A DNA stretch of 64,000 bases from Scytonema millei VB511283 (lineage in GTDB: Bacteria; Cyanobacteriota; Cyanobacteriia; Cyanobacteriales; Chroococcidiopsidaceae): assembly GCF_000817735.3 (NCBI RefSeq), contig NZ_JTJC03000008.1, forward strand, positions 62,001 through 126,000, written 5' to 3'. The position numbers and the translations under genes are program-made. Numbering within the stretch: position 1 is the first letter of the stretch; each line of letters starts with the position of its first letter. Shown here piece after piece: positions 1-64,000 of the stretch. The notes below the pieces were generated by a model that saw only the letters and a program-made list of their open reading frames with translations, was not told the origin of the DNA and searched no databases.

Positions 1-1
1 A

Positions 2-490
2 GCTCCTGAAGGCTGTCCTCCTAATGCCGCAACTAGAATAGTGCAAGGACAAGGTACGCCTGAAGCAGCTCGTCCAGGAGCAACATCAGCAGATCCTTAC
101 TACTCCCCAAGAATGCGCGATCGAACAAACCCACCTGTCACGCCACCTCTACCAGAGAACCGCTCTCAGGCAGTTGCTAAAGTCATGCTGATGGATGGCA
201 ACGTCAGCGTTAGACTGAAGAATAATACCAATGCGATCGTTACTTATGAGGCAGTCGGGTATACACAACGCCGAGTTTTACCAGGCGGAGAAGAAACTGT
301 ACTGCAAAATCTGCCTGTACCCGTAACCGTGACTTTTACGCGCCAAGACGATGGTTTTGTGCAAGTCATGCCCATGTCTGCATCCAAAGATGGAACGCTA
401 GAGGTGGCGTTAGATGAGGACGCGAACCCCCGCGATCGTAACCAAGGCGTTCTGAGAATTCAAAAAGATGGTCAAGTCTTCTTGAACTAA
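2..490 (+). CDS. Hypothetical secreted-type protein, C-terminal part (cut by window start)
   Basis: The reading frame is open from the first bases of the window to a TAA at 488-490, so the gene starts upstream. A GTG at 41 could serve as a start, but the frame continues before it with plausible coding sequence, and I treat this as a 3' partial gene. The visible part has a Pro/Ala-rich low-complexity stretch followed by about 100 residues with alternating hydrophobic and polar positions, as expected for a beta-sandwich. The core includes VSVRLKNNTNAIVTYEAVGY and a Gly-Gly turn (LPGGEE). No catalytic motif is visible. It resembles conserved cyanobacterial extracytoplasmic proteins of unknown function, but no function can be assigned. 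The lipoprotein gene at 619 follows on the same strand. Confidence 0.6.
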   Translation, partial: APEGCPPNAATRIVQGQGTPEAARPGATSADPYYSPRMRDRTNPPVTPPLPENRSQAVAKVMLMDGNVSVRLKNNTNAIVTYEAVGYTQRRVLPGGEETVLQNLPVPVTVTFTRQDDGFVQVMPMSASKDGTLEVALDEDANPRDRNQGVLRIQKDGQVFLN

Positions 491-560
491 TTCACTTCCG
501 CAAAGGCTAGATAATTCGTACCCACAATCATCTAGCACTAGTCAAAACTGTATTTAAACA

Positions 561-590
561 TTTTGACTTTTGACTTTTAACTTTTGACTT
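561..590. repeat. Heptamer tandem repeat (TTTTGAC type)
   Basis: About four degenerate copies of TTTTGAC/TTTTAAC stand just upstream of the lipoprotein gene. The reverse complement (GTCAAAA) is the same heptamer as in the arrays at 8242, 34675 and 34787. Such short tandemly repeated repetitive sequences are typical of cyanobacterial spacers. Confidence 0.8.
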
Positions 591-618
591 ACCTAACAGG
601 TGCAAGGAGATTTTCTCA

Positions 619-1488
619 ATGTTAAATAAGATCTGGAATACTAAAAGCGCGATCGCCTTAGCACTAGCCGCGATCGTTCTTCCGGCTTGCACGAATCAAC
701 TAGAAACAAACAGACCAGCAGCTCCCACAGGAGAGACTGCGACACAGCCACAAGCAAATACTCCTGCATCTCCAGCAGGAAACGTTACCACAGACGAAGT
801 GACCGATAATACTGCCCAACTGATCGGTAAGACTGTAACGGTAAGAAGCGAACCCGTGAGAAAAGTTGGTAATAACACTTTCACGATTAGCGACGAGGAA
901 TTTTTTGGCAATGAAAACATTCTAGTTGTTAATGCTTCAGGGCAGCCTTTAGCTCTCCCGACTGACGATGCAGAAGTTCAAGTCACAGGTGAGGTACGCA
1001 GATTTGTAATAGCTGATGTTAATCGAGACTACGATTTTCTGGAGTTGGAGCCGAACCTGTATGTAGACTACGAGGGCAAACCAGCAATTATCGCTCAGTC
1101 GATCGCGCCCGCACCCGAACCAGGGGAAATTACTTCAAATCCAAAACAATATTACGGCAGAACTCTAGCTGTAACGGGCGAAGTTGAGGAAATCCTCAGT
1201 CCAACTACTTTTACCCTGGATGAAGACCAACTATTTGGCGCTAGCGACTTACTCGTGTTAGTAGCAAATCCTAAAACAGGCAACACAGCAAACACGGCAG
1301 TTAAAGAGGATCAGACAGTTGCCGTCACAGGTGTACTGCGTCCCTTAGTCGTCGCTGACCTCGAAAGAGAATATGATTTCAATTGGGATGAGGGTTTTGT
1401 AAAACAGCTAGAAGCAGAATACAGCCAAAAGCCCGTACTCGTCGTTCAATCTGTCTATCAGTCTGCAATTCCCAGAGCAGCTAAATAG
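619..1488 (+). CDS. Lipoprotein with two copies of a beta-rich domain
   Basis: The 289-aa protein has an N-terminal signal sequence ending in a lipobox (LPAC, Cys at residue 24), so it is probably lipid-anchored outside the cytoplasm. After a Thr/Pro/Ala-rich linker come two related units. Each carries GKTVTV or GRTLAV, a TFT(I/L)xxxxxFG segment, VTGEVR or VTGVLR, and a D(V/L)xREYDF-like motif (NRDYDF near residue 138, EREYDF near residue 253). An internal duplication is therefore clear. The start is supported by AAGGAGAT about 8 bases before ATG. The fold resembles OB-like beta domains, and no enzymatic residues stand out. Function unknown. Confidence 0.85.
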   Translation: MLNKIWNTKSAIALALAAIVLPACTNQLETNRPAAPTGETATQPQANTPASPAGNVTTDEVTDNTAQLIGKTVTVRSEPVRKVGNNTFTISDEEFFGNENILVVNASGQPLALPTDDAEVQVTGEVRRFVIADVNRDYDFLELEPNLYVDYEGKPAIIAQSIAPAPEPGEITSNPKQYYGRTLAVTGEVEEILSPTTFTLDEDQLFGASDLLVLVANPKTGNTANTAVKEDQTVAVTGVLRPLVVADLEREYDFNWDEGFVKQLEAEYSQKPVLVVQSVYQSAIPRAAK

Positions 1489-1526
1489 GTAGGAATGACT
1501 TAGATAGTTGTTGGCGATCGCGCTCT

Positions 1527-2048
1527 TTACATTCCTAGAATAATCATTACTGGCCAGAGGATTAAACCTGATAGGGCAAAAAAGGAAGCAGTTATCGCGA
1601 TCGCCAAACAGAAAATAGCTTTCCACCAACTGATTTCATGTACGCGATGGATAGCAATTGTCAGCGTTACTAACACGGCGATGCTGATGAGAAAAGAGAA
1701 CAAATCTCCCAAAGCCTCAGACCATCGACTCATCGCGATCGCTGGCGCAGTAAAAATCAGGGGATAAAGACCAGTAGCGATCGCTTGCATGGTGGCACGT
1801 CCATCTGCTCGTCCGCCCAATAACTGTGCTAGTAAATTCACCGCCGCAGATAACCAAAACCACCCCAACAACCCAGCAAACAGAAACAGTAATGCAAATC
1901 CGATAATTCCACCTACACCCAGTCCTGCCGCACCTGCTGCATTGAATGCCAGTATAAAGATGATTAGCAACCCAATTGAGATCGCAACTTGAGCGGAAAA
2001 TCTCATTTCAACTGGTTTAAAAAATGTGGTGTAGAGAGAATTGAGCAT
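1527..2048 (-). CDS. Yip1-family membrane protein
   Basis: The 173-aa protein has about five hydrophobic segments and the layout of the bacterial Yip1 domain: a short cytoplasmic N-terminus, a Gly/Ala-rich first helix pair, and a conserved loop near the middle (NLLAQLLGGRADGRATMQAI, roughly residues 72-91) before the last helices. The family's role in bacteria is unknown. Its ATG lies only three bases beyond the TAA of the sppA gene (2052-2054), so the two genes are probably co-transcribed and translationally coupled. The call rests on topology and the central loop. Confidence 0.75.
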   Translation of the reverse strand: MLNSLYTTFFKPVEMRFSAQVAISIGLLIIFILAFNAAGAAGLGVGGIIGFALLFLFAGLLGWFWLSAAVNLLAQLLGGRADGRATMQAIATGLYPLIFTAPAIAMSRWSEALGDLFSFLISIAVLVTLTIAIHRVHEISWWKAIFCLAIAITASFFALSGLILWPVMIILGM

Positions 2049-2051
2049 CGC

Positions 2052-2999
2052 TTATTCCCATAAAGCTAGCGGAATTTTCTGCCAGCGAGCCATTTGCAAT
2101 TCTCGATAACTGGGAAGAAACTGTTCTAAGGATGTTGAGAAAAAGATGCCCAAAGAATCTTGCCAGCCAGGAGAAGAGTAGTTACGCACGCTCGGTTCTC
2201 CAGAAATTTTGGCTAATTGAGCTGCTTTTATTAAAGCATCGTGGGTATTTCCCAAGGAATCGACTAACTTAACTTGTTGTGCTTGAGCGCCTGTAAATAT
2301 CCGTCCATCTGCTAGTGGTTTCAGTTGTTCTAACGAAATGTTACGACCCGCAACTATAGCATTCAGAAATTGTTGATAGGATTCGCTGACAATCCCTTGT
2401 AAAATTGTCTGTTCTCCAGTTGAAAGATCTCGAAATGGCGAGAGAATATCTTTGTACTGACCGCTTTTGATGTTACCTGTTTCCACTCCAATTTTATTTA
2501 GTAAAGGAGATAAATTTTGAGTGCGAATAATCACTCCAATTGAACCTGTCGTAGTGGCGGGGTTAGCGACAATATGATGAGCCGCGCTAGCGACGTAATA
2601 CCCTCCGGAAGCGGCAACGTCGCCGAAACTGGCAACAATCTGAATTGGAGTTTCTTGGCGGACTCGCATCAGTTCGTTATAAATAGCCTGAGAAGCAGCA
2701 GCAGTACCACCAGGACTATTAATGTGCAATAAAAATGCTTTTACTCCGTCTTTACGAGCTTGCCGAATCGATTTAATAATGGCATTAGAATTAGAATTAT
2801 CAACGCTACCGAAAGGAGTTGTGGGGCGATCGCTAATTGTGCCGTAGATTTCGATTAAAGCAACGTTAGCTGTGCTACCTGTCCCACCTGGAGACATGGC
2901 AGTTTCAGCTCTAGGAGTGCGACCACCCAGCCAATTTCCCAGTGCTGCCAGCAAGCAAATAACAATTATGACTAAGGCAAAAATTCGATCTAAGCGCAC
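2052..2999 (-). CDS. sppA: Signal peptide peptidase SppA (short, 36K type)
   Basis: The 315-aa protein has one N-terminal membrane anchor (residues 5-25) followed by a single protease domain. It is the short form rather than the duplicated 67K form. Family landmarks are INSPGG near residue 93, the nucleophile segment VAASGGYYVASAA (Ser near residue 130), the TTGSIGVI strand, and NIKSGQYKDI carrying the presumed general-base Lys (near residue 178). SppA cleaves signal peptides left in the membrane after secretion. The start is GTG at 2999; no better ATG lies before the membrane segment. The Yip1 gene follows with nearly no gap. Function is assigned from motifs and is secure at family level. 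Confidence 0.95.
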   Translation of the reverse strand: MRLDRIFALVIIVICLLAALGNWLGGRTPRAETAMSPGGTGSTANVALIEIYGTISDRPTTPFGSVDNSNSNAIIKSIRQARKDGVKAFLLHINSPGGTAAASQAIYNELMRVRQETPIQIVASFGDVAASGGYYVASAAHHIVANPATTTGSIGVIIRTQNLSPLLNKIGVETGNIKSGQYKDILSPFRDLSTGEQTILQGIVSESYQQFLNAIVAGRNISLEQLKPLADGRIFTGAQAQQVKLVDSLGNTHDALIKAAQLAKISGEPSVRNYSSPGWQDSLGIFFSTSLEQFLPSYRELQMARWQKIPLALWE

Positions 3000-3420
3000 G
3001 ATATATCTACAATTGCCTCCAAGAGCAGCTTCTATCTTCTGTTAGTTTATCTCAACTTAAATTCATCTATTAATAAACTTTAACTTTATTAACGATATTG
3101 CCTTAAAAAAATCTTTTGTTTGCTCATTACTTGAGAGAGTAGAGTAGGCATTGCTCGCCAGCCGCTTGAATTTTATGGGTTGAATTGATTCGATCTAGTT
3201 TTAGTACAGATTTCTCAATAAATATCTCCTCACCTGAATTTCACGAACTAAGTTGAAATGTGATATTTAACACAATTAGCGATCGCGGCACAAAGAAATG
3301 AAATTACGATGAAATACCCGCCCTTCATCTGATAGAAATTAATGTTACTTCGTCAGATAGAGATGTAGAGTATATGAAATTTATATATTCGCAAAGTAAG
3401 CGTTTAAAAGGAGAAATATT
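3000..3420. other. Spacer between divergent sppA and the copper operon
   Basis: About 420 bases without a convincing gene. It must hold the promoters of both divergent units. It is AT-rich, with one HIP1 core near 3280 and AAAGGAGAAAT just before the ATG at 3421. I could not identify a clear operator. Confidence 0.5.
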
Positions 3421-3753
3421 ATGCCTCATCAACAATATCAAACTAGTATTGACGCTGCAATTCACTGCGCTTACGAGTGCGAACACTGTGCCGATGAGTG
3501 TTTGGGTTCGATGCCAGAATGCGCTCGGCTGTGCCGCGACTGCGCTCAAATCTGTTGGACGATCGCAGGTTTTATGAGTCGCAGTTCCCGCTTCATTCCG
3601 AATGTCGTTCGTGCCTGCATAGATATCTGCGAAGCTTGTGCTAGCGAGTGCGAAAAGCACGATAACCCACACTGCCAGAACTGTGCTAAAGCTTGCCGTC
3701 AAGCAGTGGAAGAATATCGCAAGATTGCAGGCATTGCCGCAGCACGAGCCTAG
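3421..3753 (+). CDS. Cys-rich four-helix-bundle copper-storage-like protein (Csp family)
   Basis: The 110-aa protein has 15 cysteines, nearly all spaced as CxxxC or CxxC on predicted helices: eight in residues 17-43 (such as CAYECEHCADEC), four around ACIDICEACASEC and three in HCQNCAKAC. This pattern is that of the Csp/DUF326 four-helix bundles, which fill their core with Cu(I)-thiolate sites. No signal peptide is visible, so it should act in the cytoplasm (Csp3-like). AAAAGGAG stands 7 bases before the ATG. A CopB-type ATPase begins 43 bases downstream on the same strand, which supports a copper storage or detoxification role. Confidence 0.88.
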   Translation: MPHQQYQTSIDAAIHCAYECEHCADECLGSMPECARLCRDCAQICWTIAGFMSRSSRFIPNVVRACIDICEACASECEKHDNPHCQNCAKACRQAVEEYRKIAGIAAARA

Positions 3754-3796
3754 TTAACTCTGAATTCAGAACTAAGAGTCATTCGGGGACAGACAG

Positions 3797-5893
3797 ATGA
3801 AAGGAGATGGTAGGGGACAGGCGCAGCACCAAGAGCGATCGCATCATGAGGAGCATAACCCACATCACGCTCATCACCAGCACGAGCAACGTGCAGATAC
3901 TCCTCATCACGGACACGCCGGACATTCTGGACATGGGGGACACGCCGGACATCACGATCCGGCAATTTTCAAGCGAAGGTTCTTTATCTGTTTAGCCCTC
4001 ACCATCCCCATCCTCTATTTCTCTGCACAATTGCAAGAGTGGCTGGGATACGAAGCGATCGCTTTCCCTGGTTCTAACTGGATTAGTCCTATCCTCAGTA
4101 TTGTCATTTACTTCTATGGTGGCTGGGTATTTTTGCGCGGAGCCTGGAGCGAACTGCACAGCAAAATCGGCATGATGACGCTGATTGCATTGGCTATTAC
4201 CGTAGCTTTTGTATACAGTATTGCCGTTTCCCTCGGTTTGCCTGGGATGCCTTTTTACTGGGAACTGGCAACACTGGTAGATATTATGTTGCTAGGACAC
4301 TGGATTGAGATGGCTTCTGTAGCAGGAGCCAGCCGCGCTTTAGAGAATCTAGCCGAACTCGTGCCAACGCAAGCTCATCGATTGCAAGGCAGCAAAATCG
4401 AAGATGTGCCTGTGAGTGAAATTGCTGTAGAAGATATCATTCTGATTCGTCCAGGGGAACAGATCCCCAATGACGGCGTGGTAATTGAAGGAGATACGAG
4501 CGTGGACGAGTCCTTTCTTACAGGAGAGTCTCGTCCCGTTACCAAACAACAGGGGGATGAAGTCGTCGCTGGTTCTGTCAATGGTGAGGGTTCGGTACAA
4601 GTTAAAGTCACCCGTATTGGTGGCGAAACCACAATTAGTCAAATTATGCGCTTGGTGGAGGAGGCACAAGGATCGAGAAGCCGCTACCAAGTATTAGCCG
4701 ATCGCACTGCATATTGGTTGACGCTAATCGCGATCGCGGCTGGTACGATTACGTTTGTCGTTTGGCTGTGGCTAAGCGATCTACTATTTGCCATCAATCG
4801 CAGCGTCACCGTACTCGTGATTACCTGTCCTCACGCTTTGGGGTTGGCGATTCCCCTGGTGATTGCTAATTCTACAGGTCTAGCCGCCAAAAACGGGATC
4901 TTGGTACGCAACCGCGATGCGCTGGAACGGGCAAAAGATATTAAAACAATGGCATTTGATAAGACTGGAACCCTAACAGAAGGTCGGTTTGGCGTACAAA
5001 AAGTTTACGTCGATCGCGTGGATGAGATGACAGCATTAGCGATCGCTGCTGCTTTAGAAACTCCTTCCGAACATCCCTTAGCTAAAGCCGTCGTGACAGC
5101 CGCCCAACAACAAAGGCTGGATTTACCGCAGATGTCTGACTTCAAAACGGTAACGGGTAGGGGAGTAGAGGGCAAGATTCGCGGTCAAATCTACCGAATT
5201 GGACGACCAGAATGGGTATCGGAACAAAAATTGCCCATCTCTGCATCTCTGCAAGCAGGATTAGCAAAAGCAGACGAACGAGGTGAGAGTGCGGTCGTGT
5301 TGATGGACGATCGCCAAGCTATTGCCGTCATCTCGATGGCAGATCGAGTCAGAGAACGGGCGCGTCAAGCCGTGAATCAATTACACGCCAAGAACATTCA
5401 AGTCGTGATGATTACTGGCGATGCCCAAGCTGTTGCAAAAACAGTGGCTCAAGATTTAGGGATCGATCGCTATTACGCCCGCGTTTTACCGGAAGAAAAG
5501 GTCAAAATTATCAGCCAGTTGAAACGAGAAGGAGCAACTGCGTTTGTGGGGGATGGTATCAACGATGCTGCTGCTCTTTTAGAAGCAAATATTGGCATTG
5601 CGATCGGTGCGGGAACGAATGTCGCAATTGAATCGGCAGATTTAGTCCTAATTGAGGACGATCCGCTCGATGCCGTCAAAGCTTTAAATTTGGCACAGAA
5701 GACTTATAGCAAGATGATTCAAAACCTGTTCTGGGCGACGGGATACAACGTCATTGCAATTCCTCTGGCTGCTGGAGTTGCGTATGCTTGGGGAATTCTG
5801 TTATCTCCTGCCATAGGTGCGTTATTGATGAGTCTTTCTACGGTAATTGTGGCAATTAATGCCGTGCTGTTGCGCCGCGCCAAGCTGGCTTAA
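3797..5893 (+). CDS. copB: P1B-type copper-transporting ATPase, CopB-like (CPH motif)
   Basis: This 698-aa P-type ATPase begins with about 55 His/Gly-rich residues (repeated HGHAGH-like units) instead of a Cys-type HMA domain. Eight membrane helices are interrupted by the actuator loop (TGES), the helix-6 metal motif CPH (VITCPHALGL near residue 345), the phosphorylation site DKTGT (near residue 389) and the hinge GDGIND (near residue 585). CPH together with a His-rich N-terminus marks the P1B-3/CopB group, which exports copper or silver from the cytoplasm. Its neighbour encodes a copper-storage-like protein, so the pair forms a copper resistance unit. The RBS before ATG 3797 is weak, but there is no other in-frame start before the membrane core. 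Confidence 0.93.
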   Translation: MKGDGRGQAQHQERSHHEEHNPHHAHHQHEQRADTPHHGHAGHSGHGGHAGHHDPAIFKRRFFICLALTIPILYFSAQLQEWLGYEAIAFPGSNWISPILSIVIYFYGGWVFLRGAWSELHSKIGMMTLIALAITVAFVYSIAVSLGLPGMPFYWELATLVDIMLLGHWIEMASVAGASRALENLAELVPTQAHRLQGSKIEDVPVSEIAVEDIILIRPGEQIPNDGVVIEGDTSVDESFLTGESRPVTKQQGDEVVAGSVNGEGSVQVKVTRIGGETTISQIMRLVEEAQGSRSRYQVLADRTAYWLTLIAIAAGTITFVVWLWLSDLLFAINRSVTVLVITCPHALGLAIPLVIANSTGLAAKNGILVRNRDALERAKDIKTMAFDKTGTLTEGRFGVQKVYVDRVDEMTALAIAAALETPSEHPLAKAVVTAAQQQRLDLPQMSDFKTVTGRGVEGKIRGQIYRIGRPEWVSEQKLPISASLQAGLAKADERGESAVVLMDDRQAIAVISMADRVRERARQAVNQLHAKNIQVVMITGDAQAVAKTVAQDLGIDRYYARVLPEEKVKIISQLKREGATAFVGDGINDAAALLEANIGIAIGAGTNVAIESADLVLIEDDPLDAVKALNLAQKTYSKMIQNLFWATGYNVIAIPLAAGVAYAWGILLSPAIGALLMSLSTVIVAINAVLLRRAKLA

Positions 5894-5996
5894 CGGATAA
5901 TAAGGTAGTAATGTTGCTGCAATAAGCAAAAATGATATAAAAAAGCAGTGTTATTTTTCAATCACACTGCGAATAGCTTGGGTTTACAGCACAAAG

Positions 5997-6704
5997 CTAG
6001 CGAATCTCTTCTCGCTTATCGACAATTTCAACTTCAGGGCGATCGTCTTTGTCTAGATCTATGGTTCGGCGATCGCCTACATTCTCATCCGTGTAAGTTG
6101 CTGTTTGCCGATTCATTGGCGCAGGAGAGGTAGTAACATCAGCGCGATCGCCGCCCTCCATATCGTACACGTTCCACTGCTGGATGCCCCGATCTCTTAA
6201 CAGGGAACCTGCGCGATCGATCTCTGACTGCGTACCTTCGATCATTACCAAGTAATCGCCTTGAGATATGCGCTTGTCGTAAGCTTTAGCATCCTCTTCA
6301 GGAATTCCCAATCCAGTCAATGCGCCTACAATTGCACCTGCTGCTGCACCGATCCCAGCACCAGCTAAGGTGGTTGCCACAGTCCCAGCTGCTAGAAATG
6401 GACCGACACCTGGAATAATCAAAGCTTCTAGACCTACTAGTAAGCCGCCAACACCACCCAAAGCAGTACCAGTTACAGCACCAATCCCAGCGCCTTCTGG
6501 TGATTCGTTGTCACCGCGATCTTTCATGTCGTTGCGGTCTTGTACGCCTACGCCTGCAATCTCTTCGTTGCGGTCTGCGTCTTTAGCCAACACGGATACT
6601 CGATCCGTTGAAAAACCGGAATCTCTTAATGCGTTCAGTGCGTTTTCAGCTTCTCTACGGCTGCGAAATACACCAACTGCACGTTTGTATTGTTGAGTTG
6701 CCAT
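5997..6704 (-). CDS. General stress protein of the YflT/17M type with glycine-zipper core
   Basis: The 235-aa protein starts with the domain found in Bacillus general stress proteins (VGVFRSRREAENALNALRDS, then DRVSVLAKD). A strongly Gly/Ala-rich central part of about 65 residues (GAGIGAVTGTALGGVGGLLVG) contains two possible membrane-inserting glycine-zipper helices. A second alpha/beta segment (DYLVMIEGTQSEIDRAGSLL) follows, with a polar tail. Its biochemical role is not known. In other bacteria such proteins respond to salt or general stress. The start is well fixed: TTAGGAGG lies 6 bases before the ATG. It is a single-gene unit. Confidence 0.8.
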   Translation of the reverse strand: MATQQYKRAVGVFRSRREAENALNALRDSGFSTDRVSVLAKDADRNEEIAGVGVQDRNDMKDRGDNESPEGAGIGAVTGTALGGVGGLLVGLEALIIPGVGPFLAAGTVATTLAGAGIGAAAGAIVGALTGLGIPEEDAKAYDKRISQGDYLVMIEGTQSEIDRAGSLLRDRGIQQWNVYDMEGGDRADVTTSPAPMNRQTATYTDENVGDRRTIDLDKDDRPEVEIVDKREEIR

Positions 6705-7403
6705 TTTTCCTCCTAATACTCAAATGAATGTCTCTACGCGATCGCTATTGCTGGATGGAACTAAGGATTTTAAGTATTAGCCTTAGCGCGTTCTTCTACA
6801 AAAAGTAGATAAATCTCTGCAAGTTCTTCACTTTTAAAAATCTTGTCAATCCGAGTAGCCAGTGTTTAAAACCACTCTCGCAATTCATCTTTACTTACAG
6901 ACTTTTAGTTAATACCATCCATCTTTGACTGGTCTGGGCTTTTGGTTCTGGAACTGTATCGGGCTAGATGGCAGTTCCTCGCTTGCAGACCTAGCAGTCG
7001 AGCGCGTTATTACTAGCTTCTATGCTGTAGCCAAAATTTACATCAGTCTGTAGATTTAGCTTGGCTCTACCAAAAGAAGGGGAGCTACTATGTAATACTG
7101 CATATCTATTTTTTGAATAAGTAATACATCACAAAGAAACTAACTAGATGCTGTCAGATTATTAAATAGATTTGATATAAAAGAGTTAGACGATTGGATC
7201 GAACCAGCGATCGCTTTGGTTGGTTTGCTTTTTCGCTGGAATCGTCGATCCCCTTTTAATCCTAAACCTGGGTAGGGTTTAGCCGTCGTTGGTTTCACAG
7301 TAAAATTAGCGTCCTCCCCAACTTTTCCACTTTTTTAGTTCAACCTGGAATTAACCTTATTTCTCAAGCTTGACGCGCGATCGCCCAAGCACCCCTCGAA
7401 GTT
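6705..7403. other. 700-base non-coding spacer
   Basis: No reading frame here looks coding. It lies between the 5' end of the minus-strand stress gene and the plus-strand M48 protease gene and must carry both promoters. The only structured element I recognise is the TTTTCCAC motif at 7312-7340, described separately. HIP1 cores occur near 6740 and 7209. Confidence 0.5.
7312..7340 (+). promoter_or_regulatory. Recurrent TTTTCCAC motif, copy 1 (before M48 protease)
   Basis: The segment reads CCTCCCCAACTTTTCCAC followed by a run of T and TAG. It lies about 65 bases before the M48 protease ATG at 7404. It aligns with similar blocks at 9711, 14228 (minus), 14266, 25501, 26491 and 38647. A promoter or operator role is inference. 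Confidence 0.5.
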
Positions 7404-8234
7404 ATGTCTAACATTTCTCCCCGCCGCCCTTGGTTTTATCCATTAATTACCTCTTCAGTCGCAATTGGTGTCGTTGTCGGTGCGCCTCAACCTGCCCCAG
7501 CCGCTCCTTTGTGGGAATTGCTGCTTCGCGGCGCTCAAGTCTATCAACTTTACAACGTTTCCGATCGAGAAGAAGTCCAGCTAGGCAAGCAGATTAACCA
7601 GCAGTTGGTTGGCGAACAGTTTCAACTTTATAACAATGCTCGCATCAATAACTATGTCGATCGCATCGGTCAGCGATTGGCAAAAAACAGCACTCGCCCA
7701 GACATCCCCTACACGTTTCAAGTCGTCAAGGACGACAGTATCAATGCCTTTGCTACTTCTGGCGGCTACGTTTACGTCACTACGGGCTTACTCAAAGCCG
7801 CAGATAATGAAGCACAACTAGCGGGTGTATTGGCACACGAAATCGGTCACATCGCCGAAAGACATCTAATCGAACAGATGCGAGAAACTGCGATCGCACG
7901 CGGTCTGGCTTCTGCTGCTGGTCTAGATGAAAGTACGGCAGTGCAATTAGGTGTAGAACTGGCTTTGCGCCGTCCCAATAGCCGCTCTGATGAGTTCCAA
8001 GCCGATGCCAGAGGCGTACAAACTTTAGGAAAAGCTGGTTACGCCCAGGTTGCTATGATTAACTTTCTAGAAAAGTTACGCAGCCAGCGATCGGTTCCTA
8101 CATTTCTAAGTACCCACCCTGCAACAGGCGATCGCATTGCCAGACTGGAAAAAATTATCGACTCCCAACAAGCAAATCGAGGTGCAGGATTAAATGAATC
8201 TAACTATCAGGCACAAACCCAACCGTTGAACTAG
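7404..8234 (+). CDS. M48-family zinc metalloprotease, exported
   Basis: The 276-aa protein has an N-terminal signal sequence with an Ala-Pro-Ala-rich cleavage region near residue 34, then a single M48 peptidase domain. The zinc motif HEIGHIAERH (residues about 145-154) and the downstream glutamate segment RSDEFQADARG complete the metal site. Residues before HExxH (NAFATSGGYVYVTTGLL) match the BepA/LoiP/Oma1-like subgroup used in periplasmic quality control of envelope proteins. There are no TPR repeats, so it is shorter than BepA and nearer LoiP. A recurrent spacer motif about 65 bases upstream may control it. The substrate is unknown. Confidence 0.9.
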   Translation: MSNISPRRPWFYPLITSSVAIGVVVGAPQPAPAAPLWELLLRGAQVYQLYNVSDREEVQLGKQINQQLVGEQFQLYNNARINNYVDRIGQRLAKNSTRPDIPYTFQVVKDDSINAFATSGGYVYVTTGLLKAADNEAQLAGVLAHEIGHIAERHLIEQMRETAIARGLASAAGLDESTAVQLGVELALRRPNSRSDEFQADARGVQTLGKAGYAQVAMINFLEKLRSQRSVPTFLSTHPATGDRIARLEKIIDSQQANRGAGLNESNYQAQTQPLN

Positions 8235-8241
8235 TAAACAA

Positions 8242-8272
8242 GTTAAAAGTCAAAAGTCAAAAGTCAAAAGTC
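8242..8272. repeat. Heptamer tandem repeat (AAAGTCA type)
   Basis: About four copies of AAAGTCA lie between the M48 protease stop and the YihY gene. The same unit occurs at 561, 34675 and 34787. Confidence 0.85.
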
Positions 8273-8305
8273 GGGAACTCAACATCAAGATCGAGTAGGG
8301 GTTTA

Positions 8306-9181
8306 ATGATGAAGCGCGGCTTTTCTGCAAAGACTATTTGGTTGCTGCTTAAGGATACTACAACGAAGTGGCAGAAGGATAAAGTATCTCTGTGGGCAGC
8401 CGCGATTGCTTTTTATACGATTTTTTCCATAGCACCTTTGCTGATAATTGCGATCGCCATTGCTGGTGCAGTATTTGGTCGAGAAACTGCCCAAAATCAA
8501 ATTGTAGGGCAAGTTCAAGAACTGATCGGCAAGCAGGGAGCGCAAGCCGTTCAAGTGATGATTCAAAATGCTCAGCAGCCAGGTTCGGGGGGGACTTTAG
8601 CAACTCTGTTTGGGATTGCCACGCTGCTGCTAGGCGCATCTGGTATTTTCGGACAACTGCAAGAGGCATTGAATACGATTTGGAATGTTCAACCACAGCC
8701 AGGAATAAATATTAAAAACTTCGTGCAAAAACGTCTGCTATCGTTTGCAATGGTACTAGTCATCGGCTTTTTGCTGATAGTATCTCTGATTGTCAGTGCT
8801 GTACTGGCTGCGATTGCTAACTTTTTTGGTCATCTATTCCCAGCCTGGATTCGGCTGGGACAAATTTTGAATTTTATTTTTTCTTTGGGTGGAACAACAG
8901 TGCTATTTGCTCTAATTTATAAAGTTCTCCCCGATCTCAAAATTGCCTGGAGCAATCTTTGGATTGGAGCATCTGTTACTGCCTTGTTATTCAATTTTGG
9001 TAAATTTTTAATTGGGCTGTATCTGGGTAATAGCAGCATTGGCTCTAGTTATGGAGCAGCAAGTTCTTTAGTTATCGTATTAATTTGGGTCTTTTTTTCA
9101 GCTCAAATACTTCTATTGGGAGCAGAATTCACTCAAGTTTATACTGAGCAACACCGCTCCCAAATTACTGCTAATGAATAA
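8306..9181 (+). CDS. YihY/virulence factor BrkB family membrane protein
   Basis: The 291-aa integral membrane protein has about six hydrophobic helices. The N-terminal signature is typical of YihY proteins: WxKDKVSLWAAAIAFYTIFSIAPLLIIAIA (residues about 20-50), followed by an amphipathic segment with FGIATLLLGASGIFGQLQEALNTIW. The family was once misassigned as RNase BN, and its transport or scaffolding role is unclear. The start ATG at 8306 precedes the first conserved segment by about 15 residues. A second ATG at 8309 cannot be excluded. The protein is complete and of usual length. The upstream heptamer repeat probably separates it from the protease gene. Confidence 0.9.
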   Translation: MMKRGFSAKTIWLLLKDTTTKWQKDKVSLWAAAIAFYTIFSIAPLLIIAIAIAGAVFGRETAQNQIVGQVQELIGKQGAQAVQVMIQNAQQPGSGGTLATLFGIATLLLGASGIFGQLQEALNTIWNVQPQPGINIKNFVQKRLLSFAMVLVIGFLLIVSLIVSAVLAAIANFFGHLFPAWIRLGQILNFIFSLGGTTVLFALIYKVLPDLKIAWSNLWIGASVTALLFNFGKFLIGLYLGNSSIGSSYGAASSLVIVLIWVFFSAQILLLGAEFTQVYTEQHRSQITANE

Positions 9182-9803
9182 AGCTCCGAACATCGATTTT
9201 TCTTTCAAGAGTCATTGGACTATCTCCTTATTACTCTTGAGTGCCAGTTTATTGTTGCTATTCTGCCTCTGGGATTTTAGCTATAACTTACAGGCGCGAT
9301 CGCCCTGATACACCGATCTATCCTCGCTATCCACCATCTGAGTCACATCGTCTCCCAATAAGGCTGGATTCCGCTCTACAGTTGTGTTGTCTGCACTGCG
9401 CCAGTAGTCGCGTTGCTGCCCAAAGGGCATCAGGAGGAGATGCTGTATTTTATTATCCTCAGAGTCAGAATAAGCGGGAATGCCAATGGTAATTTCTGAG
9501 TGAGGGACGTTTAGGTGCAAGTTACGATAGTCCTCAGAAGGATGTTTTTTTGAAAAAATTGGTATTCTTTTGCTCGTAACACTTCTGCACTAGCCTGAGA
9601 TTGCAGTTCAACATTTACCTTATGCTTGGATGGTAAGGTAATCCATCTCTACACTTTGCAATCGATTTAGCGAACGAGGCAAGATCGGTCTTAAGTTAGA
9701 GTTCGTACTTTCTCCACGAGTTTTCCACTATCTCTGTCTATCTTCAAACTATAGCCAATTCAATTTGGCTGTAAAGTTGATGTCGAGGAGCTTGGAGAAA
9801 TAG
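9182..9803. other. Degenerate spacer with a headless open frame
   Basis: About 620 bases without an intact gene. On the minus strand a frame from about 9545 to 9281 is open and has gene-like codon use (for example DDVTQMVDSEDRSVYQGDRA near its end), but its only start is a TTG at 9520 without a ribosome site. I read it as a possible remnant of an unrecognised gene. The remainder, from 9545 to 9800, holds a recurrent motif at 9711 and no gene. Confidence 0.35.
9711..9740 (+). promoter_or_regulatory. Recurrent TTTTCCAC motif, copy 2 (before rhodanese remnant)
   Basis: This is the clearest copy: TCTCCACGAGTTTTCCAC followed by TATCTCTGTC. It lies about 95 bases upstream of the broken rhodanese gene, which suggests that the lost gene was once under the same control. 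The role is inferred from recurrence. Confidence 0.5.
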
Positions 9804-10106
9804 CATGACTCTTTACCCCTGAAACACCTGCGTGAATGGACTGTGCATGAGTTGAACCAGCACAAAGACGATCCCAATGTCACGGTGTTGGATGTCCGCT
9901 CGGATGAAGAGTACAGCAACGGTAACGTGCCTGGTGCTAACCACATTTACGTACCGCATTTAGAAGAGCATCTTGACGAGTTAGATAAGATTCAAACTAT
10001 TGCCACCTATTGCGGCAGTGGTTATCGAGCTTCAATCGCTGCCAGTCTTCTACAAAAGCATGGTTTTGAGCAGGTCATCAACGTCCCTGGTTCGTGGAAT
10101 GCTTGA
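9804..10106 (+). pseudogene. Rhodanese-domain remnant of a larger (probably MBL-fold/rhodanese) gene
   Basis: The frame is open only from the TAG at 9801-9803 to TGA at 10104-10106. A GTG at 9843 is the only possible start, and it falls inside conserved sequence, because the coding similarity already begins before it (LKHLREWTVHELNQ). The segment is a good C-terminal rhodanese domain: VTVLDVRSDEEY, GxVPGAxHI, and the active-site loop CGSGYRAS. It ends abruptly at GSWNA, where a tryptophan is expected, so TGA may stand for TGG. The N-terminal part, which in related proteins is a metallo-beta-lactamase domain, is missing. I call it a decayed gene; a short functional rhodanese is possible. Confidence 0.6.
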
Positions 10107-10192
10107 CAGACAGCTTCGCTACCTATCGAGCGGCGTAAGGATGCAGCGATCGGCATGAATTAGTTTGCATCTATAGAATTCACCAGCGACCT

Positions 10193-11113
10193 ATGAAAAA
10201 AATTAAGTACGTTCTATTAAGTTTATTAGGCTTAATTAGTGCAATTCTGATTTGGGGTTTGCTCGAACCATACCTAATTGACGTAGAACCACAAGTTGCT
10301 GCAATTCCCAATCTACCTGCTGCTTGGTCAGGGCAAAAAGTTGCAGTTATCGGTGATTGGCAGATAGGAATGTGGCTGGACAACACCCCTACTATTCGTC
10401 AAATTGTACGGCAAATAGTTAAAGAGCGTCCCGCGATCGCGTTGATTATTGGTGACTTTATTTACTCTCCAGGTCAGAACCCCAGCGAAGAAATTAACCA
10501 AGCAATCGAGCTTGTCCGTCCGCTACCTGCCTCCGGTATCGCAACCTATGCCGTGTTGGGCAATCACGATTATGGCATGAAAGCAAAGGATGCTCCTCCA
10601 AACGTAACTTTAGCCGCTAATTTAGCTGAGTCTTTAGAAGCGGCAGGCGTACAAGTGTTGAAAAATGAAGCTGTTGCGATCGTACCGTCACAAGATAGAA
10701 GCCAAACATCAGCTAAAAGCGATCGCATCTATTTAGTAGGTGTAGGATCGCACTGGGCTAATGAGGACAAACCAGCAGCAGCACTGGCTGAAGTACCAGA
10801 CTCAGCACCCAGGTTTGTCATGATGCATAATCCCGAATCTTTTGCCCTGTTTCCCGCCAATACTGCACCTGTGGCTGTAGCAGGACACACTCACGGAGGA
10901 CAAATTCGCTTGCCATTCACTCCAGAATGGTCTTGGTTGACTTTTACTAAAAAAGATCGGGTTCATGCTGACGGCTGGAGCGATGGATTTGGAAAGCCAG
11001 GAAACCATCTTTACGTGAACCGAGGGATTGGTTTTAGCATCATACCAATCAGAATCAATTGCCCGCCTGAAATTACTTTGTTTGCACTTCAGCCAGCCCG
11101 CGAATCTGCCTAA
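10193..11113 (+). CDS. Membrane-anchored metallophosphoesterase (YkuE-like)
   Basis: The 306-aa protein has an N-terminal membrane anchor (residues 4-24) and a calcineurin-like phosphoesterase domain. Metal-ligand motifs are visible in order: GDWQIG (near residue 54), GDFIYSP (near 88), GNHDYG (near 123), a single His in MMHNPE (near 207), and GHTHGGQ (near 232). The first motif is usually DxH and here reads DWQ, which could weaken one metal site. Such proteins hydrolyse phosphodiesters or lipid-linked phosphates on the outer face of the membrane; the substrate cannot be deduced. The start ATG is directly in front of the Lys-rich anchor region. It appears to be a single-gene unit. Confidence 0.88.
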   Translation: MKKIKYVLLSLLGLISAILIWGLLEPYLIDVEPQVAAIPNLPAAWSGQKVAVIGDWQIGMWLDNTPTIRQIVRQIVKERPAIALIIGDFIYSPGQNPSEEINQAIELVRPLPASGIATYAVLGNHDYGMKAKDAPPNVTLAANLAESLEAAGVQVLKNEAVAIVPSQDRSQTSAKSDRIYLVGVGSHWANEDKPAAALAEVPDSAPRFVMMHNPESFALFPANTAPVAVAGHTHGGQIRLPFTPEWSWLTFTKKDRVHADGWSDGFGKPGNHLYVNRGIGFSIIPIRINCPPEITLFALQPARESA

Positions 11114-11528
11114 ATGCTGTTGTCGCGATCGTTGATTTTAAAAGGCATTCACTCTAAAAAGAACAACTCTGTAACGGCAATCGATCTAATAGGAAATTAC
11201 ATTCAACGAAAGCGAGTTAAGTAGACTATAAATATTAAAATATCGTCTAAATCGAGAGAATTTGATGTTTATGATTTGCTATGGTTGCAAAGTTTAAGTA
11301 AATTAAACTAAACGAACTTAAATAAAAAAATATTATCATTCAAAAAATAGTTTTCAGAAATGTTTTTTTGGCTAGCATTAAAATAAATTGCAAAAGAAAT
11401 ACTAATAATATTCTATCTCTTTAGAACGAGATTACAAAGTTAGTTTTATCGCTAAAGAGCGATTTGTTTTAAATTGATAAGCATTAAATTGATAAAGAAG
11501 TAGATACATAACAAGGAGAAGATTAACG
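11114..11528. other. AT-rich spacer
   Basis: About 415 bases, very AT-rich from 11210 onward, with no coding frame. It ends with AACAAGGAGAAG, the ribosome site of the WGxxGxxG gene. No other element is recognised. Confidence 0.5.
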
Positions 11529-11855
11529 ATGCGGCTTTCCAGCTTTTCTAAAATTCTAGGCATAAGTGCGATCGCAGTAAGTGCCACAATCCTACCCCTA
11601 AATATGCCTGCTAACGCCCAAATTATTGCACCTGATGTCGAGCGTGAAGACATTTACGAAGACGAAGATGATGGTTTTGATTGGGGCTGGCTGGGATTGA
11701 TTGGTTTATTTGGTTTGGCTGGTTTAGCAGGTAAGAACAAACGCCAAGAACCTGTTATAGAACGAGACGCTCGCTTAGGAAATCGGATGATTGAAGATCG
11801 CGAACCTACTGCATATCGAGATCCCGATTCAAGCGATCGCACTGGTTATCGTTGA
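11529..11855 (+). CDS. Small secreted WGxxGxxG-family protein
   Basis: The 108-aa protein has a signal peptide ending near PANAQ (residues 27-31), an acidic stretch (EREDIYEDEDDG), and then the family signature DWGWLGLIGLFGLAGLAG (residues about 56-73), a hydrophobic segment with Trp-Gly at the start. A polar Arg/Asp/Glu-rich tail follows. WGxxGxxG proteins are small cell-envelope proteins of cyanobacteria and others. The C-terminal helix is thought to be a membrane or sorting element, but the function is unknown. AAGGAGAA about 10 bases before the ATG supports the start. Confidence 0.75.
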   Translation: MRLSSFSKILGISAIAVSATILPLNMPANAQIIAPDVEREDIYEDEDDGFDWGWLGLIGLFGLAGLAGKNKRQEPVIERDARLGNRMIEDREPTAYRDPDSSDRTGYR

Positions 11856-11899
11856 TAGCATCCTTGATGCTGAGAGCTTCAAAAATCCAGACCTTATCC

Positions 11900-13276
11900 T
11901 CACATATTCGGGCAAGTAGGCATATCCTCGCCAATCAACAGCCGCGCCAAACTCGGCAGCGCCTCACCGTAGGTTGGATGAATGTGAACGGATTGCTCTA
12001 ATAATTGCCACGTTGCACCCGCTTCCATCAGCGATAAGAATACATGGACTAACTCGGCAGTTTCATAACCTACCAAGGTTGCACCTAAAATTTTGTCAGT
12101 ATCGCGATCGATAACCAGGCGATAAAATCCCAGGTCGTGTCCCCACTCGATCCCCCGCGCAATATGTGCCATTGGTAGAGTCACCGCACGGGCATTGATG
12201 CCTTGTTTTTCTGCTTCTGCTAGCGTCATGCCAACGCGCCCTACTTGGGGTTCGGTGTAAACGGCATAGCCCAAAACGCGATCGCTCTTGGTGCGCTCCT
12301 CGCCACACAAAATCGCTTTGAGGCGGCGATAGTCTTCCCAGGAAACATGGGTGAAAGCGGGCTGTTTAGCAACATCACCAATCGCATAGACGTGGGGGTT
12401 AGTTGTATGAAAGCGATCGTCGATCTTGACATACCCCTGTGGATCCAACTCAATTTCCGCCGCCGCTACATTCAATGCATCCGTATTCGGTTTGCGTCCG
12501 GTGGCAACTAACAAAGCTTCTGCCTCTAAGGTTTCGCCATTGCTCAAATTTAGAGTAAATACTCCATCTATATGTTGAACTTGTTGCACGCTAGTGTGAA
12601 AGTGCAATCCAATTCCATCGCGCTTAAATGCTTCTGCTAACGTGTCGCTGACTTCCGACTCTTCGCGATCGAGCAAGCGATCGCCCCGCACGATAATATC
12701 AGTTTGACTGCCCAAACGCGCCAATCCCTGCCCTAATTCCATCCCAATATATCCACCTCCCACGACTAACAAACGGGGCGGTAGCGCCTGCAAGTCAAAA
12801 AAATTGCGATTTGTGAGATAGGGGGTGTTGGCTAAACCTGGAATGTCGGGTACTAGTGCCGAAGTCCCCGTATTAATGACGATGACTGGAGCCTCAGCCG
12901 TCACATCGCCACCTGTCACCGTGCGTTCTCCAGTAAAGGCAGCTTCAGCGCAGACGATTTCAACCCCTGCGGTATCTAAACGCTTGTGCGTCCCTTGATT
13001 GAAGCGATCGCGGATCGACCTTACCCGTTCCATCACGGTAGGAAAATCTATTTGTACCTGAGCCTGGATGCCCAAACTAGCAGCTTGACGGGCGCGACCT
13101 GCGGCATGGGCAGCAGCAAGAAACGCTTTTGAGGGCGTACAGCCGTAGTTAATGCAACTTCCTCCCAAAGCATCGCGCTCGAACAGAACCACCTTGCTTC
13201 CTGCCTTTGCCCAATCAGCAGCTAAGGGAATGCCACCTTGACCGCTACCGATAACGATGAGGTCTGCTGTTTTCAT
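11900..13276 (-). CDS. MerA-like FAD-dependent pyridine nucleotide-disulfide oxidoreductase
   Basis: This is a class I flavoprotein disulfide reductase of about 458 residues. It has an N-terminal FAD fold (ADLIVIGSGQGG), the redox-active pair in GGSCINYGCTPSKAF, an NAD(P) fold (LLVVGGGYIGMELG), an ATGRKPN segment, YAIGDV, and a dimerisation domain ending in HIHPTYGEALPSL. It resembles mercuric reductase, but it lacks the N-terminal heavy-metal domain and the C-terminal vicinal Cys pair (the tail reads MPTCPNM). It may therefore not reduce Hg(II). The frame runs up to an ATG at 13333, but I chose the ATG at 13276 because the FAD-binding strand begins right after it. The true disulfide substrate is unknown. 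Confidence 0.88.
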   Translation of the reverse strand: MKTADLIVIGSGQGGIPLAADWAKAGSKVVLFERDALGGSCINYGCTPSKAFLAAAHAAGRARQAASLGIQAQVQIDFPTVMERVRSIRDRFNQGTHKRLDTAGVEIVCAEAAFTGERTVTGGDVTAEAPVIVINTGTSALVPDIPGLANTPYLTNRNFFDLQALPPRLLVVGGGYIGMELGQGLARLGSQTDIIVRGDRLLDREESEVSDTLAEAFKRDGIGLHFHTSVQQVQHIDGVFTLNLSNGETLEAEALLVATGRKPNTDALNVAAAEIELDPQGYVKIDDRFHTTNPHVYAIGDVAKQPAFTHVSWEDYRRLKAILCGEERTKSDRVLGYAVYTEPQVGRVGMTLAEAEKQGINARAVTLPMAHIARGIEWGHDLGFYRLVIDRDTDKILGATLVGYETAELVHVFLSLMEAGATWQLLEQSVHIHPTYGEALPSLARLLIGEDMPTCPNM

Positions 13277-13410
13277 ATCTGGGCGCTCTGCTTTGTGTCC
13301 TTGCGTCAGACAAGTTTGCATTGTTGAATGCAACTGCTAACAGTTTAAAGAAAAGGCGAGTGTGCCAAGAATAATTCGCTATTTTTTAACATTCATCCTC
13401 GGAGTTAGAT

Positions 13411-13560
13411 TTAATATTTTCTTTCAGATGTTTGTGGCGATCGCTCCCACATGCTTTTCCATTCGACTTGATTCGCCCCCAATAAGTTAGTAACTACTGC
13501 GATCGCCAACAAGCTAGCCAGGAAAATTCCGACAGTAAACCAGTTGAGCTGATGGTACAT
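13411..13560 (-). CDS. Possible 49-aa single-pass membrane protein
   Basis: A short frame starts at an ATG within the end of the SH3 gene, overlapping it by 47 bases. It encodes one hydrophobic helix (WFTVGIFLASLLAIAVVTNL) and a polar tail. AGGGGAT lies immediately before the ATG, closer than usual. The layout would fit a coupled small membrane protein behind the SH3 gene, but the overlap and lack of a recognised family leave it uncertain. Confidence 0.3.
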   Translation of the reverse strand: MYHQLNWFTVGIFLASLLAIAVVTNLLGANQVEWKSMWERSPQTSERKY

Positions 13561-14107
13561 ATCCCCTAAAAGGAATAGAAATTGGCACCCAACCATTTGC
13601 TCCTCTACCTGTAAGTATGACTCTGCGACCGCTAGAAATATAACCGACTACCTTGCTATCATTTGAGGGTTCTTGTCTTGCCGGAATTCCTCGATTGGCA
13701 ACGACTCGACGGCAACTGCTGGGTGGTGGGGCTTTAGCTTGACAGCGACCGATCCAATCTGCATAGACATATCCCTTCAAAGGTGCAGAAATAGGAACCC
13801 AGTTATTCGTAATCCCGCCTGCAACTTCTACGTTACGCCCGTAGGCAATAATCCCAACTGCATTACTATAAACTGTGGGCTGTTCTCGGACGTACAAACC
13901 TCTTTTAGCAATGACTTGGTTGCAACTATACGAGCGTTGTGCTATTTGATTTCCGATTTCAGCAGCTAGTAGATCTTTTGAGTTAGAAGACGTATTATCC
14001 CGCAATTCAATTGCACTGACGGAAAGCATGGGAGTGGCAAGAATTGCTGCTGTTAAGAAAGGTATTGTTAATGCTGAATATTCTTTTGAGCGATGTTTCC
14101 AATTCAT
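13514..14107 (-). CDS. Secreted protein with two bacterial SH3 domains
   Basis: The 197-aa protein has a signal peptide (hydrophobic FLTAAILATPMLSVSA) and two SH3b-type repeats. The repeats are ANRGxxxRxEP-like blocks: IAKRGLYVREQPTVYSNAVG, and VANRGIPARQEPSNDSKVVG about 70 residues later. Each ends in WVPIS(A/I)P(L/F)(K/R)GYV. Such domains bind peptidoglycan or other cell-wall ligands. The frame extends upstream to 14170, but the ATG at 14107 is preferred because AGGA stands 8 bases before it and the signal peptide follows directly. A recurrent motif lies about 120 bases upstream on the same strand. Confidence 0.85.
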   Translation of the reverse strand: MNWKHRSKEYSALTIPFLTAAILATPMLSVSAIELRDNTSSNSKDLLAAEIGNQIAQRSYSCNQVIAKRGLYVREQPTVYSNAVGIIAYGRNVEVAGGITNNWVPISAPLKGYVYADWIGRCQAKAPPPSSCRRVVANRGIPARQEPSNDSKVVGYISSGRRVILTGRGANGWVPISIPFRGYVPSAQLVYCRNFPG

Positions 14108-14227
14108 AAAGAGCGTCCTGCAATTGACAATTAAAGATTTTTGATTTGCACGATCTGTAAAGCTATCCAAGCTACGCCTTTAGATAGATGTTTGCTCGGT
14201 TTACGTGTCTGCGAATATATTTTGACC

Positions 14228-14256
14228 GAAAAAGGTGCAGATCTCGTGGAAAAAAT
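14228..14256 (-). promoter_or_regulatory. Recurrent motif, copy 3 (minus strand, before SH3 gene)
   Basis: Read on the minus strand, this block is TTTTTCCACGAG, then ATCTG, then CACCTTTTTCGG. It matches the copy at 25501 especially well at TTTCCACGAG and CACCTTTTT. It lies about 120 bases before the SH3 gene start, in the same orientation relative to its gene as copies 1, 5 and 7. Confidence 0.45.
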
Positions 14257-14265
14257 CACTTTGTC

Positions 14266-14292
14266 TTCTCCCCTAGTTTTCCACCTTTTTAG
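14266..14292 (+). promoter_or_regulatory. Recurrent TTTTCCAC motif, copy 4 (plus strand)
   Basis: The segment reads TTCTCCCCTAGTTTTCCACC followed by TTTTTAG, close to copy 1. It points toward the 3' end of the minus-strand GH31 gene, so if it is a promoter the product would be an unannotated or antisense RNA. Alternatively it is a protein-binding site that works in either direction. Confidence 0.45.
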
Positions 14293-14492
14293 ATTTAAAT
14301 AGATCTGCCCTACGTCATACCTGCAATTTGGTTTTCTGCTTGGGGTGTAGTGACGCGACAGATTATTTACACAGTTGCAGACATCACTTCAAAGGTAATT
14401 TAGGGAGCGATCTTGAGTTACATTGCTCGTAAACGCAGCAAAACATTGGAATACGAACCCGCGATCGCAACTTCGCGACGATAATAAGTTCA

Positions 14493-16994
14493 TCAATCGC
14501 AGCGAAATCGAACTGTTTTAAAGAGATGGCATTGCAGTTGTTGTCCTTGTAAGGCTGTTTCGCGATCGTCTACCCAAGCTTGCTGCAATGACACGCCATG
14601 TACGTGCAATTGTACGCTTTGATAAGGGAAGCCATAGTTTCCTTGTTGTTCCCACACAAGTTCTAAACTATCTTCATGCTGGATAAAGTAGAAGCGATCG
14701 CACCGAGATTCTCCATAACCATCTCCGGCATCAGTGTATAGGGTGTAGGAATTTTGGTCACGCATCAGCCGTAGGCGAAGCGCAGTGTTCGGCGCAAAGG
14801 CACAAAGAGAAGAATCTATTTCCCTCTCTTCAGCTTTCTTCATGGGTGGGTAAAGGTGGAGAATCAATTGCTTTGAGTCTTCCATTGGTAAAATACTTCC
14901 TGCTTTTACCAACAGGGGAATTTGTTCGAGGGGGGAATCTAGTTCGATTGTCTTTCCTCCCTTGATTGTCGAATCATTCCAGAAGTTGTACCAATCTCCT
15001 TTGGGTAGGTAGAGTGTACGCGATCGCTTTCCCTCTTCTACAATCGGACAGACAAGCAGCGCGTCACCCAAATAAAACGCATCTTCCACGTCCCAAAGGG
15101 AGCGATCGCTCGGATTGCCCCAGAATAAAGGACGCACGGGTGGATATCCTTTTTGAGTTGTCTCCCACGCCAAGGTATAGAAGTAGGGCATCAATCGGTA
15201 GCGTAATTGCAGAAAGCTGCGAACGATACTCAAGTAAGGTTCGCCATAAGTCCAAGGTGTACGAGGAGCAACGCTAGTGGAACTGTGGGTTCGGCAAAAC
15301 ATCAAAAACGTTGCCATCTGGAACCAACGCAGATACAGTTCGGCTGAAGGATTGCCTTGAAAACCACCAATATCGGGACCGCTATAAGAAATACCTGATA
15401 TTCCTAAACCAACCACCGTTGCTACTGTCTGGCGCAATGCTTCCCACGTCGAGATCGTATCCCCCGTCCACGTCCAAGCGTAGCGTTGCAATCCCGCCCA
15501 GCCCGATCGCGACACGATGAAGGGGCGTTGCTGCGGTCGATATTGACGAATGCTCTCGTAAGCGGCTTGGGCTTCTAGTAACCCGTAGACATTATGTGCT
15601 TCGCGATGATCGCCGCCTCTGCCTTCCAAGCAATGTTGCGCGACTTGAGGCAGCGAGGGATCGCCCCAGGAAACGAATGCCGCAGGTTCGTTCATATCGT
15701 GCCAAAATCCCGCTATTCCTACATCTAGAAGATAAGCGTATTGACGGCTCCACCAAGCTCGAACTTTGGGGTTAGTAAAGTCGGGGAATGCCATCGGACC
15801 CGCCCACACAGAGGCGATCGCTAACTCTCCAGTGGGGTACGTGCAAAAGCCATTCAGGACTTGTCCTTCTAGAAATAAATTACTCCTACGGCTGAATTTA
15901 ATTCCAGGGTTATTAATTGCAATTAACCGCACGCCTGTTTCTGCTAGTTCTTGGGTGAAACTGTCGATCTTGGGAAAGCGTTTGGGGTCAATCGTAAAGG
16001 CGCGATGTTCGACTTGACAATCAATATCGAGATGAACGGCACTCAAGGGTAAATTATAAGTTTGAAATGCCTTGACTTCTTGGCGCACGTTTGCTTCCGT
16101 GCGATATCCCCAGCGCGATTGATGATAGCCTAATGCCCAGCGCGGGGGTAGCGGCGCACGACCTGTTAACTGGGTATAGCGATCGCTCAGTTGTGATGGC
16201 TCGCCAATTGTTATGTAGTAACGCAGCGATCCACCAGCAAAGTTGGCGATCGCCATATCTGCAAATGTCAATTCAGCCCGAAAAGAATTTTCATAGAAAA
16301 TTAGGTAGCTGCCCTCATCGTGCAACCCTAAGTAAACCGGAATGCAGATATAAATTGGATCTGTGCCTGGATTATACCTACCACCAGGATCTCTATTCCA
16401 CATCTGGTAGATTTTAGGCTTTTGTAGCTCGTCCTTGGCGGCGCGTAGATTTAGAGAGGAGGCGCGTTCTCCCAAACCATAAATGCGTTCTTCCGAGCGC
16501 AACTGCGATTGATGTATCCATTTTTCCCCTTGTCGCTGGGGTGGTAATTCTGTTCTAAGGATTTGCCCTGCGCGATCGCAAAACTTAAGGCTGCCATCTA
16601 CACCAACAGTAACGCTCAACGCATCGCTGGCGATCGCCCAATCGTTACCCATTTCTGATAGGGTTGTTTCAACCGTCTCCCAGTTGCGATCGACAACAGC
16701 ATAGGGGATCGGTAGCAGATCGGTAGACCAGTTCACTCGTACCAAATCGGGAGTTAAAAAAGAAATTTCTAGTTCAGCTTGCTCGAAATAGAAATACGCA
16801 CCTCGATCTATTGTTTTAGCTTGAAGTAATTTTCCAGGTTGGGTAACTGGATTTACAGAGGAGTCAGTCAGATATTGACGATGGAGGCGATCGCGTTTTA
16901 AAGAATAGAAAAATGCGTGCGGTATATACTGGAGAAAAAACAGCGACTTGAAAACGTAATTTATTTGCAGCGATAGCTGTTTGAGAAACGCCAT
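14493..16994 (-). CDS. Glycoside hydrolase family 31 (alpha-glucosidase type)
   Basis: The 833-aa protein has the full GH31 layout: an N-terminal beta domain (with LGERASSLNLR), then the (beta/alpha)8 barrel from about residue 285 (PPRWALGYHQSRWGY). The nucleophile motif is FWHDMNEP (Asp near residue 434) and the acid/base motif is WTWTGD (Asp near residue 510). After the barrel come PYFYTL and beta-sandwich segments. GH31 enzymes release alpha-linked glucose or xylose from oligosaccharides, glycogen-derived dextrins or glucosylglycerol-like solutes; the exact specificity cannot be read. No signal peptide is evident, so it is probably cytoplasmic. It is a single-gene unit with a weak RBS. Confidence 0.92.
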   Translation of the reverse strand: MAFLKQLSLQINYVFKSLFFLQYIPHAFFYSLKRDRLHRQYLTDSSVNPVTQPGKLLQAKTIDRGAYFYFEQAELEISFLTPDLVRVNWSTDLLPIPYAVVDRNWETVETTLSEMGNDWAIASDALSVTVGVDGSLKFCDRAGQILRTELPPQRQGEKWIHQSQLRSEERIYGLGERASSLNLRAAKDELQKPKIYQMWNRDPGGRYNPGTDPIYICIPVYLGLHDEGSYLIFYENSFRAELTFADMAIANFAGGSLRYYITIGEPSQLSDRYTQLTGRAPLPPRWALGYHQSRWGYRTEANVRQEVKAFQTYNLPLSAVHLDIDCQVEHRAFTIDPKRFPKIDSFTQELAETGVRLIAINNPGIKFSRRSNLFLEGQVLNGFCTYPTGELAIASVWAGPMAFPDFTNPKVRAWWSRQYAYLLDVGIAGFWHDMNEPAAFVSWGDPSLPQVAQHCLEGRGGDHREAHNVYGLLEAQAAYESIRQYRPQQRPFIVSRSGWAGLQRYAWTWTGDTISTWEALRQTVATVVGLGISGISYSGPDIGGFQGNPSAELYLRWFQMATFLMFCRTHSSTSVAPRTPWTYGEPYLSIVRSFLQLRYRLMPYFYTLAWETTQKGYPPVRPLFWGNPSDRSLWDVEDAFYLGDALLVCPIVEEGKRSRTLYLPKGDWYNFWNDSTIKGGKTIELDSPLEQIPLLVKAGSILPMEDSKQLILHLYPPMKKAEEREIDSSLCAFAPNTALRLRLMRDQNSYTLYTDAGDGYGESRCDRFYFIQHEDSLELVWEQQGNYGFPYQSVQLHVHGVSLQQAWVDDRETALQGQQLQCHLFKTVRFRCD

Positions 16995-17406
16995 AACTTT
17001 TCAAACTGTCCTAACTCTTCAAAATAATGTGTAATTATTAACTCGCGATCGCCCCAAGTACGAATTTCAAGAGAAACAAAGGGCTTCTTTTTCTTAGTTC
17101 TCTATAAAATACTTCATATAACTCAGAATTTTAACTATCGCTTGCGGTTTACTGAGTCATTCTTTTCAGATTAATTACTGAGTCACTGTCGTTCTTCTCC
17201 TCAAAGAATTAATTATCCATCTATCTCAGGAGCGATTCAATTTTAAGCCTACTCTTCTATACATAGTTAATGAGAACATTTACTTAGATACTACGAATAA
17301 CAAACAACTTCTAGATAAATTTTGCGCGATTGAGAAGTCAAGTGTTCTTAGCGCAACGAATGTATTAGGTCATAACAAAACAGCCAGTAAGTTACAAGGA
17401 AGGCGT
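16995..17406. other. Non-coding spacer
   Basis: About 410 AT-rich bases between the divergent GH31 gene and the 490-aa gene. They end with AAGGAAGG before the ATG at 17407. One HIP1 core near 17045. No other element seen. Confidence 0.5.
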
Positions 17407-18879
17407 ATGCAATTTCCCTCTCCCTATTTAACAATAACTAATCAACTGGCATCAATGGGAGTCAAGCCCAAATATATTACGGATCTTGATTCGGCAACGA
17501 CGGCATTGCGGGCAACTGCTAAATTCCTGCATGGCAAGGAATTGCGATCGGGGGGCTTTGCACCATCTCTTGCTGCTTCAATTACAGATGCCGTTAGCTA
17601 TCTCCCTAAAGAACTTGGGAAAGATTTGTCTACTGTGTCAGGCTGGGTCAGTGCATCCTCGCCTAACGTGCTAAACGACGTGCGGGCAGAAACTATGTCC
17701 CAATGGGTAGTGAACCAATATCCTCAACGGCGTTATCCTGCTGCCGTTATTGGTTCTTCAAACGGTGCTGCCGTGCATCTATGTGCGGCACTTGGTATTC
17801 CCTGGTTGCCGCAAACACTCCTCGTCTCTTTGCGACACCCTGTCGATCCTGACGAACCAAAACAGGAATTAGAGTGGGCTAAAGCACCAGCCCAACAACT
17901 GCTCGCCAGGAATCCCGATTTGTGCGTGTACCAAATGCACGACCCGAACCAAGATCGCTTAAAGGTTCCTCGCGTCACTTACTTTCGGCTGAAGCGCACT
18001 CGTCTCGGCACGCAATTCCAGCAGTTTCTTCAGCAGAATTTGGAGCCAGGGGCGACGCTATTCTTACTAGAGTGTCAATATAGTTGGTTGTCCACACAAG
18101 TGAGCGATCGCCATTTCTTCCAGTTTGGCGGTAAAGGCAAATTAGCTCCAGATGATTATTTTCAGCACAGCCAACAGATCGCTGACTTCCTGCAACAGAA
18201 CGGATCTCAACACCGATATTGGGAACCGCCCGCCCCAGATGGTAGGTTGCCAGAATCAGAGTGGGGGTTTGAAGGAGCTTTACGCGATGATGTAGAGCAA
18301 TTTGCCCGTCAGCATGGCTTTCGCGTTCGTCGGATTGTTTTCGATTTTCCTCAAGATCTGAGTCCACTGGTGGCTGATTTGTATCGTTGGTGGTATCAGG
18401 AACGCGGTTTACCAAGCGATCGCCTCTTGGTGGAATCGTTTGTTTACCTCCAGCCGTGGTGGGCGTTACGCCTCGGATTAGTACCATTTTGGACGGTCTT
18501 CAACGATCGCATGTCAGCGGAGCGGCTCAATAACTATTTGGACTCTGCTAAGTCATACGATGAGATTTACATGACTTTGTTCTCGAACGGTTTGAAAGCA
18601 CTCGGTCAGGCTTCAATTGAGGAATGGCTTTCTATTCTCAACCGCGCCCGCGATCGCGGTCAGTTTATTGGCGTGAACGAGCAGACCTATCCTGGGGATT
18701 TAGCATCGTATACCCGCCACTACACCGATTTGAAGAAACTTGAGGGACGTTACCCAATGCCAGAACCGCTGACGCTACAGCAACTCGATAACTTTTTAAC
18801 GCAAGCAGGCGTTAGCGAAGCGAGCGCGGAGCGATCTCGTTATCCGGTGCAATGGATTGACCAGCATTGTCGGGTTTAA
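17407..18879 (+). CDS. Unrecognised 490-aa protein, possibly alpha/beta-hydrolase-like
   Basis: I do not recognise a family. The frame has consistent codon use and a good ribosome site (AAGGAAGG, 5 bases before ATG). No signal peptide or membrane helix is evident. Near residue 115 there is AAVIGSSNGAAVHLCAALG, which looks like a nucleophile-elbow variant (G-S-S-N-G) and could suggest an alpha/beta hydrolase, but no partner Asp/His can be placed with confidence. Other conserved-looking parts are LLVSLRHPVDPDEP and the Trp/Tyr-rich DLYRWWYQERG and YLQPWWALR. Its stop overlaps the convergent stop of the disrupted thioredoxin gene by about four bases. Confidence 0.8.
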   Translation: MQFPSPYLTITNQLASMGVKPKYITDLDSATTALRATAKFLHGKELRSGGFAPSLAASITDAVSYLPKELGKDLSTVSGWVSASSPNVLNDVRAETMSQWVVNQYPQRRYPAAVIGSSNGAAVHLCAALGIPWLPQTLLVSLRHPVDPDEPKQELEWAKAPAQQLLARNPDLCVYQMHDPNQDRLKVPRVTYFRLKRTRLGTQFQQFLQQNLEPGATLFLLECQYSWLSTQVSDRHFFQFGGKGKLAPDDYFQHSQQIADFLQQNGSQHRYWEPPAPDGRLPESEWGFEGALRDDVEQFARQHGFRVRRIVFDFPQDLSPLVADLYRWWYQERGLPSDRLLVESFVYLQPWWALRLGLVPFWTVFNDRMSAERLNNYLDSAKSYDEIYMTLFSNGLKALGQASIEEWLSILNRARDRGQFIGVNEQTYPGDLASYTRHYTDLKKLEGRYPMPEPLTLQQLDNFLTQAGVSEASAERSRYPVQWIDQHCRV

Positions 18880-19040
18880 GTTGAGAGTGCCTGCTGCACC
18901 ATTTCCTGATATTGCTTTTTCGGCTTCAGTCCAGCAATTCGAGTCAATTCTTGCTGCTGTTTAAATAGCACCACGGTTGGAGCATTTCTGACCCCCATGT
19001 CGATCGCTAATTCGGGTTCCTCAACCATGTCAATTTCGAC
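18876..19040 (-). pseudogene. 3' exon fragment of an interrupted thioredoxin-like gene
   Basis: This is the C-terminal 54 codons of a small thioredoxin, starting at VEIDMVEEPELAIDMGV and including the cis-Pro loop NAPTVVLF. The upstream part of the frame toward 19190 is intron sequence and should not be read as protein. Joined to 21466-21648 by removing 19041-21465, it restores an uninterrupted 115-codon frame. Because the intron lies antisense, splicing cannot repair the mRNA of this gene. Confidence 0.88.
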
Positions 19041-19660
19041 GCGCGACCTTAAGCGTTGCGTCTTTACTGGGAAGCCGTCTTCCCTCTGGGTTCCTGCCCC
19101 ATATTCCCCTGTAAAAGGGTCGCTGACCCCGCCTACATCAGCAGTAAGTAATGAAACTGATGGAGCGCAAGGCACAAAAGCCTGAATCATCTTTAACCTC
19201 TAAGGGTGGTAAGGCAAGGGAAAGCTGGATAAGGTGAATATTTGTGAATCAACGTAAGTTCCGTTATTGATTAACAGGTGAAAGGAGGTTGTTACACCTG
19301 AACCAAAAGGTACGTGAGCAAACTGAAACACTCGAAAGAGTCCCAGAAGAGGTTCGCTGGTTGTCGAAGTAGCGAACAAGCAGGTCTCAAGTCTCACCGG
19401 AATATAGTTGGCACCTAAGTCCAAAGCGAATGTAGAGCGCAATGAAAAGGGTAAGCCCGATGGGTTCTCGAAGGATGGTCGAATCTTTGAGTAAGTCAAC
19501 CGCAAGGGAGACAGAACCACCTAGCGGGTAAAGGAAACGGGAAAAAGCAAATGCTCTTGATAATGCAAAAGATAGAGGTTCAAACTTTGCCTCACACCGA
19601 AAGGTGGCAGACTTCCCGTTGGTCTCGAACGATAAGCCAAAGAAAAGGAATTGAACCCTA

Positions 19661-21391
19661 GTGAAAGATAGATTCAAACTTGAAATCGGAGCTAAGGAAC
19701 CGCTGACAGATTGGACAGCCATTCAATGGAAGCCAATCAAAAAGCGAGTGAAAAACCTGAGACAGCGGATTTATCGTGCAACACAGAATCATCGGTGGAA
19801 CCAGGTGAGAAGCCTGACAAAACTGATGCTACGCAGTTACTCTAACCTGCTACAATCCGTGCGAAGAGTCACTCTAGAAAATCACGGCAAGAAAACAGCT
19901 GGGATAGATGGTCAAAAGGCATTAACCCCTAGTGACCGAGTGAAATTAGTTCACCAGATGCAGGAATACACGCTGTGGAAAGTCCGCCCAACCAAACGGA
20001 TATATATTCCAAAAGCTAATGGAAAACAAAGACCACTCGGAATTCCTGTTCTGCAAGATCGCGTCGCACAAGCAATGGTCAAAAATGCGCTTGAACCTAG
20101 CTGGGAAGCTCGTTTTGAAGCAAACAGCTACGGCTTTCGCCCCGGCAGAAGCTGTCATGATGCCCTTGTCCAATGTCACAATCGGCTAAGAAAAGGACAT
20201 GACAGCTGGATTCTGGATGCGGACATCAAGAGTGCGTTTGACAATATCAGTCATGAATCCATTCTCAAAGCTCTTGGGACAATACCAGGCAGAGAGTTGG
20301 TCAAACAATGGCTGAAAGCAGGCTATGTAGAATCCGAAATCTTCTATCCAACGTTGAAAGGCACAGCTCAAGGTGGGATTTGCTCCCCGCTTTTAGCGAA
20401 TATTGCCCTGACTGGATTAGAAGAACTCTTGTCTCGATATCAAAAAGTCAAACCAGCCCCATTCTTTGATAAAAGTCGGGGGAAAGTGAGAAACAGGAAT
20501 AAAAAATCCAACGCATACGGTTATATTCGTTATGCCGATGATTTTCTAATTACTGCGACGAACAAGAACGATATTGAGACGATTGTTCCCGCGATTCAAC
20601 GATGGTTATGGGAAAGAGGGTTGGAACTAAACCTAGAAAAGACAAACATCAAAAATATCAATGATGGCGTAAACTTTCTGGGATTCACTATCAGACAATT
20701 CAAGGGAAAAACTTTGGAAATGCCTGAAAAAGAGAAAGTTCTCCATAAGTTAAGGGAAATCAGAACTTGGCTGAAAAATCACCAACAAATCAGTCCTGAA
20801 ATGCTAATTAACTACCTCAATCCAATTATCCGGGGATTCGGAAACTATTACCGCATCGGCAGCAGCAAACGGGTCATGTCTTACTTCGACAAAGAAGTAT
20901 GGAAGGCACTATGGCGCTGGGCAAAACGAAGACATCCAAATAAAGGTCGACACTGGGTACAGAAGAAATACTTCCGCACTCATCAAAACCGAAAATGGAG
21001 ATTTTTCGCTAAAGCGCGTGATAGACAAGGAGAACCAACCTTCATTTACTTGCTACAAGCCGCAACGATCCCCATCGAACGGCATGTAAAAGTCGAAGGA
21101 ACCGCCTCTCTAGATGACCCTAGCTTAAAATCATACTGGCTAAAACGCCTCACTAAACTGGGCAAAGTCCGGTGGGAAAACGGCTCAAAACTCAGAAAAG
21201 TGGCAGAAAACCAGAAATGGAAATGCCCAATCTGTGGAGAGCATCTGCTTAACGGTGAGAAACTACACATTCACCATCTCAAAAGCATGAAAGAAGGTGG
21301 CACCGACTCAATCGACAACCTCGTGCATTTGCACGTTGCGTGCCATAAACATATCCATGCAGGTGGAGTTTTTGTGAAGCAAGAGGCTTGA
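19661..21391 (+). CDS. ltrA: Group II intron reverse transcriptase/maturase with HNH endonuclease
   Basis: The 576-aa protein carries all parts of a mobile intron-encoded protein: RT blocks ([34 protein letters not shown], the catalytic YADDFLI near residue 288), the maturase X region with GFGNYYR, and a C-terminal HNH domain (CPICGEHLL ... [21 protein letters not shown] ... HVACHKHIH). RT copies the intron at the target, the maturase assists splicing, and the HNH domain cleaves the second strand. It starts at GTG 19661 after AAAAGGAATTG. The frame is intact, so the element could still be active. Domain architecture suggests the chloroplast-like class; that detail is inference. Confidence 0.96.
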
Positions 21392-21465
21392 GCGGCTTGA
21401 TATGAAAGTATCACGAGCCGTTCTGAGGGGAGGGAGACAGGGTGACTTGCTCTCTCTTACCCGAC
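21390..21465 (+). ncRNA. Group II intron domains V and VI
   Basis: The segment beginning GAGCGGCTTGATATGAAAGT (21390) folds into the compact domain V hairpin with a GAAA tetraloop and closes with GAGCCGTTC around 21414-21423. The remaining 40 bases form the domain VI helix before the CCGAC end. Domain V starts inside the stop codon of the RT ORF. Confidence 0.85.
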
Positions 21466-21648
21466 TAGGTGCAGGCGATCGGCGCGTTCCTTTACCAACT
21501 GTTCTAGCACGGGCTTCAAAGTGACGCAGGAACTGCAATGTGGCGCAATAAACTTGACTAATATAGGCTTGTCTGACTTTTGTATCAACATTTCCCAAGC
21601 CGATCTACCAGCATAAAAGGTTTCATTGAAGGAATAAAATTCTTGCAT
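21466..21648 (-). pseudogene. 5' exon fragment of the interrupted thioredoxin-like gene
   Basis: This holds the first 61 codons of a small thioredoxin: MQEFYSFNETF, then the central strand VKFIAPHCSSC with the CxxC active site (CSSC in place of the usual CGPC). The ATG at 21648 has AGGAGAG 5 bases upstream, better than the frame start at 21681. Sequence read beyond HL into VG is intron. The gene follows a CcdA-like membrane protein and a secreted thioredoxin-fold protein, so it was probably the cytoplasmic electron donor of that operon. Without the intron the product would be 115 residues, normal for thioredoxin. Confidence 0.88.
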
Positions 21649-21668
21649 GTTTGCTCTCCTAAGAACGC

Positions 21669-22514
21669 TCAGAAAAACCAAAGACTGCCGACGACCAGGT
21701 AGTATCCACCTGCCAGAATCAACGCAGCACTACCGATACGAATAATCCACTCCGAGTAGTCCAGTAGAAGACGGGTTTGCTTTACCAGTCCCGCCATCAG
21801 GCTGGATAGAAAAATGATGATGGTGTAGCCCAAAGCGTAACTAACCATCGTTAGCGTCCCCAAGACCTGAGAGCCTGTAGCCGCTGCCGCTGCCAGCACT
21901 GCAAACAGAACTGGACTGGCGCAAGGCGAACTCACTAACGCAAATGTCACGCCGACCCCATAGGGACCAAAGCCGGAGGCATCGGCTTTAACTTCTGGCA
22001 AGGGTAGCTTAATGATTCCCAGCAGGCTCAAGCCCATCACTAAAATAATTGCTCCAACGCCGAGGTTAATATAACCTCGGTATTCGACCATAACTGCACC
22101 AGCAAAGGATGAAGCCAATCCAAACAGGCTGAGAATAGTCACAACACCGAGTACGAACAGGCTTGCCTTGCTCAATGCATCTTGACGAGATTTGATATTT
22201 CGCGTACCGATGTAGCTCAAGTTAATTGGCAACAGTGCCAAGATACAAGGCGAAATGCTGGCAATCAGTCCGCCGATAAAAGCCAGGGGGAAAAGCACCA
22301 GTGGATTAGTGGTGTCCTGTTTGTCTAGCCATTGCTGATAGCTGTTTTCCATCAGCGAGATCGAGCGTTCGATCTCCCTAGAGATTGGTTCAGTAGCAAC
22401 TAGAGCGATGACTAATCCTAGCAGTACCAACCCGCCAAATAGCAACCAAAATTTTTGTTGTTTGGGAATTTTGGCAAGAAAAAGCTTCCGGTCTGGTTTT
22501 GGGATGCGTGACAT
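21669..22514 (-). CDS. CcdA/DsbD-type transmembrane thiol-electron transporter
   Basis: The 281-aa protein has one N-terminal helix, an extracytoplasmic loop, and then six helices in the CcdA pattern. The two conserved Cys motifs are present: SISPCILALLP (near residue 87) and SSPCASPVLFAV (near residue 196), with a GxGxxF-like turn between. CcdA proteins move reducing equivalents from cytoplasmic thioredoxin across the membrane to exported thiol proteins. That fits its neighbours: an exported thioredoxin-fold protein 12 bases upstream, and a small thioredoxin (now intron-disrupted) that overlaps or follows it. It could serve cytochrome c maturation or oxidative repair. Confidence 0.9.
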   Translation of the reverse strand: MSRIPKPDRKLFLAKIPKQQKFWLLFGGLVLLGLVIALVATEPISREIERSISLMENSYQQWLDKQDTTNPLVLFPLAFIGGLIASISPCILALLPINLSYIGTRNIKSRQDALSKASLFVLGVVTILSLFGLASSFAGAVMVEYRGYINLGVGAIILVMGLSLLGIIKLPLPEVKADASGFGPYGVGVTFALVSSPCASPVLFAVLAAAAATGSQVLGTLTMVSYALGYTIIIFLSSLMAGLVKQTRLLLDYSEWIIRIGSAALILAGGYYLVVGSLWFF

Positions 22515-22526
22515 AAGAACTCTCTA

Positions 22527-23078
22527 CTACTTTTTAGCCAGCGCCGTGTCGAGTACGCTAGTGTAAGCAGACTCGTCAGGATTGTTGCTGTGCTGTGCCA
22601 AGATTTTGCCCGTAGCTGGGTCAACGATCGCTACCATGCCTGTCTTAGATTTGTTAGCAGCGAAGAATTGCCCCAGTCCTAACTGCTTGGCTTTACTTTC
22701 CGATTGACTGGTAGCGGATTTATCTGTCACATCCAAGACAATAAAATGGACTCGTCCGGCATATTCTTGCCGCAGTTGTGACAGAGTAGGTTTGATATTT
22801 TTACAAGCCGGACACCAGCTAGCAAAGATGTCAACCACAACAGGTTTTCCCTGTAGCTCTTTAGAGAGCGGTCCTCCAACAGAGTTGCGTTTGGCAGCAC
22901 AGGGATTAGCCGAGGCACAGGGATTTGCCGAGGCACAGGGATTTGCTTGAGCAACCTGGGTAAGCGCCGATTCGATCGGAGTAGAAGAATTGCTAGCTGA
23001 TGTGGTAGCTAGCAAGGATACGCTGAAGACCAGGCTGCTTAAGCACAGATTGAGTAGTAAGTTGGAAGACTTGTGCAT
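22527..23078 (-). CDS. Exported thioredoxin-fold (TlpA-like) protein with NPCA repeats
   Basis: This protein of about 183 residues has a signal peptide (LLLNLCLSSLVFSVSLLA) and a linker with three tandem NPCASA/NPCAAK units (22890-22950 region). The DNA repeats there are near-perfect 18-mers. A thioredoxin-like domain follows, with VVVDIFASWCPACKNIKPTL (CPAC active site) and the strand VHFIVLDV. The domain lacks the usual TlpA insertions. The frame extends to an ATG at 23105; I prefer 23078, just ahead of the signal peptide. It should act outside the cytoplasm, receiving electrons from the CcdA-like protein encoded next. The extra Cys of the repeats could bind metal or act as redox partners. 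Confidence 0.85.
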   Translation of the reverse strand: MHKSSNLLLNLCLSSLVFSVSLLATTSASNSSTPIESALTQVAQANPCASANPCASANPCAAKRNSVGGPLSKELQGKPVVVDIFASWCPACKNIKPTLSQLRQEYAGRVHFIVLDVTDKSATSQSESKAKQLGLGQFFAANKSKTGMVAIVDPATGKILAQHSNNPDESAYTSVLDTALAKK

Positions 23079-23322
23079 GGTGACTCTCGTTGGATTGTTT
23101 AGCATCTGTATTTCAAGACGAACCAGGATGAGTTTTGGATTTAAATCAGTCGAAATTTAGGATTTGAGATGCGTTGAGCATTTGGCGATCGCATTCATCT
23201 AATCCAATTCGTCACGTCAAGCGTCTTATAAAATAGAGTGTTCTTTATTCTGATGGAGGAGAGTTGTGGAATCAAGATGCTTACCGATGCGGAAATTATC
23301 AACTCAAACCTGTTGTTGAGAC
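23079..23322. promoter_or_regulatory. Divergent promoter region: redox operon and ECF sigma gene
   Basis: About 240 bases separate the minus-strand redox operon from the plus-strand sigma/anti-sigma pair. Divergence suggests the sigma factor could control the redox genes as well as itself. I could not identify a matched promoter pair by eye. Confidence 0.4.
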
Positions 23323-23913
23323 ATGGAGCCTCAACTTCCCAAATCCAATCCGACGGAGGCTTTGTCTTTAACGGATGAAGCATTGTTTGAAGCGCTGAAA
23401 AAGAAGGATGCCTCCGCCCTGAGCATTCTTTTCAATCGTTACGGTCGGCTTGTCTATGGGTTGGCGTTGAAAATCCTGAAAAACTCTCAAGAAGCAGAAG
23501 ATCTGACTCAAGAGATTTTTCTAGCACTGTGGCGCAATGCATCTAGATATCCTGATTGTCGCTATTTCGGGCGCTATCTCATTAGCATGACGAGATCGCG
23601 GGCGATCGACAAACTCCGTTCTCGCGGCAGGCATCTAAAACTCTTAGAACAATGGGGACAAACCATGACTTTAGAAACACTCTCTCCCACTCCGGTTGAG
23701 CGAGCTACCTTAGCAGAACGTTCTCAACGCATTCGCGCTGCCCTAACCCAACTTCCAGACAAACAACGTCAGGCGCTGGAGATGGCTTACGATGAAGGAC
23801 TCACGCAGGTGGAAATCGCTCGGCGATTAGATATTCCCTTAGGGACAGTCAAGACTTGTACCCGTCAAGGTTTGCTGAAACTCAAACAAATTCTCTTAGA
23901 TTTTGGCATCTGA
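23323..23913 (+). CDS. ECF-type RNA polymerase sigma factor
   Basis: The 196-aa protein has sigma region 2 (LFNRYGRLVYGLALKILKNS, then AEDLTQEIFLALWRNASRY, residues about 33-75) and region 4 (LPDKQRQALEMAYDEGLTQV, then IARRLDIPLGTVKTCTRQGLL near residue 170). Region 3 is missing, as in extracytoplasmic-function sigma factors (SigK-like subgroup). It redirects RNA polymerase to stress promoters. An anti-sigma gene starts 3 bases downstream, making a standard regulatory pair. The ATG at 23323 is the first after the upstream AT-rich spacer. Confidence 0.94.
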   Translation: MEPQLPKSNPTEALSLTDEALFEALKKKDASALSILFNRYGRLVYGLALKILKNSQEAEDLTQEIFLALWRNASRYPDCRYFGRYLISMTRSRAIDKLRSRGRHLKLLEQWGQTMTLETLSPTPVERATLAERSQRIRAALTQLPDKQRQALEMAYDEGLTQVEIARRLDIPLGTVKTCTRQGLLKLKQILLDFGI

Positions 23914-23916
23914 GCT

Positions 23917-24657
23917 ATGAATGAATCTTCAGATCGCGAACGCATTAAAGCCTTAGCAGCAGGGTTTGTCGCCGATGACCTCACCCCTGAAGAAGCTGAA
24001 GAGTTCCGGCAGTTGCTTGTCAACAATCCCGAACTCGTCCAAGAAATTGATGACTTACAGGAAGTTTTGAGGCAGTTGCTAGATGGCTTCACCGAGGTAG
24101 AAGCCCCACCCCATCTGCTGCCAAACATTCTAAATCAAGCTGAAGCTGCGGGGAGTCGAATGGCTGCGATCGAAAGGTCTGGGCGATCGTGGAGAAGAAT
24201 CGCTGGCAGCCTTGCAGCTTTGTTTGTGGTGGCTTTGGGGTTTGATAATTACCGCTTGCGCCAGGAACTCGGTCAGGCTCATGCTGTCAGTACCCTACTC
24301 CAGAATGCCGAAACTCGACTGTTTACCTTCCAGGGAGTTAACTCATTAGATACTGCTTCCGGTAGCATTATAATGAATCCCGAACAACAAAAAGTGGTAA
24401 TGCTTGTCCAGAATCTGCCTGCTCCACCTCCAGGGCAAGTCTATTTACTATGGGCAATAGTCGATAATAAAAAGCTACCCTGCGGTGAAGTTAAGCCTTA
24501 TGCTTGGGGAGACTCCACCTCTAGATTACCATTCACCCCCGAAATGTATAGAGACTTCTATCATCCACAGTTTTCTGGTCTCGTCGTAACGCTGGAGACC
24601 GATCGGAATTCTGCTCGTCCCACGGGACCTGTGGTAATGCAGAGTTCGCAGATTTAA
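23917..24657 (+). CDS. Membrane anti-sigma factor, RskA-like
   Basis: The 246-aa protein has an acidic helical N-terminus (residues 1-70, with LTPEEAEEFRQLLVNNPELV) that should bind the sigma factor, one membrane helix (IAGSLAALFVVALGF, about residues 91-105), and a periplasmic C-terminal RskA domain with AVSTLLQNAETRLFTFQGV and LPAPPPGQVYLLWAI. No zinc-binding HxxxCxxC is present in the N-terminal part, so it is a non-zinc type. Its start is 3 bases after the sigma gene stop, which suggests coupled translation. Release is likely through proteolysis upon an envelope signal; the signal itself is unknown. Confidence 0.88.
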   Translation: MNESSDRERIKALAAGFVADDLTPEEAEEFRQLLVNNPELVQEIDDLQEVLRQLLDGFTEVEAPPHLLPNILNQAEAAGSRMAAIERSGRSWRRIAGSLAALFVVALGFDNYRLRQELGQAHAVSTLLQNAETRLFTFQGVNSLDTASGSIIMNPEQQKVVMLVQNLPAPPPGQVYLLWAIVDNKKLPCGEVKPYAWGDSTSRLPFTPEMYRDFYHPQFSGLVVTLETDRNSARPTGPVVMQSSQI

Positions 24658-24722
24658 TGCTGTCTGCCGAAAGACGGTAATTAATTTTTTTGCTCAACAT
24701 TTGATTTAGGTCTGAGACGATC

Positions 24723-25355
24723 GTGCTGGAAGAAAATAGTCTTTGTGTAGAGAGTCAAGATTGGCTAGTAACTGAGAATGGCGAATGTATTGCGCTTACC
24801 CTAGATGAACTTCAATCTCCAGTAAAGCCTTATCGCCTGTATCGATTTCTCACTCAACTAGAGGACATTCTTGATACCGTAGCAGACGATCGCAGTCGCA
24901 TAGAAGCGATCGCTCCCTTGGTGCGAAAGCTCTTGACCAGTTCCTACTGGCTGCAAATGGAATTTATCGACCCACCGCTTGACCCTGGCTGGTCAGTGCG
25001 TTTTCTCTACGAGGATCGAGACTTTCCTCTGACAGTGCAAATGGTGGCTTGGTTGCCAGGAAATTTTTCGCCAATTCACAACCATGCCACTTGGGGAATT
25101 GTCGCCTTAATTAGCGGACAGGAAAAAAATCGATTTTGGCGGCGATCGCCTACTCCAGAATACCCCGACGGGATCGATCTGGTTGGTGAAAGAATATTAG
25201 TTCCTGGAGATATTATTGGCTTTTTGCCTGATGCTATTCACAGCGTTGAGCCTCTAGGTACAGAACCTGCGATTACTTTTAACCTTTACGGGGTTACAGA
25301 CTATTTCCAACGCTTTGAGTTCGATCCAGAGACTCGTACTGCCAAAAATTTCTGA
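24723..25355 (+). CDS. Cupin protein of the cysteine-dioxygenase type
   Basis: The 210-aa protein has a single cupin. Motif 1 is SPIHNHATWGIVALISGQEK (His residues near 118 and 120), and motif 2 includes LVPGDIIGF and DAIHSVEP (His near residue 173). Helices precede the barrel, as in cysteine dioxygenase type I and related thiol dioxygenases that bind non-haem iron. The substrate could be cysteine or another thiol, but the specificity residues cannot be judged by eye. It starts at GTG 24723; the ribosome site is weak. It lies behind the sigma/anti-sigma pair and may be read from the same direction. Confidence 0.75.
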   Translation: MLEENSLCVESQDWLVTENGECIALTLDELQSPVKPYRLYRFLTQLEDILDTVADDRSRIEAIAPLVRKLLTSSYWLQMEFIDPPLDPGWSVRFLYEDRDFPLTVQMVAWLPGNFSPIHNHATWGIVALISGQEKNRFWRRSPTPEYPDGIDLVGERILVPGDIIGFLPDAIHSVEPLGTEPAITFNLYGVTDYFQRFEFDPETRTAKNF

Positions 25356-25500
25356 AGCCAAAACCGAGTTCTAGAGAGTCACGGCTTGAGTTAATTTAAA
25401 TAGAGACACAGCAGGCGATCGCTCAAACAAAATTTCTTAAACGTCCTGTCCCTCGGTCGCGACAACATACCCAGGCACTCAAGCCAGCCCTGAAAATTTC

Positions 25501-25530
25501 GTTTCCACGAGTTTTACACCTTTTTTCCCT
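25501..25530 (+). promoter_or_regulatory. Recurrent motif, copy 5 (before ion channel)
   Basis: The segment reads GTTTCCACGAGTTTTACACC followed by TTTTTTCCCT. It ends about 77 bases before the ion-channel start at 25607. It shares the CCACGAGTTTT core with the copy at 9711 and CACCTTTTT with 14228. Confidence 0.5.
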
Positions 25531-25606
25531 AAGATACAGCAGGCAATCGCCACTGAATTGCTCTAAAAATGACAAAGGGACAGCAGCTATGAATCATCAC
25601 AGATAG

Positions 25607-26413
25607 ATGAAAACCTCAGAGAAACACCTACTCAATCGAGAACGGCAGGAGATTTTGCAACAGCTAGAAGACTGGCTGGAAACACCCATGCTCCTGCTCA
25701 GTTTTGCATGGTTGGCGTTGTTTGTCGTTGAGTTAATTTGGGGTTTGACTCCTTTACTCCAAGCGATCGGCACGGTGATTTGGATAATTTTTATTCTAGA
25801 TTTCATCCTCGAATTTACTCTAGCTCCACATAAGCTTGCCTATCTGCAACGCAACTGGCTGACAGTTATTTCCCTCCCACTACCCGCACTGCGCCTGTTT
25901 AGGTTCGTGCGCGTTTTACGGGTGCTAAATACTGCACGGGCAGCTCGTGGCATTCGGTTACTACGTGTCATTACCCGCACGAATCGGGGAATGCGGGCGA
26001 TCGGTGCGAGTTTAGGTCGTCGCGGTTTCGGCTACGTTGTTACAACAACGCTAGTAATTACCCTAGTTGGAGCAGCGGGGATGTATGCGTTTGAAAGCAA
26101 TCCTCCTGATGGGCGCGGTCTAAATGACTACGGCTCGGCGCTGTGGTGGACGGCAATGCTCATGACCACACTGGGTTCGGAGTATTGGCCCCAAACTCCC
26201 GAAGGACGAGTGCTTTGCTTCCTTCTGGCGCTGTATGCTTTTGCCGTATTTGGATACTTGACAGCTGCGATCGCCACATTTTTTATCGGTCGCGATGCCG
26301 ATGATGACGAGGCGGAAATCGCAGGAGCTAAATCTATAGCAGCACTGCACGCCGAAATTACAGCTTTGCGTCAAGAGATTCAGGCGCTATCTCAGCAGAA
26401 ATTGGAACCGTGA
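25607..26413 (+). CDS. Voltage-gated-like ion channel with non-canonical filter
   Basis: The 268-aa membrane protein has the six-helix layout of voltage-gated channels. It has an S4-like helix rich in spaced arginines (RLFRFVRVLRVLNTARAARG, residues about 93-112), a pore loop after S5, and S6 (FLLALYAFAVFGYLTAAIA). The pore loop reads TTLGSEYWP, not the TVGYG of potassium channels, so ion selectivity is uncertain. A charged tail with a coiled-coil-like end (ALHAEITALRQEIQAL) closes the protein. It heads a cluster of channels and mechanosensitive proteins and probably works in ion or osmotic balance. Family-level call is safe; selectivity is not. Confidence 0.85.
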   Translation: MKTSEKHLLNRERQEILQQLEDWLETPMLLLSFAWLALFVVELIWGLTPLLQAIGTVIWIIFILDFILEFTLAPHKLAYLQRNWLTVISLPLPALRLFRFVRVLRVLNTARAARGIRLLRVITRTNRGMRAIGASLGRRGFGYVVTTTLVITLVGAAGMYAFESNPPDGRGLNDYGSALWWTAMLMTTLGSEYWPQTPEGRVLCFLLALYAFAVFGYLTAAIATFFIGRDADDDEAEIAGAKSIAALHAEITALRQEIQALSQQKLEP

Positions 26414-26490
26414 ATTTGGTGGCTAACCCATTCAGGAAGTTGCTATGTCTATCTAAACTTTAAGAGCGATTGTTTGAAAATTTCGCTCGC

Positions 26491-26520
26491 TCTCCCCGAC
26501 TTTTCCACTATTTGGATCTA
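26491..26520 (+). promoter_or_regulatory. Recurrent motif, copy 6 (before DUF389 gene)
   Basis: The segment reads TCTCCCCGACTTTTCCAC followed by TATTTGGATCTA. It lies about 190 bases before the preferred GTG start of the DUF389 gene. Aligned with copies 1, 2 and 7 it shares CTCC, TTTTCCACT and the T-rich end. Confidence 0.5.
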
Positions 26521-26712
26521 ACTTCAAAACACAGGTAGTTAAACCGAGTTAACTGTTGTTCATAACTCCTGTTTCAACAAATGCTGGCGTTGCGTGTCTT
26601 ATGAGCAATTTAGTTAAGATTTTCCCGGAAAAATTGCTAAATCGTTACGGCGATCGCGCAACGCTCTTTACTATTGAAATATGGAAGCGATCGCATTAGA
26701 TATAAGGATAAC

Positions 26713-27996
26713 GTGCGTCAGTTACTAATACAGGTTCCGCGTGGCTGTGGCAAACAAGTTTTGGAAATTGCCAAGGCATTTGACGGAGCAAACTTAACAC
26801 TAATTGAGGCGACGGGGAGCGATGGCGAGATCGATTTAGCGATCGCCCACATCTCTAATAGCAAAGTTGAAGGACTGCTGGGAGAGTTGGAATCTCTGCC
26901 ACAACTACACGTCACGCTGATCCCGCAGGGAGTGATGGCGCTCCAGCCACCACCAGAAGAAGCACCGCAGCAAGTCACAAATGTAGAACTTCGCAGCCCG
27001 ATTGAAATCTTTCTGGCGGGTTTGCAAAGCGTCGGCTCTTGGAAAGGTTTTCTGGGATATGCGGCGGCTGCGGGTGTGGTAGTTTGGATTGGCTTGTATA
27101 CGAATACGAATTATCTACTGGTTGCCGCGATGTTGATTGCACCGTTTGCGGGTCCAGCAATGAATCTGGCGATCGCTACGGCACGGGGAGATATCACTTT
27201 GCTCAAGCGCAGCATCATCCGTTACTTTAGCGCCTTGAGCGTAACAATTTTAGTCACTCTCGCCCTCAGCCTGATTCTGCGGCAGGAAATTCCCACAACT
27301 CAAATGATACAAACGAGCGAATTATCCTCAGTGGCGGTGTTGCTGCCGTTAGCAGCTGGCGCAGCTGGGGCGCTCAATCTTGTGCAATCTCAAAGAAGTA
27401 GCTTGGTATCTGGTGCAGCAGTTGGAATGCTCGTCGCTGCCTCGCTAGCACCGCCTGCTGGACTCGTGGGAATGGCAGTGGCGATCGGCAGGTGGGATAT
27501 GGCAACGAGCGGATTGTTCGTCCTCTTGCTACAACTGGTGGGAATCAATTTGACTGCCACGATATTATTTCGCGTCTTTGGCTTATCTACGCAAGGATCT
27601 CGCTATCGGCGGGGCAAGCAATGGGTATTTGCGGCGACTCTGGCTGTGACTGTGGCAGCTCTGGGAGGATTATTAACTTGGCAGTTGAGCAATCCGCCAA
27701 ATTTTCAACGTTCTACCCGCGCCCAACGAGCTACGGCTGAAATTCAGCAAGTGGTAGAAGCAAATAATACTGCCAACTTAGTCGAGGCTAACATCCGCTT
27801 TACTCGCTCGGAAATTCCAGGACAGAATACGCTGCTGGGTGTGGTTTACGTCCAGCGTCACGCCGGAGTCACTGCATCAACAGAGGAAATCCGCACCGCG
27901 CTCACCCGTCAGATCCAAACGCGCTTATTAGAACAAGGTTTTAACGTGACACCGTTGATTGATGTCAACGTCTTAGAAGCACCAACTAAAACTTGA
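26713..27996 (+). CDS. DUF389 membrane protein
   Basis: The protein of about 427 residues has a cytoplasmic N-terminal alpha/beta domain (RQLLIQVPRGCGKQVLEIAK, residues 2-90), then at least six hydrophobic segments of the DUF389 core (YLLVAAMLIAPFAGPAMNLA, TARGDITLLKRS, and GAAVGMLVAASLAPPAGLVG). A C-terminal extracytoplasmic domain follows. DUF389 function is unknown. The frame reaches back to 26674, but I chose the GTG at 26713 because AAGGATA stands 5 bases before it and the first conserved strand follows. It sits between a channel gene and two MscS genes on the same strand, so a role in ion or membrane stress is plausible inference. Confidence 0.85.
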   Translation: MRQLLIQVPRGCGKQVLEIAKAFDGANLTLIEATGSDGEIDLAIAHISNSKVEGLLGELESLPQLHVTLIPQGVMALQPPPEEAPQQVTNVELRSPIEIFLAGLQSVGSWKGFLGYAAAAGVVVWIGLYTNTNYLLVAAMLIAPFAGPAMNLAIATARGDITLLKRSIIRYFSALSVTILVTLALSLILRQEIPTTQMIQTSELSSVAVLLPLAAGAAGALNLVQSQRSSLVSGAAVGMLVAASLAPPAGLVGMAVAIGRWDMATSGLFVLLLQLVGINLTATILFRVFGLSTQGSRYRRGKQWVFAATLAVTVAALGGLLTWQLSNPPNFQRSTRAQRATAEIQQVVEANNTANLVEANIRFTRSEIPGQNTLLGVVYVQRHAGVTASTEEIRTALTRQIQTRLLEQGFNVTPLIDVNVLEAPTKT

Positions 27997-28110
27997 GCTA
28001 GATTCAGCCTGTTAATTACTTGTGGGATACTTTAATCGATCGCGCTGCTCTGCAAGACTATACATTTCTTGAAATGGAATGGCGATCGCGGCTGAAACAG
28101 GAGGCAACAG

Positions 28111-29076
28111 TTGGAGCAAGTTTTTAAATTGATTAGCTTCAATACCGAAATTGGGCTAAAGGTATTAGCTACGCTCGCCTTCCTGATTGTCCTCTGGTTG
28201 CTGCGTCGTGTCGCTAATGCTTTTATTCGAGAATCGATCCGCGATCGCTACAACGGGCGGATTTGGTTTTGGGCAGGGCAGGGATTAAATTTAGTTACAG
28301 CAGTATTGTTAATTTTAGGGCTGCTCGAAATTTGGTTTGACAACCCGAATCGGCTTGCTACTGCAATCGGTTTAGTGACAGCAGGTGTAGCCTTTGCCCT
28401 GCAAAAAGTCATTACGGCGATCGCGGGTTATTTTGTAATTTTGCGGAGTAATATTTTTAGCGTTGGCGATCGGATTACGATGGGTGGCGTGCGCGGCGAT
28501 GTCATTGCTTTGGGTTTTATCCATACGAAAATTATGGAAATGGGACAGCCAGTTTCGTTCCAAGATTCAACTTCTGCGAGTTGGGTGAAAAGCCGTCAAT
28601 TTACTGGCAGAGTTGTCAGTATCACCAACGACAAAATTTTTGACCAGCCCGTTTACAACTACACGCAAGATTTCCCCTATCTTTGGGAAGAAATTAGCAT
28701 TCCCATTTCTTATACAGCCGACCGAGATCGTGCCGAACAAATTTTATTAGAATGCGCCGCCCGTCATACAGAAAATATTAACCAGATGAGTCAGGAATCT
28801 TTGAGAGTGATGCGCGATCGCTATTTTCTCCATTCTCACGATTTAACACCCAAGGTTTACTATCGCATTACTAACAACTGGCTGGAACTGACTGTCCGTT
28901 TTGTCGTCAGAGAACACGGAATTCGCGATCTCAAAGATGCCGTTAGCCGCGATCTTCTCAAAGCTTTCGATGCTGCTGGAATTAGAATTGCAACGACGAC
29001 TTATAATGTTGTCGGATTTCCTCCACTTCAGATCGAGAATAGCTTTAGTAATACAAAAGAAAATTCACAGCATTAA
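28111..29076 (+). CDS. MscS-family mechanosensitive channel (first of two)
   Basis: The 321-aa protein has three N-terminal membrane helices. The pore-lining segment is Gly/Ala-rich (ATAIGLVTAGVAFALQKVIT), followed by the beta domain (VGDRITMGGVRGDVIALGFI) and the alpha/beta vestibule. An insertion around residues 150-200 (SFQDSTSASWVKSRQFTGRV) is longer than in E. coli MscS. The likely start is TTG 28111, because AGGAGG lies 6 bases upstream and no ATG fits. It should open under membrane tension and release solutes upon hypo-osmotic shock. A second, different MscS gene starts 36 bases downstream. Confidence 0.9.
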   Translation: MEQVFKLISFNTEIGLKVLATLAFLIVLWLLRRVANAFIRESIRDRYNGRIWFWAGQGLNLVTAVLLILGLLEIWFDNPNRLATAIGLVTAGVAFALQKVITAIAGYFVILRSNIFSVGDRITMGGVRGDVIALGFIHTKIMEMGQPVSFQDSTSASWVKSRQFTGRVVSITNDKIFDQPVYNYTQDFPYLWEEISIPISYTADRDRAEQILLECAARHTENINQMSQESLRVMRDRYFLHSHDLTPKVYYRITNNWLELTVRFVVREHGIRDLKDAVSRDLLKAFDAAGIRIATTTYNVVGFPPLQIENSFSNTKENSQH

Positions 29077-29112
29077 TTTACTGCGTTATTTTAGGCATTA
29101 GGATAAACGAAT

Positions 29113-30135
29113 ATGAATTTTCAAGCAGCAATAACAGCAGCATGGCAGAAAATTGGCGGATTAATTGACGGCTTTATTATCATGCTGCCAAACATTGTTT
29201 TGGCGAGCGTTGTTTTTATCATATTTTTCTTCGCTGCTCGCTGGCTGAAGTTATTAGTCAAACGCCTTACCCGCAGGCATCGGCAAGCGCGAAATTTAGG
29301 CATGGTACTGGGGCGATTGGCTCAGGGAGCTGTCATTCTCCTGGGCTTGTTTGTCGCACTTTCAATAGTTATCCCTACATTTAGAGCCGGAGATTTGGTA
29401 CAGCTACTCGGTATTAGTGGTGTAGCAATTGGTTTTGCTTTCCGCGATATTCTACAAAACTTTTTAGCTGGGATTTTGATTCTTTTAACCGAACCGTTCA
29501 AAATTGAGGATCAAATCGTTTTCAAAGACTTTGAAGGCACGGTAGAAAACATCGAGACACGCGCTACGACAATTAGAACTTACGACGGTCGCCGAATTGT
29601 CATTCCCAATTCCGAATTATTTACAAATTCGGTGACTGTTAACACTGCTTTTAATGCTCGCCGGATTGAATATGATGTTGGCATTGGCTACGGTGACGAT
29701 GTTAACCAAGCAAAACGATTGATGCTAGAAGCAATTTATAGCGTGGATGATGTTTTGCGATCTCCGGCTGCCGATGTTTTGGTACTAGAACTAGCCGAAA
29801 GTAGCGTTAATATTCGCGCGAGGTGGTGGATTAAACCGCCAAGACGGATAGACGATCTCAACTCGCGAGACAAGGTAATTTCTGCGATTAAACAAAAGCT
29901 CTACGTGGAAAATGGGATTGACTTGCCTTATCCTACACGCCAAATTTTATTCCACGACCAAACCGAAGAGACAGATGGCGATCGCTCTCGTCAGCGTGAA
30001 GGGTGGCCTGCTGGCAACAAAGAAGTCCCCAAACCGCGCAGCATTAGCGGTTCTCTCAAACGAATCGCTCAAATCCAAGCGTCAAAAAACGGTAATGGCA
30101 GCGATCGAAATCTCACAGCGGACGACAACCGATGA
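29113..30135 (+). CDS. MscS-family mechanosensitive channel (second of two)
   Basis: The 340-aa protein is a near-canonical small MscS. It has three membrane helices, with pore segment QLLGISGVAIGFAFRDILQN then FLAGILILLTEPFKIEDQIV, and the beta-domain motif ENIETRATTIRTYDGRRIVI followed by PNSELFTN. The C-terminal tail of about 50 residues is basic and polar. It differs from the first MscS in the beta domain, so the two are not a recent duplication. The DUF2254 gene overlaps its stop by four bases (ATGA at 30132), so the two are translationally coupled. Confidence 0.93.
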   Translation: MNFQAAITAAWQKIGGLIDGFIIMLPNIVLASVVFIIFFFAARWLKLLVKRLTRRHRQARNLGMVLGRLAQGAVILLGLFVALSIVIPTFRAGDLVQLLGISGVAIGFAFRDILQNFLAGILILLTEPFKIEDQIVFKDFEGTVENIETRATTIRTYDGRRIVIPNSELFTNSVTVNTAFNARRIEYDVGIGYGDDVNQAKRLMLEAIYSVDDVLRSPAADVLVLELAESSVNIRARWWIKPPRRIDDLNSRDKVISAIKQKLYVENGIDLPYPTRQILFHDQTEETDGDRSRQREGWPAGNKEVPKPRSISGSLKRIAQIQASKNGNGSDRNLTADDNR

Positions 30136-31457
30136 AAAACGTCAAAATTGGCAAAATTTGGGACTCGCTCCACTCAAGCTACTGGTTCTTGCCGACAATT
30201 ATGGCAGTTATCGCGATCGCCCTGGCATTTACGATGCTGAATCTCGATCGCGCTGGTTACTACGGTCCGCTGGAAAAATGGGGCTGGATCTATACAGGTG
30301 GTGCTAACGGAGCGCGAGAAGTGCTTTCATCTGTAGCTGGTTCGGTGATTTCTGTGGCTGCGACTGCTTTCTCAATTACGATCGTGGCGCTTCAGCTAGC
30401 TGCGTCTAATTACACTCCTCGCGTGCTGCGTAACTTTATGCAGGATACGGGCAATCAACTTGTCTTGGGAACATTTATTAGTACGTTCATCTACAGCCTA
30501 CTGGTACTGCGAACTGTACGCGGTGATGGCGATGATTACGACTCTTTTGTACCGCAGCTTGCAGTTACCGTTGGGTTGTTGTTAGGACTTGCCAGTATTG
30601 GCGTACTGATTTACTTTATCCATCACGCCTCTACAATTATTCAGGCATCCCATATCATTATGGAGGCTAGTAAAGAGCTTCACCAAGCCATCGATCGCTT
30701 GTTTCCCGAAAAGCTAGGGCGGAGTTTGCCCAATGCCAAGCCGCACGATCGCGCTATCCCAGCTAATTTCGATGTAGATGCTTATCCCGTCAAAGCTAAG
30801 AGTAGCGGTTATGTTCAAGCGATCGACGAGGAAGAATTAATGCAAATCGCTGGCGGTCGCTCTTTACTATTGCAAATAAAATCTCGACCAGGCAGGTTTG
30901 TGGTCAAGGGCAGCGATTTAGTCATGGTGTTTCCAGGGGATAAGGTCAATCGGAAACTGAGCGATCGCATCAACGATGCTTTTATGTTTGGCAGACAACG
31001 CACCGAACAACAGGATGTCGAGTTTCCCGTGAATCAATTAGTTGACATTGCTCTACGTGCCATTTCTCCTGGGATCAACGACCCGACGACGGCAATTCAG
31101 TGTATTGACCAACTAAGTGCTGGATTATCTCATTTAGCGCAAAGAGAAATTCCTTCTGCCTACCGCTACGACGACGATAACAACCTGCGCGTCATTGCCG
31201 AACCGTTCAACTTTGCCGGACTAACTGATGCAGCTTTCAACCAAATTCGTCAGTATGGCAAATCGGATGTGGGAGTCATAATTCGGATGTTAGAAGCGAT
31301 CGCTACTATTGCGCGTTATACCCAAAACGAGCCAGACCGTGCGGCACTACGCCGCCACGCCGACATGATTCTACATGATAGTCACGAAGCAGTTTCTCAA
31401 GAGTTGGATCGGCAAGATATCGAACAGCGATATCAAGCAGTTTTGAAAGTGCTTTAA
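30132..31457 (+). CDS. DUF2254 membrane protein
   Basis: The 441-aa protein has four N-terminal membrane segments (residues about 15-165), the first pair divided by the Gly/Tyr-rich loop DRAGYYGPLEKWGWIYTGGA. The conserved block AREVLSSVAGSVISVAATAF, then SITIVALQLAASNYTPRVLR, is the family signature. The large C-terminal half is soluble and contains a conserved patch NQLVDIALRAISPGINDPTT. The role of DUF2254 is unknown. Overlap with the preceding MscS gene by four bases points to a shared mRNA and perhaps a joint function at the membrane. Confidence 0.9.
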   Translation: MKNVKIGKIWDSLHSSYWFLPTIMAVIAIALAFTMLNLDRAGYYGPLEKWGWIYTGGANGAREVLSSVAGSVISVAATAFSITIVALQLAASNYTPRVLRNFMQDTGNQLVLGTFISTFIYSLLVLRTVRGDGDDYDSFVPQLAVTVGLLLGLASIGVLIYFIHHASTIIQASHIIMEASKELHQAIDRLFPEKLGRSLPNAKPHDRAIPANFDVDAYPVKAKSSGYVQAIDEEELMQIAGGRSLLLQIKSRPGRFVVKGSDLVMVFPGDKVNRKLSDRINDAFMFGRQRTEQQDVEFPVNQLVDIALRAISPGINDPTTAIQCIDQLSAGLSHLAQREIPSAYRYDDDNNLRVIAEPFNFAGLTDAAFNQIRQYGKSDVGVIIRMLEAIATIARYTQNEPDRAALRRHADMILHDSHEAVSQELDRQDIEQRYQAVLKVL

Positions 31458-31534
31458 ATGACCAGTGGCGATCGCTGCAAGATCCACTCATTGACAGAAG
31501 CAATATTGTTTCAACCAGCTCAGCCTAAAGAAAG

Positions 31535-31559
31535 AAATGACTTGCAATGCAAGTCATTT
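31535..31559. terminator. Perfect 11-bp stem-loop after DUF2254 gene
   Basis: AAATGACTTGC and GCAAGTCATTT form an 11-bp stem with a 3-base loop, about 80 bases after the DUF2254 stop. There is no strong T-run behind it. It may end the channel operon or stabilise its mRNA. Confidence 0.55.
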
Positions 31560-31596
31560 GCAATCTCAGGTCTTAGAAAAATGACTTTAATGATAA

Positions 31597-32379
31597 ATGT
31601 TTAGAATTTTGTTTGCAGTTGCCGAGCCATCGACATCTAATTCTAATATCGTTTGGTTATCGGCACTATTTGCTGTTACTTTAGCTCTGGTGCATCTGTT
31701 TTCTGGTCAACTCCGCTTTCTCGACAGAACTCCTCGCAGTATTTGGCTGTCTGTAAGTGGCGGTGTCTCGGTTGCCTATGTCTTCGTCCATATCCTGCCC
31801 GAATTGAGTCAGGCACAAGAGACAATTAAGGGTACGGTGGGCAAGGCACTATTGTTTCTAGAACATCACGTATATCTTTTAGCATTATTGGGGTTAGCCG
31901 TGTTTTATGGCTTAGAACGAGCTGCCAAATTATCGCGTCAGCGCAATCACAAGGTAGGCAAGGGAGATGTGACCTCCGAAGGAATTTTCTGGGTGCATAT
32001 TGCCTCGTTTGCCTTCTACAATGCCCTCATTGGTTATCTGCTATTGCACCGCGAGGAACCAGAAATTCAGAGTCTTTTATTTTTCTTTATTGCAATGGCT
32101 TTGCACTTTGTCGTAAATGACAACGGACTGCGCGAGCATCATAAGCGTGCCTATAAGAAAATCGGTCGTTGGATACTGGCAGCAGCAGTTATTTTTGGTT
32201 GGGCGCTCGGGCTGGGAACTCAACTGTCTAAGGCGGCGATCGCTTTACTCTTTGCTTTTCTCGCCGGAGGAGTCGTACTTAATGTTTTGAAAGAAGAACT
32301 CCCCGAAGAACGTCAAAGTCGCTTCTGGGCTTTTGTCCTCGGTGCAGGTCTTTATGCTGCACTTTTGGTAGCACTGTAA
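31597..32379 (+). CDS. ZIP-like polytopic membrane protein of unknown substrate
   Basis: The 260-aa protein has seven to eight hydrophobic segments. The stretch FVHILPELSQAQ (residues about 66-77) recalls the HxxPE-like motif in ZIP metal transporters. The second half has FFIAMALHFVVNDNGLREHH, with His/Asn/Asp residues that could line a metal site, and AFLAGGVVLNVLKEELPEER near the end. ZIP membership is suggestive only: the protein lacks the usual HN..E pair on one helix. It follows the ion-channel cluster on the same strand, after a stem-loop, so it is likely a separate transcription unit. Function unknown. Confidence 0.7.
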   Translation: MFRILFAVAEPSTSNSNIVWLSALFAVTLALVHLFSGQLRFLDRTPRSIWLSVSGGVSVAYVFVHILPELSQAQETIKGTVGKALLFLEHHVYLLALLGLAVFYGLERAAKLSRQRNHKVGKGDVTSEGIFWVHIASFAFYNALIGYLLLHREEPEIQSLLFFFIAMALHFVVNDNGLREHHKRAYKKIGRWILAAAVIFGWALGLGTQLSKAAIALLFAFLAGGVVLNVLKEELPEERQSRFWAFVLGAGLYAALLVAL

Positions 32380-32773
32380 CATTCGGTAAGTCGATCGCGA
32401 GTAGTAGAGCAATAAAGCGTGTTAAGCAAGGTTACTTTTTAAATTAACAATTAACGCCGAAGTATGACTCTATTCTCCCTGATTTCCCAACACGTCTATT
32501 GCGGTCGAACTTCATTTGAGTCTTCAGTTCTATTAGGAATCCGATTTGATTATCGAAAAAATCTCAGTATGAGTAGGGTGTGTTACGCGCCTTGCGTCAC
32601 GCACCAAAAACTGATATTACTGTATACCGCATACAATCAAAAAAATGCTAACTCACTCAAAAAGTTTCACCCTAGCAACCTGACGCTCTCTATCTTAAGA
32701 TTTTTTTAAGATTTTATTTGCACTCTTACATACATGGGTAGTGCAAACATTCTGCAAACATGAGGACAAACTA
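32380..32773. other. Spacer before the ankyrin gene
   Basis: Nearly 400 bases without a convincing gene. A degenerate palindrome around 32576-32608 (GTGTGTTACGC and GCGTCACGCAC) looks like a dispersed repeat. GAGGAC about 7 bases before 32774 is the ribosome site of the next gene. Confidence 0.45.
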
Positions 32774-33259
32774 ATGAAAAATAATTTAGTTACGAGTACC
32801 AGTCTAGTTGCTGCTGTGAACGACAATAACCTTGAATTAGCAAAGAAATTGATTGCTAGCGGCTCGGATATTAACCAAATGGACAGTAATGGAAATAGCC
32901 TGCTCATAATTAGTGCTGCCAATGGTGACTCTGAAATGGTCAGGCTGTTGCTTAACTCTGGTGCTAATCTTCGTGCCGTTGACTCCAGCATGAAAGGTAC
33001 TGCACTGCACGCCGCTTCTTATCTGAGGTATCCAGCAGTGATGAAAGTTTTAATTGAATATGGGATCGATCTCAATGCTCAGGGTCCTTACAACGGATAT
33101 TCTGCGCTCCACGATGCAGTTGTGCAAAATAATATTGAAGGGGTCAAGCTACTTGTAGATGCGGGCGCACAGTTAAATACTAGAAGCAAGTATGGGGATA
33201 CCCCTCTGGAACTAGCGATGAAATGTATGCGTAGGGAGATTGTTACCATTCTCGCATAG
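32774..33259 (+). CDS. Ankyrin-repeat protein
   Basis: The 161-aa protein consists almost wholly of four or five ankyrin repeats of about 33 residues. Examples are NGNSLLIISAANGDSEMVRL then LLNSGANL, GTALHAASYLRYPAVMKVLI, and YSALHDAVVQNNIEGVKLLV then DAGAQL. No signal peptide or catalytic domain is present. Such proteins usually serve as protein-binding scaffolds. The frame extends to 32741, but I chose the ATG at 32774 because GAGGAC stands 7 bases before it. No partner gene is obvious. Confidence 0.88.
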   Translation: MKNNLVTSTSLVAAVNDNNLELAKKLIASGSDINQMDSNGNSLLIISAANGDSEMVRLLLNSGANLRAVDSSMKGTALHAASYLRYPAVMKVLIEYGIDLNAQGPYNGYSALHDAVVQNNIEGVKLLVDAGAQLNTRSKYGDTPLELAMKCMRREIVTILA

Positions 33260-33353
33260 GTAAAAACCTCATTAATTCTCGAATGGATAACTGTCAACCT
33301 ACTCTCAAAGATACGTTGCCATTCCCACGAATAAACTTAGTATCAGTGGAATG

Positions 33354-34670
33354 TCAGCTATTTGAAAGAATTCTACCTCGACACTCTCCAAAACCAACTC
33401 TGGCATAGCCTTCCTGCTCGCAGTATCCGCGCAGCTCAATTTCATCTCCGTCATTTAGGTAGGAACTTACCTCGCCTGTTGGTAGTTGAATCGGCTTTGA
33501 GCCACGCTGAGTGATTTCGAGTAAACATCCTTGCGTTCCTGCTTCAGCACCAGAAACTGTGCCACTGGCTAGCAAATCTCCAGAGCGGAGATTGCAACCA
33601 TTACTTGAGTGGTGAGCGAGCATCTGAGCTAAAGTCCAATACATCGACTTGAAAGAAGCGCGACTTAAGCAAAACGGCTGCATTTCTGCTGCACGCATTT
33701 GCTCTGAGCGGATTAGTGCTTCTACCGTAAGGTCAATGCCACCTAGTTTAGTATCATGTGCTGAGGAAAGATAAGGCAGTGGTAGCGGATCTCCCTGGGG
33801 ACGTTGAAAAGATGCACAACGGAATGGTGCTAGAGCTTCTAGGGTTACTACCCAAGGAGAAATCGTCGTTGCGAAGCTTTTGGATAAGAAGGGACCGAGG
33901 GGCTGATATTCCCAAGCTTGAATATCTCTTGCCGACCAATCATTCACCAAGCAAAGCCCAAATATGTGTTCCTCCACATCGTCAATTGAGATGGGGTGAC
34001 CTAGCTGATTTCCATTACTAATGAAGAACCCAACTTCCAATTCGTAGTCCAAATGTTGAGAAAATCCGAAACTTGGCACTGATTCCCCAGAGTTTTTCCT
34101 CTGACCCTTGGGACGCGCGATCGCAGTGCCGCTAGGCACGATGGAAGAAGCACGACCGTGGTAAGCGATCGGGACGTATTTGTAGTTAGGCAGGAGTGGA
34201 TTGTCGGGACGAAACAACTTACCAACATTAGTGGCATGAAAGATCGAAGCGTAGAAATCAGTATAGTCGCCAATATTCGCAGGTAATAAAAGTTCTGCCT
34301 CAGACATCGAGCAAAGAATTTTGCTTTCCAAAGGGGGATTTTGGGCATCGGCTCGTAACAGATGACTCAAGCGATTGCGCAATGCTGAGGCTGCTTTACT
34401 TCCCATCGCCATCAATTGATTTAATTTAGGTGCAGTACATGCTGCTTGTAGTTCCTGGGGCAGTTCTTGCAGCAATCCAGCTTGGCAACACGCAGTTAAA
34501 TCTAAAATTCGATCGCCGATCGCCACCCCAATTCGGGAATTATTGCTGTTCCGAGGTCGAAACACGCCAAACGGCAGGTTTTGGATCGGAAAATCAGTGT
34601 TCTTTTGATTTGCCGAGTCAACCCAACTGCGTAAATTTGGATTGTGGGTGGAATTGATGGGACGGATCAT
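33354..34670 (-). CDS. fahA: Fumarylacetoacetase
   Basis: The 438-aa protein has the two-domain structure of fumarylacetoacetate hydrolase. The N-terminal SH3-like domain (residues 1-120, with NLPFGVF) is followed by the catalytic domain with DYTDFYASIFHATNVGKLFR, YHGRASSIVPSG, the metal-binding segment DYELEVGFFI, and NDWSARDIQAWEYQPLGPFL. It cleaves fumarylacetoacetate to fumarate and acetoacetate, the last step of tyrosine breakdown. Other steps of the pathway are not in this window. A 288-aa unknown protein is encoded just upstream on the same strand, across a repeat-filled spacer. Confidence 0.95.
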   Translation of the reverse strand: MIRPINSTHNPNLRSWVDSANQKNTDFPIQNLPFGVFRPRNSNNSRIGVAIGDRILDLTACCQAGLLQELPQELQAACTAPKLNQLMAMGSKAASALRNRLSHLLRADAQNPPLESKILCSMSEAELLLPANIGDYTDFYASIFHATNVGKLFRPDNPLLPNYKYVPIAYHGRASSIVPSGTAIARPKGQRKNSGESVPSFGFSQHLDYELEVGFFISNGNQLGHPISIDDVEEHIFGLCLVNDWSARDIQAWEYQPLGPFLSKSFATTISPWVVTLEALAPFRCASFQRPQGDPLPLPYLSSAHDTKLGGIDLTVEALIRSEQMRAAEMQPFCLSRASFKSMYWTLAQMLAHHSSNGCNLRSGDLLASGTVSGAEAGTQGCLLEITQRGSKPIQLPTGEVSSYLNDGDEIELRGYCEQEGYARVGFGECRGRILSNS

Positions 34671-34674
34671 AGTA

Positions 34675-34829
34675 AGTCAAAAGTCAAAAGTCAAAAGTCA
34701 AAAGTCAAAAGTCAAAAATTGTCGGGGCGGGTTCACCAGAAATACTGGTCAGAGTCAAAGACAATTGGTAAACCCGCCCGTACAGAAGTCAAAAGTCAAA
34801 AGTCAAAAGTCAAAAGTCAAAAGTCAAAA
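34675..34829. repeat. Two heptamer arrays flanking an inverted repeat
   Basis: Six copies of AAAGTCA-type heptamers (34675-34719) and six more (34787-34829) enclose a 67-base element. The element's ends pair imperfectly: CGGGGCGGGTTCACC on one side and GGTAAACCCGCCCG on the other. The structure looks like a REP or MITE-like insertion within a tandem heptamer array, between fahA and the upstream 288-aa gene. Heptamer frames on the plus strand that look open are repeat artefacts. Confidence 0.8.
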
Positions 34830-34856
34830 ATATTTCACACACCACGCACCACTTTC

Positions 34857-35723
34857 TTACCAATTAAAAATATGCTTAAGATCGTTGACTGGCTCTTGAA
34901 AGGAGCAGGAACCAAATGAGCGGAAGAAATGTTGTCGAGCTGCTTCTATCTCTAAAATATCTATATAGCGATCGCGCCAGCAAATACTATTTTGTTTGAA
35001 TTGGAAAGTGTTGCTGGATGCTTGGAGAAGTTCTAAGGCTTCTGTTGGCGTGACTTTTTGCCAGTATACGAGTGCTGCTAAAGTTGCCACATTCAAGAAG
35101 CCATGCATTAATGTGGCAGGACTGTCTGGTTCGCTAGTCAAGGGATATTGAGCTGGTAAGGGGTGGTGCAAACCTGCGGTTGCTTTAAAAGGAACTTGGG
35201 CTTCGGCAAATGAAAAGATGCATTGGCTCAATTGAGTAACGCTGGGAAAAGCATCGATGGTTGCCCCACCAGTGCGAATTTTAGCTGCTGCACTAGTGTG
35301 CCGCAGAACCTTTAGATATGGCTTTAAGTCGCTATTAAAGGGAATTTCAAAAAATGCCTCAACTCCGACAGGAAGATCGGGCAACACTCTTTCTATTGCT
35401 GAAGGTGAAAGAGGCGAAAATTCGAGAGCTGCGATCGCTACCTTGTTGCCAATATTAAGGGATCGCACCTGGTCGATTTCCGATTGTAGTCCCGAAAGAA
35501 TTACACTGAGCGACCAATGCTTTAAAGAAAACGCCGATAAGAGTTCCGCGAACTCCGACAAACGGGAAATTGGGATGACAAAGCGATTGAGCATCCAAGC
35601 ATAGGGTGATGCCGAGTCTTGGACGTAATTCTCCATTGCTTGTCGCAAGTCAAGCTTTGCTGGGGGGAACAGTCCGGCATAGTCTACAACTGAGGTGAGG
35701 AGTGCTTTTAGTGATGCGAGCAT
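34857..35723 (-). CDS. Conserved protein of unknown function linked to fahA
   Basis: The 288-aa protein has no recognised catalytic motif, signal peptide or membrane helix. The N-terminus has LLTSVVDYAGLFPPAKLDLR (residues about 8-27), and the middle has alternating strands and helices (FVIPISRLSEF, IAALEFSPLS, VEAFFEIPFN, AKIRTGGATID). The FKATAGLHHPL segment near residue 180 looks like the phosphate-binding region of a TIM barrel, so a barrel fold is possible. It precedes fahA on the same strand, separated by the repeat element. A link to aromatic amino-acid catabolism is inference from neighbourhood only. Confidence 0.78.
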   Translation of the reverse strand: MLASLKALLTSVVDYAGLFPPAKLDLRQAMENYVQDSASPYAWMLNRFVIPISRLSEFAELLSAFSLKHWSLSVILSGLQSEIDQVRSLNIGNKVAIAALEFSPLSPSAIERVLPDLPVGVEAFFEIPFNSDLKPYLKVLRHTSAAAKIRTGGATIDAFPSVTQLSQCIFSFAEAQVPFKATAGLHHPLPAQYPLTSEPDSPATLMHGFLNVATLAALVYWQKVTPTEALELLQASSNTFQFKQNSICWRDRYIDILEIEAARQHFFRSFGSCSFQEPVNDLKHIFNW

Positions 35724-36131
35724 TAGATCTCATTTCCTCCTGACGCTCTGGTTTAAAATGCGCCTCTATTGCTGTCCGTTGCCGTGCAATATCTACTTTT
35801 AAATTATCCGCTACCGCTAGCAGAAGTTATACACGAAGTTATACATCTGATTGAACCCGATCGCAAACAGACCGCTTTCATACTATGAATACTAATCAAT
35901 AATTGATTAGCGTTCATAACTCATAGCAATTCTCGATTGCGTGCGTGACACTTGTAGGGGCGCACAGCCGTGCGCCCCTATAGATCGCGTGTTTTACCCA
36001 ATTGAAAACCGTTATCAAGGGGTGTAACGCGAAAAAGTGGAGTCAGACCAATTTTTCGAGAGTATGCATCTTTATATGAATAGACTCAAAAAACCAAACA
36101 TGATTCAACTGGATTACAAGGAGCGATCGTT
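35724..36131. other. Spacer with one palindromic repeat
   Basis: About 400 bases. The stem-loop TAGGGGCGCAC / GTGCGCCCCTA (35955-35980) is the only clear structure. Upstream of 36132, AAGGAGCGATCG contains the likely ribosome site of the next gene. Confidence 0.5.
35955..35980. repeat. GC-rich palindrome (GGGGCGCAC type)
   Basis: An 11-bp perfect stem (TAGGGGCGCAC with GTGCGCCCCTA) closes a 4-base AGCC loop. This form is common as a dispersed intergenic repeat in cyanobacteria. Confidence 0.75.
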
Positions 36132-36404
36132 ATGGTGAAACTTCTCAATCTACGGGATTTGGTTGACCAATGGTTCGAGCAGGTGGAGGTGCGCGATCGC
36201 AAGCTTGCTAAGTTATTATGCCAGTCGATCCCAGCAAGTTGTCCTTTTGAACGAGACATTAAGCTTTTTGGTCGTACTTTATTTCACATTCCACCTCTAT
36301 GCAAGCTAAATCCTTTTTACGAGCAATTTGTTAGCCTTCGGTTCAAGGCTCTGTCCTATCTAACGAATGAATCTGATAAAGATAAAGCACTATATTGCTA
36401 CTAA
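36132..36404 (+). CDS. Small protein of the Mo-dependent nitrogenase C-terminal family
   Basis: The 90-aa protein reads as one small helical domain: ARxLCQSIPASCPFERDIKLF (about residues 30-50), FHIPPLCKLNPFYEQFVSLR (about 55-74), and FKALSYLTNE. This matches the short cyanobacterial family called Mo-dependent nitrogenase C-terminus. The name does not show a role in nitrogen fixation; the family also occurs in non-fixing strains. AAGGAG lies about 10 bases before the ATG. No nif gene is nearby. The stop TAA overlaps the first base of a transposase remnant. Confidence 0.75.
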   Translation: MVKLLNLRDLVDQWFEQVEVRDRKLAKLLCQSIPASCPFERDIKLFGRTLFHIPPLCKLNPFYEQFVSLRFKALSYLTNESDKDKALYCY

Positions 36405-36556
36405 TGAGAGTGCCTTACGGCAAACAAGTTTTACTAAGCGATCTTTTGAAGCAAGAAAGATCTCCCCAAGCTACTGCCGCAATTGTAGACAGTCAGTCGG
36501 TAAAACTAGCGCAGTGTGGGCGTAGTTATCGCTATTCTGCTGAACCCTGCTGCTGA
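36404..36556 (+). pseudogene. Transposase remnant (IS5-like)
   Basis: The frame translates as a 50-aa piece with SDLLKQERSPQATAAIVDSQ then SVK. This is the region around the first catalytic Asp of IS5/IS4-type DDE transposases. The rest of the gene and the inverted repeats are missing. It ends at TGA 36554-36556, just before a stem-loop. Confidence 0.7.
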
Positions 36557-36562
36557 TAGAAA

Positions 36563-36586
36563 AGTCCCAGTTGCTTCACTGGGACT
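36563..36586. terminator. Stem-loop AGTCCCAGT / ACTGGGACT
   Basis: A 9-bp perfect stem with a 6-base loop lies between the transposase remnant and the convergent small gene. No clear T-run follows. It may end transcription on either strand or be an IS-associated repeat. Confidence 0.45.
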
Positions 36587-36642
36587 ACGCTCGAATTTAC
36601 CTAATTAGCTGTAGCGTATGGATATAGCCTCAAGCTCTAACT

Positions 36643-36828
36643 TCAAACCTGAGCTGTTTCATCTTCACCTAACTGCTGTTCTACTTTACCAATCGCCGCA
36701 TTAATGCCCGCTAATTTGGTTTCTAGATCGTCTCGCATCCACTTGAGAAACCGAAGCCTACGTTCTAAAAAGCTTTTGCGAGACATAGGTTCGCCACCGT
36801 AGCAGCTACTACCCCAAAAAGGAAACAT
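36643..36828 (-). CDS. Small charged helical protein of unknown function
   Basis: The 61-aa protein has a short N-terminus with GSSCYGGEP and then one long charged helix (SFLERRLRFLKWMRDDLETK, then AGINAAIGKVEQQLGE), likely a coiled coil. No family is recognised. The ATG at 36828 has TGAGG just upstream; an internal ATG (residue 15) is an alternative. A headless frame upstream (stop at 36832-36834) ends three bases before this ATG, which would fit translational coupling. Confidence 0.6.
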   Translation of the reverse strand: MFPFWGSSCYGGEPMSRKSFLERRLRFLKWMRDDLETKLAGINAAIGKVEQQLGEDETAQV

Positions 36829-36831
36829 AGC

Positions 36832-37116
36832 TTACCTCAAAAAGTTATTTCTATTTATTATTGTGTCTCTATTCGCACTGCGACGGGTAGGAAAATCGTA
36901 GAGAGAAAACCGATCTATGTCAGCCTGCTCCCATCGCAGCTGCTTCGTCTTCATCGCGATGCCGAGGGTGAAACGCGCTTGTCGCGACCATCGCCCATCT
37001 ACCAGCAGTCTTTCTCGCAGTCCAAACCACCAGAAGGGGGCTTTTTGTGGCTCAATAATATATAGCGAGCCTAAATGATTTGTGAATCTGGGATATTGCT
37101 GGTTGACGGTTGACGG
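36832..37116 (-). pseudogene. Headless open frame upstream of the small helical gene
   Basis: On the minus strand the frame is open from about 37116 to TAA 36832-36834 and reads like protein in its 3' two thirds (KAPFWWFGLRERLLVDGRWS, then RQARFTLGIAMKTKQLRW). No standard start codon precedes this part; the first ATG (36954) would give only 40 residues. I read it as a truncated gene of unknown family, perhaps cut when repeats at 37101-37150 arrived. Confidence 0.3.
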
Positions 37117-37150
37117 TTAACGGTTAGCTGTCAACTGTTAACAGTCAACC
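37101..37150. repeat. GGTTGAC heptamer repeats forming an inverted repeat
   Basis: GGTTGACGGTTGACGGTTAA is followed by AGCTGTCAACTGTTAACAG and GTCAACC, so the tandem heptamers can also fold back on themselves. This is a second heptamer type (GGTTGAC) beside AAAGTCA. It lies just before the SDR gene. Confidence 0.7.
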
Positions 37151-37167
37151 ACCACAACGATCGGTTC

Positions 37168-38151
37168 ATGACTCAAATAGAATCGCTATATAGAATGACA
37201 AGCAAAGATTTTGAATTTCCCCGATCGCTTTTCCCTAATGACATGGAATCAAAAATTGGTAGGGTTTTGCTTATTGGAGTGACTGGTGGCACTGGCAAAA
37301 ACGCAGTCAAGGGATTTCTCGATACTGGAGTTACTGACTTACACGCCATCACTAGAAAAATCGACCTGAGCCGCCCCAATTTGTCAAAGATCAGTGATGC
37401 AGGCGTTGAGCTAGTTGAGGCTAACTTGGATGATGAAGCATCGCTTCAAGCAGCTTTGAGGGGAATTTCGGCTGTCTACTGCCACGGTTTGTCTGCCGAT
37501 GCTGCTAAACCCGATCCACAAGAGATCGAGAGAGCGCACCGACTGGCACGAGCGGCTGTTGATGCCAAGATCGAGCATTTGGTGTATAACTCCGCAGGTG
37601 GAGCAGAGAGAAATTCTGGAGTCAGCCATATCGAGCAGAAGTATCAGGTGGAGCAAGTTTTCAAACAGGCTGGCTTGCCAACAACTATGCTCAGAGCTTG
37701 TCTATTCATGGAAGAGTTTTGGAAGAAGTACACGCGACCATCCATCCTCAAAGGGGTCTTCTCCTTTTCGCTTCAGCCCGACCGACCGCTACATCTAATT
37801 ACAACTAGGGATATGGGACGCATTGCTGCTTATGTCATGAAAAACGCACAAAAGTACATTGGTCAAGAAATCGAGCTGGCAGGCGACGTGCTAACCCCTC
37901 TACAAATGGCGCAGAGCTTCTCAGAAGCACAGTCCATGCCAGTTGTCTACAGAGAAATACCTGCATGGATATTTCTACTGCTTTGGCGATGGGAACTATT
38001 TGCCCTGATTAGCTGGTATCGCACTCAAGGCTATCAAGCCGATGTTAGGCGCTTAAGAGAAGCGGAATTTCCCACACTCCTGACTACATTTAGTGAATTT
38101 CTGGCAGAAACTCACTGGGCAAACAAAGAACTTACTTACGAAAATCTGTAA
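37168..38151 (+). CDS. NAD(P)-binding atypical SDR (NmrA-like) protein
   Basis: The 327-aa protein has a Rossmann fold with the nucleotide motif GVTGGTGKNAVKGFL (residues about 37-51), then VELVEANLDDEASLQAAL, and the middle strand HLVYNSAGGAERNSGVSHIE. The catalytic YxxxK of classical SDRs is not in place, although KYQVEQ occurs. It belongs to the atypical NmrA/HSCARG-like group that senses or uses NAD(P). It is complete, about 30 residues longer at the N-terminus than usual; a start at the ATG near residue 25 is possible. Substrate unknown. Confidence 0.85.
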   Translation: MTQIESLYRMTSKDFEFPRSLFPNDMESKIGRVLLIGVTGGTGKNAVKGFLDTGVTDLHAITRKIDLSRPNLSKISDAGVELVEANLDDEASLQAALRGISAVYCHGLSADAAKPDPQEIERAHRLARAAVDAKIEHLVYNSAGGAERNSGVSHIEQKYQVEQVFKQAGLPTTMLRACLFMEEFWKKYTRPSILKGVFSFSLQPDRPLHLITTRDMGRIAAYVMKNAQKYIGQEIELAGDVLTPLQMAQSFSEAQSMPVVYREIPAWIFLLLWRWELFALISWYRTQGYQADVRRLREAEFPTLLTTFSEFLAETHWANKELTYENL

Positions 38152-38188
38152 GCGCAGGCGATCGCTCCCACTCCTTCTAATCCTATCG

Positions 38189-38497
38189 TCAAGCTTCGGC
38201 ACTTTTCGCACCGTGCGCGTGCAAGCAGTGGTAGAGGGTTCTGCGAGTGAATTGGCGGATAACCTAGAATCGATCGGCAAACCGAATCGCAGCAAAGCAG
38301 AGAGCGTCGCGCTGTTAGGCGGTTCCTTTATCAATACTTTGGGTAGAGGAAATCCTACACTAGGACTTGCCACAATAGCAGGCTCTACCCTACTGTCCGA
38401 CTTCCAAGACAATATTACCGAGATTGGTGAGGCTTTAGGCATTGATGAATTACGCTTTCCTACCGCAGCAGTAGAAATTGGAGCGTGGCTTTTTTGA
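38189..38497 (+). pseudogene. TamB C-terminal fragment
   Basis: The frame overlapping and following the SDR stop contains SSFGTFRTVRVQAVVEGSAS then ELADNLE, and VALLGGSFINTLGRGNPTLG. These are the typical C-terminal repeats of the translocation and assembly module protein TamB (DUF490 domain). The remaining 1500 or more residues expected for cyanobacterial TamB are absent, and the last strands are missing as well. The ATG at 38093 that opens this frame lies in the SDR gene and is not the TamB start. It is a small remnant without likely function. Confidence 0.65.
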
Positions 38498-38646
38498 GAC
38501 TTACATAGCAGGTTCGCAGCAATACCTTCCCTATCTGAGTGCTGATTATGCTCGGTCTATTAGTCAAATGCCTTTAACTCTAAGCTTAGTACAATCTCTA
38601 CCTTCAGATAGTTTGACTCAATAAATCAGACGATATCTACCGTTTG

Positions 38647-38675
38647 GCTACACCAGTTTTCTACTATTTCTATGT
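38647..38675 (+). promoter_or_regulatory. Recurrent motif, copy 7 (before RND adaptor)
   Basis: The segment reads GCTACACCAGTTTTCTAC followed by TATTTCTATG. It aligns with the 9711 copy at CAC.AGTTTTC.ACTAT.TCT. It ends about 90 bases before the adaptor start at 38766. Confidence 0.4.
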
Positions 38676-38765
38676 AAGCTCGAAGGGGACATTTGGCTGG
38701 TGAGTTAGTTGGCATAAATTACTACGCACTCTAAAGAAAATATTCTTAAAAAAAGTATCAGATAA

Positions 38766-40220
38766 ATGAGCTATTCGGATTCTAAAGGCACGGAACCAGA
38801 AAATCAAACGATAAAGCAAGAGGATGATGCAGGATCTCGCTCTGGAAATGTAGTATCGGTCGAAAAAACTGGTGAGGTGCAAGACAATTCCCCTCCCGAG
38901 CGAGTACGGACAAAATCTTCCTCTAGACAGAAGCGCCAGTGGGTATCAATTATAGGTGCGATCGCTATCCTTCTGGGTGGGGGCTTTTTGGGTTGGCAGT
39001 GGTGGCAGCGTCAAGAGCAAGGTCAGTCACCACCAGGACAAAGCCAGCCGCGTGCTGTTCCCGTCAACACGGCAACAGTTTCATCTGGCACTATAGTTGA
39101 AAGCTCGGAATTTATTGCTAATTTGGAATCGCGGCAGTCGGTGACTCTTTTGCCACAAGTTCAGGGACGAGTCGCGCAAATTTACGTCCAACCAGGTACT
39201 CAAGTCAAAGCTGGGCAACCACTGGTGCAAATCGATCCTGACGAGCAACAAGCCTCCGTATCGGGTGCAGTTGCGGCAGCAGCAGCGGCTCGCGCTCAAG
39301 TCGCAACTGCACAAGCTACACTGCGATCGCTCAGAGCAGAAAGGCAAGCCACTCTATCCGATCTAAGACTGAGCCAAGAGCAGTACAAACGATATTCTGC
39401 ACTAGCTGGTCAAGGAGCAGTATCGCGAGAGACGAGAGACCAATATTACAACCAACTGCAAACAGCCCGCGCTAATTTGAATGCGATCGATAAGCAAATC
39501 GAAGCACAGACATCGGCAGTCGCTCAAGCTCAACAAGCCGTACAGCAAGCAGAGGCAAATACTAACCAGGCGCGAGTGCAACTGCAATACTTCCAAGTCA
39601 ACGCTCCTTTTGCAGGTACAGTAGGCGCGATTCCCGTCAAAGTTGGCGATCTCGTCACGCCTTCGACTCAACTAACCACCGTGACTCAAAATCAACCTTT
39701 AGAAGTGAACGTCTCTATCCCACGGGAACGGGTGGCACAAGTGGAGATCGGTACGCCAGTAGAATTATTAAACGAACAGGGAGAGCAAATCGGTACGAGC
39801 AAGGTATTTTTTATCTCGCCCCAAGTGACAAACGACACGCAATCGGTCTTAATTAAAGCCTTATTTGCTAATTCCCCAACCCAGCTCCGAGCCGATAGCT
39901 TTGTCCGCGCCAGAGTGATTTGGAACCAGCGACAAGGAATTTTGATTCCTACTACAGCAGTATCGCGAGTTGCAGGGCAAACATTTGTCTATGTGGTACA
40001 ACAAACAAAATCCCCATCGGGACAAACTCAACTAACGGCTCGACAGCAACCAGTGAAGTTAGGTGAGATTCAAGACGATCGCTACCAAGTGCGATCGGGA
40101 TTGCGATCGGGAGACAGAATCGTTACCTCTGGTTTACTCAACCTCAGAGATGGCGCTGCGATCGCCCCTGTGCCAGAGCAGGGAGCAGGGGCAGAGGAGC
40201 AGAGGGGCAGAGGAAACTAA
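38766..40220 (+). CDS. RND efflux periplasmic adaptor (HlyD/AcrA family)
   Basis: The 484-aa protein has a 55-residue polar cytoplasmic N-terminus, one membrane anchor (WVSIIGAIAILLGGGFLGWQ, about residues 60-79) and the adaptor body. The lipoyl halves are VQGRVAQIYVQPGTQVKAGQ (about residues 127-146) and VNAPFAGTVGAIPVKVGDLV. Between them lies a long Ala/Gln-rich coiled coil, and beta-barrel and membrane-proximal domains follow. It links the inner-membrane pump, encoded 61 bases downstream, to an outer-membrane channel that is not encoded in this window. The gap to the pump gene contains low-complexity purine-rich repeats. It forms an operon with the pump. Confidence 0.93.
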   Translation: MSYSDSKGTEPENQTIKQEDDAGSRSGNVVSVEKTGEVQDNSPPERVRTKSSSRQKRQWVSIIGAIAILLGGGFLGWQWWQRQEQGQSPPGQSQPRAVPVNTATVSSGTIVESSEFIANLESRQSVTLLPQVQGRVAQIYVQPGTQVKAGQPLVQIDPDEQQASVSGAVAAAAAARAQVATAQATLRSLRAERQATLSDLRLSQEQYKRYSALAGQGAVSRETRDQYYNQLQTARANLNAIDKQIEAQTSAVAQAQQAVQQAEANTNQARVQLQYFQVNAPFAGTVGAIPVKVGDLVTPSTQLTTVTQNQPLEVNVSIPRERVAQVEIGTPVELLNEQGEQIGTSKVFFISPQVTNDTQSVLIKALFANSPTQLRADSFVRARVIWNQRQGILIPTTAVSRVAGQTFVYVVQQTKSPSGQTQLTARQQPVKLGEIQDDRYQVRSGLRSGDRIVTSGLLNLRDGAAIAPVPEQGAGAEEQRGRGN

Positions 40221-40281
40221 GAGCAATCTAAAATTTAAAATCTAAAATTTCCCCCAACTCCCAACTCCCTACTCCCTAGTT

Positions 40282-43200
40282 ATGTTCGTAGATTTCTTCA
40301 TCAAGCGCCCTGTCTTTGCTAGCGTCTGTACCATCATTATTCTGTTGGCAGGAGCGATTAGCATTCCCACGCTACCTGCTGCCCAGTATCCCGAAATTAG
40401 TCCGCCTCAAGTCAATGTCACGGCAAACTACACTGGAGCTAGTGCAGAAATTGTCGAAAACACTGTCACAACTGTATTAGAGCGGGAAATTAACGGCGTT
40501 CGCGGTCAGAGGTACATTAGTTCTAGCAGTAACAACGATGGTAGCAGTTCGATTTCGGTCACGTTCGAGCCGACTCGCGACCAAGATTTGGCAGCTGTTG
40601 ACGTACAAAATCGCGTATCCGTCGCCCAGGCACAGTTACCAGAAGCAGTACAGCGCACGGGAGTGACGGTAACGAAGCGGTCTAGCACTCTGTTGTTGGC
40701 ACTTGGGCTGTTTTCCGAACAGAACAAATACGACCCGATCTTTTTAAGTAATTATGCCGATATCTACCTCGTAGATGCTCTCAAAAGAATCGAGGGTGTT
40801 GGCGATATTACAATTTTTGGCGAACGCAGATATGCGATGCGCGTGTGGTTAGACCCGAATTTACTTGCCAGTCGCAATCTCACAGCACAAGATGTCGTGG
40901 CGGCGCTCAACGAACAAAACATTCAAGTTGGTGCGGGGCGATTGGGTCAACAGCCGCTTCCTAACAATCAACAATATCAAATCGACGTGCGGGCGCAAAG
41001 TCGCCTGCAAGATGCCTCCGAATTTGAAAATATCGTCCTCAAAACGGGTGCAGATGGAACGCTGGTGAGGCTGAAAGATGTCGGACGGGCAGAATTAGGC
41101 GCAGAAAATTACGATTCCTTCTTGCGATTTCGGGGACAAGATGCTGTAGGCTTGGGGGTTTATCAATTACCAGGTAGTAATGCCTTGGAAGTTGCTAGTG
41201 CGGTTAAAGTTGAAATTCAAAGACTGTCACAAAGTTTCCCTCCAGGCATGAGGTATGATGTCGCCTTTGACACGACTTTATTCGTGCAAGAATCGCTTTC
41301 CGAAGTGGTAATTACGCTATTAATTGCGATCGCCCTAGTTATTACCGTAATCTTCCTGTTTCTGCAAAACTGGCGAGTTGCTGTCATTCCTGCGATTACG
41401 ATCCCTGTAGCTTTGATCGGTACGTTTGCTTTTATTAAAGTTTTCGGATTTTCGATTAATAGCTTGACGCTGTTTGGTCTAACTTTAGCTACAGGGATGG
41501 TGGTAGACGATGCGATCGTCGTAGTTGAAGATATTTCCCGCTTGTTGCAACAAGAAAACATGGAGCCGCGTCAAGCTGCATCGGTAGCGATGCACGAACT
41601 ACTAGGTGCAGTCATTGCCACGTCTTTAGTATTGATGGCGGTGTTTATTCCCGTAGCTTTCTTCCCAGGTACTACAGGGGCATTATACCGTCAATTCGCG
41701 CTGACAATTGCCTTTTCGATCGCCATCTCTACCTTTCTTGCTATTACGATTACGCCTTCTTTAGCAGGTATTTTGCTGCGACGAGAACAAACTACAGGCG
41801 GCTGGTTAGGTCGAATTTTCCACCAAATCAATCGTTTTCTTGACTGGTTGCGGCGAGGTTATCAAAAAATTCTCCATCGCCTAGTCAGAATCAAATACAT
41901 TGTTTTGGCGCTATTTGCTGCCGCGATCGCCTTTACAGCTTGGTTATTTGTGACTGTGCCTACTGCCTTTTTACCAGAAGAAGACCAAGGATATTTTATT
42001 ACATTGGTGCAGGGTCCGCCTGGAGTTTCTTTAAACTATACAGATGATGTGATGCGGCGAGTCGAGACGCAAATTCTCAAAATTCCCGAAGTGCAATCGA
42101 CTTTTACTGTCGGTGGTTTTAGTTTTAGCGGCAATACTGCTAATAATGGGATTATTTTTACCTCGCTCAAACCTTGGAATGAACGTAAAGGTACGGGGCA
42201 ATCAGTTCAAGCAATTACGCAGAAGTTAGGCGGACAATTAGCAGCAATTCCGCAAGCAAGAATTATTCCCACAAATCCGCCGGCAATTCCTGGTTTGGGT
42301 AGCATTGGTGGCTTTCAATTTCAATTACAAGACCGAGGGAATGTTGGTTTAGATACCTTATTGCAAACAGCTAATCAATTGATAGGTAGAGCCAGTCAAA
42401 CAGAGGGGTTGCAAAGAGTATTTACAACTTTTACTGCTAATACACCACAAGTAATAGTAGAAGTTAATCGCAACCAAGCTAAAGCACTACAAGTTTCTAT
42501 TGACGATATTTATAACACGTTGCAGACTTTTTTAGGTTCGCAGTACGTGAATGATTTTAATTTAGAACAGCGCAGCTATCGCGTTTACGTACAAGCAGAC
42601 GGACAGTTTCGTAATAACCCCGATGATATTCGCCAGCTCTACGTGCGATCGGCACAGGGACGCACGATCTCTCTAGCTAATTTAGTGAAAATTACGCCGA
42701 CAACTGGAGCGCAGACAATTAATCGCTACAATTTATTTCGCTCAATTGAAATTACTGGTTCGGCAGCTGAAGGCTTCAGTTCTGGCGAAGCAATTCAAAA
42801 GATGGAACAAATTGCTGCTGAGGTGCTACCACCTAATATCGGTTATGAATGGTCGGGAATTACGGCGGAGGAATTAGAGTCTGGCGGACAAGCACCAATC
42901 ATTTTTGGTTTGGGGATCGTTTTTGTCTTTCTAGTTTTAGCAGCTCAGTATGAAAATTATCTCGATCCGTTGATTATTCTCTTAGCTGTACCGCTAGCTG
43001 TTCTGGGTGCATTATTGGCTCTAACTTTACGCGGTTTTCCTAATGATGTCTACGGTCAAGTTGGGTTAGTGATGTTGATTGGGTTGGCAAGTAAAAATTC
43101 AATTTTAATTGTAGAATTTGCCAATCAATTGCGCGATCGCGGGTTGTCAATTACACAAGCAGCTTTAGAAGCAGCTCAAGAACGCTTGCGACCGATTTTG

Positions 43201-43458
43201 ATGACGGCAATTTCTACTCTAGTGGGAATTTTCCCCTTAGTGATAGCTAGCGGAGCGGGAGCGGGTAGTCGTCAATCTTTAGGTACGGCTGTATTTGGCG
43301 GAATGCTGGTGGCTACGGTTTTGAGTTTGTTTGTCGTACCGATTTTGTACATTACATTTGAGTCATTTGGCGATCGCTGGTTTCATAAAGATCGCAAGTC
43401 TAAACGTTCTCAACAACAATTATCAGAGCCAGCACGGGAGTCAGAAGTCACTCGCTAA
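40282..43458 (+). CDS. RND multidrug efflux pump, HAE-1 type (AcrB-like)
   Basis: The 1058-aa protein is a full-length RND pump with twelve membrane helices and two large periplasmic loops. Landmarks are FIKRPVFASVCTIIILLAGA at the N-terminus, YPEISPPQV, the helix-4 proton-relay segment GMVVDDAIVVVEDI (two Asp near residue 410), AVFIPVAFFPGTTG, and IGLASKNSILIVEFA with the conserved Lys in the second half. It exports hydrophobic compounds by proton exchange, with the adaptor encoded upstream. The substrate is unknown. A stem-loop (43469-43500) follows the stop. Confidence 0.96.
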   Translation: MFVDFFIKRPVFASVCTIIILLAGAISIPTLPAAQYPEISPPQVNVTANYTGASAEIVENTVTTVLEREINGVRGQRYISSSSNNDGSSSISVTFEPTRDQDLAAVDVQNRVSVAQAQLPEAVQRTGVTVTKRSSTLLLALGLFSEQNKYDPIFLSNYADIYLVDALKRIEGVGDITIFGERRYAMRVWLDPNLLASRNLTAQDVVAALNEQNIQVGAGRLGQQPLPNNQQYQIDVRAQSRLQDASEFENIVLKTGADGTLVRLKDVGRAELGAENYDSFLRFRGQDAVGLGVYQLPGSNALEVASAVKVEIQRLSQSFPPGMRYDVAFDTTLFVQESLSEVVITLLIAIALVITVIFLFLQNWRVAVIPAITIPVALIGTFAFIKVFGFSINSLTLFGLTLATGMVVDDAIVVVEDISRLLQQENMEPRQAASVAMHELLGAVIATSLVLMAVFIPVAFFPGTTGALYRQFALTIAFSIAISTFLAITITPSLAGILLRREQTTGGWLGRIFHQINRFLDWLRRGYQKILHRLVRIKYIVLALFAAAIAFTAWLFVTVPTAFLPEEDQGYFITLVQGPPGVSLNYTDDVMRRVETQILKIPEVQSTFTVGGFSFSGNTANNGIIFTSLKPWNERKGTGQSVQAITQKLGGQLAAIPQARIIPTNPPAIPGLGSIGGFQFQLQDRGNVGLDTLLQTANQLIGRASQTEGLQRVFTTFTANTPQVIVEVNRNQAKALQVSIDDIYNTLQTFLGSQYVNDFNLEQRSYRVYVQADGQFRNNPDDIRQLYVRSAQGRTISLANLVKITPTTGAQTINRYNLFRSIEITGSAAEGFSSGEAIQKMEQIAAEVLPPNIGYEWSGITAEELESGGQAPIIFGLGIVFVFLVLAAQYENYLDPLIILLAVPLAVLGALLALTLRGFPNDVYGQVGLVMLIGLASKNSILIVEFANQLRDRGLSITQAALEAAQERLRPILMTAISTLVGIFPLVIASGAGAGSRQSLGTAVFGGMLVATVLSLFVVPILYITFESFGDRWFHKDRKSKRSQQQLSEPARESEVTR

Positions 43459-43468
43459 GTTTTACTTG

Positions 43469-43500
43469 TTTAATTACCACCTTTGAAGGTAGTAATTAAA
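43469..43500. terminator. Stem-loop after RND pump gene
   Basis: TTTAATTAC and GTAATTAAA pair with ACCTT/AAGGT inside, a long stem with a short TG loop, starting 11 bases after the RND stop. It is likely the end of the efflux operon, although there is no long T-run. Confidence 0.6.
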
Positions 43501-43538
43501 TCTGACAGCAACGTAGCAAAACTAACTTAGGAGGAATC

Positions 43539-43745
43539 ATGAAAATTCTAATTGTTTACTACTCGATGTAAGGTTATACCTGGAAACTAGCGCCAGCCGT
43601 TGCTGAAGGGGCAAGTAAAATTCCTGGAGCTGAAATCATGCTGCGTCAGGTTCAGGAATTTGAAGCGATCGCATCATCGACCAAAACGAAGCCGCTCGTC
43701 AAGTGCGGCAGCAACAGCAGGACATTCGCATCGTCCTTGGACTTG
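43539..43745 (+). pseudogene. Broken wrbA-like flavodoxin gene
   Basis: The start is perfect: TTAGGAGGAATC before ATG 43539 and MKILIVYYSM, the first strand and phosphate loop of WrbA/NAD(P)H:quinone oxidoreductase. Codon 11 is TAA (43569-43571), where Tyr is expected (YSMYGHT in intact relatives). After it the frame continues with GYTWKLAPAVAEGASKIPGA and LRQVQEFEAIA. A frameshift near 43670 then leads to DQNEAARQVRQQQQDIRI, which fits the next WrbA segment. Beyond about 43745 I find no further match. The gene is dead, with its ribosome site still intact. Confidence 0.8.
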
Positions 43746-44653
43746 GAATGATATTGCTGCTTATTCCACACTTGCTTGAGGCACGTCCCTTTCAACGATG
43801 ATGCATTACCATTTGCTACAGACGAGCGTTCAATGATGCACTGCTGCGCGACACCTAAAACACGCGAGCTGCAACGGATTTACTCATACCATAATCGATC
43901 TGCATTCACGACTCGATACCGCAGTGCTTCTCGTGCTGATGCTGACAAGTGGCGAGCGTCTTTGAGTTTTGTAGCATACTCTCGACGTAGCTACACTTAC
44001 TACGTTAACTAATCTCTGCTCTGGTCAGTAAAAATTAAAAGACGTTCAAGTATCTTAAGTAATTAAGTAATAAAGTATTAGTGCTTATTATTTTCATACG
44101 CATTAGTATCTTAATACCAATTTTTTACTATATAATATCAATAATGCTACACGTCGTTGCATATAATTTAAAATTTTGTTACGCTATTTATCATTCGCTT
44201 GGATAATATCTTGTAGGGGGGTACTCTAAAAAATAGAAGATATGTACTACTAAAACAAAAAGAAAATTACTAGTTTTAATATGTCCATGAGTTAGAATTT
44301 CATCATAAGTATCGCTAAATACTCGATCGCCATACTACTTTCTGTTGTCTAACGCTGAAAAAAACAATAGAGTATGTTATGAAATGAAGGCATTAATTAA
44401 AGAAATCAAAAAACAAATAATAAGAACTTTTTATAGTATGATTGATATATGGGCTGTTTAAATTAGCTACTGGATCGCTTTAAGACAACTAAATGCTTTG
44501 TCTGGAAATGCTTATTGCAATCCAACTAAATTTGCGTTCGTTTTAAATCTGTCTACATGGCTAGGAATTTTGCCAACTAGTCAAATGGATTTTTGTAGAT
44601 TTTTCATAACTATTCAATTCAACTTAATTTTGATTCCTCATATTTATTGACAT
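43746..44653. other. Long AT-rich spacer before the NACHT gene
   Basis: About 900 bases without a convincing gene. A plus-strand open frame at 43776-44012 has Arg/Ser-rich sequence without a ribosome site, and I judge it non-coding or a decayed piece. From 44030 on the DNA is strongly AT-rich, unlike the flanking genes, and has several runs of A or T. Such composition is often seen next to acquired genes. Confidence 0.45.
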
Positions 44654-46990
44654 ATGGCACGACGCTCCCTACAAGCATCTACTATAGGTATTGAAAAAGC
44701 GAAAAGGGCTTTTAGACATACGCAATGGACGCAAGAAGATCTAGCATGTGAAGTTGGAATTGAAACACGCCAACCAATATGGAAGTTTTTCGCAGGCAAA
44801 CCGATTGAGCGGCAGACATTTCTAGAAATTTGCTTTCGTCTAGGTTTAGATTGGCAAGAGATTGCAGCTCTACCAACTGATAGCATATCGACAAAGGAAG
44901 AGAACGAGAACGACGAGAGAGCAAATCTCGATACCTTAGTACGAGCAGCGCGATCGCATTGTCACGATAAAATTCAAGCAGAGTATGGGGCTATACGGTT
45001 ATTAGATACAGCCCGACCAATAGAGTTAGAAGATATTTATATTAAACTTGATGTATTCGAGGACGTTACAAGTAATAGACGGTTAGACAAATCTCATTTA
45101 AATTGCCCTAGGATCGAAGATCCGAGCTGCCAGAGTTGTAATGAAGTTCGTCAAAAACACGTCTCAGCAGCACAAGTAATTGAAACTTATTCTAAGCTGA
45201 CGATTCTAGGTAAACCAGGGTCTGGCAAAACCACACTTTTGCAGTACATTGCTATTCAGTGCAATCGAGGTGGCTTGTTTTCAGATCGGCTACCAATCTT
45301 TATCCGACTAAGAAGCTTTGCTGAGGATGCCAGCAAAACTCAACACTTTAGTTTATTCAGCTATATTAGTCAAGAGTTATGTAAAATCGGATTTTCTGAG
45401 CCGCAAATTGAAACTTTACTTCATCACGGTCAAGCATTGTTTCTACTGGATGGCTTAGATGAAGTAGAAGAAGAGTATAGAGCAGAGGTTCAGCAACAGA
45501 TTAGTGTTTTGTCAAAAGATTATGACAAAAATCAGTTTATAGTTTCCTGTCGCACTTCCACACCGTGGTACTGGCTTGAGAAATTTACTGATGTTGAGAT
45601 AGCTGATTTAAACTTCTCTCAAGTCGAAGCATTCGCTCAGCAGTGGTTTGTAAACGTCAGCAATAACCCCAGAGAACAAGGGTTAGTACAAGCAGATCGG
45701 GTTCTAAAAGAACTAATGTTGCCTGAAAATCAGTCAATTTATAGCCTTGTTAGAACACCTCTTTTTCTGCACCTAGCTTGTTCTCTATTTCAAACCAATT
45801 TAAGCTTTGCTGCTCAACACGCTGAGTTATACAAACAAGCATTAGATATTTTGTTAGTTCGGTGGGATCGCGTCAGAGGAATTAAACCAGATAAAAGTCT
45901 CTATCAGTTATCTTTACCTCATAAGATAAAACTACTCAGCCAGATTGCCGCTATTACCTTTGAGCAAGACAACTACTATTTTACGCAGAGTAATCTCTTG
46001 CATTATATCAAAGACTATCTTCGCACTTTACCCAATACTCCATCTGATTCAGAAGAACTTTACTTCATTAGTGAAACAGTGATAAGGTCGCTCTTGGTAG
46101 AACATGGAGTCATAGTAGAACAAGCTCAAGGAATCTACTCATTCTCATATCCCACTTTTCAAGAATATTTCACGGCTAGAAATATTGTTGCTAATCTTGA
46201 GCCAGAAGCTTTAAATAGAAATCTGAGGCAGTTGACTATCCACATGAGCGATCCTCGCTGGCATGAAGTTTTTCTATTCGTTATGGAAATGATAGAAGAT
46301 GCCGATCCTCTAATTCAGTTAATGCAACAACGCAGCGATGAGCTGGTAGATGCTGATGAGAAATTGCAGCAGTTTCTGATCTGGCTTCAGCAGAAATCTC
46401 TTTCAGTCGAAGTACCTTACGAACCTGCCGCAGTTCGTGCTTTTTATCTATCGTTGGAGCTTCACGGCGAATCAGAACCAGCTTACGACTTGTCTCTCTC
46501 CATTGAGATCGATCCAAGACTTACGAGTAAGCTGACTTACGATCTATATTTGGATCTAGCTTTGAAACGCTTGCTATCCATAGGACTTACTATCTGCGAT
46601 CGCCCGTCTGAGGAACAAATTCTTGCTATAATCTCTGCCTTTCCTTACAAGATAGATCTCGATTGTCACTCCAAATTGCAAAATTTACTAGAAGAACTTA
46701 GAGAACAACTACCCAACCCTCAACAAAGCCAAGAAAAGCTCAAGGAATGGTGGAGTACTAATGGTCAAACTTGGGTTGAGGAAATGAGGTCTCAGATCCT
46801 CTGGGAGCGTAATATCGGTTACCAATGGCAGTTCAGCGAATATCAGAAGGCAATACTTCAGCAATACTATGTTGCTAAGTACTTAGTAGTAAAGTGCCTT
46901 AAAAAGAGTCGTGAAATCAGTTTTAGCGTACGAGCAAAAATTGAGGAAACATTTCTTTTGCCAGCATTACTGAAAGTTTTGCACTATTGA
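44654..46990 (+). CDS. NACHT-domain NTPase (bacterial NLR-like) with N-terminal HTH-like segment
   Basis: The 778-aa protein has three parts. Residues 1-75 form an HTH-like domain (FRHTQWTQEDLACEVGIETR, then ICFRLGLDWQEI). A NACHT STAND NTPase follows, with Walker A LGKPGSGKTTLLQ (near residue 186), Walker B LFLLDGLDEVEEE (near residue 262) with the extra acidic residue typical of NACHT, the sensor segment SCRTSTPWYWLEKF, and a winged-helix part ending SFSYPTFQEYFTARNIV. The C-terminal half is helical. Such solo NACHT proteins include known anti-phage (bNACHT) proteins; others are signalling ATPases. No effector enzyme domain is visible. The start lacks a clear ribosome site. Confidence 0.85.
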   Translation: MARRSLQASTIGIEKAKRAFRHTQWTQEDLACEVGIETRQPIWKFFAGKPIERQTFLEICFRLGLDWQEIAALPTDSISTKEENENDERANLDTLVRAARSHCHDKIQAEYGAIRLLDTARPIELEDIYIKLDVFEDVTSNRRLDKSHLNCPRIEDPSCQSCNEVRQKHVSAAQVIETYSKLTILGKPGSGKTTLLQYIAIQCNRGGLFSDRLPIFIRLRSFAEDASKTQHFSLFSYISQELCKIGFSEPQIETLLHHGQALFLLDGLDEVEEEYRAEVQQQISVLSKDYDKNQFIVSCRTSTPWYWLEKFTDVEIADLNFSQVEAFAQQWFVNVSNNPREQGLVQADRVLKELMLPENQSIYSLVRTPLFLHLACSLFQTNLSFAAQHAELYKQALDILLVRWDRVRGIKPDKSLYQLSLPHKIKLLSQIAAITFEQDNYYFTQSNLLHYIKDYLRTLPNTPSDSEELYFISETVIRSLLVEHGVIVEQAQGIYSFSYPTFQEYFTARNIVANLEPEALNRNLRQLTIHMSDPRWHEVFLFVMEMIEDADPLIQLMQQRSDELVDADEKLQQFLIWLQQKSLSVEVPYEPAAVRAFYLSLELHGESEPAYDLSLSIEIDPRLTSKLTYDLYLDLALKRLLSIGLTICDRPSEEQILAIISAFPYKIDLDCHSKLQNLLEELREQLPNPQQSQEKLKEWWSTNGQTWVEEMRSQILWERNIGYQWQFSEYQKAILQQYYVAKYLVVKCLKKSREISFSVRAKIEETFLLPALLKVLHY

Positions 46991-47114
46991 AAGATTAATA
47001 AACAATCCCGCATTTATCAAACTGACCTTCCTAAGAATTCTGAATTTATTTTTGTAGTTGATAATATTTCGTCAAAACAATGCTTGATAGCGAAGTTTTG
47101 ACTCACTTAGTTCT

Positions 47115-48218
47115 CTAAGAGTCTAATACTGAATCATAGATTGGCAACAAGAAACTGAAATAACTTTTGACATCCAAAGGTGTGACGCTTTCCCTCGCCG
47201 CACTACCCAAAGAATGTCTCAAATTTTGATTCTGAATTAGCGATTCAATGGCAGTGGAGAGTTGTTGAATATCTCCAGGCTGGACTAATAAACCATTTTT
47301 TCCCGAGACAATCAAATCGGGAATTCCCCCTACTTGCGTTGCGATGACAGGTAATCCCCACCCCATTGCTTTTAGCAAAGCTAAGGGTAATCCTTCATTG
47401 TAAGTAGGTAAGATAAAGACATGTGCTTTAGTTAATAAAGCATCTCGTTGCTGTGGATTGAGCCAATCGTATATAGTAATGCGATCGCAAATAGTACTAG
47501 TTCTTGAACTATAACTCGTGACTAAATCGCGGGCTTTGTCAACCTCTCCATCTCCTGCCAAGGTTAAATTTGCTTGGTTTCTGATCGGCTCAGGTAACAT
47601 GGCAAAAGCGCGAATCAGATCGAAAGTGCCTTTACGCTGTCCGATGCGTCCTAAAAAAACAAGATTAATCTGGTTCGATCGCTCTCGGTGAGGAACTTGA
47701 GTTGGTAATTCAATCGGATTAGCCAGTACCAAGACTTGTTCTGGTTTTAAACCAAATTTATCCACGTAGAAATTACGCCAACTCTCGGAAACAGCAATGA
47801 AGCGATCGCACTGACTAAATGCCCGCAACAATCCTTGTCTGACATTTAACGATAACCCCTGATAAAATTTATAAAACTCAGGACTATTAGAATGTAGAAT
47901 TACGGGTTTGCAAAACAAGAATTTAGCAATTAGAATCACAATTGATTTGCGATAAGCACTGCCTCTCTCGGCTACATGCGCGTGAACGATATCCACTTTT
48001 TTCGTTAATAGCACCAAGATAACCCGAACCAGGGCGATCGCAAACCCAAAAGCTTTTTGCATTGCCGAACCATCAACTGCCGTGCCAATATGTTGAATTT
48101 GCACGTTAGCAGGAGCATGTTTCAACATATGCTTTTCTAAAGTTACAATTCCTCCCTGCTTAGATAAGCTGTCTCCCACCATAAGAATATCGATTTTGTT
48201 TTTTTTGCTATTTTTCAT
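47115..48218 (-). CDS. Glycosyltransferase family 4
   Basis: The 367-aa protein has the GT-B layout of family 4. The N-terminal half has DILMVGDSLSKQGGIVTLEK, a Gly-rich loop for the acceptor or lipid. The C-terminal half has NLVFLGRIGQRKGTFDLIRA, LTLAGDGEVDK, and the donor-site motif PTYNEGLPLALLKAMGWGLP (GxxE-like EGLPLALLKAM). The enzyme transfers a sugar to the growing exopolysaccharide repeat unit. It is the downstream-most gene of the minus-strand polysaccharide locus that begins at 63353. Sugar specificity is unknown. Confidence 0.9.
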   Translation of the reverse strand: MKNSKKNKIDILMVGDSLSKQGGIVTLEKHMLKHAPANVQIQHIGTAVDGSAMQKAFGFAIALVRVILVLLTKKVDIVHAHVAERGSAYRKSIVILIAKFLFCKPVILHSNSPEFYKFYQGLSLNVRQGLLRAFSQCDRFIAVSESWRNFYVDKFGLKPEQVLVLANPIELPTQVPHRERSNQINLVFLGRIGQRKGTFDLIRAFAMLPEPIRNQANLTLAGDGEVDKARDLVTSYSSRTSTICDRITIYDWLNPQQRDALLTKAHVFILPTYNEGLPLALLKAMGWGLPVIATQVGGIPDLIVSGKNGLLVQPGDIQQLSTAIESLIQNQNLRHSLGSAARESVTPLDVKSYFSFLLPIYDSVLDS

Positions 48219-48442
48219 TTACTAATTTCCATAATTTTGAACTTATATACAAGCAATTTTGAACAAAAACTATGCGTAAATCTAAATCACGTAATATTGG
48301 AAAAAAATCATATTAGTAAATACTTAAATTCTGACTTTTAAACCTTGACTTTTCTACTCGATAATTTATAAAATCTGGCGCTACTCTACCAAAACTTTTG
48401 CAGTAGAATCATTCACCTCCATAGTGGTTTATTATTCAGCAT

Positions 48443-48862
48443 TTAGTTTTCGGTACGAGCATAGTCATCTTGAAAGCGGATGATATCATCTTCTCCTAAG
48501 TACTCACCATTTTGTACTTCAATTAAAACTAAGGAAATGATGCCTGGATTTTCTAAACGGTGAGCTGCACACTGAGGTACATAGGTAGACTGGTTGTTCT
48601 TCAGCAACACTTCTCGATCGCCACAAGTTACCTTAGCTGTACCAGAGACAACAATCCAGTGTTCGCTGCGGTGGTGATGCATTTGCAGGCTGAGACGGTG
48701 TCCAGGCTTAACTTCTATGCGCTTGATTTTGTATCCACGTCCTTCTTCTAAAATCGTGAAAGAACCCCAAGGGCGTGACTCAGTTACTATAATGTTTGTG
48801 GGATTGGGTACTGGAAGTACGGACAGCGCGTTCATTGGTTTTGTTTCTTGATGTTGAGTCAT
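48443..48862 (-). CDS. Cupin of the mannose-6-phosphate isomerase type II family
   Basis: The 139-aa protein is a single cupin like the C-terminal domain of ManC/type II PMI: RPWGSFTILEEGRGYKIKRI, then EVKPGHRLSLQMHHHRSEHW with metal His residues, then GTAKVTCGDREVLL and STYVPQCAAHRLENPG. As a stand-alone isomerase or GDP-mannose accessory protein it would feed mannose or fucose units into the polysaccharide. The nucleotidyltransferase partner is not in this window. It is transcribed with the rest of the minus-strand locus, with a gap of about 220 bases to the glycosyltransferase gene. Confidence 0.87.
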   Translation of the reverse strand: MTQHQETKPMNALSVLPVPNPTNIIVTESRPWGSFTILEEGRGYKIKRIEVKPGHRLSLQMHHHRSEHWIVVSGTAKVTCGDREVLLKNNQSTYVPQCAAHRLENPGIISLVLIEVQNGEYLGEDDIIRFQDDYARTEN

Positions 48863-48895
48863 ATAACCTCGTTTATAGATATGACAAAAGTTTGC

Positions 48896-49033
48896 TTATT
48901 TGTCGCTAGCTTCTTCAATTGTTTCAATTACCGCTAAGCAAATATTGGAAGCTAGCAGTACGAGTATCGCGCTTGCCACATAAGCCATTGTCAGAAGCTG
49001 AAGTACTGTTTCGAAGGAAATGTTAGGGTTCAT
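48896..49033 (-). CDS. 45-aa single-pass membrane protein
   Basis: A short frame encodes MNPNISFETVLQLLTMAYVA then a hydrophobic stretch (SAILVLLASNICLAVI) and an acidic tail (EEASDK). AAGGAGAC stands 7 bases before the ATG, the best ribosome site in this part of the locus. It lies between the cupin and Wzc-type genes on the same strand, so it is probably a real small membrane protein of the polysaccharide operon. Role unknown; it could modulate the export machinery. Confidence 0.6.
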   Translation of the reverse strand: MNPNISFETVLQLLTMAYVASAILVLLASNICLAVIETIEEASDK

Positions 49034-49175
49034 GATTTTGTCTCCTTGAGTCAAGGCTAGCGATCGTATTTCTTTTTGCTGTTACTACTAGGAGCAGAGA
49101 ATAGTTATCACCCATTTATTCTCTGAAGGCTCTCTAAGTTCTAACTCTGTATTAATAATATTTGGATAAATGTGT

Positions 49176-51359
49176 TCACCATACAATAACCTCATTAACA
49201 CTACCTTCGTTAGCATGAGAGAAATAACTGCTATATTCATTTTGATCGACGATCCCATTAACTACCAAACCTAAGACGTTGTGACCTGAACGCTCCAACA
49301 TCTCTTGAGCAGCATTGGCACTGTTAGCATCAATGACTCCAGGTCGAGCTACTAACAAAATTCCATCAGTCATTTGGCTTAAAGTCAGAGCATCAGCAGC
49401 AAGAAGAAGGGGAGGAGCATCGATAATCACAAAGTCATACTGAGATGCAAAACCTTCAACTAGTGCTGCCATCTGTATGGAATCAAGCAAGGCTAGTGGA
49501 TTGGGAGGAGTAACTCCAGCAGTTAAGACATCAAGATTATTCATGACCTTAGACGTGGCAATGCTAACTTGAGCCTGTCCTACAAGTACCTCGCTCAAAC
49601 CTGTTGCATTAGTGAGTTGCCAGAGATGATGCTGAGAAGAATCTCGCATGTCTGCATCAACGAGTAAGACTTTACGTCCTAGTTGAGCGATCGCCGCTGC
49701 TAAATTAGCAGAAACTGTAGACTTGCCTTCTTGAGGAACAGCACTAGTTACCACAATAGTTTTCAATGCCCGATCTGGACTGAGAAATTTTAGATTAGCT
49801 TGAATCATGCGATAGATTTCGCTAGTCAAGGAGTAGGGTTTATCTCTAACAGAAATTTCTGGATTTGTTGATTCCACATCCCAATTATTGGAGCGGACTT
49901 TATTAGTAGCTAGGGGAATAACTCCTAGCAACGTATATCTAAACCTTTGTCTAATTTCCTCAAGTGTTTTTAGAGAGCGATCTCTTAGTTCAAGAAAGAG
50001 AACAGTACTTGTGGACAACAAAGCACCAAACATTATCCCCAGCGCTAAAATGATGAGTTTTTGCTCTAATACTGGTTTTTCGGGAACTAAAGCTTGAGCA
50101 ATAATCCGCGCATGAGCTGTAGTTTTATTTTCAGCCACCTGTAATTCTTGTATTTTTTTCAGTAAAGTTTGATAAGTAGACTGAGCGACCACAAGTCTCC
50201 GTTCTAACTCCTGCTGATTTTGGACTAATTGAGGTATAGTGTTTTTTCGTTGTTCGTAAGTAGAACGAGAATTAGACAGAGAAGCTAGTTTTTGAGCCAA
50301 ACTACGACGCTGTACATCTGATTGCAACAAATTTTCGATCAAGTCTTGCCTGAGTTCTCCAATTTGCAATAGTCCCGCTGCAACTTTTGTTTGACTACCA
50401 ACAGTTTGTTTTATTTGTTTTTGTAGGAGAGCCTCTAAGTTAGATTTCTTCGCTGTTAAATCGATAATTACAGGGTTGTTATCCGAATAACGGCTGCGCT
50501 GACTCGCTAATTGTCGTTCTGTATCTTGAAGTTGGATAAGGACTCCCTGTACCGCAGGCGATTGACTGAGGGCGCTCACTGCACTTGCTTGTTGAGGATT
50601 TAGACCTACTTTTTGACGAAGCTCTTTAGTTTGGGTATTTGCTTGGTCCAGTTCAGCCTTAAGATTATCAATTTGGTTATCTAAACTACCAATATTTGCA
50701 ACAGCTGTTTTAGCCTCTTCTGATAGATCGACAATGTTGTTTTTTTGTTTAAAGATGCGTAGTTTTACTTCTGCTTGGTGAACGGCGGCTTGAGATTTAG
50801 GAAGCTGTTTTCCCATAAATAGACGAGTTGCTTCTGCCTCGGAGCGACTTGTAAGGATATCATTTTCTAAGTACAACTCCATGATTTTATTAACTACTGC
50901 TGCTGCTTTCTCAGGGTTGTGGTGTTTATAGGTAATTCGTAATACATCTGTGCCACCAACGATTTTTAGCTTTACAGCCTTTTTGAACGCCTCAACTTCT
51001 TGCGGTTCACCTCGCTCGTTTTTGAGTTGCAATTCGTCTATCGTCTGCTGTAACAAAGTAGGAGATGATATAACTTCGATTTGACTACTGATAGGATTCT
51101 GAGTTGAGACTAGCGCTCTCAAATCTCCTGTTTCTTGTCCTTCAGAAATACTAGGTAGGAGATTAGAACCTACGACGTTAAACGAGGGAATTTTAAATAA
51201 TAGTTTTCCTTCTCCTTCATAAGATGGTTTCATGAAAGCAGCGGCTACAATACTGAGGGTAACTGTAGTTGCAAAAATACTGACAGTGGGTAACCATCTT
51301 CGTTTTAAGCTCAACCAATATTGGCTCAAGTCTAAATCAATAGATTCTCTAGATTCCAT
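49176..51359 (-). CDS. Wzc-type polysaccharide co-polymerase/tyrosine autokinase
   Basis: The 727-aa protein joins a Wzz-like chain-length domain and a BY-kinase. Helix 1 is near residue 25. A long periplasmic coiled coil (residues about 190-420) follows, then helix 2 (LIILALGIMFGALLSTSTVL). The cytoplasmic kinase has Walker A VTSAVPQEGKSTVSANLAAA (near residue 538), Walker A' LLVDADMRDSSQH, and Walker B-like FVIIDAPPLLLAADAL. The C-terminus has few tyrosines (EYSSYFS), fewer than in typical Wzc. It controls assembly and length of exported polysaccharide, with the polymerase and flippase encoded upstream. Confidence 0.94.
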   Translation of the reverse strand: MESRESIDLDLSQYWLSLKRRWLPTVSIFATTVTLSIVAAAFMKPSYEGEGKLLFKIPSFNVVGSNLLPSISEGQETGDLRALVSTQNPISSQIEVISSPTLLQQTIDELQLKNERGEPQEVEAFKKAVKLKIVGGTDVLRITYKHHNPEKAAAVVNKIMELYLENDILTSRSEAEATRLFMGKQLPKSQAAVHQAEVKLRIFKQKNNIVDLSEEAKTAVANIGSLDNQIDNLKAELDQANTQTKELRQKVGLNPQQASAVSALSQSPAVQGVLIQLQDTERQLASQRSRYSDNNPVIIDLTAKKSNLEALLQKQIKQTVGSQTKVAAGLLQIGELRQDLIENLLQSDVQRRSLAQKLASLSNSRSTYEQRKNTIPQLVQNQQELERRLVVAQSTYQTLLKKIQELQVAENKTTAHARIIAQALVPEKPVLEQKLIILALGIMFGALLSTSTVLFLELRDRSLKTLEEIRQRFRYTLLGVIPLATNKVRSNNWDVESTNPEISVRDKPYSLTSEIYRMIQANLKFLSPDRALKTIVVTSAVPQEGKSTVSANLAAAIAQLGRKVLLVDADMRDSSQHHLWQLTNATGLSEVLVGQAQVSIATSKVMNNLDVLTAGVTPPNPLALLDSIQMAALVEGFASQYDFVIIDAPPLLLAADALTLSQMTDGILLVARPGVIDANSANAAQEMLERSGHNVLGLVVNGIVDQNEYSSYFSHANEGSVNEVIVW

Positions 51360-51411
51360 AATTTATCAATCCAAAATTCAATTTTTATTGATTTCTAAAT
51401 TCGTAAGTGTT

Positions 51412-52566
51412 TTAACGATAGGGAGCATTGTCAAAAGCACGGGCGATCGCATTCCATGCCAATTTACGTTTAAAATTGGCATCTAGCGGTAAAGGTCGTA
51501 CCTTTGCACCATCTCGCCGTGGTTGATATTCCGAGAGCCAGGTATAGCGATCGCTCAATCCCCACGTTAAAACTGCAATGACTGCTGGCTCATCTAGTAC
51601 TACCGACAGATAATCTTCATAAGTGGCGGCGACAATGCGATCGCGAACTTTGAGATCTACAGGCAAGTTTTTATCTTTGACATCTATTTCTGTAATTAAG
51701 ATTTTGAGATCTAGATTAGCTATTTCACTGAGAAATTTTTGAAACTTCTGAGAATTAAAGCGAGTTTCGTTGCCTGACAAGTGAGATTGAATACCCAGAG
51801 CATGAATTGGTGTACCTTTAGACTTTAAATTCTTTAATAAATTCAGTACAGCCTTTCTTTTAGCCTCATGTTCAGGAGTGTCATATTCCAGTCCATAATC
51901 ATTATAAACTAGCATTGCTTTAGGATCGGCTTCTGCCGCTGCACGAAAAGCTATTTCGATGTAATCTCGTCCTATAAATTGCAGCCAAGGTGTTTTCCTC
52001 AACCCATCAGATCGTCTGTCCTGTAAATTAATTGCTTCATTTACCACATCCCATGAATGGATATTTCCAGCATAATGTTTAACAACTGTAGTAATGTGTT
52101 CTAGTAATAACTGTTTAGCATTCTTGCTATTGATAGTTTTGAGAAACCATTTGGGCATAGCTTCATGCCAAACTAAAGTATGCCCGCGAAATAGTAACCC
52201 GTGAGTGCGGGCAAAATCAGCCAGCCAATCAGCAGGCATAAAGTCAAAAGAAGTAGATGTGGGGCGCAGAAAATTCCACTTTAATTCCCACTCTGAAACA
52301 ATGATGGCGCACTCTTTAGCAACGCTTGCTACCAATTGCGGATTTGCAGATAAGGAATCTTTGTTAACTGCTGCTCCATACAATAATCCCTTAATCAGCG
52401 CTCGCTTACCTAAAGACATATTTCCACTTGCTACAAAGTTTTTATTTAGAGGATAGATTTGCCTTGGTTCGAGTGCATTCTTACTAGTTAAAACACTAAT
52501 ACTAACAAACATGCTTGACCAAAAAAATAATGTTTGCCTTCTTGTGAAAAGATTTTTTTTCGCCAT
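51412..52566 (-). CDS. Glycoside hydrolase family 10 (endo-xylanase-like), exported
   Basis: The 384-aa protein has an N-terminal signal region with a twin-arginine-like RRQTLFFWSS, then one GH10 barrel. The catalytic acid/base lies in WDVVNEAINL (Glu near residue 174), and the nucleophile in LKILITEIDVKD (Glu near residue 292). Supporting motifs are FRGHTLVWHEAMPKWF and LGIQSHLSG. GH10 enzymes cut beta-1,4-xylan. In a polysaccharide locus it may trim or release the polymer made by the same genes rather than degrade plant xylan; this is inference. It lies between the Wzc-type gene and a WecG-type transferase, all co-directional. Confidence 0.92.
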   Translation of the reverse strand: MAKKNLFTRRQTLFFWSSMFVSISVLTSKNALEPRQIYPLNKNFVASGNMSLGKRALIKGLLYGAAVNKDSLSANPQLVASVAKECAIIVSEWELKWNFLRPTSTSFDFMPADWLADFARTHGLLFRGHTLVWHEAMPKWFLKTINSKNAKQLLLEHITTVVKHYAGNIHSWDVVNEAINLQDRRSDGLRKTPWLQFIGRDYIEIAFRAAAEADPKAMLVYNDYGLEYDTPEHEAKRKAVLNLLKNLKSKGTPIHALGIQSHLSGNETRFNSQKFQKFLSEIANLDLKILITEIDVKDKNLPVDLKVRDRIVAATYEDYLSVVLDEPAVIAVLTWGLSDRYTWLSEYQPRRDGAKVRPLPLDANFKRKLAWNAIARAFDNAPYR

Positions 52567-52615
52567 AATTTTTGCTTGTTAGCAATCTACCTAAGCCGAT
52601 AGTGAGATTCTAAGA

Positions 52616-53413
52616 TTAACCTCCTTTAAATCTTATCCATCCTTCTGATAAAAGTAGTTTCAATAAAAGCCACGGTTCAACCAAGTAGCGCCGCCATAAT
52701 CGCCTCGGTTCTGCTATTAGTCGAAATAGCCATTCTAAGCCCCATTTTCCCGACCACCGTGGTGGAGTAGGAACTGTACCTGCAACATAATCTATAGCTG
52801 CCCCTGATGGTAAAATGACGTTAGCACAAAGGTGTTCTAGGTTATCGAGTATCCAGTGTTCTTGTCGTGGCATACTCATACCTACCATCAATATGTGAGG
52901 TTGATAAGCGTTAATGATTGCCAAGCGATCGCAGTTTTCTGAACTCTCCATAGTCGGATCGAAGTATCCATCTGCCGTAGCTATCTCTAAGTTGGGAAAC
53001 CTATCTTTGAGGTTCTTAGCTCCCTGTTCAGCTACTCCAGGCTTAGAACCAAGATAGAATACCCGCCATCCTTGGTAAGCTGCCTCAGCTATGAGCGGTT
53101 CTATCCAATCTGCGTATGTAACTCGGTGTTCTCGTTTTAAGGGAAGACCCAAAAAGCGCCCAAGCAAAACTAATGCCATACTATCAACATGGGTGTAATC
53201 CGCTTTATCGTAAAAAGCTCGCATTTTAGGATCATGATGATAGAGGTAAATGCTATGCAAGTTATGGTTAGCAATTATCCAATGTTTGTTAAGGTTAATA
53301 GCTTCAGTAATTAGAGCATTTAACTGAGGTATAGACAAAGCATTAACCGTAATCCCCAACATTCTTAGAGATTGAATGATTTTAGATTCAGCCAATAAGT
53401 TTTTCATAAGCAT
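52616..53413 (-). CDS. WecG/TagA/CpsF-family glycosyltransferase
   Basis: The 265-aa protein is a single-domain GT26 transferase. It has the N-terminal INALSIPQL-like strand, NHNLHSIYLYHHDPKMRAFY, the catalytic segment YTHVDSMALVLLGRFLGLPL with its conserved Asp, YADWIEPLIAEAAYQGWRVF then YLGSKPGVAEQ, and MVGMSMPRQEHWI. Such enzymes add N-acetylmannosamine-type or glucuronate-type sugars to polyprenyl-linked acceptors. The C-terminal helix is amphipathic and binds the membrane. The start ATG at 53413 is followed by a second ATG at residue 3. Confidence 0.92.
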   Translation of the reverse strand: MLMKNLLAESKIIQSLRMLGITVNALSIPQLNALITEAINLNKHWIIANHNLHSIYLYHHDPKMRAFYDKADYTHVDSMALVLLGRFLGLPLKREHRVTYADWIEPLIAEAAYQGWRVFYLGSKPGVAEQGAKNLKDRFPNLEIATADGYFDPTMESSENCDRLAIINAYQPHILMVGMSMPRQEHWILDNLEHLCANVILPSGAAIDYVAGTVPTPPRWSGKWGLEWLFRLIAEPRRLWRRYLVEPWLLLKLLLSEGWIRFKGG

Positions 53414-53579
53414 CTACCATGTTTTCTAAACTCAGAATGTCTGTTATCAATCGTGAAAAAATTCAGAGAAGTTAAGTAAAAAATTAAACGAAGACTTCAT
53501 AAGACGGTAAGTAAGACACTAATTTTCTATTAGATATCTTAGATATGATAAAATTATCAGATTCAGCAATAGAGCAACT

Positions 53580-54617
53580 TTATATTTGCGATTGCTCTGC
53601 TATAATTCGCTGTTTTTGGATTGCTCCTGCTATCTTGAAGGCGAAACCTTCGATCTGGTTGTAAATAGAGAGAGGTAACAACTGAAGCAAATAAGCCGCA
53701 GCTAAAGTTGAATATGTGCGTTGTGGTTCTTCTATCAGAATCCGCCAATCAGTGGCTATTGCTTGGTGAGACATTTTTATTGCCAGATCTCTCGATTTTT
53801 GTGTGATAGCCCTTCGCGCTATATGCCTTTGATAAACAGCTTTAGCTCTACTACCCCAGAGATCGACAATCTCTGGAGCATAAGAGTGCGTCTTTTCAAG
53901 TACCTTTTCTATAGCGTCTAACTGTTTGAGCATATTAGCCGAAAGGCTTTGTGAGGTGACTCGATAAAGAGTCAAAACTTGAGGGATACCCTCTATTTTC
54001 CATCCCGCCTGAATTGCAATCCTTAGCCAGCAATCAAAGTCAGTAGCGTCGGCATTTGAATGGCGCAGTCGTTCATCGAAATAAAAGTCTTCCACAGTTC
54101 CATGCAAGTTATCTTGGAATCTAATTGCTGCAAATGCTTCGCGTCGTATTATCCCTGCTGAACCATTACCAATAGGATTACGACACAGTAAATAGGCTGG
54201 AGTGATATCTCGGAACTTAGGTTTCTGATAAGTACCTAAGGGTTCACCATCTTCATTGATAAAAGCAGAATAGCTGAAACTAACGCCTACATCGCGAGAA
54301 TTATTGAGATGATTGACGTGTTTTTCTACTTTTTCTGGTAGCCAAATGTCATCAGCATCTAGAAATCCTATGTATTTTCCTTGAGCATGACGAATTCCTG
54401 TATTTCTAGCTCCAGGAAGTCCACGATTTTTTTGACGAATAATTTTTATCCTAGAATCAGTGAACTTTTGACATATTTCTATACTTTTATCAAGAGAACC
54501 ATCATCAACAATCAAAATTTCTATATTTTCATATGTTTGTTGCAAAGCTGACTGAACTGCATCAGATACATATCTTTCTGCGCCATAAACTGGAATAACA
54601 ATAGATACCTTATTCAT
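53580..54617 (-). CDS. Glycosyltransferase family 2
   Basis: The 345-aa protein has a GT-A fold: VSIVIPVYGAERYVSDAVQS at the N-terminus, ILIVDDGSLDKS, GLPGARNTGIRHAQGKYIGF, then LDADD (the metal-binding DxD). DATDFDCWLRIAIQAGW and RVTSQSLSAN follow. It adds one sugar of the repeat unit at the cytoplasmic face. The C-terminal 100 residues have helical segments without a transmembrane pass. It is related to the other GT2 at 55917 but not a close copy. Confidence 0.9.
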   Translation of the reverse strand: MNKVSIVIPVYGAERYVSDAVQSALQQTYENIEILIVDDGSLDKSIEICQKFTDSRIKIIRQKNRGLPGARNTGIRHAQGKYIGFLDADDIWLPEKVEKHVNHLNNSRDVGVSFSYSAFINEDGEPLGTYQKPKFRDITPAYLLCRNPIGNGSAGIIRREAFAAIRFQDNLHGTVEDFYFDERLRHSNADATDFDCWLRIAIQAGWKIEGIPQVLTLYRVTSQSLSANMLKQLDAIEKVLEKTHSYAPEIVDLWGSRAKAVYQRHIARRAITQKSRDLAIKMSHQAIATDWRILIEEPQRTYSTLAAAYLLQLLPLSIYNQIEGFAFKIAGAIQKQRIIAEQSQI

Positions 54618-54643
54618 AAAAATGTTTTCTCCTCATATTTGAT

Positions 54644-55891
54644 TTAAGTATTTCTTAAATTCACTGGTAGTTTAATAAGTAAGAGAGAAATAGTTACATA
54701 TAGAACCCAAAAAATACTATTTTGTACTAAAAGAGTGTTTTCAGTTAGATTTGCTAAAACAATGTATGTAAAATACACCAATGGAAAAATACTCACCGAC
54801 GTTTTGCTTTGGCGAATCCAGGCTAATCCATTAATCAAATTTTTCCAAAATCCAATCAAAAATATCAACACTCCTAATAAGCCTAAATCAAGCCAGAGAT
54901 CCAAAACCCCATTATGAGAGTTTGGAGAAATCCAGCCTATTATGTACCAAACATCAACAGACTCACCTGTCCAATCAGTAGACCAAAATCCACTGTATCC
55001 ATAACCTAGCCAAGGACGTTGCTGAATCTTGTTCACAACAGCCGGCCACAAATCTGTACGACCAGTAAGTGTTGCATTTTTACCGAGTAACCCCATGAAG
55101 TTATCCAGGTTGCTAATCAATAATATATAAAAGCTTCCACTTACTATTGTTATGGCAATAAGAGTAGGAACCATTATTTCATAACGCTGTCGAAAAGTTC
55201 GGTATATATGAATTGCAGCTACAAGAAATACCAGGTTCGTTAAGGATGTCTTTGAAGTTGATAGTAAGACGAGAACTACTGAAAATAGAAAGCCACATCC
55301 TAAAATAAAACGATAATTTTTGCTATCCATAGCTAGGAGAAAAAAAACAATTGCGCTTAGCACCATAGTTCCTCCCAAAGTATTTTTATGTGGATATATC
55401 CCCCGCCAAGCTCCTGCATGGATTCCTCCCATAGACCCGTATTGAGGCAGCACCATACCAAAGAAAAAACTTAGGAATATTGCTATACCAAAGACCCAGC
55501 TCAGTAAATAAAGTAGCTGTTTTAAGCTGTAACGTGTCGCTAAATAGAATCCGAAAGCAGTTGTTCCAAGCAAAGCTATACCACGGCGTAGTGTCATTTC
55601 TGGAGAAAAAGACCATGAAATTGAAATTAAGGCAACCCCTACTAAAACCCAGATAAATTTATCTTTACTGAGCAAATAAATTGTTGTTTTCCATCGCGCG
55701 ATCAGGAGTAAAAAGCTGATTCCGTAATTGAGAAGAAAAAGAAACCATATCAAAGTATTATCTGGTTGAATTGTAGTTAACTCTCCTTCACTTATTCCTC
55801 CTGTAAAAATAACAGATAGAGGACCCGACGTATAATGCAATAAAGACAAAGTAGCAAATATATTTTCGGCAACCACTAATTTTTTTTTCAT
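54644..55891 (-). CDS. O-antigen ligase/polymerase-like membrane protein (Wzy role)
   Basis: The 415-aa protein has about eleven hydrophobic helices and one large extracytoplasmic loop holding GRTDLWPAVVNKIQQRPWLG then YGYSGFWS, with the nearby His in PNSHNGVLDLWLDLGLLG. This is the signature of the O-antigen ligase/polymerase (Wzy_C) family. With the flippase and the Wzc-type protein in the same locus, a Wzy polymerase role is likely. Start ATG 55891. Confidence 0.9.
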   Translation of the reverse strand: MKKKLVVAENIFATLSLLHYTSGPLSVIFTGGISEGELTTIQPDNTLIWFLFLLNYGISFLLLIARWKTTIYLLSKDKFIWVLVGVALISISWSFSPEMTLRRGIALLGTTAFGFYLATRYSLKQLLYLLSWVFGIAIFLSFFFGMVLPQYGSMGGIHAGAWRGIYPHKNTLGGTMVLSAIVFFLLAMDSKNYRFILGCGFLFSVVLVLLSTSKTSLTNLVFLVAAIHIYRTFRQRYEIMVPTLIAITIVSGSFYILLISNLDNFMGLLGKNATLTGRTDLWPAVVNKIQQRPWLGYGYSGFWSTDWTGESVDVWYIIGWISPNSHNGVLDLWLDLGLLGVLIFLIGFWKNLINGLAWIRQSKTSVSIFPLVYFTYIVLANLTENTLLVQNSIFWVLYVTISLLLIKLPVNLRNT

Positions 55892-55916
55892 GACAAAAAT
55901 TTTATTTCATGTTTAT

Positions 55917-56882
55917 TTAAATAGGCTTGTGCATATGCTGCGGCTGTTTTTTTATAAAAAAATAGCGAATTTGTTGCCTGATATTTTGAGGAAATAACCA
56001 CATAGCAAAATATAATAAAAAATCAACAGGTCTAGGTTTACCGAACTTGAGAATATCCCATAATAAAAGCAAGAATACTTTCCAACTACCTTCAGAAGAA
56101 GCTTGTGGTATTACTTCTATTACAATAAAAGCTGAATAGGCTAGCGGTGTTATTAACTCGCGAACTGAGCGAATCCAATCTAAAGAATATTTCCAGTTGC
56201 TAGTACTACTTAGACTATTACGGTTTAGTTGCATCGAACAAACACACAATTCTTCGGGTGCAAACTCAATTCCTACATCTGCTAATTGATTACTTCGCAA
56301 CAGCCAGTCCCAATCTTCATGTCTGCGTAGATTATTAAAGGGGATTTTTTGTAGCAGCTCTTTTTTCGTTAACAATGTAGGAGTTGCTATAAATTTTTCT
56401 CCCATAAATAAAGAGTTACGAACGAAGAGATAATCACTTATATTCTCTGAATTGCTTATCAGCTTTTTAGGCCAAATGAAGTCTCCTTTTGATGACCGAG
56501 CAATGAAACGACTAGCGATAATTGGAAAAGCATAGCGTGAATGATTTGCTACTTCCAGTTGACGTTCAATCTTTTGGGGTAGCCATTCATCATCGTCATC
56601 CAGAAAGGCGATCCAAGTACCTTTTGCTTCCCTCACACCAGCATTTCTAGCACCTGCAGGTCCGACATTAACTGGCAGTTCTATTACTCTTAACCTAGAA
56701 TCATTTATTGCTTCAATAACTTGAACTGTGTCTCGGTCGGGTCCATCCACAATTACAATAACCTCAATTGCTTTGTAGGTTTGAGCTAATGCGCTCTTGA
56801 CTGCGCGACTAACAAGTTGAGGTCTATTTCGTGAAGGAATGACTACACTAACAACTGGTTGAATACTTTCATTTGTTGACAC
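55917..56882 (-). CDS. Glycosyltransferase family 2
   Basis: The 321-aa protein has a GT-A domain with VVSVVIPSRNRPQLVSRAVK, IVIVDGPDRDTVQVI, VNVGPAGARNAGVREAKGTW, and the metal motif FLDDDDEW. RHEDWDWLLRSNQLADVGI holds the presumed catalytic base (ED). The last 80 residues are hydrophobic and may attach to the membrane. It transfers one sugar of the polysaccharide repeat unit. It lies between the polymerase and flippase genes, in the same direction. Confidence 0.9.
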   Translation of the reverse strand: MSTNESIQPVVSVVIPSRNRPQLVSRAVKSALAQTYKAIEVIVIVDGPDRDTVQVIEAINDSRLRVIELPVNVGPAGARNAGVREAKGTWIAFLDDDDEWLPQKIERQLEVANHSRYAFPIIASRFIARSSKGDFIWPKKLISNSENISDYLFVRNSLFMGEKFIATPTLLTKKELLQKIPFNNLRRHEDWDWLLRSNQLADVGIEFAPEELCVCSMQLNRNSLSSTSNWKYSLDWIRSVRELITPLAYSAFIVIEVIPQASSEGSWKVFLLLLWDILKFGKPRPVDFLLYFAMWLFPQNIRQQIRYFFIKKQPQHMHKPI

Positions 56883-56928
56883 AGTATTTCTCCTGAATAT
56901 TATTAACAGTAATCTTTGTAAATAAACA

Positions 56929-58362
56929 CTATTTTTTGAAAAAAGCAGAATTTGTTAAGCTAAAACTATTTGATACTCGAACACTCAAAACTTTAACTAA
57001 TACAGCATATATAAACGTAGCTGTAACTAAAACTGCCAAAAAGTTTAACCCACTTAACTTGAGGAAAGTAAAAACGGGCAGCATTAAAACACTAATAATA
57101 ATTGGATAACGCATGATGTTCCATAAGTTGAATGAAAATAAACGATTGTAAACAGAATATACAAGCATACTAGTACTACTCAAAGAAATAACTATAGCCA
57201 TATATGCAGCACCAATTAATTTATACTGTGAAATAAAGAATATGCCTGAAATTCCTCCCAAAATAGTAGTAGAAACAACTTCAAATAAATGAAGTTTTTC
57301 GTAGCTATTTGCTATTAAAATATATCCGCAACTTCTTGAAAAAGTAAATGTTAGGAGTGTCAAAGCAACTAAGTCAAAAGGTAATAGCGCTTCTTTAAAA
57401 GTAGGATCTTTATAAATAAAGTTCAATAAATCATTGCCTAAAATCAACATTCCAATTATTAAAGGCAAGACAATACATAGTAAAACTTGAATAATTCCTT
57501 CTCCGAACTGACGTTGCTTTTCTTTTCCTAACTCTACTAACTTTGACATTTTAGGAAAAGTAGCTAAAAGAATACTATCACAAAGAATATAATAAGGTTG
57601 CATTAATTGTTCAATGGCGCCATAAAGCCCAACTAACAATTCACTACCTAAGAGTGATAGGATAAGTATCTGCATTCTACCAGCAATTATTCCTATTGCT
57701 TCGAGCGCAAGAAATGTTCGAGAGTTTTTAATGGCCTTCCAAATAAAATCTTGTTTGATTTGCCAGTGAATACCAATTATATTGATCGCCAAACACCATT
57801 CAATTATCAAAATTAAAATTTCGGAAATTACCAAGATCGCAGCAAGGCTATCGACTCCATATTTAAGATTTATTGCCCAAATCATTACGAGCAAGCGCAA
57901 TATATAAATTGGCACGGTCGATAATGCAATCAGGTGCATCTTTTCTTGTGCTTGAAAAATTGCTTCTGTAATATTGGAGAGTGAAAAGGGGATGATAGTC
58001 AACCCCATAATGTAACAAATGGTCGAAGTATCAGAACTATAGGGCAGCGCAAAAACTACAGCAACCAGAACCAAATAACCAATGATGCTGAACAATAACT
58101 GTAATAAAGTTCCATTGACCAGATAAACTGGTATTTCTTGTAGTTCGCGAGATAATTGCCGTGTAAAAAAACTCTTTAGCCCTTGAGAAGCTATGCTCAT
58201 GAACATGTAGTAGTAACTGAATGCTAGTAAATACTGCCCTAATGCATGAGCTCCAAGGGTGCGAGCAATAGTTGCTGTTAATACAAAGGTTGCTATACCT
58301 TGCGTTAACCTATTGACCAGCATTGAAAGAGAATTTATAACCAGATTGCGTTGTTCTGACAT
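56929..58362 (-). CDS. Polysaccharide flippase (Wzx-type, MOP superfamily)
   Basis: The protein of about 477 residues has roughly 12-14 membrane helices. The N-terminus is typical: NLVINSLSMLVNRLTQGIAT then FVLTATIARTLGAHALGQYL. In the middle is GLYGAIEQLMQPYYILCDSI then LLATFPKMSKL, a conserved MOP flippase segment. It flips lipid-linked repeat units across the membrane for polymerisation. The frame reaches back to a TTG at 58449 inside the NRPS gene; I prefer the ATG at 58362. Base composition here is AT-richer than in the flanks, common for flippase genes of surface-polymer loci. Confidence 0.88.
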   Translation of the reverse strand: MSEQRNLVINSLSMLVNRLTQGIATFVLTATIARTLGAHALGQYLLAFSYYYMFMSIASQGLKSFFTRQLSRELQEIPVYLVNGTLLQLLFSIIGYLVLVAVVFALPYSSDTSTICYIMGLTIIPFSLSNITEAIFQAQEKMHLIALSTVPIYILRLLVMIWAINLKYGVDSLAAILVISEILILIIEWCLAINIIGIHWQIKQDFIWKAIKNSRTFLALEAIGIIAGRMQILILSLLGSELLVGLYGAIEQLMQPYYILCDSILLATFPKMSKLVELGKEKQRQFGEGIIQVLLCIVLPLIIGMLILGNDLLNFIYKDPTFKEALLPFDLVALTLLTFTFSRSCGYILIANSYEKLHLFEVVSTTILGGISGIFFISQYKLIGAAYMAIVISLSSTSMLVYSVYNRLFSFNLWNIMRYPIIISVLMLPVFTFLKLSGLNFLAVLVTATFIYAVLVKVLSVRVSNSFSLTNSAFFKK

Positions 58363-58415
58363 TAGTAATTGATTATTCTGAGATAGGTTAAGCTTGCTGA
58401 CAACTAATCGAAGAA

Positions 58416-61400
58416 TTAGAGATATTTTGCTTGAACTCGCTCTAGACAAACCTTTAGTTTTTCAGCAACTACTTGGACAACAGGTTCTTTCAACAAACTA
58501 TGATGTTCTCCAGGAATATGCTCGATCTCTAAGTCTCCAGCTACCATTTCACCCCAACCTAATTCAGAACGATCGGCAAATTGTACAGGCTGTATTTTAG
58601 AACGAAAGAGAGTAACTGTTCCTTGTTTTGAGTAAACTTGAGGCACATATTCTTGAGCAGCTTGGAAATTACAGTCAATAACTTTGCCATGTTTGAGAGG
58701 TTCAAATAACTGGCTAGATATAAAGTTTTTGTAATTCCCCTTATTCAACTTCCACTGCACCCAATTCTTAATGTATCTCAACCTATCTTTAGGTTTAAGT
58801 TGCCAAAGATTACTTAAATGAACCCCGATGAATTTAACAAGCGATCGATTAGATTCCACCAAGTTGGGAGAGCTGGTATCTAATAATACTAGTAAAGCCA
58901 CCTTCTCTCCTTGATCGTGAAGTTTCCTAGCCATCTCAAATGCAACCAGTCCACCAAACGAATAACCTGTTAATAGATAGGGACCATTGGGCTGAAAGCT
59001 GCGTATCTCATTGATATAATGATTCGCCATATCTTCAACCCGGCGAAGAGGCTCTTGTTTGCCATCTAGTCCTTGTGCTTGTAGCCCATAAATAGGTTGC
59101 TCGCAATCCAAATAATGTGCTAAAGGATAGTACTCTAGGACGTTACCACCAATCGGATGAATGCAGAATAAAGGTAGTTTCGAGCCATTTGGTTGGATTG
59201 GCACAAGTGACGACCAAGTAAGTGAAGATTCTTCCTGCTGGAGAAGACAAGCAAGCTTCTCAATCGTGGGGACTTCAAAAAGAGTAGCTAAAGGAAGGTT
59301 TCGACTCCAAGTTTTCTCAATTTCAGCAAACAGGCGTACAGCTATCAGCGAGTTGCCTCCTAATTCAAAGAAGTTGTGTTTCACGCCAATAGGTTGAATA
59401 CCTAAAACTTTTTCCCAAATTTTTGTTATTTGAATTTCTAATTGATTCCGAGGAGCAACAAAAGTGTTTTCAGATTCTTGCCTACCGTACGTGGGTGCGG
59501 GTAGAGCGCGACGGTCTATCTTACCATTTGGCGTTAGAGGTATCGTTTCTAGGATCGTGAAAGATGAAGGCATCATATAATCTGGTAGTTGCCTTTTCAG
59601 AAATTCACGTAATTCGCTAGTATTGAGTTTTTGCTTTGATATGGGAACAATGTAAGCTACTAGGTGTTTATTGCCGGGTTCATCTTCTCGTACTATGACC
59701 ACATTGTCTTGTACGCTAGGATGTTGACTGAGCATGGCTTCAATTTCTGCCAGTTCAATTCTGAAGCCGCGAATCTTCACTTGGTAGTCGCTGCGACCGA
59801 GAAATTCAATGTTACCGTTAGGAAGGTAGCGTACTAAATCTCCAGTTCTGTAAAGCCGATCTTCAGTACTGTTCGTAAATAGGTTAGGAACGAATTTCGC
59901 AGCAGTTAATTCGGGACGGTTGAAATAGCCCCGCGCTACACCTGCACCTCCAATATAAAGTTCACCAGGTACACCTATAGGTACTAGTTGTAATTGCCGG
60001 TCGAGGATGTAAGTTTGAATATTGGCAAGGGGACGACCTATGGGAATTTCTGAAATGGATTGTTGAGTTTCTGGGTTGGCAGCTGGTTCGTAAAATGCTG
60101 CACTGACAGTTGTTTCAGTTGGTCCATAGGTATTGATCCATCGACAGCGATCGCCTACTAAATTCCACCAATGCAAATATGCTACTGCTGATGCTTTTTC
60201 TCCACCTACAACTACTAAACGCACGCATTTTGGTAACCTTTCACCGAACTCGTGCATTACATGGACTATCTCATGCCATAGAGCTGTAGGTAGATCGAGA
60301 ATAGTAATCTGCTCTTTTTCGATAAATTCTAGGAGGTTTTTGGTAGAAGTGAGTACTTCTTCATTACGCAGAATTAAACTTGCTCCACTAATCCAGGTCG
60401 GAAAGATTTCTTCAACGGATATGTCAAAGCTAATGGAGGCAGATTGCAACACTCGATCGCTTGCTTTTAGTTCAAATAATTCGGCGATCGCTAAGTTGTG
60501 GTTAACTAGTCCCTGATGGGTAATCATTACACCCTTGGGCTTACCTGTAGAGCCGGAGGTATACATTACATAAGCTAGATGCTCGGAAGTCATCTCCACA
60601 ACAGGATTGTCAGAGCTGTGTTGGCAAATTTCCTGCCAATTAGTATCTAGACAAATTACTTTCGCTCCGAGATCTGGCAGAATATCCATTAGCCTTGCCT
60701 GAGTTAAAATCGCTAATGGTTGGGAATCTTCCAACATGAATGCCAAACGAGCGCTTGGATAGCTTGGATCCAGAGGAACATAAGCTCCCCCTGCTTTGAG
60801 AATCCCCAGAAAACCAACTACCATCTCTAAGGATCGTTCTAGACAAATTCCTACTAGTGTATTATTGCCGACACCCAGTGAAGTTAGGTAATGAGCTAGT
60901 TGATTGGCTTTGGCATTCAACTCTGCGTATGTCAAATGTCGATCTTCAAAAACTACAGCAACCCCTTCTGGGTTTTGTACTACCTGTTGCTCAAATAACT
61001 GATGGATGCATTTATCTCGGGGATAGTCTGTCTGAGTATTATTAAATTCTACGAGTAGCTGCTGTTGCTCTTGTATAGTTAGGAGAGATAATTCAGAAAT
61101 GGGCTGTTGTGGATTAGCAACTATACTTGCTAACAAAGCCTGGAAATGCCCGTTCATCCGTTCAACTGTGCCAGAATCAAATAGATTAGCGTTGTATAAC
61201 CACCTTCCTTTTAATCCATTACTATTTTGTTCTACCATCAAAGCTAGATCGATCTTCGCTGTGTTATCTTCTATTCCCCAAGGACTTGTAGCTAAGCTAG
61301 ACAGCTCCATGTCTTGTAAAAAAATATTTTCATTAAAGGTGAACGTTACCTGAAACAGAGGTGAATAACTCGGATCTATCTCCAGTTGTAATTCTGTAAT

Positions 61401-61859
61401 TAAAACTGAAAGAGGGACATTTTGATGATTTTGCGCTGACAAAATAACTTCCCGTACTCGCTCTAGCAATTGCTGAAAACTAGGATTTCCAGACAAATCG
61501 GTGCGAAGAACTAAAGCATTAAGAAAAGTCAAGTCTATCGACGAATAATTCTGGTTAACAACAGGGGAACCGACTACGATATCTTCCGTACTTGTATAGC
61601 GGTAAAGCAAAGTATCAAATGCCGCTAATAAAGTTGTAAATAGGGTGACACCTTCCTGTCTACTCAATGAACTGAGTCCTGTTGTTAGTTTCCGAGACAG
61701 CACAAACGATTGAGAACTACCTCGATAAGCTCGATCTATGCGTCGCGATCGATCGGTAGGGAGTGATAACAAAGGTGACACACCTGCTAATTGTTGTTTC
61801 CAGTAGGCGAGTGAAGACTGGATAGAAACCGATGGTTCAAAATCTTTTTTAGTAAACAT
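58416..61859 (-). CDS. Single-module NRPS: partial C, A, PCP and TE domains
   Basis: The protein of about 1147 residues begins in mid-condensation domain (LAYWKQQLAGVSPLLSLPTD), so the first half of C with the catalytic HHxxxDG is absent. It continues with a complete A domain (LTYAELNAKANQLAHYL, YTSGSTGKPKGVMITH, YGPTETTVSAAFY, LYRTGDLVRYL), a carrier domain (FFELGGNSLIAVR) and a thioesterase (GYSFGGLVAFEMARKL, His in GEHHSLL). The substrate-pocket residues read by eye are D-I-E-D-V-G-T-V-S-K; acidic positions may suggest a basic amino acid, which is inference. I preferred ATG 61859 to the TTG at 61922. It lies between the flippase gene and the initiating sugar transferase gene. Confidence 0.9.
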   Translation of the reverse strand: MFTKKDFEPSVSIQSSLAYWKQQLAGVSPLLSLPTDRSRRIDRAYRGSSQSFVLSRKLTTGLSSLSRQEGVTLFTTLLAAFDTLLYRYTSTEDIVVGSPVVNQNYSSIDLTFLNALVLRTDLSGNPSFQQLLERVREVILSAQNHQNVPLSVLITELQLEIDPSYSPLFQVTFTFNENIFLQDMELSSLATSPWGIEDNTAKIDLALMVEQNSNGLKGRWLYNANLFDSGTVERMNGHFQALLASIVANPQQPISELSLLTIQEQQQLLVEFNNTQTDYPRDKCIHQLFEQQVVQNPEGVAVVFEDRHLTYAELNAKANQLAHYLTSLGVGNNTLVGICLERSLEMVVGFLGILKAGGAYVPLDPSYPSARLAFMLEDSQPLAILTQARLMDILPDLGAKVICLDTNWQEICQHSSDNPVVEMTSEHLAYVMYTSGSTGKPKGVMITHQGLVNHNLAIAELFELKASDRVLQSASISFDISVEEIFPTWISGASLILRNEEVLTSTKNLLEFIEKEQITILDLPTALWHEIVHVMHEFGERLPKCVRLVVVGGEKASAVAYLHWWNLVGDRCRWINTYGPTETTVSAAFYEPAANPETQQSISEIPIGRPLANIQTYILDRQLQLVPIGVPGELYIGGAGVARGYFNRPELTAAKFVPNLFTNSTEDRLYRTGDLVRYLPNGNIEFLGRSDYQVKIRGFRIELAEIEAMLSQHPSVQDNVVIVREDEPGNKHLVAYIVPISKQKLNTSELREFLKRQLPDYMMPSSFTILETIPLTPNGKIDRRALPAPTYGRQESENTFVAPRNQLEIQITKIWEKVLGIQPIGVKHNFFELGGNSLIAVRLFAEIEKTWSRNLPLATLFEVPTIEKLACLLQQEESSLTWSSLVPIQPNGSKLPLFCIHPIGGNVLEYYPLAHYLDCEQPIYGLQAQGLDGKQEPLRRVEDMANHYINEIRSFQPNGPYLLTGYSFGGLVAFEMARKLHDQGEKVALLVLLDTSSPNLVESNRSLVKFIGVHLSNLWQLKPKDRLRYIKNWVQWKLNKGNYKNFISSQLFEPLKHGKVIDCNFQAAQEYVPQVYSKQGTVTLFRSKIQPVQFADRSELGWGEMVAGDLEIEHIPGEHHSLLKEPVVQVVAEKLKVCLERVQAKYL

Positions 61860-61928
61860 AATACTTTCTCGACCGTGCTTTTTACTCAGTTTTCTATTGC
61901 TAATTAGTATCGGTCTGTACAACTCTTT

Positions 61929-63353
61929 TTAATAAGCGCCTTCTTTTTTCAAAACTACCTGAATTGTTTTGAGTACAATTTCAAAATCCAAACCAAGCGA
62001 CCAGTTTTCAATGTAGTTGAGATCGAGTTTTATTACTTGGTCAAAATCTAAAATATTAGAACGTCCTGAAACTTGCCAAAGACCTGTAACGCCAGGTAAG
62101 ACTTCTTGTCGAATAAAATGTTGCTCGGAAAACTTTTCTACATCTCTAATTGGCAAAGGACGGGGACCAACTAAACTCATTTCTCCCAGCAGAACGTTAA
62201 ACAGTTGTGGTAGTTCATCTAAGCTGTAACGACGGAGAAATTTGCCAATGCGAGTAATGCGAGGATCGTCTTTTATTTTAAATAAAATTCCATCTTTTGT
62301 ATCGTTTAAAGTTTCTAAATCTTTTTGTAATTTTTCCGCATCAGTCTTCATGGTACGAAACTTCCACACTTGAAATGGTTTTCCATGTAGACCTATACGA
62401 GTTTGCTTAAAAAATATTGAACCAGGAGAATCTAGTTTGATAGCTATAGCGATCGCTATGTAGATGGGAAAGGTGAAAGTAATAAATAAAGCAGCAGCGA
62501 TAAAATCCATGATTCGCTTCAGCCAGAAATCTTTTCCTGTAATTACCGGACAGTCAAAACTCAGACAGGTCATTCCTCCAATCTTTTTAAACTCGATATC
62601 TCTATAAATTGGTTTTAACTCCATCGGTAAAATATGCAGTGTTATCCCAGACGCTTGAAACAGCCAGCGTAAAAACATTCTGTTTTTAATTGCATCCCAA
62701 GATATAAAGACTTCTGTTACACCTAATTTATTCAACTGTTCTAATGTCTCTCGGCGCGAATATCTATCTAATGCTGTAGGACTTGCCATCCCACGTATAA
62801 TGTAACGATTCTCTTCCTTGATAGTCGTAAGGCATTGTTCGTAATTCTCAGGGCTACAAATCACAAAAACTGAATCGCGATCTAGAATTTTCTGTTGATG
62901 AAGATGGTCAAAAAAGAAAGTAATGGCTAATCTTCCAGTGCAAACAAACAATATGCTCGCCAATAAAGATAATATCAATGTCGAACGAGTAATATCAAAA
63001 ACTGATTGGGATATCAAGCCAAATAATAGCAGCAATCCATGAGCAAAAACTAGCGTTTTACTAATGCTTAAATATTGAAAATGTTTTTTTCCTAACTGAT
63101 AAGAACCTTGAAGAGCTAGTGCTGCTATTTGAACAGTAACAGCGATTACTATCATCTGCAAAGAATTGCTCTGTGTATAGTCAGAAAAATTCCGAGAAGC
63201 ATAATTTTCAGATATGATCCAAGCAAAAAGTAGAAGAGTATAGTCGGTCGCCACCATTGCAATCAATCGCAGCCACCACGAACCTTTCCTGATCTTGGCA
63301 AATACAGGTTCGCGTAAATCTAGAGAACCTTGATTTAAGAAAGCCGTAGACAT
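61929..63353 (-). CDS. Initiating polyprenyl-phosphate sugar transferase (WcaJ/WbaP type)
   Basis: The 474-aa protein has four N-terminal membrane helices (residues about 25-140), a CoA-binding-like central domain ([16 protein letters not shown]), one more helix, and the catalytic PNPT domain: [40 protein letters not shown] then TMKTDAE, and [20 protein letters not shown] then PRP. It moves a sugar phosphate, commonly glucose or galactose, onto undecaprenyl phosphate and so starts the repeat unit. It is the first gene of the locus; its upstream spacer must carry the main promoter. Confidence 0.95.
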
Positions 63354-63839
63354 GCTTTTTTGACCTCAAAATTTTCGATAAATGCTGTACTAAGATTTAA
63401 GATTTTACGAAGCTTGGGTAGAGATGCATCCAGTAGATGGGAGAGTATAAATTGTTACAAAGCACGAGCGAATCGATCGCTTGTAGGTGCTTTCAATCAT
63501 TCTCCAACCGATGAGTTTCAAGGTTAAGTAAAATTGCCAACGCCCTTAACTAGCTAACAATTGAAGGTGAGACTTAGAGGTGAGACTTAGACACATATTC
63601 ATTACTTGTTGCTCGGTGCTTGTGGCTCTGTACGCTACTTATAACAGTATGCAAACCGACTGTTAGCGATCGCGTTCAGGAATATGTATGACTTGATGTA
63701 TGAGTTGTATGATTTCTGCTCAAACAATAGAAACAGGATGTACGATCGCACTCATCCGGCAGCATTAGGAAAGCTACCAACCTAACTTTTGGCACGAATG
63801 GTTTAGCATAAAAGCAAGTGGGACTCCAAAGGTTTGTTA
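63354..63839. other. Spacer with the likely polysaccharide-locus promoter
   Basis: About 490 bases between the divergent sugar transferase and acyltransferase genes. A direct repeat GGTGAGACTTA occurs twice around 63567-63592. HIP1 cores near 63476 and 63665. No gene seen. Confidence 0.5.
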
Positions 63840-64000
63840 ATGGTTCGCGCCCAACCTTCACTAGAATTTATTCCTCCAGCTTTCAATCCCTTGGTTCTGC
63901 GGGGAACTCAACTGCTGTTACCTATCCTGTTGCGATCGCAAACAGCGATTACTCACATTCAAGCAGAGAACACAGAAGTTTTAGTCGATCTTTATCGCGC
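63840..64000 (+). CDS. PlsC-type acyltransferase, N-terminal part (cut by window end)
   Basis: The frame starts at ATG 63840 and is open to the end of the window (53 codons). It begins VRAQPSLEFIPPAFNPLVLR then GTQLLLPILLRSQTAITHIQ. This matches the N-terminus of cyanobacterial 1-acyl-sn-glycerol-3-phosphate acyltransferase-like proteins, which place an acyl chain on a lipid precursor. The catalytic HxxxxD is not yet reached, so the call depends on the N-terminal pattern alone. Confidence 0.65.
   Translation, partial: MVRAQPSLEFIPPAFNPLVLRGTQLLLPILLRSQTAITHIQAENTEVLVDLYR

Follow-up and report, generated by a model that had tools for sequence, protein, structure and literature searches.

Sites and genes of the window

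The window analysed here is a 64,000-nucleotide stretch of one contig (C8) of the Scytonema millei genome (G000; 5.97 Mb; a Chroococcidiopsis in genus terms); other genomes and contigs are cited by number. Its sites and genes are listed in Table 1, together with a regulator-kinase locus (C8:52531-55939) that falls outside the window.

Table 1. Sites and neighbouring genes, in window positions or, where marked C8, contig positions
Feature	Coordinates	Strand	Basis and remarks
Site	7311..7352	+	matrix 41.8; 51 nt to M48 protease start
M48 protease, predicted target	7404-8234	+	PF01435, E 5.6e-38
BrkB-type membrane protein, after M48 gene	8306-9181		PF03631
Site before rhodanese remnant and metallophosphoesterase	9709..9750	+	matrix 50.9
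Rhodanese-domain remnant	9843-10106	+	PF00581
Metallophosphoesterase	10193-11113		PF00149
SH3-domain protein, predicted target	13514-14170	-	PF08239, E 2.8e-12
Weak site before SH3 gene	14213..14254	-	matrix 26.6; 22.3 bits
Strong site pointing away from SH3 gene	14265..14306	+	matrix 36.7
ECF sigma factor	23323-23913	+	Pfam sigma-70 r2/r4
Site before ion channel	25500..25541	+	matrix 37.4; 65 nt to start
Ion channel, predicted target	25607-26413	+	PF00520, E 7.9e-12
Site before DUF389 gene	26489..26530	+	matrix 50.5; 143 nt to start
DUF389 membrane protein, predicted target	26674-27996	+	PF04087, E 5.9e-29
MscS-type genes, co-oriented after DUF389	28111-29076, 29113-30135	+	Pfam
DUF2254 gene, co-oriented after MscS-type genes	30132-31457	+	Pfam
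Site before RND adaptor	38645..38686	+	matrix 35.8; 79 nt to start
RND membrane-fusion adaptor, predicted target	38766-40220	+	PF16576, E 8.3e-17
RND pump, after adaptor	40282-43458		PF00873
OmpR-type response regulator, REC-wHTH (Trans_reg_C)-HPt	C8:52531-53718		PF00072 6.8e-30, PF00486 8.9e-23
Hybrid kinase adjoining regulator	C8:53831-55939		DUF4118, PAS, HisKA, HATPase, REC
Single-domain receiver near regulator	C8:57694-58128

The original prediction described seven copies of an intergenic motif, and a 42-nt matrix, iterated and scanned over C8:1-145900, recovers 7/7 (Table 1). All seven are genuine, but the set is larger: C8 carries 17 copies, and ten lie at C8:35486-61069, to the left of the window. 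The 17 sites span one 65-kb region (C8:35486-100645) with matrix scores of 26.6-53.2; the next best place scores 8.6, the scan found no copy in C8:1-35 kb or C8:100.7-145.9 kb, and a reversed-sequence control gave no matrix match at 8 or above. Searching the window for the predicted 18-mer block, 3 mismatches being the most allowed, gives 5 matches vs 0.04 expected (100 shuffles); the block is real but forms only part of the element, in which a -10-like TAnnnT follows at a fixed distance.

A first genome scan returned 20 matches against 4 for a backwards control pattern, so a few chance matches were expected. Its matches elsewhere were C3:552238, C1:864791 and C1:1454151, among which the C3 match alone holds up; the C1 pair, considered as a replication signal, lies amid TTTTCCACA boxes and was taken as coincidence. 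The strong copy off C8 (C3:552216; 28.5 bits, 41.7 by matrix) brings G000 to 18 sites and is identical across 42 nt in G000, G001 and G002. Other genome-wide matches reach at most 18.8 bits, the best at a C1 place with several TTTTCCACA boxes (the cyanobacterial DnaA box) that is read as oriC.

For six of the seven window copies an ORF on the same strand begins 42-143 nt after the end of the 42-mer, starts being the predicted starts of the longest ORFs. One of the six ORFs is the rhodanese remnant behind the 9709+ copy. The copy at 14213- is the weakest of the seven, and 14265+ has no co-oriented ORF start within 3.1 kb.

Conservation and promoter geometry

M48 orthologs in G001 and G002 are likewise preceded by a site, and at the position matching 9709 the site of these two genomes precedes longer ORFs (200 and 167 aa) belonging to one ortholog group. 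The opposed pair 14213-/14265+ is found in both as well; the ion-channel site is present in both and, at a distant place, in G006; and in G001 and G002 the RND adaptor orthologs, although at distant loci, are preceded by a site too. DUF389 has a site ahead of it in Nostoc favosum and in G001, there at a distant locus with one intervening ORF, and in G003 a site very similar to 14265+ precedes a 308-aa ORF. Dispersed sites of G001, G002 and G006, which were located via the motif in a search that took in relocated targets only where they carry a site, precede orthologs of the same targets.

The counted set comprises 121 sites from 12 genomes with a matrix score of at least 24. Sites are far from equally common in coding DNA, where the prediction could have failed: 8/121 lie inside ORFs of at least 80 aa, vs 79.5% of the scanned DNA in such ORFs (binomial 2.5e-67; 12 genomes). 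The next ORF ahead has its start facing the site in 111/121, the ORF behind in 54/121. Conservation in orthologous spacers, on which the prediction also depended, was found between genera: the block is 86-90% identical at five of the six targets compared and 76% at the sixth (ion channel), with flanks at 18-51%, RND adaptor spacers having been compared inside the genus and kept apart from these figures.

The element consists of two 7-nt direct repeats, TYTCCMC-N4-TTTCCAC (11-bp period; logo columns 2-8 and 13-19, 115 distinct sites), followed by 10 nt and TAnnnT. Among the 106 non-G000 sites selected by columns 0-19 only, TAnnnT stands at offset 30 in 89, with 1.8 expected, and at offsets 26-29, 31 and 32 in none. 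The -35 hexamer is TTGACA; logo columns at the expected -35 position read CMCNAGTT, unlike TTGACA. To within a base, this is the layout published for a PhoB box standing ahead of a sigma70 -10. The PHO box is described as a pair of 7-nt repeats with 4 nt between them (PMC4415409), and the PhoB repeats, counted there as 8 bp + 3, are placed 10 bp upstream of a -10 TAN3T/A (PMC1906773).

Candidate regulator

In a set of 291 genomes from the order, the regulator (E<=1e-118, a cut-off placed where scores drop from 490 to 379 bits, with weaker matches left out) is present in 12, and these are the same 12 that have at least three motif matches at E<=0.001, a threshold chosen after inspecting the 291-genome counts (hypergeometric 1.6e-21, kinship between genomes ignored). 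The G000 ORFs of C8:25-112 kb with relatives in 12/12 genomes (fetched DNA) are the regulator, kinase and receiver only, and only the first of these has a domain that binds DNA. In 12/12 genomes a site is present in the spacer ahead of the kinase gene, directed away from the kinase. In G000 neither the kinase gene nor the regulator gene has a site directed at it, and direct autoregulation is thus not indicated.

The recognition helix reads TIKS[YH]IKSLR in all 12 genomes (TVKS in G013). Among 31 named cyanobacterial-type loci, the helix is found in two only, those of Nostoc favosum and of Calothrix PCC 7716, and these alone have strong sites, an argument that is confounded with orthology. In a scan of genome contigs (80 of 592 matches kept), the matches listed were mostly other regulators.

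Thirteen of the 291 genomes lack the regulator at E<=1e-118 and have one or two motif matches; in G012 (1.7e-6) and G008 (6.3e-6) one match each is as good as true sites. At E<=0.1, used for a 30-genome comparison, three genomes that lack a close regulator have matches: 3 in G012 (best E 1.7e-6), 4 in G020 (1e-4) and 4 in G024 (0.049). For the most part the sites are linked to the regulator, and G004 and G010, both without the regulator, are also without the HtrA and beta-lactamase-fold orthologs; co-occurrence alone therefore leaves the reader gene of the island unproven. Within genus g3, G014 has a close HtrA ortholog (86%) and a beta-lactamase-fold ortholog (76%) that are absent from G004 and G010, which have 59% HtrA paralogs and, for the beta-lactamase-fold protein, nothing or a 46% relative. 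DUF389 occurs in G010 and G014 alike (68%), the G014 copy likewise without a motif match nearby.

Interpretation

We propose that every copy combines a -10 element with an activator box for a single OmpR/PhoB-type response regulator, whose gene lies amid the set, a reading to which we give a probability of roughly 0.8. It joins computed results (sites, geometry, conservation, dispersed sites at the same targets, regulator co-occurrence) to what we infer: binding, a phosphorelay, activation over repression and the nature of the signal. Stress would be sensed by the membrane hybrid kinase, with phosphate passing from the kinase His to the kinase REC, then to the regulator HPt and the regulator REC. 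A phosphorylated regulator dimer would bind TYTCCMC-N4-TTTCCAC head-to-tail and, at the -35 position, recruit RNA polymerase of the ordinary sigma70 type to the TAnnnT that follows after 10 nt. Through its 18 sites, G000 would thereby turn on envelope quality-control and osmotic genes, plus the receiver gene; the activated set would include an HtrA-type protease, M48, SLH-fasciclin and PRC-barrel proteins, lipoproteins, ion and mechanosensitive channels and the RND pump.

The original prediction offered either the promoter of an alternative sigma factor or a regulator site, and of these two a regulator-type site at promoters is supported. Taking the box for the promoter of an alternative sigma, with the ECF sigma factor at 23323 as its reader, draws on the position of that gene among the sites, on Calothrix PCC 7716, where a related sigma operon adjoins the regulator, and on G003, G009, G013 and G014, which have a sigma 48-50% identical to the 23323 protein. 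The phylogenetic profile of this sigma contradicts it as the general reader: it has no match (E<=1e-20) in G001, G002 and G006 despite their motif matches at E<=0.1 (26, 19 and 5), and is matched in G005, G007, G011 and G016, which have zero at that threshold. The sigma operon is preceded by no site in G000 or Calothrix, the TAnnnT is a -10 of sigma70 type, the 11-bp tandem repeat replaces the -35 and an OmpR-family regulator co-occurs. The alternative-sigma reading is unsupported, and we consider it very improbable. More room, yet not much, is left for a different DNA-binding protein, such as an OmpR-type paralog, reading the box while the linked kinase and regulator are mere passengers of the island. 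Paralogous kinase-receiver pairs do adjoin motif-like sites (G000 C3:552216, G243 C319:10464), and the G012 site C19:25081 adjoins a regulator 56% identical, but regulator presence and motif sets coincide in 12/12 genomes (of 291), regulator paralogs are also common where a genome has no motif set, and those inspected have a different recognition helix, which makes this reading unlikely.

The clustering of sites in 65 kb and the repetition of the block would also fit a small repeat that moves or spreads without regulating anything. Such a repeat was rejected on the flanks, which between genera are unconserved next to the conserved block; placement before orthologs moreover recurs in several genera, most sites face a gene start, and what probability remains is slight. 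Hardly any weight attaches to a signal for replication or segregation, DnaA boxes included: TTTTCCAC is similar to the DnaA box TTTTCCACA, and the TTTTCCACA-rich C1 place scores 18.8 bits, but the ninth base of the nonamer TTTTCCACA, A, is found in 4/121 sites, the conserved part covers two repeats and the -10, and the sites face gene starts. A conserved 5' leader RNA element would likewise lie upstream of genes on the same strand. The fold of 17 G000 sites has 0 consensus pairs and the seven sites of the window, where Rfam was searched, gave no match, on which this candidate was rejected; the block lies upstream of the -10 and would thus go untranscribed from it, and we hold an RNA element to be highly improbable. 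The Pho regulon (SphR) was rejected too, as its box differs and no G000 site stands directly ahead of the ORFs 38278-39381(+) and 41311-42264(-), part of a group (38278-42264 of the C8 region) that we take to resemble a pst cluster.

Under the activator-box reading, the predicted stress/membrane regulon finds backing in its target families. The HtrA-type protease, M48, SLH-fasciclin, PRC-barrel, channels and RND pump suggest an envelope-stress regulon, the label 'stress' deriving from these families alone. Chroococcidiopsis thermalis PCC 7203 is among the carriers, as is Gloeocapsopsis dulcis, isolated from a desert. With a regulator, box, promoter layout and target list supplied, the coordination of envelope protection with drying or osmotic stress in such cyanobacteria becomes testable.

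A bolder and rather doubtful possibility is that the 65-kb stretch forms a 'portable regulon' under its own control. It would comprise the kinase, the regulator with its built-in HPt, the extra receiver and at least 12 envelope, protease and channel genes, every gene under one stereotyped promoter, would come and go mostly as one unit across families of the order, and, as a main switch of the envelope response, would let Chroococcidiopsis and Gloeocapsopsis survive drying.

Comparison with known systems

No such envelope-stress regulon was found in searches of open-access papers; three longer motif strings were absent among the literature matches listed, and a 10-nt string occurred in unrelated papers. 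The closest likeness in design is to PhoB and the PHO box of E. coli, with 7-nt direct repeats 4 nt apart (11-bp period), a box about 10 bp from a TANNNT -10, no -35 and a winged-helix regulator; with the repeat counted as 8 bp, as in PMC1906773, the distance here is 9 vs 10. The repeat differs (TYTCCMC/TTTCCAC here, CTGTCAT there), as do the C-terminal HPt of the present regulator and its predicted envelope and osmotic targets. SphS-SphR represents PhoB-type logic in cyanobacteria, but the present consensus is not of the CTTAACCT type, the SphR box being described in that source as CTTAACCT, three 8-bp repeats (PMC1906773).

In Synechocystis, htrA and the salt-induced periplasmic sll1483 are named among genes induced by many stresses (PMC6789579). 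Stress regulation there involves Hik34 and Hik33-Rre31, which need not be orthologous to the regulators here, nor need sll1483 be an ortholog of the SLH-fasciclin protein. We know of no common box for the Synechocystis stress regulation of htrA and sll1483. CpxAR and BaeSR place a periplasmic HtrA-type protease and RND export under two-component control; the present system differs in its hybrid kinase and in the HPt on the regulator. RpaA, a cyanobacterial OmpR-family regulator of solved structure (9dvt) that acts in the clock, belongs by sequence to the same family as the regulator (phmmer E 4e-42 over residues 31-258) but is a more distant member.

Results

The motif had been put forward as a seven-copy intergenic element defining a stress/membrane regulon, and its 18-mer core, with up to three mismatches, has 5 matches in the window vs 0.04 expected. 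A 42-nt position matrix iterated over C8:1-145900 (C8 is the contig holding the window, which occupies its bases 62001-126000) gave 17 sites scoring 26.6 to 53.2, with the next-best place at 8.6, and no place in the reversed sequence of that stretch scored 8 or more. All seven reported copies are among the 17 sites, which span C8:35486-100645, ten of them left of the window. A sequence-only covariance model (R1) built from the 17 and applied to the whole genome (5.97 Mb, 17 contigs) added one site, on contig C3 (28.5 bits), with 42 of 42 bases the same in three Chroococcidiopsis genomes (species). All other matches were at 18.8 bits or below, the highest lying on C1 within a stretch with several TTTTCCACA boxes that we read as oriC. 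The genome shares its genus with G002, and 6001 bases of contig C3 of G002 match a Chroococcidiopsis thermalis PCC 7203 plasmid exactly; as these sequences place it, the window strain is thus a Chroococcidiopsis by genus label. Other compared genomes include Gloeocapsa sp. PCC 7428 (G014) and Gloeocapsopsis dulcis (G013), whose record gives a desert source.

The consensus of 115 distinct sites from 12 genomes is TYTCCMC-NAGT-TTTCCAC-TATT-N5-YTANNNTNNA, which contains a pair of 7-nt direct repeats with an 11-bp period. When sites outside the window genome were chosen by their first 20 columns (0-19) only, avoiding circularity, TAnnnT was found at offset 30 in 89 of 106 (1.8 expected) and at offsets 26-29, 31 or 32 in none of the 106. 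The box thus covers 18 nt and stops 10 nt short of a -10-like hexamer. The -35 hexamer is TTGACA; the columns at that position in the 115-site consensus do not resemble it, which suggests a promoter that would need an activator, and from geometry we infer the direction of control.

Among 121 sites scoring at least 24 in the 12 genomes, 8 lie inside ORFs of at least 80 aa, although such ORFs account for 79.5% of the DNA scanned (binomial 2.5e-67). The next ORF ahead begins at the site side in 111, the one behind in 54 (Fisher 1.7e-16), and in 107 a co-oriented ORF starts no more than 550 nt away. Between genera, the block in orthologous spacers keeps 86-90% identity at five targets (76% at the ion channel), vs 18 to 51% (mostly 23 to 44%) in the flanks; within-genus spacers are partly near-identical throughout (RND adaptor), and block conservation there is uninformative. 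The original prediction of a non-coding element conserved in orthologous spacers thus holds. One strong site in the window is followed by 3.1 kb free of co-oriented ORF starts and may be an orphan promoter left after gene loss, since a very similar site in G003 stands before a 308-aa ORF.

By Pfam, the genes behind the sites in the window genome encode a trypsin-like (HtrA-type) protease, M48, a DUF3267 putative peptidase, a 248-aa protein with an eCIS-core match, a beta-lactamase-fold protein, SLH-fasciclin, PRC-barrel, SH3, ion channel, rhodanese and receiver proteins, DUF389 followed by MscS-type and DUF2254 genes, and an RND adaptor with its pump, in addition to two related lipoprotein-like proteins with no Pfam match. 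We read these families as an osmotic and envelope quality-control set, in keeping with the stress/membrane regulon first proposed; in Synechocystis, many stresses affect htrA and sll1483 (PMC6789579). Four proteins, two of them directly behind sites, share by eye an 'IGKTVTV' type stretch and lipoprotein-like N-termini, have no Pfam-A match above cut-off, and may form an envelope family not yet characterised.

In G001 several target orthologs are found at other places of the 6.66-Mb contig, each preceded by a site, and further dispersed sites occur in G002 and G006 (table); as these were located via the motif, they do not give the frequency of relocated targets lacking one. The simplest reading is that a trans-acting factor reads them, and their function does not require clustering.

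Coordinates of genes, sites and neighbouring features (no genome named: window genome)
Location	Position	Feature	Remark
C8	52531-53718	OmpR-type response regulator	relatives in 12/12 genomes, 61-88% identical
C8	53831-55939	hybrid kinase	relatives in 12/12 genomes
C8	57694-58128	single-domain receiver	relatives in 12/12 genomes
C3	552216	site from R1 scan	
G001	6492157	dispersed site	before HtrA-type protease
G001	3380834	dispersed site	before RND adaptor
G001	1982254	dispersed site	before SH3 protein; opposed partner site 1982201
G001	2270217	dispersed site	before DUF389, one ORF intervening
G001	3617959	dispersed site	953 nt ahead of MscS-type channel
G002	2398054	dispersed site	before RND adaptor
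G006	2738705	dispersed site	before ion channel
window	14265-14306	strong site	possible orphan promoter
C8	34648, 44646, 47963, 62619	'IGKTVTV' type proteins	62619 = window 619-1488
C3	549000-556000	second kinase-receiver pair (L120)	motif-like site
G243 C319	7000-14000	second kinase-receiver pair (L233)	motif-like site
G189 C2	749028-751416	three motif-like sites (L232)	TTCAC/TGCAC variants
G012	C60:69831, C19:25081	sites (L126, L127)	
Calothrix sp. PCC 7716 (L133)	10531-14406	sigma relative and neighbours	
window	18876-21681	group II intron	
window	19661-21391 (+)	reverse transcriptase-maturase ORF	
window	21388-21465	Rfam RF00029 match	
window	561-592, 8226-8299, 34660-34845	tandem heptamers AAAAGTC	

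The group II intron is flanked by two opposite-strand ORFs that match positions 7-53 and 54-102 of the thioredoxin profile, as though a single thioredoxin gene had been interrupted by it; lying antisense to that gene, it should not be removable from the transcript by splicing. The tandem heptamers resemble the short tandemly repeated repeats of cyanobacteria.

Discussion

Six ORF groups of the window genome were common to the first 7 clusters compared, and of the ORFs of C8:25-112 kb only three are represented by relatives in the DNA fetched from every one of the 12 genomes: the regulator, kinase and receiver, of which the regulator alone has a DNA-binding domain. In 12/12 a site directed away from the kinase gene lies no more than 500 nt upstream of it. 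Across 30 genomes (window genome included), near full-length regulator matches (68-100%) occur in 8, the same 8 that have motif clusters, and every other match is at 379 bits or below. Among 291 genomes of the order, the 12 with the regulator at E<=1e-118 are the 12 with at least three motif matches at E<=0.001, with one or two matches in 13 further genomes (hypergeometric 1.6e-21, phylogeny ignored). Three other families hold 4 of the 12 carriers, and three genera hold carriers and non-carriers together: g3 (carrier G014; non-carriers G004, G010), g25 (G146, G183; G036 and, with one weak match, G062) and g61 (G174; G105, with one weak match). In an overlapping phylum sample of 292 genomes, the regulator at E<=1e-115 is in 2, and these are the only genomes with multiple motif matches. 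The regulator shares one island with the sites and is absent, together with two tested targets, from G004 and G010, so co-occurrence by itself does not name the reader of the box.

One reading first proposed, an alternative-sigma promoter read by the ECF sigma at window 23323, is ruled out by the mismatch of sigma and motif across genomes: at E<=1e-20 the sigma is without a match in G001, G002 and G006, whose motif matches at E<=0.1 number 26, 19 and 5, whereas sigma matches are present in G005, G007, G011 and G016, with zero motif matches at E<=0.1. No site lies ahead of the sigma operon in Calothrix or the window genome, and on these comparisons the sigma is not the reader. In Calothrix sp. 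PCC 7716 relatives of the window's sigma (71%), of the anti-sigma gene next to it (59%) and of the gene that follows (70%) directly adjoin the regulator, and the sigma may be a functional neighbour.

For the regulator as reader, the recognition helix is TIKS[YH]IKSLR in all 12 (TVKS in G013) and AVRTQIKGLR in two paralogs whose genomes have no motif sets. Sites were expected from the helix beside the Nostoc favosum and Calothrix PCC 7716 regulators and not beside that of Desmonostoc, which has another helix. Among 31 loci scanned by R1 (30 also by the matrix), only these two have strong sites and they alone carry TIKSHIKSLR; in Calothrix the sites stand before the receiver, a PRC-barrel protein and a pair of SLH proteins, and in N. 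favosum before DUF389. No strong site was found at L136 (69.5%; one 14-bit match) or L157 (67%), loci whose regulators show higher local identity but a different helix. The helix argument is confounded with orthology.

Related circuits may exist. At L120 and L233, possibly a paralogous or cross-regulated circuit, the site is just behind the receiver gene, onward in its direction, and on C3 (L120) precedes a 141-aa protein with no Pfam match. In G189, where the regulator is absent at the cut-off applied, three motif-like sites stand within 2.4 kb and could represent a related regulator's box. In G012, which lacks the close regulator, an SLH protein is preceded by a strong site, and a weaker site sits between a PRC-barrel ORF and a regulator of 56% identity; this may be the same circuit in diverged form.

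From targets and hosts, our guess is that the signal is drying or osmotic stress. The closest comparison is with the PHO box, given in a review as two direct repeats of 7 nt with four nucleotides between (PMC4415409) and strictly spaced from the core promoter (PMC10294691). Elsewhere the E. coli repeats are counted as 8 bp plus a 3-bp linker, 10 bp upstream of a -10 TAN3T/A (PMC1906773); by this 8-bp counting the distance in the element here is 9, an agreement within a base.
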